A stretch of 42,501 nt of DNA, taken from Paludibacteraceae bacterium. Lineage in GTDB: Bacteria; Bacteroidota; Bacteroidia; Bacteroidales; Paludibacteraceae. A program made the position numbers and the translations under genes. Below are positions 1 through 42,501 of the stretch, piece after piece; position 1 is the first letter of the stretch; each line of letters begins with the position of its first letter. The stretch is from the NCBI GenBank assembly GCA_017464025.1, contig JAFUEI010000070.1:1-42501 (forward strand). The letters run 5' to 3'. The notes under the pieces are model-generated. The model ran no database searches and was not told the DNA's origin. It worked only from the letters and a program-made list of their open reading frames with translations.

Positions 1-20
1 GAGGGCGGCGGGGCGGTGAT

Positions 21-47
21 AGCGGAGGGGAGCGGAGGGGAGTGGGG
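21..47. repeat. G-rich tandem repeat upstream of prs
   Basis: Two perfect copies of the decamer AGCGGAGGGG (21-30 and 31-40) are followed by a partial copy AGTGGGG (41-47). With the GGGG run at 10-13 this gives four runs of four G on the + strand, so the stretch could in principle form a G-quadruplex. It ends about 30 bases before the -33 element of the prs promoter. No open frame of note covers it. The function is unknown. Confidence 0.6.
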
Positions 48-77
48 AAACAGGCAAAGAGAGTACGTAAAAATAAA

Positions 78-109
78 TTTGGGCATTCACGTTTTTTGCC
101 GTATCTTTG
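78..109 (+). promoter_or_regulatory. Bacteroidota-type promoter of the prs operon
   Basis: TTTG at 78-81 and TATCTTTG at 102-109 are separated by 20 bases, matching the Bacteroidota sigma consensus TTTG-N19/20-TAnnTTTG. Transcription should start about 6 bases after the -7 box, giving a leader of about 75 bases before the prs ATG at 192. Confidence 0.75.
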
Positions 110-191
110 CAGTATGAAAGCACAAGGCCGACGCGGCTGCGTGCACTCAAATAATCAGCCCCTCTAATCCACCCCGCAAAAGCCTGTATCT

Positions 192-1139
192 ATGGTTGAT
201 GAATCACGCCGGTTCAAAATCTTTGCCGGCAGCAAAGGCGGCCGTCTGGCCGAAGAAATCTGCGAGCAACTGGGTTGCCCGCTCAGTCATGTCAACATCG
301 AGCACTTCTCCGACGGCGAGTATGCGGCCGAGTTTCAGGACTCGGTGCGCGGTCAGTACGTCTATCTGGTGCAGTCCACCTGCCCGAGCGCGGACAACCT
401 GATGGAGCTGCTGCTCATGATTGATGCCGCACGCCGCGCCAGCGCGTACAAAGTGATAGCGGTGATACCCTACTTCGGTTGGGCCCGTCAGGACCGCAAA
501 GACAAGCCCCGCGTATCGATTGGTGCCAAACTGGTTGCGAACCTGCTCCAGGTGGCCGGCTGCGACCGCATCATCACGCTGGACCTGCACGCCGAACAGA
601 TACAAGGCTTCTTCGACATCCCCGTTGACCACCTCTACGGCCTGGGCACCTTCTCGGAATACATCAAGCAGTTGGATTTGCCGAACCTCATCATCGCCTC
701 TCCCGACGAAGGCGGCTCGAAGCGTGCGGCCAAGTTTGCAGCCCGCATGGGCGTTCCGATGGTGATGTGCTACAAAAACCGCCAGAAGGCTAACGAGATA
801 GCGGAGATGCGCGTCTTGGGCGACGTAAGCGGCAAAGACGTGGTCATCATTGACGACATAGCCGACACGGCCGGCACGCTGACGAAAGCGGCCAACCTGA
901 TGCAAGAGCAGGGTGCGGCATCGGTGCGTGCCGTTGTAAGCCACGGCGTGATGTCGGGCAACGCCTGCCAGCGCGTCATGGAGTCGGCATTAGACGAGCT
1001 GGTGTTTACCGACACCCTTCCGTTTGACACCGCCCGCTGCCAGAAAGTGCGCGTACTCAGCGTGGCACTGCCTTTCGCCGAGACCATCCGCGCCATACAG
1101 GAACACCGCAGCATCTCGGAGTTCAATCCGAACCGATAG
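192..1139 (+). CDS. prs: ribose-phosphate pyrophosphokinase (PRPP synthase)
   Basis: Makes 5-phosphoribosyl 1-diphosphate from ribose 5-phosphate and ATP in the cytoplasm, the precursor for purines, pyrimidines, NAD, histidine and tryptophan. The 315-residue length is normal for the family. The PRPP synthase signature lies at residues 131-146 (DLHAEQIQGFFDIPVD). The PRPP-binding loop is at 217-230, with the core IIDDIADTAGTL. The N-terminal FAGSKGGRLAEEI segment also fits class I enzymes. The ATG at 192 sits about 75 bases below a clear promoter. It is the first gene of a run with short gaps (14 bases to the next gene), so it is probably co-transcribed with the glutaminyl cyclase and sufCD genes. 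Confidence 0.96.
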   Translation: MVDESRRFKIFAGSKGGRLAEEICEQLGCPLSHVNIEHFSDGEYAAEFQDSVRGQYVYLVQSTCPSADNLMELLLMIDAARRASAYKVIAVIPYFGWARQDRKDKPRVSIGAKLVANLLQVAGCDRIITLDLHAEQIQGFFDIPVDHLYGLGTFSEYIKQLDLPNLIIASPDEGGSKRAAKFAARMGVPMVMCYKNRQKANEIAEMRVLGDVSGKDVVIIDDIADTAGTLTKAANLMQEQGAASVRAVVSHGVMSGNACQRVMESALDELVFTDTLPFDTARCQKVRVLSVALPFAETIRAIQEHRSISEFNPNR

Positions 1140-1153
1140 AAGAACCTGTTGTT

Positions 1154-2122
1154 ATGTCAAAGCATTGCATTATCCCTGTTATTTTGCTGCTGCTGACAGC
1201 CGGGTTAGGCGGATGCAAGAAGACGCCCCAAACGGCCGACGCGCTGCAGGCGGCCCCCTTCTCGGGAGACTCGGCCTACCGCTACATCGCCGAGCAGGTG
1301 GCTTTCGGTCCGCGCGTGCCGGGCACGACGGCCCACTATGAATGCGCCCGCTATCTGCGCGGACAGCTGGAGCGCTTCGGCGCCACGGTGGAGACCCAGC
1401 AGGGACAGATGCCCGACTATCGGGGCGAGATGCAACCCGTGGTGAACCTCATCGCCCGCTTCGACGGCAACCGGCCCGGCATCCTGCTGTGCGCCCACTG
1501 GGACAGCCGCCCCTGGGCGGACCAGGAGGAAGAATACGCCGACCGGATGCGCCCCGTGACGGGAGCCAACGACGGCGCCTCGGGCACGGGCGTGTTGTTA
1601 GAGATTGCCCGGCAGTTGGGGATGCGCGAAAAAACCGGCCCGGCCGTGGACATCGTGCTGTTCGACTGCGAGGACATGGGGACACCCGACTTCTACACCG
1701 GCCGCCAGCGCGAAGACACTTGGTGCCTCGGCTCGCAGTTGTGGGCAAAGAGTGTGCGCGACAGCAAGCAATACCGCTACGGCATTCTGCTTGACATGGT
1801 AGGCTCGCCGGAGGCCGTCTTCCCGAAAGAATACCACTCGATGGAGTTTGCCGCCCAATACACGGAGCGCGTATGGCGCACCGCTCGGCGGTTGGGCTAC
1901 AGCACCCTGTTCCGCGACGAGGTGTGCTACCCCATCACCGACGACCACTACTACATCAACACACTGGCCGGCATCCCCTGCATCGACATCATCCACTACG
2001 ACCCGCACAGCAGCACCGGCTTCGGGCACTACTGGCACACCCTGCACGACGACATGAGCGCCGTCAGTCCGGCGACGCCCGAGGCTGTAGGCAAAGTGGT
2101 GCTGACAACGATACTGAACTGA
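1154..2122 (+). CDS. lipoprotein glutaminyl-peptide cyclotransferase-like M28 family protein
   Basis: A 322-residue exported zinc enzyme of the M28/glutaminyl cyclase group; such enzymes convert N-terminal Gln of exported proteins to pyroglutamate. The N-terminus is a lipoprotein signal with lipobox LGGC and lipidated Cys21, so the enzyme is membrane-anchored. Family zinc and catalytic positions are visible: His115 and Asp117 in AHWDSRPWAD, Asp140 in GANDGASGTG, Glu173 in FDCEDMG and His281 in IDIIHYD. The conserved tryptophan-rich active-site edge (GHYWHTLHDD) follows. It is distinguished from a plain M28 aminopeptidase mainly by resemblance to Bacteroidota glutaminyl cyclases; specificity is not proven by sequence. 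It lies between prs and sufC with gaps of 14 and 16 bases. Four exported proteins in this window have Gln as predicted first mature residue, which fits this activity. Confidence 0.85.
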   Translation: MSKHCIIPVILLLLTAGLGGCKKTPQTADALQAAPFSGDSAYRYIAEQVAFGPRVPGTTAHYECARYLRGQLERFGATVETQQGQMPDYRGEMQPVVNLIARFDGNRPGILLCAHWDSRPWADQEEEYADRMRPVTGANDGASGTGVLLEIARQLGMREKTGPAVDIVLFDCEDMGTPDFYTGRQREDTWCLGSQLWAKSVRDSKQYRYGILLDMVGSPEAVFPKEYHSMEFAAQYTERVWRTARRLGYSTLFRDEVCYPITDDHYYINTLAGIPCIDIIHYDPHSSTGFGHYWHTLHDDMSAVSPATPEAVGKVVLTTILN

Positions 2123-2138
2123 GAAAACAGAATATAGT

Positions 2139-2873
2139 ATGCTTGATATAAAGAATCTGCACGCCTCGGTAGGCGGCAAAGAGATACTGAAAGGCGTGAG
2201 CCTGCACATCGGTGCCGGCGAGATACACGCCGTGATGGGCCCTAACGGCGCGGGCAAAAGCACGCTGAGCGCCGTCCTGACCGGCAATCCGGCCTACGAA
2301 GTGACGGAAGGCGAGGTGTGGTTCAAAGGCAAGAACCTGTTAGAGATGGAGCCCGAGACACGCGCAAGGGAAGGTATCTTCCTCTCGTTTCAGTATCCTG
2401 TGGAGATACCGGGCGTGAGCATGGTGAACTTCATGCGCACCGCCGTGAACGAGAAGCGTGCCTACGAAGGCAAGGAGCCGCTGTCGGCCACCGATTTCCT
2501 GAAACTGAAACGGGAGAAGGAAGCCCTGTTAGGCGTGACCGGCAAGATGCAGAACCGCGCCGTGAACGAAGGTTTCTCGGGCGGCGAGAAGAAGAAGAAC
2601 GAGATGTTCCAGATGGCGATGCTGGAGCCCTGCTTCGCCATATTGGACGAGACCGATTCGGGTCTGGACGTGGACGCGCTACGCATTGTGGCGGAAGGCT
2701 TCAACAAGATACGCAAGGCTGACACCTCCGCCATCATCATCACCCACTACGAGCGGCTGTTAGAATATATCAAACCCGATTATGTACACGTGCTGCAAGG
2801 CGGCCGGATTGTCCGCGAAGGCGGTGCCGACCTGGCCCGTCTGATTGACGAGAAAGGGTTCGAGGGACTATGA
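2139..2873 (+). CDS. sufC: Fe-S cluster assembly ATPase SufC
   Basis: Cytoplasmic ABC-type ATPase of the SUF iron-sulfur assembly machinery; it works in a SufB-SufC-SufD scaffold. The 244-residue length is typical. The Walker A motif GPNGAGKST is at residues 34-42, the signature is the SufC form FSGGEKKKNEMFQM, and Walker B with the SufC-specific LDETDSGLD follows. The stop codon overlaps the start of the next gene as ATGA, so sufC and sufD are translationally coupled. Usually sufB lies immediately upstream in Bacteroidota; here the upstream genes are a glutaminyl cyclase and prs, and no sufB or sufS is in the window. Confidence 0.96.
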   Translation: MLDIKNLHASVGGKEILKGVSLHIGAGEIHAVMGPNGAGKSTLSAVLTGNPAYEVTEGEVWFKGKNLLEMEPETRAREGIFLSFQYPVEIPGVSMVNFMRTAVNEKRAYEGKEPLSATDFLKLKREKEALLGVTGKMQNRAVNEGFSGGEKKKNEMFQMAMLEPCFAILDETDSGLDVDALRIVAEGFNKIRKADTSAIIITHYERLLEYIKPDYVHVLQGGRIVREGGADLARLIDEKGFEGL

Positions 2874-3514
2874 CACAGCACATCACGTTACAGCGCGACG
2901 AGCGGCGCGAGCTGGTGCTGCTCAACCCGACGGAGGCCGACCTCTGCATCCTGCAGGAGGCCGGCAGCGTGCTCAGACTGCACCTCATCAATCTGGACGG
3001 CCGCGATGCCGACAACCGCATCACGGTGGAGCAGAGGGGAGCGGGGTGCGAGACGGAGCTGTACGGTCTGGCCCTGACGCACGGCACCCAGCAGGTGAAC
3101 AACCTGACACACGTGAACCACGCCATAGGCGGCGGGTGCTCGGCCCAGCTGTTCAAATACATTCTTGACGGGCAGTCGCGCGGTTTCTATCGGGGCGAGT
3201 TGGTGATAGCCCGGGATGCCCAGCAGACCTCGGCGCAGCAGACCAACCGCAACCTGCTACTCTGCGAAGGCGCGCGCATGCGCACCATGCCGCAGTTGGA
3301 GATTTACGCCGACGACGTGAAAGCCTCACACGGCGCCACCACCGGCCAGCTTGACGAACACGCGCTGTTCTATATGCAGCAACGCGGCATTCCGAAGGAG
3401 AAGGCGCGCCAACTGCTGCTACAGGCCTTCATGGCCGATGTGGTGGACAGCATCAGCGATGAGGCCATGCGGGAAAGCATCCGTCAGACGATAGAAAAGC
3501 AATTGGCGAATTGA
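2870..3514 (+). CDS. sufD: short SufD-like Fe-S scaffold protein
   Basis: SUF scaffold subunit that pairs with SufB and SufC. Only 214 residues, about half the length of classical SufD (roughly 420-450); it consists of part of the right-handed beta-helix core plus the C-terminal helical region. The conserved motif DDVKASHGATTGQLDE is present at residues 148-163. The histidine (His154) matching the functionally important His360 of E. coli SufD is kept, while the nearby cysteine (Cys358 in E. coli) is Ala152 here. The ATG overlaps the sufC stop as ATGA, so the short start is genuine and not a frameshift remnant within this window. Either the N-terminal domain is dispensable in this lineage or another protein supplies it. 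A bidirectional terminator follows 20 bases after the stop codon. Confidence 0.85.
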   Translation: MTQHITLQRDERRELVLLNPTEADLCILQEAGSVLRLHLINLDGRDADNRITVEQRGAGCETELYGLALTHGTQQVNNLTHVNHAIGGGCSAQLFKYILDGQSRGFYRGELVIARDAQQTSAQQTNRNLLLCEGARMRTMPQLEIYADDVKASHGATTGQLDEHALFYMQQRGIPKEKARQLLLQAFMADVVDSISDEAMRESIRQTIEKQLAN

Positions 3515-3533
3515 CAACGGCACGGCCGAAAAA

Positions 3534-3569
3534 AAGAAGCGGGAAACATTATGATGTCTTCCGCTTCTT
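3534..3569. terminator. bidirectional intrinsic terminator between sufD and the wzc-like gene
   Basis: AAGAAGCGGGAA (3534-3545) pairs with TTCCGCTTCTT (3559-3569) with one bulged G and a 13-base loop. Read on the - strand the stem is followed by an unbroken run of T (the A-run at 3529-3535 on +), a strong terminator for the - strand surface operon. On the + strand the downstream T content is weaker, but it also fits the end of the prs-sufD operon. Confidence 0.8.
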
Positions 3570-3623
3570 GTATTCTCCTTATATTCTTATATTCTCCTTA
3601 TATATACGGCTCTGCAGATGCTA

Positions 3624-5876
3624 TCAGACGTCAGCCTTGTTGAATACCAGCATGGCTTTCTGCGGTGCGGCCAGCATGGCAGCCGCCTGCGTCAGGCAGT
3701 CAGGCTCGCAAGCTCCGGAGGCGACCACCCAGAGGATGCTGTCGGCCCATTGCTCAAGCAGAAGCGTGTCGCTGCAGTCGAGCAAGGCGGCCGAGTCAAC
3801 CAGCACGACATCGTAGTGCTTGCGCAGGAAGGCAAAGAGCTCTTTCATGCGGGGCGACTGCAGCAATTCGTTGGGACAATCGGCCTTGACGGCAGCATAG
3901 ATATCCACTCCGGGGCACTGCACCGAGTTGTGGCTCATGGGTGCCTCATCGCCGGTCTTGTCCTGCAACCAGTCGGTCAGTCCGTCGCGCAAACCGAGAT
4001 ATTCGGCCAGCACGGGTGTGCGCAGATTGAGTTCCACCACAGCCACACGTTTGCCGAGTGCCGCATAGGAAGCTGACAGATTGAGGACGACGGAGGTTTT
4101 TCCTTCTTCCTTCCGGGCGGAGGTGACCAGCAGAACGCAAGAGCCCGTCGGCTCCTTTCTCCTCAGCTGCAGCGCCGTACGCAGGGTGCGGAAGTCTTCG
4201 CCCAACGGAGAAGCGGTATCACAAAGCACACCGGAGCCCTTCTGCTGCCTGCGCAATCGCGCCAGAAGCGGCATTGAGAGGAGAGCAGCGGCTTTTTCAG
4301 GTACACGCACTCCCGTATTGAGGAACAAGAGTATGAAATAGACCAAGACAGGAATGAACAAGCCCATCATGCCAGCTACCACCAGCAACACCAGTTTGCG
4401 GGGAGCCGTAGGCCGAGGGAGCTTGTGGGGGGCATCGATAACCTTCACCCGCGTAACGGAAGATATCTGGGATATTGCGTTCTCCTCCCGCTTCTTATAC
4501 AGGTAGAGATACATCTGCTGCTTGAGTTCTTTGTTCCGCCGTATCTCCACATACTCGCGCTCCTGGGTGGGGACGTCGCTGATACGGCCGCTATATTCGG
4601 CCGCCTGGCGCTCCAGATTGGTCTGCCGGATGGCCAAGCCGCTTTCCGTGCTGGCGATACTGGTCAGGATATTCTCATAGGACACATCAATCTGCTGTTC
4701 AAGCTGCGTAAAGAGCGGGTTGCTGTCGGAGGCAGAGCGTTCCAGACGCATTTTGCGCAGCAGCAGGCCGTTGTAGTTGTTTATCGCATTGATGAGTCCT
4801 TCGTCGCTCAATCCGATATTGGCCGGAACAAAGACCCCTTTCTTGGCCGGGTCCATCATGAACTCCTTCAGATAGGCGACCAGCGTCTTCTGGGTTTCCA
4901 GTTCGGCGCGGCGCTTCTGATACTCGTCGCTGTTGAGCACATAGAGTTGCGCTTCCTCGCTGAGACTGACGATATGATTGTCTTTCTTGTATTTCTCCAC
5001 TTCTTCTTCCGCATCAGCCAGCTCTTCAGTAATCAGCTGGAGACGCTGCTCAATAAACTCGTTGGCATCGGCAATCATCCGGTTTTTCTCAATGACAGCA
5101 TCCATCATATAGATTTCCGTCATCCGGTTCATCATGTCGATGGCACACAGCGGGTCGTCGGTCTCCATCGTGACATTGATGACCTTAGCCCCTTTCTTCA
5201 CCTGCTTGCCGGACAGCAGCTTGCGCAGCGTGAAAATCTGCATAGAGAGTTCGGGTGTGGAGATGCGATAGACATCACCCTTCTGCGGCATACAGGACAC
5301 CGCAAAGGTGACCGGTCCGACGAGCGTGTTGACCGTATCCGTCAGATTAGCGAAACGATAGACCTCAGTACCGTACAACTTGCTCTTCATGCGGAGCACA
5401 TAGCCGTCGGCCTTACACTTCAGCGTCAGCGACAGACCGGAGCGGATGGTGTCCTCCACCAACGGAGCGTAACAGATGCGCAGGTCAGGCTGGACATATT
5501 GCGGTTCCCAGCGCAACCCTTTGCGCTTGCGGTAGGTTGTGCGCAGATTCAGGTCTTTGATGGTTTGCTCCATGACCGCACGGGAGTTGAAGATAACCAG
5601 TTCGCTCTCCACGTCCACTCCGTGGGTATTCATGCCGAGCATGGCCAGCATATCGCTTTGGGGCAACATACTGAGGCCGCTCTGGTTGAGGTCGCGAATC
5701 ATGAAAGAAGATACGACCGAATACTTGTTGTTGGCGGCGAGGATATAGAACAGCCATATCATGCCACACACAAAGCAGGAGAGGGCAAACCAATACCAAT
5801 GCCTCCAACACCAGCGGACCAGCTGCTTGAGGTTGATATTTTTCCCTTCGTTATCGAGAGTTGAAGAAACGTTCAT
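3624..5876 (-). CDS. Wzc/Wzz-like polysaccharide chain-length protein with degenerate BY-kinase domain
   Basis: Inner-membrane polysaccharide co-polymerase that sets glycan chain length and couples export to a Wza-type channel. The 750 residues show a cytoplasmic start, a first membrane segment near residues 25-50, a long periplasmic Wzz/coiled-coil region, a second membrane segment near 495-520, and a C-terminal P-loop domain. The P-loop reads SARKEEGKTS with Lys593, lacking the usual glycine pattern. The Walker A' motif (DxDxR in active kinases) is ELNLR, with Glu615 and Asn617 replacing both aspartates. Walker B keeps Asp694 but has SAA for TPP. The protein ends in FNKADV with no tyrosine cluster. 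I infer a kinase-inactive or non-autophosphorylating form. It is the last gene of the C10-protease operon, 48 bases after the Wza-like gene, and ends before a terminator. Confidence 0.88.
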   Translation of the reverse strand: MNVSSTLDNEGKNINLKQLVRWCWRHWYWFALSCFVCGMIWLFYILAANNKYSVVSSFMIRDLNQSGLSMLPQSDMLAMLGMNTHGVDVESELVIFNSRAVMEQTIKDLNLRTTYRKRKGLRWEPQYVQPDLRICYAPLVEDTIRSGLSLTLKCKADGYVLRMKSKLYGTEVYRFANLTDTVNTLVGPVTFAVSCMPQKGDVYRISTPELSMQIFTLRKLLSGKQVKKGAKVINVTMETDDPLCAIDMMNRMTEIYMMDAVIEKNRMIADANEFIEQRLQLITEELADAEEEVEKYKKDNHIVSLSEEAQLYVLNSDEYQKRRAELETQKTLVAYLKEFMMDPAKKGVFVPANIGLSDEGLINAINNYNGLLLRKMRLERSASDSNPLFTQLEQQIDVSYENILTSIASTESGLAIRQTNLERQAAEYSGRISDVPTQEREYVEIRRNKELKQQMYLYLYKKREENAISQISSVTRVKVIDAPHKLPRPTAPRKLVLLVVAGMMGLFIPVLVYFILLFLNTGVRVPEKAAALLSMPLLARLRRQQKGSGVLCDTASPLGEDFRTLRTALQLRRKEPTGSCVLLVTSARKEEGKTSVVLNLSASYAALGKRVAVVELNLRTPVLAEYLGLRDGLTDWLQDKTGDEAPMSHNSVQCPGVDIYAAVKADCPNELLQSPRMKELFAFLRKHYDVVLVDSAALLDCSDTLLLEQWADSILWVVASGACEPDCLTQAAAMLAAPQKAMLVFNKADV

Positions 5877-5924
5877 AACATAACAGATTTAGCTAAGCAG
5901 GACAGATATACAAGGATTTTCCAA

Positions 5925-6755
5925 TCAGTTTCCGCCGCCCGTTGACGCTGCCTTGTTCTGACTGATGTTCACCACGGAGACGATGACGGTAGCCATCGAG
6001 GCGAGCGAGGTAATCATAGACAAGTAGAGCGAGAGGTTTTGCGCCTGCACAGCACGGACATTGTTAGGCTCGACATATACGATGTCGTTCTGGCGCAGAT
6101 AGTAGAAGGGCGATGAGAACACATCGGCCGTGTTGATATCAACCGTGCCAGAGACGAGACGTCCGTCAGTGTTCTGCCGGACCACCCTGACGGTATTGCG
6201 CTTGCCGTAGATGGTAAGGTCGCCTGCACGGCTCAGGGCATCCAGTATGGTGAGATGCTCTTTCGTGGTGCTGACCGGTCCGGGATGTGCGACCTCTCCC
6301 ATGACCGTGACCGAGAAGTTGAGGAACTGCAGGTTGACAACCGGCTCGTTGATAGCCGAGCGCAGGGTGTCGGTGATGAGGCGGACAGCCTCCGTCTTAT
6401 CCAGCCCCGCCAGATGCAGTCTTCCGACTACGGGGAAGTTGATGCATCCCTGCGTATCGACCGTATAATGCTGCAAGGCGGGCGAAGTGGTGGGTTGTGC
6501 ACTTCCCGGAGCCGTATAGGTGATGGCCGGCAGGTTGAAGGGAGCCGCCACCTCGGCATCAAGGGCCGATACGGTAATGAGCAGGTTGTCGCCTGCCGTG
6601 ATGACGGGTTCGGGATAAGACTTATAGCCGGCATTGAGCGAATCGGCACTGATGTTGTCGATATTGCGGAAATAGGCCAGTTTCTGCTGCGTGACACACG
6701 ACGAGGCCAAGAAGGCTGTCAGCATCAGTAGCAGGATATGTCCATGTTTAAGCAT
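5925..6755 (-). CDS. Wza-like polysaccharide export lipoprotein
   Basis: Outer-membrane or periplasmic exporter component for surface or exo-polysaccharide. It has 276 residues with a lipoprotein signal ending in ASSC (about residue 20). A polysaccharide export domain follows (AGDNLLITVSALDAEV onward), then an SLBB-type beta-grasp domain (FSVTVMGEVAHPGPVS through IYGKRNTVRVVR). Near the C-terminus is a hydrophobic segment (about residues 243-265), as in other Bacteroidota Wza homologues. It lies 13 bases below the OmpA-type gene and 48 bases above the wzc-like gene, so the pair is transcribed with the C10 protease. No polymerase, flippase or glycosyltransferase gene is nearby, so its glycan substrate is unknown. 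Confidence 0.92.
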   Translation of the reverse strand: MLKHGHILLLMLTAFLASSCVTQQKLAYFRNIDNISADSLNAGYKSYPEPVITAGDNLLITVSALDAEVAAPFNLPAITYTAPGSAQPTTSPALQHYTVDTQGCINFPVVGRLHLAGLDKTEAVRLITDTLRSAINEPVVNLQFLNFSVTVMGEVAHPGPVSTTKEHLTILDALSRAGDLTIYGKRNTVRVVRQNTDGRLVSGTVDINTADVFSSPFYYLRQNDIVYVEPNNVRAVQAQNLSLYLSMITSLASMATVIVSVVNISQNKAASTGGGN

Positions 6756-6768
6756 ATAGTTGGTTTGA

Positions 6769-8538
6769 TTATAATATTACAAATTCAACACGACGGTTCT
6801 GTGCGCGTCCCTCCTCGGTATCGTTGGAGGCGACAGGTTCGGACTCGCCCTTGCCGATTGTTTCGATGCGCTGCGTATCGATGCCGCGGCCTACAATATC
6901 GTCCTTGACGGCATTGGCACGTCCTTCAGAAAGCTTCTGGTTGGCCTCGTCGGAGCCCACATTGTCGGTATGGCCGATGATGCGAATGCGTACCTGCGGG
7001 TTCTCGTTCATGAAGAGATAGAGGTCGTTGAGCGCCTCTTCCGACTCGGGAAGTATGCGCGTCTTGTTGGTGGCGAAGAAGAGGTTGTGGAGAACAATGA
7101 CGCGGCCCTTCTTGATGGGCGTAAGGCGTATGGCGAGCGAGTCGCCGATAGAGGCAATCGGTGCAGACCAAGCCTCATAGCCGAGCTGCTCGATGCGGAG
7201 GGAGTAGCCTTCGCCGTCAGGCAACATGACCCGCGCCGTGCCCGAAACGGTATCGGTGTGGAGCGCCGCCACAGGGGCATCCTTGCCCTGCTGGAGCACA
7301 TTAGCCACCACAGGAATGGCTTCGCCCGTCTCGGCATTGCTGACAAAGAGGCGCAACCACGGGCGGTGGCGCATAGCCACGTTGAGAGTGACGGTGTCGC
7401 CCATATCAACAATGCTGAAAGTATGGGTCTGCGGATAGTAGTCGCGCTTGCTGACCGTAAGTTCATAATCGCCTTTGGCCACTTTCTGCTTGAGGGAGCC
7501 CTTTCCGAGGGCCTTTCCCTTGATGGTCATACGGCCGGTCCGCATATTCTTCATCGCGACATTGACAGCCGTGGGACGGCCGGTGGCCTCGTCCGTAGCG
7601 GTAAGCATCAGCCATGAGGCGGCAGGCTTCTTCTTGGGCTCTTTGCTGACCTGGAAGAGCACGGCGAACTTGGCTCCTACCAGCAAAGAGTTCGCCTTGG
7701 CGGGATAGGCATTGTACATGCTCTGCATACCCACTTCACGGGGATAGCCTACCGTGACCATATCGGCAAACGAAGCCGGACTGCCGATGCAGTTGGTAAG
7801 CCCGTAGTCGGCAAAGAGCGAGAGGCGATAGGATATAGGTTTCTTGTCTCTGGTCCAGGGCTGCACCCTCCAATTCTTGGGCATATAATCGTCCAGATAC
7901 CAGCCTATTTCGGCCGAGAGCTGTGCATCAGGGATGGACAGCGCAAAGCGGTTGCGGCTGCTCACGGGCCCTTCGAAGAACTGGCGGTCGGGCATATTGT
8001 GCATCTCGCCAATAAGGCCGAGGTCTTCGTTGGTGGTGTTGAGCATGGCCTTGGAGGAAGCCGTTCCCCAAAGCCCGATGCCTATTTTCGCACCGGCCAG
8101 AAAATAGAAATTATCGAAACGTGCACCGGCCATGACAGGGATATTGAGCAACCCCATAGCCTGCTGCTCCCGATATCCGGAGAAAGCGAAAGTCTCACGC
8201 ATTTTTGCACCGGAGACCACGTTGTCGGAATAGGTATAATCGATCTGAAGGGTACGGTCGTTAACGGCAGAGAGCGAATTGATACTGCTCAACTCAAGAC
8301 CGGTATGAAGAAGAAACTTCTTATATTTCCACTCGTAGCCCACCTGTCCGATAGCTCCGGCACTCCCCTTCCACTGCGCATCGGGCACATTGTGCATAAG
8401 AGCCGAATACCCCAAGCCGAGTTCACCTGTCACATAGTGACGGCTGTTGAACTTGACATCGCTGTTTTGCTTGGCGTACGCGGGAGCGAATCCCGCGCAA
8501 AAGGCAAGAAGCAGAAGAGTTAGCTTTCGACAATTCAT
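6769..8538 (-). CDS. OmpA-family protein with N-terminal barrel and regulatory-like domain (copy A)
   Basis: A 589-residue envelope protein. Order: signal peptide (cleavage near APAYA, mature start Lys-Gln), an N-terminal beta-barrel-like region of about 300 residues including the motif FYFLAGAKIGIG, one or two carboxypeptidase-regulatory-like beta modules (around LMLTATDEATGRPTAVNV), and a C-terminal OmpA peptidoglycan-binding domain. The OmpA domain contains LFFATNKTRILPESE, IIGHTDNVGSDEANQKLSEGRA and RRVEFVIL. It should tie the outer membrane to peptidoglycan. Its ATG overlaps the stop of the C10 protease gene as ATGA (8535-8538), so the two are translationally coupled. It is paralogous to the OmpA protein at 17515-19662; barrel motif, regulatory module and OmpA domain correspond in order. 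Confidence 0.9.
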   Translation of the reverse strand: MNCRKLTLLLLAFCAGFAPAYAKQNSDVKFNSRHYVTGELGLGYSALMHNVPDAQWKGSAGAIGQVGYEWKYKKFLLHTGLELSSINSLSAVNDRTLQIDYTYSDNVVSGAKMRETFAFSGYREQQAMGLLNIPVMAGARFDNFYFLAGAKIGIGLWGTASSKAMLNTTNEDLGLIGEMHNMPDRQFFEGPVSSRNRFALSIPDAQLSAEIGWYLDDYMPKNWRVQPWTRDKKPISYRLSLFADYGLTNCIGSPASFADMVTVGYPREVGMQSMYNAYPAKANSLLVGAKFAVLFQVSKEPKKKPAASWLMLTATDEATGRPTAVNVAMKNMRTGRMTIKGKALGKGSLKQKVAKGDYELTVSKRDYYPQTHTFSIVDMGDTVTLNVAMRHRPWLRLFVSNAETGEAIPVVANVLQQGKDAPVAALHTDTVSGTARVMLPDGEGYSLRIEQLGYEAWSAPIASIGDSLAIRLTPIKKGRVIVLHNLFFATNKTRILPESEEALNDLYLFMNENPQVRIRIIGHTDNVGSDEANQKLSEGRANAVKDDIVGRGIDTQRIETIGKGESEPVASNDTEEGRAQNRRVEFVIL

Positions 8539-11105
8539 TGTGCTATGATTTTTTCGTAATATACAGATTCTCTCGTTCTAACCAATATCAGACACACACC
8601 GTCCGCCGATAGCGGAAGCGAGACGGCAGAGGTGCCCGGCCTGCAGGCAAGCAGACAGCGGCCGTCGGCTGCAAACACCTGCACTTCCTGCAGCGGACAA
8701 TCAGCTTGCAAAAATACAACTTTTTCACTGTACCTGCAAATCAAATTGCAATTTGCGTCCCCGCCGTCAGTCGCCGTGACAATCCGCTGCGGGATGGCAA
8801 ATGAGAGCGCCGCGTATTGGACAGGCTCCATATCGGTCCATGGTGATGCTGCAGAAAGGCGTTGACGCAGGGCAAGCACATAACTGCCGGGAGCAAGAGA
8901 AGGCACACAAGGAATCAGCACCGTATCCGCCCTACTGCTGTCCATCGCAAGCATCACAGGCCAAGCGAGCGAGCGGCAGATGGTGTCGCCAAAGGCATCG
9001 CTCACGAAGGCCTCCACCTGACCGCTGAAGGGGGCCCCGCTGTTGGTGAGTTTCCAACAGACACGCAAGCTGTCGGCCGAAACAGAGTCGGGTCCGACAA
9101 AGGCAAGCGGGGCGGACAACCGTACATCGGGTTCGACGGGCAGGTCGTTATAGAGTCGGAAACCGACACCGTTGTTCGCTGCCGGCTGCAAATCCTGCCA
9201 CGCAGAGGTGCCTGACGGGCGGTACTTCAACTTCATCAGATAATCGCCTTCCGCCTGCGTGAGGTCGGCAGTGACGGTCTTTGTGAGGGTTTGTCCCTGA
9301 AGCAGGCAAAGCGATTCCGCCTCTCCTGCATTGCCGCGGGCGAAACTGCCGCTATAGAGGAATGCCCGGACTTCGCCCTCGAAGCGTCCGGCGATGCATG
9401 TGAGCGTATAGGAGAACTGCGCACCCGTGCGATAGACCCTCGCAGAGTCGGGGAAAGAAGGTCTTCCGGCAAGCTGCAGGACAGCCGGAGCGGACATATT
9501 GATCCGCTCTGCCTGTCCCCCATAAACCCTAATGAGAAGCGGCTCGGAGGAATTGACAGGAAGCTCACGCCAGGCAGCCGTTCGCTGCCATGCGTAGGTC
9601 TTGCAGCCTAACTGCATCCCGAGGAAGGTATTGTAGGCTGTGCATACCTTCTCCGCTTCGGCACAGAGCGGGACGAAGCGGTACCAGCCATCGGGCAGGG
9701 AAGCCGGCAGGCGGAAAGAGGGGAAGAGAAGATCTGCACGGGAGAAAGAGGCGAGTGACGTCTGCGTCAGCGAATCCGGCAGGGCGACAACCTCGCCTGT
9801 CAGTTCATTCTTCAGGGCGACCGCACAAGCCAGCCCGCCGAGGTCGTCCACGCCATAGTTGATCAGGCCGTTGACAGTAAGCGTCAGGGGAGCGCCGCAG
9901 GCAAACACCGTGTCGGAAACAGAGATGCTGTCGCAGCGTATTTGCGGTGCCGACTGAGGCGGCTGTATGCCGATAGCAATCTCCTGATTCTCGGAATACT
10001 TGCCGGTGCTGCCACCGATACCCTGCTGCTGCGGGTTCATAAGCGCCGTACGGAACCATCCGTCGGAAGAGCCTCCCCAGCCCCAGTTGATATGGAAGAG
10101 TCCCTGACTGTCGTAGCCATCGCACACGAAAGAGTGTCCGGGGCGCTTGTTGGTGGCGGGATCCACCTCCCCCCAGCCGGAATAAAGAACAGGTCGTCCG
10201 GCATCCAACTCGTTGCGCAGAAGCGTCTCCCAAGCATCGTCCGTATAGTTCTTGCGCTGCAGGCGGGGCTTGAGACTGCTGTCGTAGCCGAAGCGGGATA
10301 CCAGTGCGGAAGCGGCCTTGTTGGGCACGGCACTGCTGCTGGCTCCGTAAGACATATTGGAGGCGACCCCGACATGATAGAGCAACGTGGACACCGCACT
10401 CTTGACCTTATTGGAAGAAGCGACCGCCGGTTTGTCGGTCATGTCGGCCCACTGATAGGTGGTAGCGGCAAAGTCGGCCTGAAGGGTGCGGCTGATGGTG
10501 GAGTCGGCATTGTACCAGAGATAGGAATAGCTGCCGATGCCGTGCTCGGGATACTTGTGGTAGTACATAATCTGCCCGACTGCCACGGCCACACAACCAG
10601 CAGCTGACGTTTTGCCCATAGCATACTCCGGACAGCGGTCATTGAAAGGAGCGTTCTGATTCCAGTTGCACGTGAGCAGAGGTCCTATGCGTGTGACAGC
10701 CGCCGCGGCCTCAACGGCACGGGCGGGCACTGCTGCGCCGGCGGTGTCATCGGACAGCAAGGCGGCCTGCTCGTCGTAGCAGGCAAGCCACCAGCGCATA
10801 TTGTCCGGCAACGAATCGGGACAGAAAGAGCCTGTGTCAGACCAGCCCAGAATATCGCAAGCGCGGTCATCGGCCCCGACGAGCACGAAGCCGGCACCCG
10901 TGTTGAAGGCATAGTAGGCCGGCGCCGTCTGCACCAACGTGAGGGCAGCACGTGCGGGGGCCTTACGGCCGGATGTCCCTGCAGAGAGGACAACCTGGCG
11001 CCAAGCCAATTCAGCCGCCTCCTCCGCTGTGCGCAGAGCCGCTATAGAAGCCGAGAAAGGCAACAAGAGCAACCCCAGAACAAACAAAACGCGTTTCATA
11101 GACAT
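8535..11105 (-). CDS. C10 family (streptopain-like) cysteine protease with T9SS C-terminal domain
   Basis: Secreted papain-fold cysteine protease of the SpeB/interpain/PrtT group. Starting at the ATG at 11105 it has 856 residues; a second in-frame ATG lies at 11099 (MKRVLF). Upstream extension is excluded because the promoter -7 box is at 11115-11122. Order: signal peptide, inhibitory propeptide of about 120 residues, then the catalytic domain. The nucleophile is Cys171 in AAGCVAVAVGQIMYY, the histidine lies in RPGHSFVCDGY, and the Asn-Trp pair in HINWGWGG. A long beta-rich C-terminal extension ends in a T9SS type A-like domain (VFAADGRCLL, then YYEKIIAQ). Expected to be exported by T9SS and activated by propeptide removal. 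First gene of the operon with OmpA-A, Wza-like and Wzc-like genes. The mRNA leader would be only a few bases. Confidence 0.93.
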   Translation of the reverse strand: MSMKRVLFVLGLLLLPFSASIAALRTAEEAAELAWRQVVLSAGTSGRKAPARAALTLVQTAPAYYAFNTGAGFVLVGADDRACDILGWSDTGSFCPDSLPDNMRWWLACYDEQAALLSDDTAGAAVPARAVEAAAAVTRIGPLLTCNWNQNAPFNDRCPEYAMGKTSAAGCVAVAVGQIMYYHKYPEHGIGSYSYLWYNADSTISRTLQADFAATTYQWADMTDKPAVASSNKVKSAVSTLLYHVGVASNMSYGASSSAVPNKAASALVSRFGYDSSLKPRLQRKNYTDDAWETLLRNELDAGRPVLYSGWGEVDPATNKRPGHSFVCDGYDSQGLFHINWGWGGSSDGWFRTALMNPQQQGIGGSTGKYSENQEIAIGIQPPQSAPQIRCDSISVSDTVFACGAPLTLTVNGLINYGVDDLGGLACAVALKNELTGEVVALPDSLTQTSLASFSRADLLFPSFRLPASLPDGWYRFVPLCAEAEKVCTAYNTFLGMQLGCKTYAWQRTAAWRELPVNSSEPLLIRVYGGQAERINMSAPAVLQLAGRPSFPDSARVYRTGAQFSYTLTCIAGRFEGEVRAFLYSGSFARGNAGEAESLCLLQGQTLTKTVTADLTQAEGDYLMKLKYRPSGTSAWQDLQPAANNGVGFRLYNDLPVEPDVRLSAPLAFVGPDSVSADSLRVCWKLTNSGAPFSGQVEAFVSDAFGDTICRSLAWPVMLAMDSSRADTVLIPCVPSLAPGSYVLALRQRLSAASPWTDMEPVQYAALSFAIPQRIVTATDGGDANCNLICRYSEKVVFLQADCPLQEVQVFAADGRCLLACRPGTSAVSLPLSADGVCLILVRTRESVYYEKIIAQ

Positions 11106-11114
11106 ATTCGGCGG

Positions 11115-11146
11115 CAAAGGTACGCTTTTTCTTCGGTTTTTGCAAA
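11115..11146 (-). promoter_or_regulatory. promoter of the C10 protease operon
   Basis: On the - strand, TTTG (11146-11143) and TACCTTTG (11122-11115) are separated by 20 bases. The predicted start of transcription lies only a few bases before the ATG codons at 11105 and 11099, so the message would be nearly leaderless. Confidence 0.75.
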
Positions 11147-11162
11147 TCCTCTTTCGGCACAG

Positions 11163-11208
11163 GAAAAGGCAGACCGGCACCCGTCGGCTGACGAGTACCG
11201 GTCTGCCT
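11163..11208 (-). terminator. intrinsic terminator of the barrel/OmpA/T9SS-cargo operon
   Basis: AGGCAGACCGG (67-77 of this block, 11167-11177) and CCGGTCTGCCT (11198-11208) form a perfect 11-bp stem, extended inward by further pairs. On the - strand it is followed by TTTT. It lies 24 bases below the stop of the gene at 11232 and just upstream of the next promoter, so it separates the two operons. Confidence 0.85.
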
Positions 11209-11231
11209 GACCGCGATACGGGCCAAGAAGG

Positions 11232-14200
11232 TCAGCGGACCAGAATGCGATGTGAAGTCCGTACGGCCTTGTCGTCGGTCAACGTAAGGATATAGATGCC
11301 GGGGAGTGCAGGTGCCTGCGTATATCCTCCGCGTACAGCCCCACCCTGCAGGCGATTGCCTACAGCGTCAATCCACACCGCTTCCTGCACATTATTCTGC
11401 ACCGCCACAGCGGCACTGCGGTCAACCAGCGTAGGAATGTTGCGTGCGGCATCGAAATACTGCGGCACTACCGGACAGGACATGACAGCCGCCCCGTCTT
11501 CCAGACGCGTAAGGAGCACCGCATATTCCGCCGACAAATCCAGTCCCTGCGGTTCGTAGAGATAATGGCCGGTTGCTCCGGGCAGAGGCTGCCCGTTCTT
11601 ATACCACTGCCAGGCCGTGAAGTTGTAGCCTCCGTTGTAGCCGTTGTTGCGCACAGCCAGCACATCGTTCCAGCGTTGCGTGATGACGGAGTCGGGATAA
11701 CGCACTTCCAGAAGGATGCGTTTCTGCCAGTCCACACCGGCACTGTCGTAGAAGACGATTTGCGCCGTCGTCTGCAGCGGAATCACATCTTCGGGCAAGG
11801 GGAGAACGATTTCTCCCAAGGGGACTTCGCCAGACGGTTTGTTGGCAAACAGGCGCTCGGGCACAAACGTCATGGAATAGGCATCGGCGGCCCCCTGCGT
11901 AATGGCGAAGGGGATATGAATAGCCGGCTCGTCGGCACATACGCTGAAAACGGAATCCATCTTCACCTTGAGCAGGCCGTGGACCTTCAGATCAAGCGTC
12001 ACCGTGCTGTCGCAGCCCGTGACATTCTTCAGAACGACCGTATAGACACCGCCTTCGGAAAGGTCCCGTCCGTCGAAACGGAAGGTCTGGTCGGACATGA
12101 TGGTGGTGTCAATAAGCGTTTCTATTTTCTCAACCACCTTTAAGTCTATCACAATCAGGCTGTCGCATCCGGCCACCGACTGAAGCGTATCCCTGTATAT
12201 TCCGGTTTCCCAATAAGGAGTGCCCCTGTGGGACCATGCCGTACCGGCGCAGGTGACAGGATGCAGCGTATCGACCGTCTGCTTCAGTTCGGGAAGAACA
12301 ATATCGAACTCACGCGTTTCTTCGCAGAAAGAGACGGCAGCCTTCTGCGTGACATGGAAGGTTCCGCCTTCCGAGGGATAGACATGCACCGGACTGTATT
12401 CGGTGGATTGCGTTCCGTCGCCGAAATCCCAATAGACACGTTCGCACTTCTCGGTAAACCGATGTACGCTGTCGCGCGTAATCTGGTTGACCGTCATAAT
12501 ATGGCTGGTATTGTCAAAGGTGACAATATTGCTGCAGTTCTTCTGCTCAGCCTTCCATGTACCCTCCACGATGGGATAGCGGGGAAGGGCCGAGGCGTAG
12601 AGCGTGAAATAGCAGGTTGTGTCTTTAGGGAACATCAGGTCGCACCCATAGGTGAGCGTATCCCGCTGGTCCACATAGAAAGTCTGGTCGAAGGACAGAA
12701 AGTCGTCCGGGTTGTCCTTCCTGTACCAGCGATACTTGAAGCCATCGGGAGCGGTAAAATGTTCGGTAGGGATATCGCCGCAGTTGATACCCGTCATCTT
12801 GCCGTCGGAGCAAGCGAGCGTAAAATAGGCATATCCATAGTGTCCCGACTGGGAGCAATCGAATGTATTGAGCTGGATGGTGAGTTCCTCACCCTGATAC
12901 TCAGACAGGTTGATGCCCACCGTAGTCCAGTCTTTCCACACCACAGGGACTCCATTGGACGAGGGCTGATAGATATTCCAATCGGCCACATTCTGCGCCG
13001 AGGACGTGAAATCGGCTTGTGCACAAGGGCCAATCGTCTTGTTGTCCTTCAGCACCCAGAGGGTGAAACGGGGGTCGGCTCCGGCTCCGTGTCCGGGATT
13101 CTCAAGCACGACCGCATATTTCATCAGGAGCACCGGCGCCAATGTGGTGTCCACCTTGAAAGAGAACTCCACCCGTTCGGTCTGGGCTCCTGTGTTCCAG
13201 TTGCCCAAGCGCACCGAAGCAATTTCCCCGTCCGGCACCGTCTTCAGGGCTCCGCCCGTACGCGGGTCGGTTTCCTCGCGGAGCCAATGCACCGTATGGC
13301 GGCTGTTGGCCTCTTCGTAGCCTTCGTCCACCTTGCCCGGGACATAGGTTATCTTGTCAGATGTGCTCCCGAAGCCTTCGCTCGTATAGCAGTTTTCATC
13401 GGTAAGCGTCAGATAGTCGATACACCTGTCGACAGGATAGTAGATAAACTGCGAGAGCGAAGAGTTGATGCTGACCACACCGTCGGCACAGATGCTCTGC
13501 ACGTAGAAGTCGCAATAGCCCTCGTCCACATCGCCGAGTATGGCGGAGGTAGTGGTAGTGGAAAGCGACTTCCACTGCTGCGTGGCATGGGAGTACCAGC
13601 GGATTTCGTATTTCTCGGCATCGCCCTGCCAAGAGGCTTTCACAGCGGAGCCTTCGACGGATACGCTCAGCCTTTCGGGCTTGGAACAGGCCATCTCATT
13701 GACGATGGTGATATTGTCCACACACGCCGCAGGATTGACAGGCAGCGAGGCTCCGTTATGCCACACAAAGAGCAGGCGGTGAGGAGCGCCATCGGTCTCA
13801 AACGAGGTTTCGCAGGTATTCCATGTGTAAGACCCGTTCAGGTAGGTCCGCTCATCAATCGTCAACTCGATTGCAGAGCCCGCGATATTGGCCGGTATGG
13901 AGTTCTGCCCGATGCAACTGATGACAATCTCTTCATCGATGCCGGGACCGATAAGCCTCTGCGGCACCCAGAACACCATCAGCTGGTCCTGCTGGCGGTC
14001 GGCCCCCATGGCTTTCCAATCGAATCCGAGCTGGTAGGTTCCGGCCTCAAGCGTAATCTCCGTATAAGCCATCATGCAATAGGAGCTGTTGGTATAGTTG
14101 GCCGTATCCCCTTTCGAGCTGGAGATATAAAGACTGTTCTTCCCCCCATTCTGCGTAGCCGAACCGATATACCATTTATTGGGACTTTTCTCTCCGAAGG

Positions 14201-14327
14201 TTCCCGGATTGAGCACCCATTGTGCGTTCTGCAAGGGGTCTTCGAAATCGCAGATATAATTCGGAACGGTCTGGGCCGAAAGCATGGCAGCCCAAACACA
14301 GGCAATCAGCAATGAATACTTTTTCAT
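11232..14327 (-). CDS. T9SS-exported multidomain surface protein (1,031 residues, copy 2)
   Basis: Exported protein of unknown function. Signal peptide with cleavage near LSA, leaving Gln as first mature residue. Order: a jelly-roll-like N-terminal domain, a fibronectin III-like segment (KPERLSVSVEGSAVKASW), a second beta-sandwich with the motif GHYGYAYFTLAC, a PKD-like domain (YWDFGDGTQSTEYSPVHVYP), two repeats with the core GCDS followed by a hydrophobic beta strand, an immunoglobulin-like region, and a C-terminal T9SS type A-like sorting domain ending in HRILVR. It is collinear with the gene just upstream (14351-17518) and starts 23 bases after it, suggesting tandem duplication. No catalytic motif was recognised; adhesion or a structural surface role is likely. 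Confidence 0.85.
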   Translation of the reverse strand: MKKYSLLIACVWAAMLSAQTVPNYICDFEDPLQNAQWVLNPGTFGEKSPNKWYIGSATQNGGKNSLYISSSKGDTANYTNSSYCMMAYTEITLEAGTYQLGFDWKAMGADRQQDQLMVFWVPQRLIGPGIDEEIVISCIGQNSIPANIAGSAIELTIDERTYLNGSYTWNTCETSFETDGAPHRLLFVWHNGASLPVNPAACVDNITIVNEMACSKPERLSVSVEGSAVKASWQGDAEKYEIRWYSHATQQWKSLSTTTTSAILGDVDEGYCDFYVQSICADGVVSINSSLSQFIYYPVDRCIDYLTLTDENCYTSEGFGSTSDKITYVPGKVDEGYEEANSRHTVHWLREETDPRTGGALKTVPDGEIASVRLGNWNTGAQTERVEFSFKVDTTLAPVLLMKYAVVLENPGHGAGADPRFTLWVLKDNKTIGPCAQADFTSSAQNVADWNIYQPSSNGVPVVWKDWTTVGINLSEYQGEELTIQLNTFDCSQSGHYGYAYFTLACSDGKMTGINCGDIPTEHFTAPDGFKYRWYRKDNPDDFLSFDQTFYVDQRDTLTYGCDLMFPKDTTCYFTLYASALPRYPIVEGTWKAEQKNCSNIVTFDNTSHIMTVNQITRDSVHRFTEKCERVYWDFGDGTQSTEYSPVHVYPSEGGTFHVTQKAAVSFCEETREFDIVLPELKQTVDTLHPVTCAGTAWSHRGTPYWETGIYRDTLQSVAGCDSLIVIDLKVVEKIETLIDTTIMSDQTFRFDGRDLSEGGVYTVVLKNVTGCDSTVTLDLKVHGLLKVKMDSVFSVCADEPAIHIPFAITQGAADAYSMTFVPERLFANKPSGEVPLGEIVLPLPEDVIPLQTTAQIVFYDSAGVDWQKRILLEVRYPDSVITQRWNDVLAVRNNGYNGGYNFTAWQWYKNGQPLPGATGHYLYEPQGLDLSAEYAVLLTRLEDGAAVMSCPVVPQYFDAARNIPTLVDRSAAVAVQNNVQEAVWIDAVGNRLQGGAVRGGYTQAPALPGIYILTLTDDKAVRTSHRILVR

Positions 14328-14350
14328 ATTATCTCATATCAGATGGTTAA

Positions 14351-17300
14351 TCAGTCCGTTACCAATACTTTCCTGACGACGGTATCGGTATCATCGAACA
14401 TTGTATGCAACAAATAGTAGCCCTCCTGGCGGGGGACTGAGACATTCTGCTCCCCTTCTCCGACAGCCTGCACGGAATAGCATCCGCCTGTCAGCGTATA
14501 GAACTTCAGCACGGCCTTGCGGGGCATCCGCACAGGCACCTGTTGTCCGGTGCGCAACAGCGTAGGAAATTCGTACAGGTCGGTATGAACCGTCGGAACA
14601 AAAGGACAGGAGAGCACCTGCTTGCCGTCCTGACGGGTCAACAGGACGGTATAAAGGTCTTCCGTGCCCAGCTCCGTCTTAGGCAAATACAGATAGGAAT
14701 TGACCTCTCCGTCGATCGGCTGCCCGTTCCGGAACCACTGGTAGGAAGTAAAGGTGTAGCCTCCGTTGTAGCGGCTATTGAGCACATAGAGTACATCGTT
14801 CCACTTCTGCTCAATGACAGATGCCGGATAGCGGATTTCAAAGGGCAAAGTGAACAACTGGTTGGTGCAACCGCTCTGGAAGAACTCCAGTTCGACACTA
14901 TAGAGTCCGGGAAGGATATCGGCCCCGTATTCATAAGTAACCGACAGCACATCGTTGTCGTAAATCACCCTGTTCCTAAACCCTGCCGCCAAAGCATCAG
15001 CCGAGAAGCGCACCTCAAGGCTATCGAACTTGCCTTTGAACACCTGGTAGTCGATTTGCAGCCGCTCGTCGTCAGCACACAAGACGGGCAGGTTCTCCAC
15101 ATTGAGTTCGAGATGCTCCACTACGGTAAGATTGAGGTGGACCACACTATCGCATCCCCACATATTCTTCGCCCAATACTGGTAATCAGGATTGCTTTCG
15201 GTGCGCTGCAAGCCTCCGAAGACATACGTGTCGGTGGAGCAGGCCGTATCGGTCAGCCACGTATCGGGACTGACGGGATGGATAACCAGATTCAGGTGAA
15301 TGACGCTGTCGCAACCGAAGCGGTTTTTGAAGGTCTGCGTATAGATGGCCTGTTCAGAGCGCCAGTCGCCATCGAAGAAGACGGCCTCGCCCTCGCAGCG
15401 ATCCTCGCGAACGGTCTGGTCGGGTGTCAGAATAGAAGGCACTATGATGGTAGCCGTAGTCACCGTGTCGCAGGCACCTTCGGAGAGCATCGCCCGCAGA
15501 GTGGCAACCACCGTGTCCCCTTCGGGACGGCATGTGATTACGGGTGAGGGGACCGATGTGGTTACACCGTTGCTGAAATACCACTCATAGCTCTCGCAAG
15601 CCTCGGAGGTGTGGTTTTCCACTCCGTTGTAGCGCGTCATGATATGACTCCGGTTGACGAGCGTGATGTTGTTCTTGCATTTCTCCGGAGTCCAGCGCCA
15701 TGTGAAGTCGGCAACGGGAAAACGCGGCGCCATATCGGTTGACAGTGTGAAGCAGCATCCGCTCTGCTCACGATAGCATGCCTCGCAATAGTAGGTATGC
15801 TTGTCGGCATCGACCACTATATCCCGCTCGCTACCCCAGTCACGGCCGATATCGTCGGTCCAGTGATAGACAAAGCCTTCCGGCGCCTCGACTTCGATAT
15901 GGGAATCGTTGCCGCAATTGTCGGTATGCAGACGGGCGGAGACACAGTCGATTGTGAAATAAGCATAGCCGTAGTGTCCGCCAAGGGTACAGTCACGGGT
16001 CTGCAGACGGACCTGGAGCGTCTGCCCGTGGTAGCGGCTGTGGATATGAAGACCTATCGACGTCCAGTCTTTCCAAGTGCGGATCCGCTCACGCCGTTCG
16101 TTGAGGATATCGTGCCACTCGCCATCGCCATATCCGGCATAGAAACTGGCGGCACCGCAGTCGGGACTGATGAGATTGCCCTTCTGGTCGAGAATTTCCA
16201 ACGAGAAAAATGGCTGTTCTTCCTTATTATGATTCGGGTCTTCCAGCACAACGGCATAGTTGAGCAGGAGGATAGCCTGATCAACCGTATCGGCCACAAA
16301 CGTATAAGAAATAGCCTCTCCTTCTCCGCCGGTTTTCCAGTTGCCCAACCTGACAGAAGCCATTGCGCCGGGGGGGATGGTGAGCAACTTGTTGTCCGTG
16401 CGGGGGTCAGTGATTCCCTGCTCCCAATTGACGGTATGCCGGCTCTCTATCTCATCCGGGCCGAAGTCCACCTTTCCCTGATGGGCAAACGGATTGGAGT
16501 AGGTACCATAGGTACACTCCGTATCGGGATTGTCCAAATCCAGAAAATTGATGCAGTGGTTTTCCGGGCAATACAATACGACATTATTGGCCACCTGATA
16601 GGCACTGGTGTCGGCCGGCGTGTCGTCATGCGGCAGGATGCCCCGCACACGCACACTGTAAGCGCCTTCACGCAACTGGGGAACCGTGAAAGTATGGACA
16701 GTACCTTTGCTGCTGATACCGCTGATGCTACGCCAGTAGGAGGCATTGACGTTTTTGTATTCCAGCATGAACTGCGTCAGTACGCTCTCCCAAGTGACCA
16801 CCAAGGCCGAGTCTTCGCAGGAGGGGGCGACCGTGACAGAAGCGGGTTTCTTGGCACGGTTGGAAGCAATCTGCACATTATCGACACATGCCGACAGGCG
16901 GCCGGTCACTTCTTCGGCAGCCGTTTTGCCACTGACCCATATAAAGGCCAGAATAAAGTCGTATTGCGCGGCCGAGGCACTGATGGCAAAGGGGACCTTC
17001 AGTGAGGCGTTCACCCACGTATTCTGTCCTGACAGCGCCTGGTCGGTCTGCGTACTGACCACCTTGCATCCCTTGATGAAATTGGGGTCCAACGTACCAC
17101 TCGTAGAGCTGACCGGTATGGATGCCAGGGTGGAAGCCGCACCGATATAGACATACATAGCCGATTTCTGTGCATTGCCTTCACACTTCCAGTCGAAGGT
17201 TATCTCATACTCCTCGCGTTTGCCCGTTTGCGGGAAACGGATGGTCCGATAAGCACAGACAATATTGGCCTCCCCGCTATAGCAGGCATTCTGCCCACCA

Positions 17301-17518
17301 TCACTACTGATGTACAGGCTCTGCCGTCCGTCGTTGCGCACCCCGTTGCCTATCACCCAACGGTCAGGAGCTGCAGGCGTACCTTCGTTGAGGTGCCAGT
17401 CGCTGAGGTTTTCCCCTGCTTCAAAACCGCAAGCAAACGGAACATGGATTTGTGTCTGCGCTCCTACAGACAGGCACAGCACAAATGCACACAACCCTAT
17501 CAACAACTGTTTCTTCAT
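14351..17518 (-). CDS. T9SS-exported multidomain surface protein (1,055 residues, copy 1)
   Basis: Exported protein of unknown function with the same layout as the following paralogue. It has a signal peptide with Gln after the predicted cleavage (SVGA, then QTQ), a jelly-roll-like domain, and a fibronectin III-like segment (KKPASVTVAPSCEDSALVVTW). A beta-sandwich with GHYGYAYFTIDC follows, then a PKD-like domain lacking the usual DFGDG core (YEWYFSNGVTTSVPSP here). Two GCDS repeats (RFGCDSVIHLNL and MWGCDSVVHLNL) and an Ig-like region precede a C-terminal domain ending in RKVLVTD. The start codon overlaps the stop of the OmpA gene as ATGA (17515-17518), so translation is coupled and cargo production is tied to the envelope barrel. 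Role inferred as surface adhesin or scaffold. Confidence 0.85.
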   Translation of the reverse strand: MKKQLLIGLCAFVLCLSVGAQTQIHVPFACGFEAGENLSDWHLNEGTPAAPDRWVIGNGVRNDGRQSLYISSDGGQNACYSGEANIVCAYRTIRFPQTGKREEYEITFDWKCEGNAQKSAMYVYIGAASTLASIPVSSTSGTLDPNFIKGCKVVSTQTDQALSGQNTWVNASLKVPFAISASAAQYDFILAFIWVSGKTAAEEVTGRLSACVDNVQIASNRAKKPASVTVAPSCEDSALVVTWESVLTQFMLEYKNVNASYWRSISGISSKGTVHTFTVPQLREGAYSVRVRGILPHDDTPADTSAYQVANNVVLYCPENHCINFLDLDNPDTECTYGTYSNPFAHQGKVDFGPDEIESRHTVNWEQGITDPRTDNKLLTIPPGAMASVRLGNWKTGGEGEAISYTFVADTVDQAILLLNYAVVLEDPNHNKEEQPFFSLEILDQKGNLISPDCGAASFYAGYGDGEWHDILNERRERIRTWKDWTSIGLHIHSRYHGQTLQVRLQTRDCTLGGHYGYAYFTIDCVSARLHTDNCGNDSHIEVEAPEGFVYHWTDDIGRDWGSERDIVVDADKHTYYCEACYREQSGCCFTLSTDMAPRFPVADFTWRWTPEKCKNNITLVNRSHIMTRYNGVENHTSEACESYEWYFSNGVTTSVPSPVITCRPEGDTVVATLRAMLSEGACDTVTTATIIVPSILTPDQTVREDRCEGEAVFFDGDWRSEQAIYTQTFKNRFGCDSVIHLNLVIHPVSPDTWLTDTACSTDTYVFGGLQRTESNPDYQYWAKNMWGCDSVVHLNLTVVEHLELNVENLPVLCADDERLQIDYQVFKGKFDSLEVRFSADALAAGFRNRVIYDNDVLSVTYEYGADILPGLYSVELEFFQSGCTNQLFTLPFEIRYPASVIEQKWNDVLYVLNSRYNGGYTFTSYQWFRNGQPIDGEVNSYLYLPKTELGTEDLYTVLLTRQDGKQVLSCPFVPTVHTDLYEFPTLLRTGQQVPVRMPRKAVLKFYTLTGGCYSVQAVGEGEQNVSVPRQEGYYLLHTMFDDTDTVVRKVLVTD

Positions 17519-19662
17519 CGTATCTGCTTTATATCCGACGCTCCGGTCGAGATGATGGTAAACTCTACGCGGCGGTTTTGTGCGCGGCCCTCTTCGGTCA
17601 GGTTGTCGGCCACAGGTTCGCTCTCGCCGCGGCCTTCGGACTCGATGCGGTCTGACGAGATGTTGCGCATGATGAGGTTCTGACGCACTGCGGCAGCACG
17701 GCCCTCAGACAGACGCTGGTTGGCCTGGTCGCTACCCACATCGTCGGTATGGCCCACGATGAGAATACGCACCTCCGGATTGTCGGTCAGGAACTGAGCC
17801 AGGTCTTCCATGGCAGCCTCCGACTCAGGAAGAATAACCGTCTTGCCCGTCGCAAAATACAGGTTGTTGATACGCACCTTCCGACCCTCGCGAATCTTAT
17901 GCATCAGCACGGTGAGCGTGTCCTGTTCGAAGCGGAGCGTATCGTCCAAAGGCATGTAGCCTTGCAGCGTGAAATGGCCATAGTAGGTGCCCGCAGGAAG
18001 AGACGTCACGAAGAGGCCGTCGTCGGATGCCGTCCCCTGATAGAGCGGCGTACCGCCGGCATCGGAAAGCGTGAGCTGCGCTTCAAGCGGAGTGCGGGTA
18101 TCACCGTCAAGCACATAGCCGCACAGCAGATACTCCACAGGCTTCGGTTCGGGAACAAGACTGAGGACAAGCGTATCCTGAAGGTCGCGGCGCAGCGTGT
18201 AGTCCACGGCTTCGCCTGACAGGTAGCCCGCACGCTCGGCATTGATGCGGTAGCTTCCGCGCGAGAAGCGACCCACTGCCATACCGCTGCCGTTGGTCGT
18301 CTTCCGGACCATCTTGTCCTTCTGACCGTTGTAGATGCTGACAAGAGCACCGCCGATGCCGCGGCCCGTCTCACTGTTCTGAACACGGACGGCCAGACGC
18401 GGTGTGGGCTCGGCAGGAAGCTTCTGCATACGCTTCTGCTTGCGGGGCAACTCATACCAGATGCTAGCCTTCACGCCAACAAGGAAAGGATTCACTGCCA
18501 CCTTCCCGGCAGCAGAGGTCTGCAGAGCCGACGTCAGAGGCAGCTTCAACGGATTGGCGGGATCGCTCAGGAATACGGCCGGCATGTCGTTGGCGGCACC
18601 TGCGGCGTTCTGAGCACTCTGTATGTTGAGGACACCGTATTCGGCAAAGAGGCCGACACGGTAGTGAAGATTCTTGAGGAAGGTGTTCTCCTTCTGCTTC
18701 TTCCCGCCCTTGTCCTGCTTGGGCTCGTAGCTTATCCAGCGGTCGAGGTTCAGACCCACTTCCGCGGCAAGGGCGAGATTAAGACCGAACTGAAGTTTGG
18801 CGGGAGACATCTCGTAAGGACTCTCCGTCACAAGCGCGTGCGTGAACATATCGCCTAACGGACCGGAGAGTTCGGCGTCGGAAGCGGAGGTGGTCAGCAG
18901 CGCATTGTTCTGCGAACGACCGATGACGTTGAGACCCACCTTGGGACCCGCCAGAAAATAGACGGCATCCCACTCACCGCCGAAGAGAACGGGCAGTTGC
19001 ACATAAGCGGCGGTCCAGCGGTCGGTCATGCGCGGGAAGGCATAGGTGTAGGTCATGGTCGCCTCATAGGGCTGCAGACCGAACGTGCGCGTGAGGACGC
19101 TGCCGTCAGGAGCCGTGATGCCGGTCAGGGAGTTGTAGTGCTCATACTCCAGCCCCGTCGTGAAGAGCATCCGCTTGTAGCGCAACTGGTAGCCCAAGCC
19201 GGCTCCGCCGCCCAACCAGCCTTTCGACTGACCGGCAAAGGCGGCACCGGACTGCGAGCCGAAGTTCTGGAAGAGCGAACTGTAGCCAAACTGACCCCAT
19301 ACGCCGAGGCGATGGGAGATGTCGCGGTTCATGTAGGCCGACACGCGACGGTTGTAGGCCTCTATCTGTGACACCTTCAACTCGTATGCCTCCTCCTGCG
19401 AAAGCTTCTGCTGCGAAGACGACGGCCGGGATGCCGGCTGCTTGGCTGCCGCCCGCTTCTGCTGCTTTTTCTTTTGCTGTTGTTGCTTCTTTTGCTGCTG
19501 CTTCTTTTGTTGCTTCTTTTTCTGTTGGGCAGCTTTCGACTTCTGCTGCGTCCCTACAGGGGAAGCGGAGGCGGCACAAAGCGGAGCGGGGACACCGAAC
19601 GCTATCAACAGCACGAGTGTCAATACGGACAAGAAGTTGCGTTGTTTACAGATATTCTTCAT
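17515..19662 (-). CDS. OmpA-family protein with N-terminal barrel, Lys/Gln-rich tract and regulatory-like domains (copy B)
   Basis: Outer-membrane/peptidoglycan linking protein. The start at 19662 (MKNICKQRN) is preferred because a GGTA ribosome-site-like sequence precedes it and it lies just after the preceding gene; an upstream ATG at 19776 would overlap that gene. This gives 715 residues: signal peptide ending near CAASA, a tract of about 40 residues made almost only of Lys and Gln, a barrel-like region with FLAGPKVGLNV, two carboxypeptidase-regulatory-like modules (RVQNSETGRGIGGALVSIY and GYVLDGDTRTPLEAQLTL), and a C-terminal OmpA domain (LYFATGKTVILPESE, VGHTDDVGSDQANQRLSEGRA, RRVEFTII). 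Paralogue of the gene at 6769-8538. Its stop overlaps the next cargo gene as ATGA. Confidence 0.9.
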   Translation of the reverse strand: MKNICKQRNFLSVLTLVLLIAFGVPAPLCAASASPVGTQQKSKAAQQKKKQQKKQQQKKQQQQKKKQQKRAAAKQPASRPSSSQQKLSQEEAYELKVSQIEAYNRRVSAYMNRDISHRLGVWGQFGYSSLFQNFGSQSGAAFAGQSKGWLGGGAGLGYQLRYKRMLFTTGLEYEHYNSLTGITAPDGSVLTRTFGLQPYEATMTYTYAFPRMTDRWTAAYVQLPVLFGGEWDAVYFLAGPKVGLNVIGRSQNNALLTTSASDAELSGPLGDMFTHALVTESPYEMSPAKLQFGLNLALAAEVGLNLDRWISYEPKQDKGGKKQKENTFLKNLHYRVGLFAEYGVLNIQSAQNAAGAANDMPAVFLSDPANPLKLPLTSALQTSAAGKVAVNPFLVGVKASIWYELPRKQKRMQKLPAEPTPRLAVRVQNSETGRGIGGALVSIYNGQKDKMVRKTTNGSGMAVGRFSRGSYRINAERAGYLSGEAVDYTLRRDLQDTLVLSLVPEPKPVEYLLCGYVLDGDTRTPLEAQLTLSDAGGTPLYQGTASDDGLFVTSLPAGTYYGHFTLQGYMPLDDTLRFEQDTLTVLMHKIREGRKVRINNLYFATGKTVILPESEAAMEDLAQFLTDNPEVRILIVGHTDDVGSDQANQRLSEGRAAAVRQNLIMRNISSDRIESEGRGESEPVADNLTEEGRAQNRRVEFTIISTGASDIKQIR
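19448..19539 (-). repeat. Lys/Gln-coding low-complexity tract
   Basis: The - strand consists of interrupted AAG/AAA/CAG/CAA triplets, coding a run of lysines and glutamines at the mature N-terminus of the OmpA-type protein. Near-repeats of AAGCAGCAGCAAAAG-type sequence make it a candidate site for replication slippage in whole codons, which would change tract length without frameshift. Confidence 0.75.
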
Positions 19663-19672
19663 AGCATTACCT

Positions 19673-20614
19673 TTATTCGTTACAAATAACACATTCTTTC
19701 TTCTGCGGCAGGGGGAAGAGTACGGTGAAGCGCAAGCCCACCGTGAGGTCAGTAAGCCGACAACCGAGTGCCGCATCGGAAGTGTATATATGGTTTATCT
19801 TCATTTGAATTCCCTGTTGGTTCTCTTGCGAGAAGACGGCTCCCTTTGAGACATTCGTATGCCGGTTGAGGAACCCGTAGGTGGCAAAAAAGGCCAGATA
19901 GCAACGATGGCGCGGATGCAGCACATCGTAGCCTGTTTCCCGAGTGACGGGCGTGATTTCCCCGCCTATCTCTATACGCGCGGAAATGCCCGGCAAGAGC
20001 GGAACGCTTTGATTGACGGTACGGCTTTCGTAATCCTGCAGGAAAGCATGGTTGTCCATTCCTTCGAAAGGCTGGGCAGCCCGTTCGTAGATGCCCGATG
20101 TGTTCAGAAGGGCATCCACCGTACCGACGGACAAAAGCGGCAGACTCAGTTGCGGGCCCGCCATGAAATAGAATTTGCCGAACTGCGCCCCCACCATCAG
20201 CGGGACAGAAGCCTCCAGCCGATATACGGCATCACGCCGGCGGGAGAGCTCCACATGATAGAGGAACTGCTCGCCTTCGGTATCCATGGCCGGCAAGTCT
20301 TCCCTTGCATCAGCCACAGGAGTAAACGTAAAAGAGGGAGAGAGCATGATTCCCGCCGAGAAAAGAAACTGCTTGTGGCGGAACATCCAATCGGCACCGA
20401 TTCCGACTCCCACACCGGAAGCGAAAGCGGTAGAAGGCACATTATCCGTTAGCGAGGCAAACGCCGCCTCGGTCCGCAGGGCCACATAGTGGGCCTGCTG
20501 TGCATGCGTATATAACGAGACGAAAACCGCAAGCAAAAACATACATGCCCGCCCTAAGCGGCGACATGGCGGTTCCTGCATCATCCTATTACATACTTTT
20601 GACAATATAGACAT
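19673..20614 (-). CDS. outer-membrane beta-barrel protein without OmpA domain
   Basis: A 313-residue predicted barrel. The start at 20614 is used here; an ATG pair 10 codons downstream at 20584 (MMQEPP) is a possible alternative. The signal peptide ends near LYTHA with Gln as first mature residue. The body has alternating strands and the motif FYFMAGPQLSLP, which corresponds to FYFLAGAKIGIG and FLAGPKVGLN in the two OmpA-type proteins of this window, so the barrel seems related to their N-terminal domains. It is the first gene of the second unit and ends 10 bases before the OmpA-B start. It may belong to the PorT-like or porin-family outer-membrane barrels; no precise function can be given. 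Confidence 0.8.
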   Translation of the reverse strand: MSILSKVCNRMMQEPPCRRLGRACMFLLAVFVSLYTHAQQAHYVALRTEAAFASLTDNVPSTAFASGVGVGIGADWMFRHKQFLFSAGIMLSPSFTFTPVADAREDLPAMDTEGEQFLYHVELSRRRDAVYRLEASVPLMVGAQFGKFYFMAGPQLSLPLLSVGTVDALLNTSGIYERAAQPFEGMDNHAFLQDYESRTVNQSVPLLPGISARIEIGGEITPVTRETGYDVLHPRHRCYLAFFATYGFLNRHTNVSKGAVFSQENQQGIQMKINHIYTSDAALGCRLTDLTVGLRFTVLFPLPQKKECVICNE

Positions 20615-20638
20615 TGTACCCGTGTGATTTTTCCTGTT

Positions 20639-20668
20639 GATTTCAAGGTTATGTTGATTCCAAGGTTA
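20639..20668. repeat. short direct repeat upstream of the barrel gene
   Basis: GATTTCAAGGTTA (20639-20651) and GATTCCAAGGTTA (20656-20668) match at 12 of 13 positions with a 17-base period. Each copy contains CAAGGTTA, which on the - strand reads TAACCTTG, one mismatch from the -7 consensus TAnnTTTG. No good -33 element is spaced correctly, so this could be a weak promoter pair or a regulator site. Confidence 0.5.
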
Positions 20669-20712
20669 AAAAGAGAAAGGGACAGCCGCAGACAGTGCTG
20701 CGACTGTCCCTT
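20666..20712 (-). terminator. intrinsic terminator of the giant adhesin gene
   Basis: On the - strand, AAGGGACAG (20712-20704) pairs with CTGTCCCTT (20685-20677), and an inner GCAG/CTGC pair extends the stem. T-rich sequence (TTCTCTTTTTAA) follows. It lies 24 bases after the adhesin stop codon and before the barrel gene. Confidence 0.82.
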
Positions 20713-20735
20713 CATACATGAGCATCAGAGCCCGG

Positions 20736-23700
20736 TTACTTCACAACAACCCGTCCTACCATCGCATCGCCGTTGCCGGTATAGATGCGGACGGAATATA
20801 CACCTGCGACGGGGAAGTCGGATACGGTGACCGGATTGCTAAGGCCGTTATGTACAGCCACGCACTTGCCGAGTGCATCGTAAACAGCCACCGTCATGTT
20901 GCGCAGCTCGCTATCCGTGAAGTCGCCCTGAACCGTTACGGTACCGTTGCGGTTGATTACGTTCGGGATAAGCGTGAGTTGGTCAGACTGGAGTACGTTG
21001 AGTGCCGTAGCATACTGCAGATCCAGTACAACCGTCGAGTCGCAACCCTGTACGGAGGTGTATTGCTTGGTATAATAGCCGGGACCGGTAAGGCCGACGA
21101 AATCGCCCTTGCTATAGACGTCACCTTCCGCAATGAAATCGGTGATGGTGTCTATCAGTTCGGGCAGCACGGTCAGATGGAGCGTAACCGTAGAGTCGCA
21201 ACCCATAGAGGCCACAAGCGTCTTGGTATAGTCGCCACCGGCGGTCAGAACGTCGTCACCCAGTTTATAGGTTCCGCCATAGCAGATGGTGTCGGTCACC
21301 TCGTTGAGGATGGCATCCATGAAGCTGATATGGAGGATGACGGTGCTGTCGCAGCCGAATCCGTCTTTGGACATCAGCGTTGCCGTATAGTCGCCATCGG
21401 TGGTGATTGTCTTTCCGTTGAACTCGTAGGACGAACCGTTGCAGCGCAGTTCGGTCAGTTCTACGCGCTTCTCGGGCAGCACGGTCAGGTTGAGCGTGAT
21501 GACGCTGTCGCAGCCGGCTGCAGTCTCCATACGGTGGATGTACTGTCCGGAAGCGGTCAGCTGCTCATCGCCGAAGCTGTAAGTACCGCCGTAGCAGATG
21601 GTGTCGTTGATGGTCTCTTCGTACACGCTGAGAACGGTGAGAACAAGCGTGTAGGTAGTATCGGGAAGATTGTCAACACCCGAATAAACCGTATCACGAT
21701 ATACTCCCGTACGGTCGTATTTCTTCTGGTTGAGCACATACGGCAGTTGCGTGTAGCAGAGTTGCTGTACGTCTTCGATATGTATCTGGTTCAGCACGGT
21801 CAGATTGAGTACGCATACAGAGTCGCAACCGGTAGAAGCTCCGTTGGCGAACTTCATCTTGTAGCGGCCGGAGCGGGTCTTGCCTGCAAAGTTGTACTTG
21901 TTATATACCGTTCCGGTGCGGATTGTGTCGGCAAACTCATATATAGGAGCCTCACGCACGGCTGCATTAAGGATATGCAGGGTGTCGTTATCTCCCTTCT
22001 GCATAGCGAGGGTCATCTTCTGCAGCGTAGTCACACCCGCCTCGGCGGCATCGCCGTCGATGTAGTAGCCGAGTGCCACATTCTCGTAATCCTCGAACTG
22101 GCAGAGGTCAACCGTCTCGTAGTCTTTGATGACGTAGTTGACGTGGATGTTGTCGATATGGATATCCATACCGCGCTGTCCGCTTACAGTAGCCTTCGTG
22201 TTCTCGGCATAGAATGCAATACGGACAGGTTTGCCCATATAAGCGCTCAGGTCGATACGCACTTTCTCGCCCTCGGCCGATACATCGCGCAGGCTCTTTT
22301 CAGCAATGCCATAGCGATAGTTTGCATCGGCGGGATTGTCAATCGAGTCGTTGTTCCAAATAACGGCATTCTGCGTTTTCCATGTCATACCGGCATCATC
22401 GGAGATAACCACCATGAACTGGTCGTCACGCATATTGTCGTTGAACGATACCGGCACTTCGGCGCCATCCATCGTCACTGCCAAGTCGAACTGCAGCATG
22501 GCCGTGTCGGTGGCACTGAGGCTGATGACAGGCGTCAGCAACCATGCCTTTCGGGCAGTACCCATCAGGGTGGTCATATAATGCGACGTAGGCAGACCCT
22601 TGCCGGTGGTGGAACGGCTCCAAACGGTACCTCTTTCATCGGGAAGCGTAGCAGCGGCAGCTTCCACCTCCTTCAGCGTGAGGCTGCCGGTGATATCGGC
22701 CCAACCCTCGGGAAGAACGTTCACCATGAAGTCTTCGTTGAACAACGGAGCCTTCCATGTGTTGAACACTGCGGTACCGCTCAGGTCGGCAACACCGTCT
22801 TCCTCGCAGAACTGCTGAACGCGCCAATAGTAGGTCTTGTTCGGTTCCAGACCTGTGACGGTAACCTTGTCGGTGGTTGCCTTTTCAACGGTCTTCACGA
22901 TGTTCGTGAAGTCGATGTCTTCTGCCACTTCCACTGTCCATGCGATGCCCTGGAAATGCTCCCATGTGAGCACGGCTGCAGAATCGGTGACGCTCTCCGT
23001 TGCCAACATATTGGCAGGACGGCAACCGTTGTAGGGCTGGAAGGAAACATCGTCAATCCAGATATGATTGCTCAAATTGAAGTCGGAACGGAAATATACA
23101 TACGGTCCTACCGCATTCTCGAGCGATACGCTCTTGGGTTCGTACATGAAGTCGTTCGACTCGTTGACCAGCATACCCGATTTGAGTCCGCTGTTGTAGT
23201 AAACGGTATCCAAGGGCACGAAGGTGGTGAGGTCGTCAGGATTGGTGCACGTACCTACCTCCACAGCATGCTTGTAGCTTGCCGATGCATAGCCGGAACC
23301 GGAAATCTTACCGGCGTTCGTACCGTTGTTGTAGCGATACAGAGCGGACATATAGAAGTTGACCTGCAGGGTATCCATCCGCTTGCAATCAACGGGCGGC
23401 ATAACAGCGTAGGCACCGTTGGCGGAAGTGGTGGTGTTCAGTTCAAGCGCGTACATTCCGCGATGCGAATAAGCATAGGACGCTGTTGTTCCCGTGGGAA
23501 CAGCATCTACGCGGTTGTAGGGACGGCTGGTGACCGAAGCAGTAGCTGTCTTCGTATCATACTTCCAACCGTTGGTAACCTTATACTCATCCTGATAGAA
23601 GCCGGGCAGTGCATACCAGCCTTCTTCCATCTCAAAGCCCGTCGTGTAAGACGTGGACACCATACGTGCAGAGGTGCGGAAACGCTCTACAGCCGACCAT

Positions 23701-26700
23701 GCCGACTGCTCGTCGCCCTGACCCTTCTGCATAACGGCCCAGAAATACTGCGTCTGGGGGTTCAGACCGGTGATAAGGAAGGATGTGCCGTCCACAGGAT
23801 ATTCATAGACATTGTTGAGCAATGCCTTGTCGGTAGCCACACGCAGCACGTATTGTCCCTGCTGATAGCCCTTCCAGCTTACCATAGCCGATACGCTGTC
23901 TCTTGACAGAAGCTTCAGGCTGTTCGGGGCAAGCCAACCGGAGCGCTGCTGGATGCTTACATCGTCGATATACATCTGTGTCGCTCTGTCGGTATAGAAC
24001 GTTACATACGCTCCGATAGCACCCTTCAGGGGCACCACTTTCTTCTGCCAGAACTTCAGGCCGGTCGGGTCGGAATCCATAGGCGTACCGGCAACCGTTC
24101 CCTCGCGATGCTCTACAAGGTCTTCATTGCCCTTATAGGTGTATTCCACCGTGTCTATTGCATGGAAGGTGGTGAAGTCGGCCGGATTTGTCATCGTACC
24201 GATAATGATATGCTGCGAATTGTTAGCATAGGTGGCACTTACCGACGTAGGCGTATGATAGGTAGGACTCTCATAGACAGAACGCATGTAGAACTCTAAC
24301 TGCATATTGTCCAGGTCGGCGGCAACGAGCGGCATCGCCGCATACATACCTGCCGGATAGCTGGATATATTCGAGAAGAAGAGTGCAGAGGAGTCAGAGA
24401 GGTGATGCGTCGAGGAGGCATACGACTCACGCAGATAAGGCGCATGGCTGTAATTGGAGGTCGTCATCGAGCCTTCTGCAGCAGTAGATATCTGCGAGGA
24501 GGCATTACCTACCACCCAGCATGCCGGATGATAATAGAGGCTTGTTCCGTTGGCAACCGTCAGTTCCCAGTTGTCATCAAAACCATAGACCGTTCCGGCA
24601 GGAGCTGCCTGGCAAGCCGTCTTGAAGATAACCCGCGGCGAGAGCGAACCCATGGTCTGCTCTTCTTTGGCAATCTGTACGTAGGCGGCATATTCCTTTC
24701 CCGGCATCAGTGTACCGAAGGTGTAGCTGCCGGTCGTGACATTCGCCACTTTGGTGACATGAGCCGCATCAGCATCGTACAAGGTTGTTATCTGGTCAAT
24801 CAGATAGACGTTGTAGGCGACTCCCTGTTCATTGGCCCACGACAGCGTAACCGACGTGTCGGTTGCAAAGGCGGTGACGGCAGGCGAGGTGAAGCCCTTC
24901 GAGTCGGAAACCGAAACGCTGTCGATGCACAGATAGCCGAAGGAAGAGGTGGTATGGTCGGTACGTATAATAGCCACCTGCTTGCCGGTAAGGTCGGCGG
25001 GCAGTTCGACAACGATATGGTCGAAGAGTTTGTTGTTCTCCACCGTAGCAATGCCGCCTACCTTCGAAGCGATGTTATAAGATGCCAGCGGACGGAACGA
25101 CTGAATCGTGCCCAAGCTGTCAATCAGACCAATCTGCAACTTGGCCGTCATGCCGAAGGATACCGTGTCATAGCCCAAAGCTGCCGGCTTGGAAGACACG
25201 GCCTGGCCGGAACGGACGTCCATCGTAATGGCCTTGCGTCCTTCCATCTCGATGTAAGGCAGCACTACGTAAGAGCTATCTATTACCATCGATGTGGTAT
25301 TATAGTTATACAGACGAAGTGCATTGTCGCCCTGCTTGGCATAGCGGACCGTACCTTCGCCGGTGCTGTTCGTATAGATAGCAGGGTAATAAGAACTTGC
25401 ATAAGCATAGGTTGTTACCAAGCCGCAATCCCAGCCATAAGGAATCTTGCTGGTGGTGGATGCACCATTGCTAATCTGTTTCTCGTTGTTCTCGAAGCAC
25501 CATGTGGTGTTCTTCTTCACCTTAACCATCGTCTCGAACGAAACAGGATTGGTCCAAGAGCTGAAGTCGTTCTCGCCGCAACGGCTGCGAACGTAGGCCT
25601 TATAACCTGTCGAGTGGGTCAGGCCGGTCAGCTGCACAGTGGTGGAAGAAGCATCGAACAGTTTGGCCAGACGGGCAATGTCAGCCTGCGAAACGATTTC
25701 ATCCGTCAGCGAGTCGGGCAGGATTGCAATCTGCCACTGGGCGGCATCGCTGTCAGGATTGGGAGTGATTACGGCCGTAGCCACCTCATGAGCCACCTCC
25801 GTAAGGGCCACACCCTGCGGCTGTGCGCAAGTAGGAATCAGTTCCACCTTGATATCATCCAGATAGATACCGCCGCCGGTGGTACCGCCGTCACCATAAT
25901 CGGCAATGAAGACAATATAGTGGCCGTTGCCGGTGTAAGACTCAAGCGACTTGCTGTAGGTGTCGTAGCCTGCGGAATACACCTGCGTAGAGGTTAACTC
26001 GTCGAATACAACGTAGTCAAAGGTGGTGATGTTGTCGGCCGTCGGCATAGAATCAGCCAGCGCCACCTTAATCTTACGATTGGGGCTTGCGGTCGATACC
26101 GCATTGGCGGCATAGGCAAACGACAGCTGGAGCGTATTCAGGTTGTTGGTGATATACGGCAGTGCAGCGTACGTTACAGTAGGAGCCGATGTCGATTTGG
26201 TGTTGAACATATAAAGCGCAGCCGTCTTCTCGCGTCCGGCCGATGTGCTTAACGACGGATAAGAAGTTGTGACGGCATTGGTCTTCGTGTTCAGATAGAC
26301 CGTTCCCCAGCAGGAGTTTTCACGGAATCCGGCGATGTTGGCAAAGTCATCGAAGTTCTGCTCGTAAGGAGTATCGGCAGTAATGACGAATCCTTCTTCC
26401 GGACAGTTGGTACGGAAGGAGAGTACATCGGTGGCCCAAGCAGAGCCGTCTTCGCCGCAAAGCGCCTCTACATATACATAGTAGTTGGTGGCGGGAGCGA
26501 GACCGCTGAAGGCATAGAATGCCGTATCGGTTTCGGCCGAGAAGACAAACTTCTTGAACGTTGCAGGCGTAAGCGTGGTTTCCTTGGCCAGCGCCACACG
26601 ATACTTGGAGGCACTGCCCTTCCAGCTTATGTTGACGCCGCTTTCAGTCAGCGAAGCGGAGTCGGCACGCAGGTGGTTGGGAATGCGGCAGGCAGGTATG

Positions 26701-29700
26701 GGTTCAATCCGGATATTGTCGATATAGGCCTGGTTGGCAGTAGAGAACTCGGAGAGGAAGAAGATATGCTTGCCTTTCTGTCCTTGTGCATCGCCCATAT
26801 AGGCATCAAGAGGCACTACAAAGTTGGATATCTCCTGACCCATCGAAAGCGCGAGACTGACCGTATCAACATTGACCATCGTAGAAACATCCGACGGGTC
26901 GGTAGCTACACCCACAATCAGTTTGTGGGCATAAGTTGTAGAAGTGGTTCCCGTGCAGGCCTGGAAACGGATCTGATAGCGGGAGATGTCGTCCACGTCC
27001 AATGCAGGCGAGATGATGTGGGCCGAGTTGACGGATGCTGTAGTGTAGAGCTTGACAAACTTGCCGAACTTGTCAACCACAGGCGAGGTGGGTACATACG
27101 GAATACATCCGGTGGTAGTGCCCACATCCACTTTGTTGCCGAAAATCCAGCAGCCAAGGTCGGCCGTCGAACCGTTCGTTGTGGCGGTATAAGTCTCCCA
27201 ATCTTCCACACCACTGCCCGAGCCGCCGAACTCAGCGATGCTTTGTGCGGGGCAGAGTGTCTTGAAGGTCAGTACCTTGAACTGGCTGCTACCCGCCTCG
27301 CAATCACCTGCGACATAAGCGTAATAGGTAGTGGAAGGCTTCAGGTTGTTGAGCTGGGCAACGACATCAGTAGCAGAAGCTTTGATGCTGTCCACGCCGG
27401 TCATATCCTCTGTGCCGTCATAGAGTTTGTCTGCCGACAGCTCCTTGGTGGACCAATAGATCTTCCATGGGTTGCGGTTTCTCATGCTCATTCCCGAAGT
27501 AATGCGAACCGACTTGTCAGTCAGCATGCTGTAGGACGGACGAGGAGCCGGACAACGGTTGATGGAGAAGGAGATGTCGTCAATGTAGGTGGTGATGGCC
27601 TTGTTGACATTCTGTCCACGGAAAGCGATATACTTGCCCGTACCGGTGTATTCCGCCAACTCAACCGAGAAGTTCAGGCTCTTTCCCGAGCCGAGACCGT
27701 TAACACGGACGGAGTCCACAGCGGTAAAGGTGGAGAAGTCGGCCGGATTGTCCATTACACCTACCACGATGTAGTAGCCAGCTGTGCCTTGTCCGGTAAA
27801 CGAAACGATAACGCGGCTGATATCCTCCACGTCCATGTGCGGGAGAGCCGTCCATGCAGGCCAATAGGTGGCCGTCTGGGCAATCTTCAGCACCTTGGAG
27901 CCGCCGGCTGTCGTATTAGCTGTAGCAAGCGTATATACATAAGGTATATTGGCCCGGATTGTATTCGTCACGTTTACGCTGGGGGTGATGCGCTCGTTGC
28001 CGGCCACCCAGCACTTGGGCTGGAAATCGCCTGCAGGCGAAGTTGCACCGGCCGTAAACTCTTCGAAGTCGTAGGTCTTGGTGATGTCGATCAAGTCGCA
28101 ATCGGTACGGATGGCCACCATGGCCCAATCGGTGCCGGCAGCGGGCTTGACATATACATAATAGACGGTGTTAGAGGCCAAGTCGGTTACCGTATGGGTG
28201 GTGCCCGTAACGGTCTCCGCTTTTACAACGGCAGCAGCAGGCGGATTGGCGGGATTGTCAACCGTAGCATTGGCCACAAGGACATCGAACTTGTTGTCGG
28301 TAGCCCGTCCTTCCCACGAAAAGGCGATATCGGTCTGCGAGGCACTCGTCATCATCAGGTTGAGCGGTCGCTGGTTGATAGAAGTACGGAACTCCATATC
28401 GTCGAGGTTGAGCGACCGGTAGTTGGCAGCCGTAGGCGGATTGTAGAAGCAGATGTATTTGCCGGTTCCCGTGTATTCGGCAAAGTCGTAGGTGATGTTC
28501 TGCCAGCCAGATACCACGATGATGGTATCCATCAGCGTGAAGGTCGTGAAATCGTCCTGTTTGTCCATGACACCAATCAGCAGCGGGCTTTCTCCTGTAG
28601 TAGAACCTTTCACCCAGAAGTTGACCTGAACGTTCTTTACCTCCTCTTCCAGTTCGGGAACGCCTACCCATGTACCGTAGGTTGTATAGGCACGCAGCGA
28701 GATGGCTCCGTTGCCGGTATGGGTCTGGTTGTTCGGGTCGGACTGCTGCAGATAGGGATAGTCGTTGCTGCGGGTCCAGCAGGCCTGATAGAAGCCATTG
28801 CCGCGACCGCCTTCACGTACACCCTCGAAGTCAACCCGATAGGGCAGCTTCATATAAGCGGGACAATCCGTAACGAAGGAGAAGCTTGTCCAGAGACTGG
28901 ACTCATTGCCGGAGCAGAGCGCCTGCACATATACATAATAGCGGCTGGACCATTCCAGACCGGAAGGAATCTCCACCTGCGGCTCGGTGATGCCCGTCTT
29001 GTTGAGCAGGTTGGCCGTGATGAAGTCCAGCTGTGTCTCGTTGAGCTGTACGGAAGAAACACGCACATTCCACTGCGTGGCATCGCCGCGCGCCCAGGTG
29101 ATGACAGCCGACGTGTCGGTAGTGAGGGCTTCAAGCTGGTCGGGAACAGAGCAGTTGCCGCGTTCGCCGATGACCACATCATCCACATAGTTGATGCATG
29201 CGTTTTCGTTCTCAGGCTCTACCCAGCGCATGGCGATGTATTTGCCTTCGCCCTTGTAGGAAGAGAAATCGACATAATAGCGTGCCCATGTGGCCTGTGC
29301 ATTGAACTCCTGCACGGGCGAGAACGTCTGCAGGTCGGCAGGGTCGGTCATCACACCTACCACCAACCGCGAAGAAGCCACGTACGACTGGTTCAGGGCG
29401 CTCAGGTAGAACATCATATAGAGGTCCGACACTTTCTCGACAGCCGGATAGACGGCCCATGCGTCATAACCTGCATCTTGGTCCAGATAGAGGCTGTAGG
29501 TGGACTCATGACCTGCCTTGTCTTTCATATAGGGCAGCTCGGGGCCTGTCGAATAGAGGGCAACACCCTTGGGATACATGGTTTGCGAACCCGGATTGTT
29601 ATAGTAGTCCTCGTCTATCTCAAAGCCGAAGCGCATCGGCAGGTCACGCAATGCAAGCGTGCGGAAGGGCTGCGGGTTGGACCATACCGACTGGCCGCCC

Positions 29701-31334
29701 TTGCTGCTCTGTACATATACATAATAGTTGGTCGTCACATTCAGACCGGAAACGGTCAGGGTGCCAGCGGAGGCATTCTCCTGCTTGATGATGTCAGCCG
29801 CTGCAAGTTGGGCGGCATCGGCCACTTCTTTGGCCGACACGACAACCTGATAGTCAGTTCCCTGCTCGGCGTCCCATGCGAACACGGCGCCGTTGGCGGA
29901 AGGCGTAACCTTCACGGTCTCCACCTTCTTAACCGAAGGAATGCGGTCTATCAGCACATTGTCGATATAGAACTGGTTGGGTTGGTCAAACTGCGAGAGG
30001 AAGGCTATGCGGCGGGCATTGCCGGTATAGCCCGAAAACTCCACGGTAAACTCTTTCTTCGTGCGGAAACCGTCCACCGTTACCGTGCGGACAGGCTCGA
30101 AGGTCAGCACATTGTCAGGATCGCTCATCACGCCGACAATGATGCTGCGGGCCTGCGTACGACGCGAGGCCGTGTTGACCGTACCCCAGAACGATACCTG
30201 CAGGTCTTTCATGTCCGCCCCTACGATTTCCGGCGTCACGGCATACATCCAAGAGCCACCGGGGATATCCTTATCCACAGCTTCGGCACCCGTGAACAGC
30301 AGAGCAAAGGTGCCGTCGTTGCTGTAATTGCCCAGATTGGCATACATGTGCGTATTTACGGCCGGCATGTTGATATTCACATTGTTGCCGTAGGACCATT
30401 CTTTCACGCGGTCAAGGCTGCCATCGATAGCGGGCAGGTTGAAGTCCGTCTTATAGGGAATGGTTACCTGCGGGGTCATATAGAACGAAGCCTGCTCGCT
30501 CCATTCGCTCGCCTCCGTCTCGCACAACGAACGTACATAATAATAGTAGGTGACGTTGGTCGGCAACTTGGGCGTTGTAAACGTGAAGTTGGGGTTGCCC
30601 GGATTGAAATCAATAGCGGCATTGACCACCAGTTCGTCCGATTCAACCACATTCATGTCAACGGGCTTATTGGCCACCGCGATGAGGAACTGCTTGGTAT
30701 CGTAGCCCGACTGCCAGCCCAACGTAATGACGCCATCGTTCAGATTGGTCGTGTAGAGCGCATAGGGCGTGGAGCAATCCAATGCAGAGCGCACCACTAC
30801 GCTGTCCAGCACGATGCCACGGCCCATATTGTCCGTGCCCTCGAACGCCAAACGGTATTTGTCGGTGACGGACGGCAGGTCGAACATCACTTTCGTCCAC
30901 TGACGCTGGGCGGTTGTGAAGGTCGTCAACTCCATCCACTCTTCGCCGGGCTCCGTCTGATAGAGCACCCGAAGCGTATCAAAGTCAGCCGTCCACTTGT
31001 CCGCTGCATAAAAGAACGAGACAAAAGGTGTGTTCAGCGAGCCACCCTCGCTGTCGCGCAACAGATTCATCTCGGGGGTGATCAGCCTCGTCTTGTAGGC
31101 TTCGGTCTGCCCCGACCCGTTACGCAATACGGCACGTTTTTCTCCGGCTATGGTCCCTACCGGGTAGGTCCCGCCGGTTTCTACCGTCCAAAGCCGGTTC
31201 CCGTCAACGGACTCCTGCGTCCATGAAGCAGGGATTCCGTTCTCGAAACTCTCAGACAATACAATTGTCTGCGCTTTGGCCATTACCGGCAACATCAGTA
31301 CTGCTGCCAGCAACAAGAGAAATTGTTTTCTCAT
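20736..31334 (-). CDS. giant modular T9SS adhesin-like protein (3,532 residues)
   Basis: Surface-exposed repeat protein. The signal peptide ends at MAKA with Gln as first mature residue. It is followed by about 11 modules, each pairing a jelly-roll/choice-of-anchor J or cleaved-adhesin-like domain with a fibronectin III-like domain. The jelly rolls share a core of the form VGVMxxPxDxxTFxPV (for example RLVVGVMTDPADLQTFSPV and HIIIGTMTNPADFTTFHAI). The fibronectin-like domains share YYVYV followed by a Cys-Gly/Glu loop and Trp. Near the C-terminus are five repeats with the core GCDS and an ICYGGTY motif, then a T9SS type A sorting domain (YDALGKCVAV, then GRVVVK). Similar domains occur in gingipain/haemagglutinin adhesins. 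It has its own promoter and terminator and shows no frame break across 10.6 kb. Probably binds host glycans, proteins or other cells; the ligand is unknown. Confidence 0.9.
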   Translation of the reverse strand: MRKQFLLLLAAVLMLPVMAKAQTIVLSESFENGIPASWTQESVDGNRLWTVETGGTYPVGTIAGEKRAVLRNGSGQTEAYKTRLITPEMNLLRDSEGGSLNTPFVSFFYAADKWTADFDTLRVLYQTEPGEEWMELTTFTTAQRQWTKVMFDLPSVTDKYRLAFEGTDNMGRGIVLDSVVVRSALDCSTPYALYTTNLNDGVITLGWQSGYDTKQFLIAVANKPVDMNVVESDELVVNAAIDFNPGNPNFTFTTPKLPTNVTYYYYVRSLCETEASEWSEQASFYMTPQVTIPYKTDFNLPAIDGSLDRVKEWSYGNNVNINMPAVNTHMYANLGNYSNDGTFALLFTGAEAVDKDIPGGSWMYAVTPEIVGADMKDLQVSFWGTVNTASRRTQARSIIVGVMSDPDNVLTFEPVRTVTVDGFRTKKEFTVEFSGYTGNARRIAFLSQFDQPNQFYIDNVLIDRIPSVKKVETVKVTPSANGAVFAWDAEQGTDYQVVVSAKEVADAAQLAAADIIKQENASAGTLTVSGLNVTTNYYVYVQSSKGGQSVWSNPQPFRTLALRDLPMRFGFEIDEDYYNNPGSQTMYPKGVALYSTGPELPYMKDKAGHESTYSLYLDQDAGYDAWAVYPAVEKVSDLYMMFYLSALNQSYVASSRLVVGVMTDPADLQTFSPVQEFNAQATWARYYVDFSSYKGEGKYIAMRWVEPENENACINYVDDVVIGERGNCSVPDQLEALTTDTSAVITWARGDATQWNVRVSSVQLNETQLDFITANLLNKTGITEPQVEIPSGLEWSSRYYVYVQALCSGNESSLWTSFSFVTDCPAYMKLPYRVDFEGVREGGRGNGFYQACWTRSNDYPYLQQSDPNNQTHTGNGAISLRAYTTYGTWVGVPELEEEVKNVQVNFWVKGSTTGESPLLIGVMDKQDDFTTFTLMDTIIVVSGWQNITYDFAEYTGTGKYICFYNPPTAANYRSLNLDDMEFRTSINQRPLNLMMTSASQTDIAFSWEGRATDNKFDVLVANATVDNPANPPAAAVVKAETVTGTTHTVTDLASNTVYYVYVKPAAGTDWAMVAIRTDCDLIDITKTYDFEEFTAGATSPAGDFQPKCWVAGNERITPSVNVTNTIRANIPYVYTLATANTTAGGSKVLKIAQTATYWPAWTALPHMDVEDISRVIVSFTGQGTAGYYIVVGVMDNPADFSTFTAVDSVRVNGLGSGKSLNFSVELAEYTGTGKYIAFRGQNVNKAITTYIDDISFSINRCPAPRPSYSMLTDKSVRITSGMSMRNRNPWKIYWSTKELSADKLYDGTEDMTGVDSIKASATDVVAQLNNLKPSTTYYAYVAGDCEAGSSQFKVLTFKTLCPAQSIAEFGGSGSGVEDWETYTATTNGSTADLGCWIFGNKVDVGTTTGCIPYVPTSPVVDKFGKFVKLYTTASVNSAHIISPALDVDDISRYQIRFQACTGTTSTTYAHKLIVGVATDPSDVSTMVNVDTVSLALSMGQEISNFVVPLDAYMGDAQGQKGKHIFFLSEFSTANQAYIDNIRIEPIPACRIPNHLRADSASLTESGVNISWKGSASKYRVALAKETTLTPATFKKFVFSAETDTAFYAFSGLAPATNYYVYVEALCGEDGSAWATDVLSFRTNCPEEGFVITADTPYEQNFDDFANIAGFRENSCWGTVYLNTKTNAVTTSYPSLSTSAGREKTAALYMFNTKSTSAPTVTYAALPYITNNLNTLQLSFAYAANAVSTASPNRKIKVALADSMPTADNITTFDYVVFDELTSTQVYSAGYDTYSKSLESYTGNGHYIVFIADYGDGGTTGGGIYLDDIKVELIPTCAQPQGVALTEVAHEVATAVITPNPDSDAAQWQIAILPDSLTDEIVSQADIARLAKLFDASSTTVQLTGLTHSTGYKAYVRSRCGENDFSSWTNPVSFETMVKVKKNTTWCFENNEKQISNGASTTSKIPYGWDCGLVTTYAYASSYYPAIYTNSTGEGTVRYAKQGDNALRLYNYNTTSMVIDSSYVVLPYIEMEGRKAITMDVRSGQAVSSKPAALGYDTVSFGMTAKLQIGLIDSLGTIQSFRPLASYNIASKVGGIATVENNKLFDHIVVELPADLTGKQVAIIRTDHTTSSFGYLCIDSVSVSDSKGFTSPAVTAFATDTSVTLSWANEQGVAYNVYLIDQITTLYDADAAHVTKVANVTTGSYTFGTLMPGKEYAAYVQIAKEEQTMGSLSPRVIFKTACQAAPAGTVYGFDDNWELTVANGTSLYYHPACWVVGNASSQISTAAEGSMTTSNYSHAPYLRESYASSTHHLSDSSALFFSNISSYPAGMYAAMPLVAADLDNMQLEFYMRSVYESPTYHTPTSVSATYANNSQHIIIGTMTNPADFTTFHAIDTVEYTYKGNEDLVEHREGTVAGTPMDSDPTGLKFWQKKVVPLKGAIGAYVTFYTDRATQMYIDDVSIQQRSGWLAPNSLKLLSRDSVSAMVSWKGYQQGQYVLRVATDKALLNNVYEYPVDGTSFLITGLNPQTQYFWAVMQKGQGDEQSAWSAVERFRTSARMVSTSYTTGFEMEEGWYALPGFYQDEYKVTNGWKYDTKTATASVTSRPYNRVDAVPTGTTASYAYSHRGMYALELNTTTSANGAYAVMPPVDCKRMDTLQVNFYMSALYRYNNGTNAGKISGSGYASASYKHAVEVGTCTNPDDLTTFVPLDTVYYNSGLKSGMLVNESNDFMYEPKSVSLENAVGPYVYFRSDFNLSNHIWIDDVSFQPYNGCRPANMLATESVTDSAAVLTWEHFQGIAWTVEVAEDIDFTNIVKTVEKATTDKVTVTGLEPNKTYYWRVQQFCEEDGVADLSGTAVFNTWKAPLFNEDFMVNVLPEGWADITGSLTLKEVEAAAATLPDERGTVWSRSTTGKGLPTSHYMTTLMGTARKAWLLTPVISLSATDTAMLQFDLAVTMDGAEVPVSFNDNMRDDQFMVVISDDAGMTWKTQNAVIWNNDSIDNPADANYRYGIAEKSLRDVSAEGEKVRIDLSAYMGKPVRIAFYAENTKATVSGQRGMDIHIDNIHVNYVIKDYETVDLCQFEDYENVALGYYIDGDAAEAGVTTLQKMTLAMQKGDNDTLHILNAAVREAPIYEFADTIRTGTVYNKYNFAGKTRSGRYKMKFANGASTGCDSVCVLNLTVLNQIHIEDVQQLCYTQLPYVLNQKKYDRTGVYRDTVYSGVDNLPDTTYTLVLTVLSVYEETINDTICYGGTYSFGDEQLTASGQYIHRMETAAGCDSVITLNLTVLPEKRVELTELRCNGSSYEFNGKTITTDGDYTATLMSKDGFGCDSTVILHISFMDAILNEVTDTICYGGTYKLGDDVLTAGGDYTKTLVASMGCDSTVTLHLTVLPELIDTITDFIAEGDVYSKGDFVGLTGPGYYTKQYTSVQGCDSTVVLDLQYATALNVLQSDQLTLIPNVINRNGTVTVQGDFTDSELRNMTVAVYDALGKCVAVHNGLSNPVTVSDFPVAGVYSVRIYTGNGDAMVGRVVVK

Positions 31335-31428
31335 AAGCGATTGGTTTTGTTAGTTAATATTCAGATTTGCATCCTTTGTTTCCGTTTTCATTTCACGAGC
31401 CTTCCAACCCGAAATTAGAATTTGGCTG

Positions 31429-31460
31429 CAAAAATAGTTATTTCTTTCCATTTGTGCAAA
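31429..31460 (-). promoter_or_regulatory. promoter of the giant adhesin
   Basis: On the - strand TTTG (31460-31457) and TATTTTTG (31436-31429) are separated by 20 bases. The leader before the ATG at 31334 would be about 90 bases. Confidence 0.75.
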
Positions 31461-31549
31461 CAGAAACAGACAAAAAGAAGCATTCCGTCACCACGATGCC
31501 TATTTTTTACGCTCTTTTAATTTTCTCAAGACCGCCCGTGACCATCCCG

Positions 31550-31581
31550 TTTGGCCAATTGAAAAAAATGGTGTACTTTTG
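31550..31581 (+). promoter_or_regulatory. promoter of the SpmA/SpmB-type gene
   Basis: TTTG (31550-31553) and TACTTTTG (31574-31581) with a 20-base spacer. Predicted leader of about 54 bases to the ATG at 31641. Confidence 0.75.
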
Positions 31582-31640
31582 TCCGACCAAAGCGCTCGGA
31601 CAGGCCATTGCGGGCGCTGCATGACACTCATTGCGTTTTT

Positions 31641-32873
31641 ATGGTACTTAACTACATCTGGATAGGACTGATACTGATTGCAGTAGCTGTCGGTATTGTG
31701 CAGTTCGCGGTGTTCGGGCAGGCCGACATCTTCAACGAGATTATCAACTCCACCTTCGCTTCTGCCAAGACAGGCTTCGAGATCAGCCTGGGTCTGACCG
31801 GCGTGCTGTCGCTTTGGTTAGGCATCATGAAGATCGGCGAGGCCGGCGGTGTGGTAAGGGGTTTCTCAAGAGCAGTGGCGCCGTTTTTCGGCCGCATCTT
31901 CCCCGAAGTGCCCAAAGGACATCCCGCCTTCGGGAGCATGTTCATGAACATCAGTGCCAACATGCTTGGATTAGACAATGCGGCAACGCCGATGGGCCTG
32001 AAGGCCATGCAGGAACTGCAGGAGCTGAACCCCAACAAGAAACGGGCAAGCAATGCCATGATTATGTTTCTGGTGCTCAACACCTCGGGGCTGACCCTGA
32101 TACCCGTCAGCATCATGGTGTACCGTGCCCAATTGGGTGCGGCCAATCCCGCCGACGTATTCCTCCCTATCCTATTAGCGACCTACTTCTCCACCCTGAC
32201 GGGCCTGCTCAGTGTCTGCATCGCCCAACGGATACGGATATGGGACAAAGTGATATTAGGTACAATTGGCGTACTCACCCTGCTGATAGGGGGTCTGCTG
32301 TGGTTAGCGGGAAGGCTGCCTCAGGAGACGCTGACGAAGTGGTCAACCATCGTGGCGAGCATGCTGCTGCTGGCTGTAATCGTAAGCTTTGTCGTGGCGG
32401 CGATGGCGCGGAAGGTGAACGTATATGACACCTTCATCGAAGGAGCCAAGGACGGCTTCTCTACGGCGGTGCGGATTATTCCTTATCTGATAGCGATATT
32501 AGTGGCCGTAGGCATGTTCCGCGCCTCAGGAGCGATGGACCTGCTGGTAAGGGGCATGGCATGGTGCGTAGCCGGATTAGGCCTTGACACCGACTTCGTG
32601 GCCGCCTTGCCTACGGCGCTGATGAAACCGCTGTCAGGCAGCGGCGCACGGGGGCTGATGGTGGACGCCATGACGCAATACGGCGCCGACTCGTTCGTAG
32701 GCCGGCTCGTGTGCATCCTGCAAGGCTCGACAGACACCACCTTCTATGTGTTAGCCGTCTATTTCGGCTACGTGGGCATACGCGACTCCCGCTACGCGGT
32801 GGTGTGCGGTCTGTTAGCCGACCTGGCCGGCATCATTGCAGCTATCGCTATCGGCTACGTGTTCTTCCACTGA
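31641..32873 (+). CDS. SpmA/SpmB-type nucleoside-recognition membrane protein
   Basis: Integral membrane protein of 410 residues with two nucleoside-recognition (Gate) halves, the arrangement seen when spore maturation proteins A and B are fused, as is common in non-sporulating Bacteroidota. The first half has LGLTGVLSLWLGIMKIGEAGG and MNISANMLGLDNAATPMG, both typical of SpmA. The second half has DTFIEGAKDGFSTAVRIIPYL and ALMKPLSGSGARGLMVDAM, typical of SpmB. About eight to ten hydrophobic segments are visible. The ATG at 31641 (MVLNYIWIG) is preferred over an upstream TTG at 31608 because it starts directly at the first membrane segment. The transported or sensed molecule is not known. Confidence 0.9.
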   Translation: MVLNYIWIGLILIAVAVGIVQFAVFGQADIFNEIINSTFASAKTGFEISLGLTGVLSLWLGIMKIGEAGGVVRGFSRAVAPFFGRIFPEVPKGHPAFGSMFMNISANMLGLDNAATPMGLKAMQELQELNPNKKRASNAMIMFLVLNTSGLTLIPVSIMVYRAQLGAANPADVFLPILLATYFSTLTGLLSVCIAQRIRIWDKVILGTIGVLTLLIGGLLWLAGRLPQETLTKWSTIVASMLLLAVIVSFVVAAMARKVNVYDTFIEGAKDGFSTAVRIIPYLIAILVAVGMFRASGAMDLLVRGMAWCVAGLGLDTDFVAALPTALMKPLSGSGARGLMVDAMTQYGADSFVGRLVCILQGSTDTTFYVLAVYFGYVGIRDSRYAVVCGLLADLAGIIAAIAIGYVFFH

Positions 32874-32907
32874 GAGCATTGCGTTAACACGTTCTTCACT
32901 AAGGAAT

Positions 32908-32962
32908 AACATACTAATCACATACTAATAACATACCAATCACATAAGAATCACATAAGAAT
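32908..32962. repeat. five 11-bp tandem repeats upstream of an unknown gene
   Basis: Five head-to-tail units of 11 bases: AACATACTAAT, CACATACTAAT, AACATACCAAT, CACATAAGAAT, CACATAAGAAT. They end 42 bases before the ATG at 33005. The 11-base period is close to one helical turn, so a bound protein would meet each copy on the same face. It could be a regulator array or a slippage-prone spacer changing promoter geometry. Confidence 0.85.
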
Positions 32963-33004
32963 CTTACGGAGACGGTATGGTAAAAACATCACAAACAACA
33001 CGAT

Positions 33005-33973
33005 ATGGCACGGGCAAGAATACTGCGAACCCTATTTGAGAAAATCGAGCCGAAGCAGCTGCAGCAAGAGGCGCGGGAGCGTCGTGCGCATGAAAAGCAA
33101 CTGGCCAATCAGGAGAAGCAGCGGCAGGAAGCCGAGGCACGTCGCATGGAGAAGGAGCAGCTGCGCATGGAAGCGAAGCGGACACTGGTGCAGGAGAAGA
33201 TACGCCAAGCCGTGGAGCGCGGCGAGATATCGGAGGCCGAAGCGGCCATGCTGCCGGATATGGACGAGAACGCCCTTGTGACGTGGGCGCACATACCTTA
33301 CATTGACCAGATGACCCGCCTGCGCGAGCAGATGGACAACGGCGAATGGGCGGAGGTCTGCACCTATCTGACCGACAAGAAAGACTACAACCCCGTGTTC
33401 ACGGAAACCATCCGCCGGATGTTCAACCCGAGCTATTCGTTCGAGGAATACGCGCCCCACGCAGACTTGTTCTTCAAGAAAACGAAGCGGAGAAAGAAAG
33501 CGGGAGCGGAAGCGGATGCGGAAAAGGAAACGGAAGAAACGATGCCTGAAGAGCCCGCGGGCAACACAGCGGAAGAGCCGGAGGACAAGCATCCGAAGAA
33601 ACCGCTCATAGAGCCGTGGACCGACAACCTGTACGACGCCTGCGCACCGCATCTGATAGTCACCCAGCGCACACCCGAAGGCGAATACCGCTTCGGCATC
33701 ATGTCTATATGGCGGATGCGGTTCACCAAGCACGGCTTGTCCATGATGGCCCGCTCGCAGTTCATCAAGACCAAACTGTTTGAGCAGGAGACGGGCATAC
33801 CGGTGTTTATGGTCATCGGCATCGGCGGCACTGCCCAGACGCCGGAGCGGCTGTTTGTGGTTCCCTTCAAAGACGCAGAGAACCATTTCATACCCAAGCC
33901 GGTGGCCTACCGCTACGAGACCGACCCTGCTGCAGGGCTCCACTACGTGCCGGAACTGGAGAAACTCACGTAA
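33005..33973 (+). CDS. unknown protein with coiled-coil N-terminus and possible degenerate nuclease-like C-terminus
   Basis: 322 residues, soluble, no signal peptide. Residues 15-70 form a highly charged Arg/Glu/Gln-rich coiled coil. Residues about 75-155 are a globular region (TWAHIPYIDQMTRLREQM onward). Residues about 160-200 form a Lys/Glu/Ala-rich linker. The C-terminal part has the pattern LIVTQRTPEGEYRFGIMSIW, then FEQETGIPVFMVIGIGGTAQTPERLFVVPF. That C-terminal order (strand, central strand, then PVFxVIGxGG and a closing strand) resembles PD-(D/E)xK-fold proteins, but the acidic-x-Lys catalytic motif is missing. This is a weak structural guess. The stop codon overlaps the ybeY start as TAATG, so the genes are co-translated; the link to ribosome maturation is positional only. 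Confidence 0.75.
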   Translation: MARARILRTLFEKIEPKQLQQEARERRAHEKQLANQEKQRQEAEARRMEKEQLRMEAKRTLVQEKIRQAVERGEISEAEAAMLPDMDENALVTWAHIPYIDQMTRLREQMDNGEWAEVCTYLTDKKDYNPVFTETIRRMFNPSYSFEEYAPHADLFFKKTKRRKKAGAEADAEKETEETMPEEPAGNTAEEPEDKHPKKPLIEPWTDNLYDACAPHLIVTQRTPEGEYRFGIMSIWRMRFTKHGLSMMARSQFIKTKLFEQETGIPVFMVIGIGGTAQTPERLFVVPFKDAENHFIPKPVAYRYETDPAAGLHYVPELEKLT

Positions 33974-34416
33974 TGACAGAACGAAACAAAGCACAGAGCA
34001 CCATGATACAGTTTATAGCCGAGGGCGTGCCAATGCCCGCCATAGACGAAGGAAAGATACGGACGTGGATACGCGCCGTAGCGGCCGGATACGGCATGCA
34101 CTGCGGCGACATCACCTACATCTTCTGCAACGACGAGCGGATATTAGCCGTCAACCGCCAGTTTTTGCAGCACGACTACTACACCGACGTCATCACGTTC
34201 GACTACTCGTGCCACCCGATGATAGCGGGCGACATCTTCATCTCGCTCGACACGGTGGCTTCCAACGCCGAGACGGCCGGCATCCGTTTCGAGGACGAGC
34301 TTCACCGCATCCTTATTCACGGCGTGCTGCACCTGACAGGGCAAGGCGACAAGACCCCCGAGACCCGTGCCGAAATGACACGGAAAGAGAATCTCGCTCT
34401 CCAAATGCTGACCTGA
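33973..34416 (+). CDS. ybeY: endoribonuclease YbeY (16S rRNA 3' end maturation)
   Basis: Metal-dependent RNase acting in 16S rRNA 3' processing and ribosome quality control. 147 residues from the ATG at 33973, which overlaps the preceding stop (TAATG); another ATG at 34003 (MIQFIAEG) would give 137 residues and fits homologue starts as well. The family motif is HGVLHLTGQGD, with metal ligands His116 and His120. The third ligand position, His in E. coli (HGxLHLxGxxH), is Asp126 here; I recall Asp at this place in other Bacteroidota, so this looks like a lineage trait. Other family features are NRQFLQHDYYTDVITFDY and GDIFISLDTV. Confidence 0.94.
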   Translation: MTERNKAQSTMIQFIAEGVPMPAIDEGKIRTWIRAVAAGYGMHCGDITYIFCNDERILAVNRQFLQHDYYTDVITFDYSCHPMIAGDIFISLDTVASNAETAGIRFEDELHRILIHGVLHLTGQGDKTPETRAEMTRKENLALQMLT

Positions 34417-34520
34417 CGGCGACAGAGATGGTCTATTTTACGCATCACGGACAGTAAGGTACGGTTTTTGCTGTAAAGACAACGAACATATATTCACCCT
34501 CATAAAAACACAATAACGCT

Positions 34521-34733
34521 ATGAGAAACCTGATTTCATTGATCGGCGGAGTGGCCGCAGGTGCCCTCCTCGGTATTCTGTTTGCGCCCGCCAGCGGCGA
34601 AGAGACCCGTGCAAAAATCAAAGCCCTGATTCAGGAGAAGATGCCCGACCTCTCGAAAGAGAAACTGGAAGAGATGGTTGATCAGGTCATCGAGAAACTG
34701 AAGAGAGAAGAAAAGACCGTAGAAGCGGACTGA
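34521..34733 (+). CDS. YtxH-like small membrane protein
   Basis: 70 residues with one N-terminal glycine-rich membrane segment (LIGGVAAGALLGILFAPASGEETR) followed by a charged helix. The GAxxGxLFAPxSGxETR pattern is the signature of YtxH (general stress/gas-vesicle-like) proteins. It is the first of three short genes with gaps of 30 bases or overlaps; similar trios (YtxH, DUF1469, small basic protein) occur in many Bacteroidota. Likely an envelope stress or membrane-associated role. Confidence 0.88.
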   Translation: MRNLISLIGGVAAGALLGILFAPASGEETRAKIKALIQEKMPDLSKEKLEEMVDQVIEKLKREEKTVEAD

Positions 34734-34763
34734 GACGCCCCTTGCCAGAGAAATGCAGTCGTT

Positions 34764-35132
34764 ATGGACGAATACAAGCAATTGTTAGAGGACAGCAAAG
34801 CGTATATCAGGACACGCTACGACCTGCTCCGGTTAGAGCTGTTGGACAAGCTGTCGCTGATATTGGGATTGTTGGTACTGATTATCGTACTCCTTGTGGT
34901 CGGAATGGGTGCCATAGCCTATTTCTCGGTAGCGCTGGTAGGCTGGCTCTCAACCGTCATGCCCACACCTGCCGCCTGCTGCCTGCTCGGCGGCGTATTA
35001 GTGGCGGTGGTGGCCGTGCTCTGGCTGTGCCGCCAGCAGCTCTTCATCAATCCGTTTGTCAAACTGCTGAGCGGAATCCTGTTCCGCGAGAGCGAAGAAG
35101 AAAAGGAGGCCGCCAATGAAACCGCTGTATGA
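34764..35132 (+). CDS. DUF1469/holin superfamily III-like membrane protein
   Basis: 122 residues. An amphipathic N-terminal helix (EDSKAYIRTRYDLLRLELLDKLS) is followed by two strong membrane segments (about residues 32-58 and 68-93) and a C-terminal NPFVKLLSGILF tail. This layout matches the Actinobacterial/phage holin-X (DUF1469) family, which despite the name is mostly chromosomal and unrelated to prophage lysis. The last codons overlap the start of the next gene by 17 bases. Confidence 0.85.
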   Translation: MDEYKQLLEDSKAYIRTRYDLLRLELLDKLSLILGLLVLIIVLLVVGMGAIAYFSVALVGWLSTVMPTPAACCLLGGVLVAVVAVLWLCRQQLFINPFVKLLSGILFRESEEEKEAANETAV

Positions 35133-35361
35133 GATACGCAACACGCAGGAGATTGACCGTCTGCGCTCGCAACTGCTGCAGCAGCTCCACCGCGAAGAGC
35201 GTGTGCTGAACCGCGATGCGGAACGGCTTCAGAAGCGCTGGAAGCGCTGGACCTCCATAGGGACCGGCATCAGCAATGTGGTGACGAGCGTATCCTCCAA
35301 ACTCAGTCTGTTCTCGATAGGATTCAGCCTTGCACGACGCCTGTTGCGGAAATGCAAGTGA
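35116..35361 (+). CDS. small basic protein of the YtxH/DUF1469 trio
   Basis: 81 residues, rich in Arg, Leu and Gln, with a charged N-terminal helix (residues 10-48) and a weakly hydrophobic C-terminal half ending in SLARRLLRKCK. It overlaps the preceding gene by 17 bases, arguing for co-expression. I do not recognise a named family; by context it is the third partner of the envelope trio. A strong hairpin follows 16 bases after the stop. Confidence 0.7.
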   Translation: MKPLYEIRNTQEIDRLRSQLLQQLHREERVLNRDAERLQKRWKRWTSIGTGISNVVTSVSSKLSLFSIGFSLARRLLRKCK

Positions 35362-35377
35362 GCAAGCGGCAATATTC

Positions 35378-35409
35378 ACGGGCCGGCATACGATGGCATG
35401 CCGGCCCGT
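35378..35409. terminator. convergent intrinsic terminator
   Basis: ACGGGCCGGCAT (35378-35389) and ATGCCGGCCCGT (35398-35409) form a perfect 12-bp GC-rich stem with an 8-base loop. It sits between the convergent envelope trio (+) and tetR-type gene (-). T-runs are poor on both sides, but the stem is strong and placed between the two stop codons. Confidence 0.75.
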
Positions 35410-35430
35410 TGTGTATTCCGCAGAACGGGG

Positions 35431-36051
35431 TCAGGCCGGGGAGAAGCCCCGCCGTAGCATGATGAGGATTTCGGCTTTGCGGCCACGGAGGTAGGTCTCC
35501 ACCTCGGCAGGACTCTTCTCGAGCAGGTCCTGATAGATGGGCAGCGTGACGAAAGTCATCACCGTAAGCGAGACCACGTCCAGCAAGAGGTCAAGCGGTT
35601 CAACGGGCCGGAGAGCGCCCTTAGTGATTTCGCGGTGCACGAGGTCGGAGAAGGCATAATAGGCCCGCTGACGGCGCTCGTCCCTGATGAAGACTTCGCG
35701 AATCCACGCCCGCCGCTCGGCATTGAGCACCAGTTCGTTCATCACGAAGAAGGGCAGACGGGGATTGGCACTGAGCATGGAGAAATAGAAATCCACGACC
35801 CGCTCCATGGTCTGCATGAGGTCGCCGTCGTATTCGGCATGGTCAAGATAGTCGAGCAACAGGTTCATCTTCTGCTCGAAGATGCCGCGGAAGAGGCGCT
35901 CCTTGGTGCGGTAGTAGTAGTGCACAAGTGCCTGATTGCAGCCAACGGCCCGGGCAATATCGGTTGTGCTGGTGCCGGCGAATCCTTTCTCAAGAAACAG
36001 GCGCTCTGCCGTTTCAAGGATTCGTTGTTCAAGTTGGGTGATTTGATTCAT
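35431..36051 (-). CDS. TetR family transcriptional regulator
   Basis: 206 residues. The N-terminal helix-turn-helix is typical: ILETAERLFLEKGFAGTSTTDIARAVGCNQALVHYYYRTKERLFRGIF spans residues about 11-58 (three-helix DNA-binding unit with the conserved HYYYRTKE). The C-terminal helical domain would bind a small ligand or acyl-CoA-like effector. It is the last gene of a three-gene operon, 14 bases after the activase-related gene, so it probably regulates that operon and itself. A palindrome in the leader of the first gene (40360-40377) is a candidate operator. Confidence 0.9.
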   Translation of the reverse strand: MNQITQLEQRILETAERLFLEKGFAGTSTTDIARAVGCNQALVHYYYRTKERLFRGIFEQKMNLLLDYLDHAEYDGDLMQTMERVVDFYFSMLSANPRLPFFVMNELVLNAERRAWIREVFIRDERRQRAYYAFSDLVHREITKGALRPVEPLDLLLDVVSLTVMTFVTLPIYQDLLEKSPAEVETYLRGRKAEILIMLRRGFSPA

Positions 36052-36065
36052 ATCAGTTGAGTTCT

Positions 36066-38573
36066 TTATCCGTTGAGTTCTTTGCGTGCATTGTCCACGA
36101 GGAAATGCAGGCGGTTGTATATATTGGCTTCGGAGGTGGAGCTGTCGAAGTCGAGGAAGAGGAGATTGACCTCGGGATAGATGGTGCGCAGGCGCTTCTC
36201 AATGCCCTTGGATATGATGTGGTTGGCAATACACCCGAAAGGCTGAAGAGAGATGACGTTGCGCACGCCGGACTCGGCCAGATGACAGATTTCGCCCGGC
36301 AGGAACCAGCCTTCGCCGAAGTCGGCTGCCGTGGATATGACTTGCCTGCTGAGGCGGGCGATGTCAAAGATGTCGGCCGAAGGACGATAGAACGGCCATT
36401 CGGCACAGATACGGTCGTAACGCCGGACAATATGCCGGATGTAGCGGTAGAGGGCATCGGTCAGCCATACCGGCGTATGCTCCTGCCGGATATGCAGTTC
36501 GCGGTTGGCATGACGTGCAACGAATGAGGTGGAGAAGAACTCGATGATGCTTGGGGGGACCACCTCGACCCCCTCCTGCAGGAGCCAGTTGACAACATTC
36601 TTGTGACTAAACGAATTGTACTTCACATATATCTCGCCGACGAGCCCCATCACGGGCACGCGCTTCGCCGTATCGGCAACAGAAAGGAAGTCCGCCACCG
36701 CCTCGCGCATGAGTTGCACGAGCAGGCCTGTGTCGTTGGCGCGCACCGCCTCGCAGCCGCGGGCGATGTATTTCTCCCGCAAGTCAGCTGCTGCTCCTTC
36801 ATGGCCTTCGCGGCAGCGTACGGCAGCAGAATGGTAGAGCCGGTTGAGGGCATCGGCGTAGGCCATGGTGTGGATGACTATCCGTGCCCATTTTCTCCAA
36901 GGAATATCAAATCCCGGCTGGGTGTTGCTGATGTCACCGCTCGTGGCTAACGAGAGCAGCGGCACGTCCTTGTAGCCGCTGCGCACCATGGCGTTCTTGA
37001 TGAGAGAGTAGTAGTTGGTGGCACGGCACTGCCCGCCCGTCTGGGTGATGATGACGGCCGTGTTCTGCGGGTCGTAGCGCCCGCTGTTGAGAGCGTTCAT
37101 GATGCTGCCGATGACGATGGTGGCCGGATAGCAGACGTCGTTGTTCGCATACCTCAGCCCCGTCTCGGCATCGGCCTGGCTGCCGGTGGGCAGGTTCACG
37201 ACTTCGTAGCCCGCCAACGAGAATACAGCCGGTATGAACTCCGAGTAGCCCTCCGCAAAATAAGGGGCGAGGATGGTGCGGCGCCGGTCGGAAGGCATAA
37301 AGGTTTTGGTGGTGACAAAAGGCAGAACCCGCCCTTCCTCCGGCTCCCCCTCCGGGGGAGAGGCGACCATGCGGGTGCTCTCGATGAGCGAACGGACGCG
37401 CAGGCGCAGGGAGCCGATGTTGTTCACATCATCAATCTTGAGGACGGTAAGGTTCTTGCGGTAGCGGGCCAGGATGGCCTGCACCTCGTCGAGGATGAAG
37501 GCATCGGGGCCGCAACCGAAGGACGTGAGTTCCACCATCAGCAGGCCGCTGTAGGCCGACTCCCCCACCATCCGCGCCGCTTTGAAGACGCGGTTGGGAT
37601 AGGCCCACTGCGTGACGGCATTCAGTTCTTCGTACACACGGCTTCCTGCATGGCGCGCTGCATGCTCGGTAATCACATCCACACCCATATCGGCAATGGC
37701 ATACGATATCTTATGCTCGATGAGCGGGTCGGTGTGGTAAGGCCGCCCAGCCAACAAGATGACCATACGTCCTTCCTGCTGCGCCCGCTCCAGCGTCTCC
37801 AGTCCGCGACGCTCCAAGGTGTCGAGGTATTCCTCCTGTGCAGCGACAGCCTTGCGGACCGCCTCAAGCGCCGTGCGCCGGGCGATGCCCAACGTGGCGA
37901 GATAAGCCGTGCAGGAGGCTGTGAGCATCTTCTCGTCGTTGAACGAGACCACCGGTGCATCAAACGGTATGCCGTAGCGCCCTGCCGTTTCGATACTGCT
38001 CTTCAGGACATCGGAATAGGCCGATACGATGGGACAGTTGAACGAGTTGCGGCTCCGCCCGTCTTCCTTGCGCTCATATACTACAAACGGATAGAAGATG
38101 CGGTCCGGCTTCTTTTGAATGAGGTCGAACACGTGCCCGTGCATCAGTTTGGCCGGAAAGCAGATGTTGTCGGCCATAATGGTGCGGACTCCCGCTTCGT
38201 AGAGGGGCACGGTGGACGTAGCGGAGAGGACGGTCCGGATGCCACAGGCGGCAAACAGGGTGCGCCAGAAGGGCCAGTTCTCGTAGATGCCCAGTCCGCG
38301 CGGAATGCCGAGGGTGAGACCGGCTGTTGCTGCCGCCTCACGCTGCGGCGCAGACTCCCTGAAAAGAAGACGGTACTTCTCCTGAAAGAGATTCACACCC
38401 TTGCGGTGCGCCTCATGCACCGACGAATACACCTTCTCGCAGTTGTTGCCACTAGCGAAGGTCCGCCCGTTTCGGAACGTGAAAAGCCGTACAGGGCAGT
38501 GGTTCTCGCAGCCCGGACACACCTCCTGCCGCTCGGTATAAGCATTGCTTTCTATGAGTTCGCGAAGCTCCAT
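36066..38573 (-). CDS. acyl-CoA dehydratase activase-related protein (DUF2229/HgdB-like part)
   Basis: 835 residues, cytoplasmic, oxygen-sensitive Fe-S protein by family. The N-terminus has a cysteine cluster Cys19, Cys22, Cys26 and Cys45 (CPGCENHCPVRL, then NNC). Then follow two domains similar to the dehydratase/benzoyl-CoA reductase subunit fold: one with CFPAKLMHGHVFDL and ELTSFGCGPDAFILDEV, one with NNDVCYPATIVIG, GGQCRATNYYSL and LQPFGCIANHI. In many bacteria this part is fused to the double ATPase domain in a single chain of about 1,400 residues; here the two are adjacent genes separated by 23 bases. The physiological substrate is unknown for this family; it is expected to receive electrons from the ATPase partner. 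Confidence 0.88.
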   Translation of the reverse strand: MELRELIESNAYTERQEVCPGCENHCPVRLFTFRNGRTFASGNNCEKVYSSVHEAHRKGVNLFQEKYRLLFRESAPQREAAATAGLTLGIPRGLGIYENWPFWRTLFAACGIRTVLSATSTVPLYEAGVRTIMADNICFPAKLMHGHVFDLIQKKPDRIFYPFVVYERKEDGRSRNSFNCPIVSAYSDVLKSSIETAGRYGIPFDAPVVSFNDEKMLTASCTAYLATLGIARRTALEAVRKAVAAQEEYLDTLERRGLETLERAQQEGRMVILLAGRPYHTDPLIEHKISYAIADMGVDVITEHAARHAGSRVYEELNAVTQWAYPNRVFKAARMVGESAYSGLLMVELTSFGCGPDAFILDEVQAILARYRKNLTVLKIDDVNNIGSLRLRVRSLIESTRMVASPPEGEPEEGRVLPFVTTKTFMPSDRRRTILAPYFAEGYSEFIPAVFSLAGYEVVNLPTGSQADAETGLRYANNDVCYPATIVIGSIMNALNSGRYDPQNTAVIITQTGGQCRATNYYSLIKNAMVRSGYKDVPLLSLATSGDISNTQPGFDIPWRKWARIVIHTMAYADALNRLYHSAAVRCREGHEGAAADLREKYIARGCEAVRANDTGLLVQLMREAVADFLSVADTAKRVPVMGLVGEIYVKYNSFSHKNVVNWLLQEGVEVVPPSIIEFFSTSFVARHANRELHIRQEHTPVWLTDALYRYIRHIVRRYDRICAEWPFYRPSADIFDIARLSRQVISTAADFGEGWFLPGEICHLAESGVRNVISLQPFGCIANHIISKGIEKRLRTIYPEVNLLFLDFDSSTSEANIYNRLHFLVDNARKELNG

Positions 38574-38596
38574 CTAACGTAAATTGCTGATAATTG

Positions 38597-40345
38597 TTAT
38601 ACGGATTGATTGACTTGGTTCATGGCATATAGAGCGGCCCCATAGGCTCCCATCAGTTCGGGGATGTCGGTGAAGGCGACGGAGCAGCCCGTCAGGAGTT
38701 CGAGGGCACGGACCACGGAATGGTTGCGCATGGTACCGCCCTGCACGACAATACGGTTGCCCAGTTCGCTGACATCCCGCAGCTTCAGCACCTTATATAA
38801 ACAGTTTTTCACCACCGACCAGCTGAAGCCGGCGGCGATATCTTCCACGCGGGCGCCCTCGCGCATGGCCTGCTTCACCTTCGAGTTCATGAAGACGGTG
38901 CAGCGCGTGCCAAGGTCGCAAGGATGGGCGGCGGTGCAGGCCATGTGGGCGAAGTCTTCCACCGGATAGCCCAGCTGACGCGCGAACGTCTCGATGAAGG
39001 ACCCGCACCCCGAAGAGCAGGCCTCGTTGATTTCAATACGCTCTATGGCCCCGTTGCGCACCCAGATGGCCTTCATGTCCTGACCGCCGATGTCAAGCAC
39101 GAAGCTCAGGTCGGGCATCACCCGACGGGCACCTATATAATGCGCCATGGTCTCCACGATGCCATAATCCAGCGAGAAGGCCGTCTTGAGCAGCGACTCG
39201 CCGTAGCCGGTGGCACAGGAGGCCGCGATGCCCAGCCCTTTCTGCGGTATGCGCCCGAGCGCCTCGCTGAAGGCGCGGAAACTATCGCCGTTGTTGCGCA
39301 CATAGTCGGCATATACGAGTTCCCCTTGCGAATTGAGAATCACTATTTTGGTAGTGGTACTGCCCGAGTCCACCCCGAGGAAGCAGGGTTCGTTTCCAAC
39401 ATCGGCCGCACGCGGTACGCGGTGGCACTGCTTTCCACCAAGCCAGGCGGCATAGTCCTCTCCGCCGGTGAAGAGAGGCGGCAGGCGCAGGGAGTAGTCA
39501 GCCGGAAAACTGTCAGGGCGGTCAAGCTGCTCCGTCAAGGCGGAAAGAAGAACAGCAGGTTCGGCCGACGCCATCAGCGCGCAACCCGTTGCCGGAACTA
39601 TCTGCGCGTTCTCGGGCAGAATGCAATCGCTCTCCTCAAGACCGAGCGTCCGGAGAAAGGCTTTACGCAGCTGCGGGAGAAAAGCAAACGGTCCCCCGCA
39701 GAAGAAAAGCTTCGGCACGATGTCCATACCGCGTGCGAGCGAGCCCACCACCTGCGTAGCTACGGCATGGAACACCGAAGCGGCAATGTCAGCCTTCGGC
39801 ACATTGCGGGCAATGAGGTTCTGAATGTCAGTCTTGGAGAACACACCGCAGCGCGAGGCCATCGGATAGACGGTTCCGGCTTGCGCGGCCAGACGGTCCA
39901 GCTCGCCGGTCTCAATGCCGAGCAAAGTGGCTGTCTGGTCGATAAACGCCCCCGTGCCGCCGGCGCAACTGCCGTTCATGCGGATGTCGGGCACCTTGCC
40001 CCCTGCAAAGAATATCATCTTCGAATCTTCACCGCCCATATCGACAAACGTGCGCACAGCGGGATACATCCGCTCGACGGTGCGGGCCGCAGCCACAACC
40101 TCCTGCACGAAGCGGAGCCCCAGCTTCTCGGCCACACCCATGCCGACCGAACCTGTCAGCACAATGCGGAGCCGGCAGTCCCCCACCCGCTCCTGCAGGG
40201 CACGAAGCGTGCGCCGCGCCGCCTCACGCACATCGGCATTATGACGGCGGTAGTCGAAGAAAAGCAAGCGGTTAGCACTGTCCAACAAGGCCACTTTCAA
40301 GGTGGTTGAACCTATATCTATACCCAAGTTATACGTCTGAAACAT
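38597..40345 (-). CDS. acyl-CoA dehydratase activase with two BadF/BcrD-type ATPase domains
   Basis: 582 residues with two ASKHA-fold ATPase domains in tandem. These ATPases carry a bridging [4Fe-4S] cluster and drive low-potential electron transfer into 2-hydroxyacyl-CoA dehydratase-type enzymes. Domain 1 starts [15 protein letters not shown] (residue 7) and has Cys127 ([10 protein letters not shown]) and Cys166 (SRCGVF). Domain 2 starts [15 protein letters not shown] (residue 323) and has Cys443 ([10 protein letters not shown]) and Cys482 (TRCTVF). Both domains therefore keep the cysteine pair used for the cluster, and both keep the phosphate loop GGEDSK or GGQDMK. First gene of the operon that ends with the TetR regulator. 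No classic dehydratase alpha/beta subunit is in the window. Confidence 0.92.
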
Positions 40346-40359
40346 TCATGTTTATCTTG

Positions 40360-40377
40360 TTTAATAGTGTTATTAAA
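40360..40377. promoter_or_regulatory. candidate TetR-type operator palindrome
   Basis: TTTAATA-GTGT-TATTAAA is a perfect 7-bp inverted repeat with a 4-base centre. It lies between the -7 box (40389-40396) and the start codon of the activase gene (40345), where a bound repressor would block transcription. The last gene of the operon encodes a TetR regulator. Assignment is by position only; it could also be a weak AU hairpin in the leader. Confidence 0.5.
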
Positions 40378-40388
40378 TAATGGCGGTG

Positions 40389-40420
40389 CAAAGGTAAGGC
40401 AAGTTTGCCACATACGCAAG
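40389..40420 (-). promoter_or_regulatory. promoter of the activase/TetR operon
   Basis: On the - strand CTTG (40420-40417, one mismatch to TTTG) and TACCTTTG (40396-40389) are separated by 20 bases. Predicted leader of about 40 bases containing the palindrome at 40360-40377. Confidence 0.65.
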
Positions 40421-40534
40421 AGGTCTATAAAAATCAGAATAAAAAATACGCCAGAAAGAGACCACAAAAGGCAGTCTGTACGGAAGAAAATACAATCCAT
40501 TCGTAAAAAACGGCAGGTCTGCTTTTCCTGAACG

Positions 40535-41521
40535 TCAGCTGATGCGGCTGATGGCGTAGTCCAGGAGCATGGAGAGACTGCGGGTGAGTTCGTTCTCGCG
40601 GAAAGCGGACAGAGCGGAAAGCGCTATGCTGCGGTGTTCTTCCATGCAGCGGCGCGCATAGCGGATGCCGTCGTAGCGGAGCACGAAAGAGCGAATCTCC
40701 TGTTCGTCGTCAAACGAGAGCGGTCCCTGCGCCAACAAGCGGATGTGGTCGGCTTCCGGCCTCGGAGCGCGGTTGAGGGAGATGATAAGCGGCAGCGTAG
40801 CCTTGCCGTCGCGGATATCGCCCATCGTGGGTTTGCCCAGTTCTTCGGAGTCGCTGTAGTCCAGGATGTCGTCCTGCATCTGGAAGCAGATGCCTAACTG
40901 TTCGCCGAAAGCGGTGAGAGCCGTTTCCTGCTTCATGGTTGCACCGGCCGTGACAGCCCCCGCCTCGCAGCAGGCGGAGAACAGACGCGCGGTCTTGCAG
41001 GCGATAATGCGGAAATAGTCCTTCTCCGTTGTGCGAAGCACGCCGTTGTCGGTCAGACCGTTGGCGCTGAGCTGTAGCAATTCACCATCGGAAAGAGCCT
41101 TTCCCATATCGGATACGATGGAGAGAATGCGCACGTTGCGCAACGACGCGATAATCTCTATCACCTTGGAAAGCAGATAGTCCCCCACCAACACAGCCAC
41201 ATTGTTGGTCCACTGCGCCTTCACGGATGGTAACCCGCGGCGGGTGTCGCTGTCGTCCACCACATCGTCGTGAATCAGAGAGGCGGTGTGAAGCAACTCC
41301 AGGGCTACGGCCGTACGGATAGTCTTGTCGTTCACCTGACCGGCCAGTTTGGCGCAGAGCAGCACCAACGTAGGACGCAGCTGCTTGCCGCGACGCGCAA
41401 GAACAAGCGAGAGCACGTCCTTCAAAATGGGATTGTCGGTAGTAAGCGCTTCCTCAAAAGCCTTCTCGTAACGGAGAAACTCCTCCGCCACAGGCCGCCG
41501 TATGTCCTGTATGCCTATCAA
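40535..41521 (-). CDS. polyprenyl (octaprenyl-like) diphosphate synthase
   Basis: Trans-prenyltransferase that extends farnesyl or geranylgeranyl diphosphate with isopentenyl diphosphate, giving the side chain of menaquinone. About 328 residues. The first aspartate-rich motif is in LIHDDVVDDSDTRRG, the second in FQMQDDILDYSD followed by KPTMGDIRDGKATLP. No ATG fits; the start is taken as TTG at 41521 because a promoter -7 box lies at 41530-41537 and homologues begin close to IRRPVAEEF. An in-frame TTG at 41560 would fall within the promoter. The message would be almost leaderless. It is transcribed alone, with no clear terminator after it. Confidence 0.9.
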   Translation of the reverse strand: MIGIQDIRRPVAEEFLRYEKAFEEALTTDNPILKDVLSLVLARRGKQLRPTLVLLCAKLAGQVNDKTIRTAVALELLHTASLIHDDVVDDSDTRRGLPSVKAQWTNNVAVLVGDYLLSKVIEIIASLRNVRILSIVSDMGKALSDGELLQLSANGLTDNGVLRTTEKDYFRIIACKTARLFSACCEAGAVTAGATMKQETALTAFGEQLGICFQMQDDILDYSDSEELGKPTMGDIRDGKATLPLIISLNRAPRPEADHIRLLAQGPLSFDDEQEIRSFVLRYDGIRYARRCMEEHRSIALSALSAFRENELTRSLSMLLDYAISRIS

Positions 41522-41529
41522 AACGGCTG

Positions 41530-41561
41530 CAAAGGTACGTCTTTTTGCGCGAATACACAAA
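41530..41561 (-). promoter_or_regulatory. promoter of the polyprenyl synthase gene
   Basis: On the - strand TTTG (41561-41558) and TACCTTTG (41537-41530) with a 20-base spacer, a full match to the Bacteroidota consensus. Its position fixes the coding start at or below about 41524. Confidence 0.75.
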
Positions 41562-41660
41562 GGCCCGCGGGGGAAAAATGCAGAAAGGAGAGCACGAGGG
41601 GCCCGCGAGACTCAACAAAGAAACGGCGACCTCGGACAAGAGGCCGGAGAAAAGAATTCA

Positions 41661-41713
41661 GGGGAGAGCATTTCGGGGAGAGCATTGCGTCAATATCTAC
41701 ACATTGCGTCAAT
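41661..41713. repeat. nested direct repeats upstream of uxaC
   Basis: GGGGAGAGCATT occurs at 41661-41672 and 41675-41686 (14-base period). CATTGCGTCAAT occurs at 41683-41694 and 41702-41713 (19-base period, close to two helical turns). The second pair ends 29 bases before the uxaC -7 box, an expected place for an activator site. The rest of the 41522-41821 interval holds the two divergent promoters and no recognisable gene. Confidence 0.7.
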
Positions 41714-41742
41714 TATTCCACTAAAATGCGAGAAAAAGGCGC

Positions 41743-41750
41743 TATCTTTG
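41743..41750 (+). promoter_or_regulatory. -7 element of the uxaC promoter
   Basis: TATCTTTG matches the Bacteroidota -7 box, about 72 bases before the uxaC ATG. No TTTG is found at the -33 position, which fits a promoter that needs an activator, perhaps acting on the direct repeats at 41683-41713. Confidence 0.55.
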
Positions 41751-41821
41751 CACCGTGAAATACTATCGGGATACCGCAAGGAGGCCCCCTTGATTACGCA
41801 CACTAACCCAATACACACAAT

Positions 41822-42501
41822 ATGAAAACATTCATGGACAAAGATTTCCTGCTGCAGACAGAGACCGCGCAGGAGTTGTATCACAATCATGCGGCTAAGA
41901 TGCCGATTATCGATTATCACTGCCATCTTATTCCTCAGATGGTTGCCGAGAACAAGCGTTTCGAATCCATCGCACAGATCTGGCTCATGGGCGACCACTA
42001 CAAATGGCGCGCTATGCGTTCGAACGGTGTGGACGAGCGTTTCTGCACCGGTAAGGACACCACCGACTGGGAGAAATTCGAGAAATGGGCGGAGACTGTT
42101 CCGTACACTTTCCGCAACCCGTTGTACCACTGGACCCATCTGGAACTCAAGACCGCTTTCGGTATTGAGGAACGTCTGAACCCCGAGACCGCACGGGCCA
42201 TCTACGACAAGTGCAACGACCTGATTGCCAACGATCCGAAATTCTGTCCACGCGGACTGATGAAGCACTACCACGTAGAGCTCGTTTGTACGACCGACGA
42301 TCCGGCTGACAGCCTGGAGTGGCACAAGATGGTCAAGGAAGACCCGACTGCGGAGGTACGTATGTTGCCGACATGGCGTCCAGACGCAGGCATGAATATC
42401 GAAGCCGCTACGTGGACGGCGTATATAGAGAAACTCTCCGCCGTCTCTGGTATAGCAATCGCCAAGTTTGGCGATTTAATCGACGCCCTGCAGAAACGCC
42501 A
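41822..42501 (+). CDS. uxaC: uronate (glucuronate/galacturonate) isomerase, 3' end outside the window
   Basis: Converts D-glucuronate to D-fructuronate and D-galacturonate to D-tagaturonate, the first step of hexuronate catabolism (pectin and glycosaminoglycan breakdown). The 226 codons present are open to the window end; the full protein is normally about 470 residues. The start MKTFMDKDFLLQTETAQELY is characteristic, followed by IIDYHCHLIPQMVAEN with the metal-binding His33 and His35, then IWLMGDHYKWRAMRSNG and the CTTDDPADSLEWH segment. All fit UxaC closely. The frame shows no break up to the window end. Confidence 0.95.
   Translation, partial: MKTFMDKDFLLQTETAQELYHNHAAKMPIIDYHCHLIPQMVAENKRFESIAQIWLMGDHYKWRAMRSNGVDERFCTGKDTTDWEKFEKWAETVPYTFRNPLYHWTHLELKTAFGIEERLNPETARAIYDKCNDLIANDPKFCPRGLMKHYHVELVCTTDDPADSLEWHKMVKEDPTAEVRMLPTWRPDAGMNIEAATWTAYIEKLSAVSGIAIAKFGDLIDALQKR

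Follow-up and report, generated by a model that had tools for sequence, protein, structure and literature searches.

How are T9SS cargo proteins held at or passed across the outer membrane when their genes sit among genes for OmpA-type barrels, and does such an arrangement amount to a dedicated module? The question is raised by a 42,501-nt stretch of DNA (the window) from a Paludibacteraceae bacterium (assembly GCA_017464025.1, contig JAFUEI010000070.1), in which the module genes all lie on the (−) strand. An earlier note on this DNA had proposed that two transcription units, each coupling T9SS cargo to an OmpA-type barrel, form an undescribed surface-assembly module. The eight genes that it named are all open frames at or near the positions it gave, and a ninth, GIANT, which it lacked, lies just upstream of BAR on the same strand and is a member of the conserved gene order described below. 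The features, in descending position, are:

20736..31334, (−): GIANT, 3532 aa, carrying MAM/choice-of-anchor J and fn3 domains and, at its C-terminus, a type A sorting domain of the T9SS
20676..20713, (−): terminator-like hairpin in the gap from GIANT to BAR, its 16-pair stem followed by a T-rich tail (by consensus match alone)
19673..20614, (−): BAR, 313 aa, the lone outer-membrane barrel, with 8 predicted strands and the tail ECVICNE
17515..19662, (−): bOmpA-B, which runs from a signal peptide and a K/Q-rich helix through an 8-stranded barrel and two Ig/CRD-like domains to the OmpA domain
14351..17518, (−): CARGO1, secreted protein of 1055 aa whose sorting domain is type A-like but divergent
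11232..14327, (−): CARGO2, 1031 aa, CARGO1 paralogue that has a PKD-like domain and, again, a divergent sorting domain
11167..11208, (−): terminator-like hairpin separating the units, 12 of its 19 stem pairs being GC (by consensus match alone)
8535..11105, (−): cargo cysteine protease of family C10, with an Inhibitor_I69 prodomain and a sorting domain
6769..8538, (−): bOmpA-A, 589 aa, barrel, CRD and OmpA, same family as bOmpA-B
5925..6755, (−): Wza-like polysaccharide export protein (Pfam Poly_export 6.1e-13; SLBB)
3624..5876, (−): Wzc-like chain-length/tyrosine kinase protein (Pfam GNVR 9.5e-11; Wzz)

The C10 protease was recognised by Pfam through Peptidase_C10 (PF01640, 2.6e-62) and Inhibitor_I69 (6.4e-18), and Pfam also backed the Wza-like (Poly_export/SLBB) and Wzc-like (GNVR/Wzz) labels; the Wzc-type NCBIfam matches of the latter protein were all under their cut-offs. 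In each of the two OmpA proteins Pfam found OmpA and CarboxypepD_reg, the CarboxypepD_reg match of bOmpA-A lying under cut-off. A FLAGxKxG motif had been assigned to all three barrels; it is present in the OmpA proteins (FLAGAKIG, FLAGPKVG), but BAR has only part of it (FMAGPQLS). The start of bOmpA-B is probably at 19662 (longest frame 19776), 10 bp after BAR, and the longest frame of the C10 gene starts at 11180, the position 11105 being the start used previously.

The split into two units is backed by the 19-bp hairpin (11208–11167) just after CARGO2 and by a promoter-like site of the Bacteroidetes type at 11146; similar sites occur at 31460 and, within the protease gene, at 8740. The totals of such sites showed no excess over shuffles, a sigma-70 scan found 10 promoters against 10.1 expected from shuffles, and terminators numbered 14 against 14.8, the hairpin argument being limited to the two longest hairpins (16-pair and 19-pair). 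GIANT belongs to the conserved order despite the 16-bp terminator-like hairpin that separates it from BAR. The two ATGA overlaps, from which coupled synthesis of cargo and OmpA protein had been deduced, are both real, but their order differs, with OmpA running into cargo at 17515–17518 and cargo into OmpA at 8535–8538. Such 4-bp overlaps occur at 7 of 48 cargo/barrel-OmpA junctions, the window's two counted in; they are ordinary operon spacing and no special feature of the module.

The order GIANT, BAR, bOmpA, cargo, cargo is conserved within a ruminant-gut Paludibacteraceae genus. We followed it through 47 named loci, which came from a profile search with alignment A1 and were picked by the bOmpA gene alone, near-duplicates and contigs also in the G genomes included. 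BAR lies just upstream of bOmpA in 46 of the 47 and cargo downstream in 45, with at least two ~1000-aa cargos in 37; GIANT is upstream in 37, or 39 if shorter cargo-type genes count. A single-protein bOmpA-A query against genome contigs returned zero relatives. Conserved adjacency, which the earlier note had put forward as a check, was borne out: 33 of 40 bOmpA genes touch a same-strand cargo-type gene versus 2 of 130 control genes (Fisher p = 6e-26, kinship ignored), where an adjoining C10 gene was accepted as cargo on the bOmpA side alone and the control's rule gives 32 of 40. The 40 regions were genus matches that reach the barrel, with L054 included as a lone-barrel locus; OmpA-only matches, G023 (later L127) and G021:C57 were left out, as was L079 from the 40 bOmpA genes counted, its gene ending at a contig end. 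Genes were called by a greedy longest-ORF script, some of whose ORFs are false. Immediate cargo was lacking at L059, L061 and L071, where a barrel lies between, and at L085 and L089, where opposite-strand ORFs intervene, while no cargo was found near bOmpA at L086 and L090. At L086/L135 bOmpA stands next to Wza and Wzc with cargo absent, and at L090/L123 a BAR-bOmpA pair stands with neighbouring cargo absent. Among the candidates scored per genome (at most 4) in 295 genomes of the order, we found no full barrel-OmpA protein outside the genus; in one other search at most 7 candidates were scored per genome. The divergence of the bOmpA barrel followed that of the nearest cargo C-terminus (r = 0.470, a value reached in 1 of 2000 shuffles of partners within genomes), as did that of the CRD (r = 0.514; 0 of 2000) and the OmpA domain (r = 0.309; 8 of 2000). 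Since the OmpA domain co-diverges too, block inheritance or duplication may explain the co-divergence.

BAR and the bOmpA barrels, both predicted to have 8 strands, are homologous (hhalign probability 100, E = 8e-42; alignment A2 holds 43 of 46 lone barrels plus the window BAR, and A3 holds 41 of 48 bOmpA genes plus the two window proteins). The two bOmpAs of the window share 34% identity, bOmpA-A matches Pfam OmpA at 4.9e-22, and PF00691 (OmpA) as well as PF13620 (CarboxypepD_reg, at E ≤ 0.01) is found in 43 of 43 A3 members; the C-terminal domain is predicted to bind peptidoglycan. An AF2 model of bOmpA-B (pLDDT 83.6, pTM 0.55) had the PorE C-terminal domain 6top among its Foldseek matches, and the NCBIfam model T9SS_PorE gave 1.5e-22 and 2.1e-22 on the CRD/OmpA part of the window bOmpAs, far under its cut-off. 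The N-terminal TPR and beta-propeller of PorE are absent from bOmpA, which has the barrel there instead. PorP/SprF proteins are described as 14-stranded FadL-like barrels (PMC9143113), a form that neither BAR nor bOmpA is predicted to take, and we rejected membership of that family: PF11751 has no match in BAR or bOmpA, and TIGR03519 has none in BAR and none among the 25 families listed for each of the window bOmpAs. The genuine PorP of the genus matches TIGR03519 at 2.7e-61, and the PorP_SprF model finds one match per genome in 26 of 26. Foldseek with BAR gave weak, poorly superposed matches, whilst VIA-align grouped it with OmpA and NspA. A PDB match of the BAR profile to PLS9-PPR (E = 6e-4) was taken as spurious.

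The claim that the neighbours are T9SS cargo stands for GIANT, by TIGR04183 (27.1 bits, cut-off 23; Pfam fn3 and MAM and NCBIfam choice_anch_J also match), and for the C10 protease by profile, but is less firm for CARGO1 and CARGO2, whose sorting domains are weak and matched zero NCBIfam families at E 0.1. A CTD profile built on 10 sorting domains from outside the module gave E = 0.029 for CARGO1, 0.48 for CARGO2 and 8.9e-4 for the protease; an iterated profile gave 1.2e-22 and 8.5e-17 for the two cargos, which are among that profile's own seeds. By phmmer CARGO1 and CARGO2 match each other at E = 2e-145. Taken together in alignment A5 (68 of the 79 collected), the module cargo C-termini match the sorting-domain profile with hhalign probability 90 (E = 1.6e-6). 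TIGR04183 (type A) is found in 21 of these 68, CARGO1 of the window not being among the matches, and TIGR04131 (type B CTD) in 0; the single type B match in the window's genome lies outside the module. The order GIANT-C10-bOmpA recurs in L066, with a 4-bp overlap, and in L079.

BAR has a further feature that had gone unremarked, namely Cys308 and Cys311 after its last strand (287–301), in a tail that would lie on the periplasmic side given the even number of predicted strands. Twin-Cys tails end 33 of 71 lone barrels (the L071 lone barrel, tail CMC, fell below the label threshold and is outside these counts), and in a first set they ended 21 of 58 non-redundant barrels versus 26 of 648 other ORFs. 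With the tails left out of the tree-building, their distribution takes 2 changes, and we read the tail as probably ancestral, with two losses. As 38 of the 71 are without it, the module cannot depend on a disulfide in every lineage. The twin-Cys tails of SprF and PorG are described as bonding to GldK/PorK, whose cysteine lies in an Arg-Gly-Cys-Phe motif (PMC12635249). The window's own genome holds a T9SS core of PorV, SprA, PorP, PorG and PorK; its PorK has a Cys in KGCF context, kept in 26 of 26, and three further conserved Cys beyond the lipid Cys. PorG of the genus commonly ends KKxCRxCN, with both tail cysteines invariant in 18 aligned rows (alignment A4, 18 of the 20 PF19573 matches from 19 of 26 genomes, without L186, whose CxxC lies farther from the end, and L189, which has no tail Cys and comes from a genome with another match). 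Neither PorG model, PF19573 or NF052316, matched any of 44 BARs, and the genome's PorG-model match sits elsewhere. In a comparison of BAR with PorG, hhalign gave a probability of 30, and a PorG ancestry of BAR stays unproven, the similarity being confined to the last strand and tail.

We put it at a shade under an even chance that the module parallels the PorE-PorP-type B complexes, with the anchor fused to the barrel, with cargo that is type A-like and with a further barrel that is possibly PorK-coupled. GIANT and the two ~1000-aa cargos would leave through the SprA/Sov translocon by means of their type A-like C-terminal domains and come to lie on the surface. There bOmpA would act as their dedicated outer-membrane partner, its barrel in the membrane beside the cargo and its Ig/CRD-like and OmpA domains spanning to the peptidoglycan, such that the cargo is statically wall-held; it would thus be a one-chain counterpart of the PorP and PorE pair. 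BAR, the bOmpA paralogue, would have swapped the wall anchor for a short tail, twin-Cys in many lineages, which could be joined to the PorK ring through the exposed cysteine of its [RK]GCF motif, by a disulfide like that of PorG or SprF, and so couple GIANT or the release of GIANT to the energy chain of the T9SS. The mechanism by which the module may retain these large secreted proteins at the surface would be a modified form of one already known. We infer cargo-barrel contact, wall anchoring in the cell and the PorK disulfide, and likewise the help with docking, anchoring or export of cargo by bOmpA and BAR that the earlier note had supposed. PorV is the usual carrier of type A cargo and, as it is present, a dedicated shuttle is not required; the gene order may be kept by co-regulation alone. 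A bolder form, which we consider rather improbable, makes paired OmpA-type 8-stranded barrels a second, unrelated class of T9SS partner acting on type A-like cargo. In it, bOmpA would be a stator nailed to peptidoglycan and the twin-Cys-tailed BAR a rotor held covalently on the turning PorK ring, with a surface fibre kept in place or under strain between the wall and the motor, or expelled from the translocon by its own PorG-like barrel.

GIANT and the cargos might instead assemble by themselves into an S-layer-like coat or fibres, exported by PorV and fixed by the usual sortase/A-LPS route, with bOmpA and BAR as ordinary structural proteins, co-operonic so that the envelope bears the coat. 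This is a serious if less than likely account, which draws on the two or more large cargos downstream in 37 of 47 loci, paralogous in the window, on the presence of PorV and on the T. forsythia S-layer, described as made of two proteins (PMC5338828). It leaves unexplained why the twin cysteines of BAR are retained over several deep branches and why bOmpA stands next to unlike cargos (the C10 protease and other cargo families).

The cysteines also suggest a motor-linked, gliding-like adhesin, in which GIANT would be SprB-like, BAR a carrier on a moving PorK/GldJ-type track and bOmpA a brake or static partner. Besides the SprF/PorG type of the tail, a GldJ-like gene in the genus fits this idea, lying within 5 kb of a twin-Cys barrel at 8 of 15 GldJ-like loci (in a survey of 18 regions chosen by GldJ-like or barrel matches, 12 with a lone barrel and 15 with a GldJ-like gene). 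So do the giants, which, among loci with a readable giant end, end in a CTD at 7 of 9 twin-Cys loci versus 4 of 31 others (Fisher p = 5e-4, kinship ignored); we dropped this association as an argument, as one clade dominates it and relatedness is not accounted for. We hold the adhesin to be unlikely: BAR falls outside the SprF-family models, GldJ-model matches occur in 41 of 41 relatives and thus do not discriminate, more than half of the lone barrels do without the cysteines and we know of no motility in this genus.

That the barrels and OmpA proteins work with Wza/Wzc in exporting capsule or exopolysaccharide, the cargos being merely co-regulated surface proteins, is very improbable. Wza/Wzc genes do adjoin bOmpA in the window, in L124 and in L086/L135, and a Wza gene follows C10 in L125, but they are absent from the other mapped loci within the stretches covered; this part of the module is less conserved. 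Chance neighbourhood with no functional link, for which we found no supporting evidence, is refuted by the conservation, both in the adjacency counts against controls and in the cargo downstream of bOmpA at nearly every named locus.

If the PorE-PorP-like reading is true, dedicated carriers or anchors extend beyond PorP/SprF and type B cargo, and the disulfide coupling of barrels to the PorK/GldK track reaches a family encoded with giant proteins of the ruminant gut. Wall-anchored and Cys-tailed barrels in one operon would make static and motor-linked surface proteins testable side by side, with the natural losses of the BAR cysteines as ready-made comparisons.

For type B cargo, F. johnsoniae is already described as having operons that combine T9SS cargo, a barrel shuttle and an OmpA-type anchor, and a complex of PorE, PorP and PG1035 is described from P. 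gingivalis (PMC9143113, PMC12618676). The word undescribed can thus be kept only in part: what is new is that the barrel belongs to another family and is fused to the OmpA part, that the cargo is type A-like and that there is a twin-Cys barrel, and no fused barrel-OmpA partner of the T9SS appeared in the literature as surveyed by title and start of abstract. As those accounts present them, the known systems likewise bring T9SS cargo, a barrel and an OmpA-type part together, with the OmpA domain of PorE behind a CRD, and static wall anchoring is proposed for them as it is here. Their PorP/SprF barrels are FadL-like, separate from PorE and devoted to type B cargo, whereas the module has an 8-stranded barrel fused to CRD and OmpA, neither TPR nor propeller, and type A-like cargo. 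As with PorP/SprF, the barrel genes lie beside T9SS cargo genes (bOmpA in 33 of 40, and BAR next to bOmpA in 46 of 47). The two-protein S-layer of T. forsythia resembles the module in its two large surface proteins; to our knowledge it has no dedicated barrel-OmpA partner. PorG (PF19573, NF052316) is an 8-stranded barrel with Cys in a periplasmic C-tail, as the window's BAR is predicted to be, but BAR is longer and lies outside the PorG models. In SprB-SprF of F. johnsoniae, as outlined in PMC12635249, the gene of a giant surface protein also stands beside that of a twin-Cys barrel; SprF, a PorP-family protein, ends in a CxC tail and has type B cargo, whereas BAR is an OmpA-type barrel with CxxC or CxC, and SprB carries a type B sorting domain where GIANT of the window carries type A.

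The earlier note had proposed that eight genes in two transcription units couple T9SS cargo to OmpA-type barrel proteins, and reading frames and Pfam domain matches in the window showed all eight to be present as described. The genes referred to below, together with a giant gene upstream, are:

20736..31334 (-), GIANT, encoding a 3532-aa surface protein
19673..20614 (-), BAR, a lone outer-membrane barrel
17515..19662 (-), OmpA-B, a barrel-OmpA (bOmpA) protein with a barrel, a CRD-like part and an OmpA domain
14351..17518 (-), cargo 1
11232..14327 (-), cargo 2
8535..11105 (-), C10 protease cargo
6769..8538 (-), OmpA-A, the second bOmpA protein, followed by Wza-like and Wzc-like genes

OmpA-B-type proteins also contain, after the signal peptide and ahead of the barrel, a long helix rich in K, Q and A (19410-19550 (-) in the window), presumably on the periplasmic side.

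Gene order was assessed in two sets of loci, both selected blind to the neighbouring genes. The first came from an OmpA-A search of 41 genomes, followed by the surroundings of barrel-bearing matches within the genus, and the second comprised 47 named loci fetched with a query covering barrel and CRD of OmpA-B, several of which equal same-genus contigs of the searched genomes in length (e.g., L123 and G022:C96, 31,177 bases, and L150 and G002:C4, 170,033 bases). The conserved adjacency foreseen in the note was borne out: a same-strand cargo-type gene lay immediately beside 33 of 40 bOmpA genes (32 when, as in the control, a C10 neighbour is not counted), versus 2 of 130 control genes from arbitrary contigs of the window's genome, and 15 of the 40 in the first set had one on both sides. 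A sorting-domain neighbour was found for 30/40 with a profile to which the window cargos had contributed some of the seeds, and for 17/40 when every sorting domain in the profile came from outside the module. In the second set, BAR was directly upstream of bOmpA in 46/47 loci, cargo was downstream in 45 (immediately so in 42, and at least two cargos in 37), and GIANT preceded BAR in 37, or 39 if shorter cargo-type genes are included; several exceptions are contig ends. Spacing from barrel through bOmpA to cargo was mostly <60 bp. The GIANT-to-barrel distance was 9–972 bp (mostly 130–280), and this wide gap, together with a hairpin between the two genes in the window, suggests that GIANT is on a separate or attenuated transcript.

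The C10–OmpA-A pair recurs with an identical 4-bp overlap in L066, behind a giant, and as giant–C10–bOmpA without overlap in L079. In L124 and L086/L135 the neighbours include Wza/Wzc, while L125 has a Wza gene. L086 and L135 (one contig in two collections) carry a type B bOmpA gene followed directly by Wza and Wzc, with cargo and lone barrel both absent.

All 47 OmpA-B relatives are named as Paludibacteraceae or Bacteroidales bacteria, including one Candidatus Colicola, and many derive from rumen, reticulum or other ruminant-gut samples. Across 295 genomes of the order, full barrel and CRD profile matches were confined to the window's genome and one further genus member, with short partial matches, mostly to the CRD region, in 24 others; two genomes from other genera of the family gave no match to this profile. 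The lone-barrel profile matched 14/295 genomes, 12 of them outside the genus and weakly (2e-17 to 4e-4). Since full matches are restricted to the genus and those outside are partial or weak, the module looks like a genus-level invention. It has also multiplied within genomes: in the window's genome, four additional contigs that were read bear bOmpA or lone-barrel genes.

That genome (2.1 Mb, 71 contigs, the window being contig 52) encodes the T9SS core components SprA, PorV, PorP, PorG and PorK and has nine PF18962 matches, six above the cut-off. The one type B sorting domain found in it lies outside the window, on a frame that is perhaps the PG1035 counterpart:

G000:C2:14422-14631, TIGR04131 type B sorting domain on a 457-aa frame

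GIANT is a TIGR04183 protein, and cargos 1 and 2 are paralogues. TIGR04183 matched the C-termini of 21 of 68 module cargos, for which no other NCBIfam model, TIGR04131 included, matched at E 0.01, and by profile comparison their match to sorting domains from other parts of the genome had a probability of 90. By these sequence comparisons, the module cargo is classed as type A-like and divergent. Barrel and nearest cargo C-terminus co-diverge (r 0.470 over 36 pairs; within-genome partner-shuffle mean 0.119, 1/2000 as high), as do the CRD part (r 0.514, 0/2000) and, less strongly, the OmpA domain (r 0.309, 8/2000). This fits cognate barrel–cargo pairs, but also mere block duplication.

A short C-terminal tail conserved across many of the genus's secreted proteins reads about K-x-[IVL]-x-x-[ND]-x-[IVL]-[YF]-I, then G-x-x-Y-[DN]-x-x-G-[QR]-K-V, resembling a T9SS sorting domain of which only the first half is present. 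Examples are L060:6384-9164 (-), which matched no NCBIfam sorting model, L100:1430-2371, and the giants of L057, L065, L083, L134 and others; on the giants of one clade it replaces the full sorting domain.

After its last strand, the window BAR ends in QKKECVICNE, and 33 of 71 lone barrels have a CxxC or CxC tail; in a first non-redundant set the motif occurred in 21/58 barrels versus 26/648 other ORFs. With the tails excluded from tree building, the twin-cysteine label needs only two changes (0/500 shuffles as low); because branches without the motif nest within branches with it, we read these as two losses, the root of the tree not being known. A large clade has SYIYD where others have CVICD (L057, L065, L083, L085, L089 and most of L133–L169), its cysteines swapped for tyrosines; a conserved basic tail, in many cases containing RGGNQ, comes next. 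A second lone-barrel group has CVIC-type tails (L216–L218, L220–L224). Of the 15 GldJ-like loci read, 8 have such a barrel no more than 5 kb from the GldJ-like lipoprotein gene, with a giant homologue beyond it in L217 and L222; GldJ-model matches occurred in all 41 relatives searched.

Liu and co-workers demonstrated disulfides between tails of this kind, those of SprF and PorG, and GldK, whose partner cysteine is conserved in PorK within an Arg-Gly-Cys-Phe motif (PMC12635249). The genus PorG commonly ends in KKxCRxCN, with both cysteines invariant in 18 aligned rows. The corresponding PorK site reads DAKGCF in the window's genome, and its cysteine is present in 26/26 genus genomes; by analogy, the BAR tail might use it. 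Profile comparison found only the last strand and tail in common between BAR and PorG (probability 30), so the twin-cysteine tail may be convergent.

In the working we propose, bOmpA would be both shuttle and wall anchor for the cargo in a single chain, and BAR could couple it to the PorK ring. We regard the anchoring role as about an even prospect and motor coupling as rather unlikely. The chief alternative is that the cargos form an S-layer-like coat and are exported in the ordinary way. As for the module, its combination of cargo, barrel and OmpA is of a kind already known, and this variant was not found among the titles and abstract openings of the openly licensed PMC papers listed by the literature searches. 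Operons are described in which type B cargo is encoded with a shuttle resembling PorP/SprF and a wall anchor resembling PorE: Gorasia and co-workers report PorE-PorP-PG1035, and Paillat and co-workers propose a static PorE-bearing set, with other sets moving along with the gliding machinery (PMC9143113, PMC12618676). The module here follows the same logic with different parts: shuttle and anchor are predicted to share one chain rather than being separate proteins, the cargo is type A-like instead of type B, and there is a second barrel that may connect to the PorK ring.
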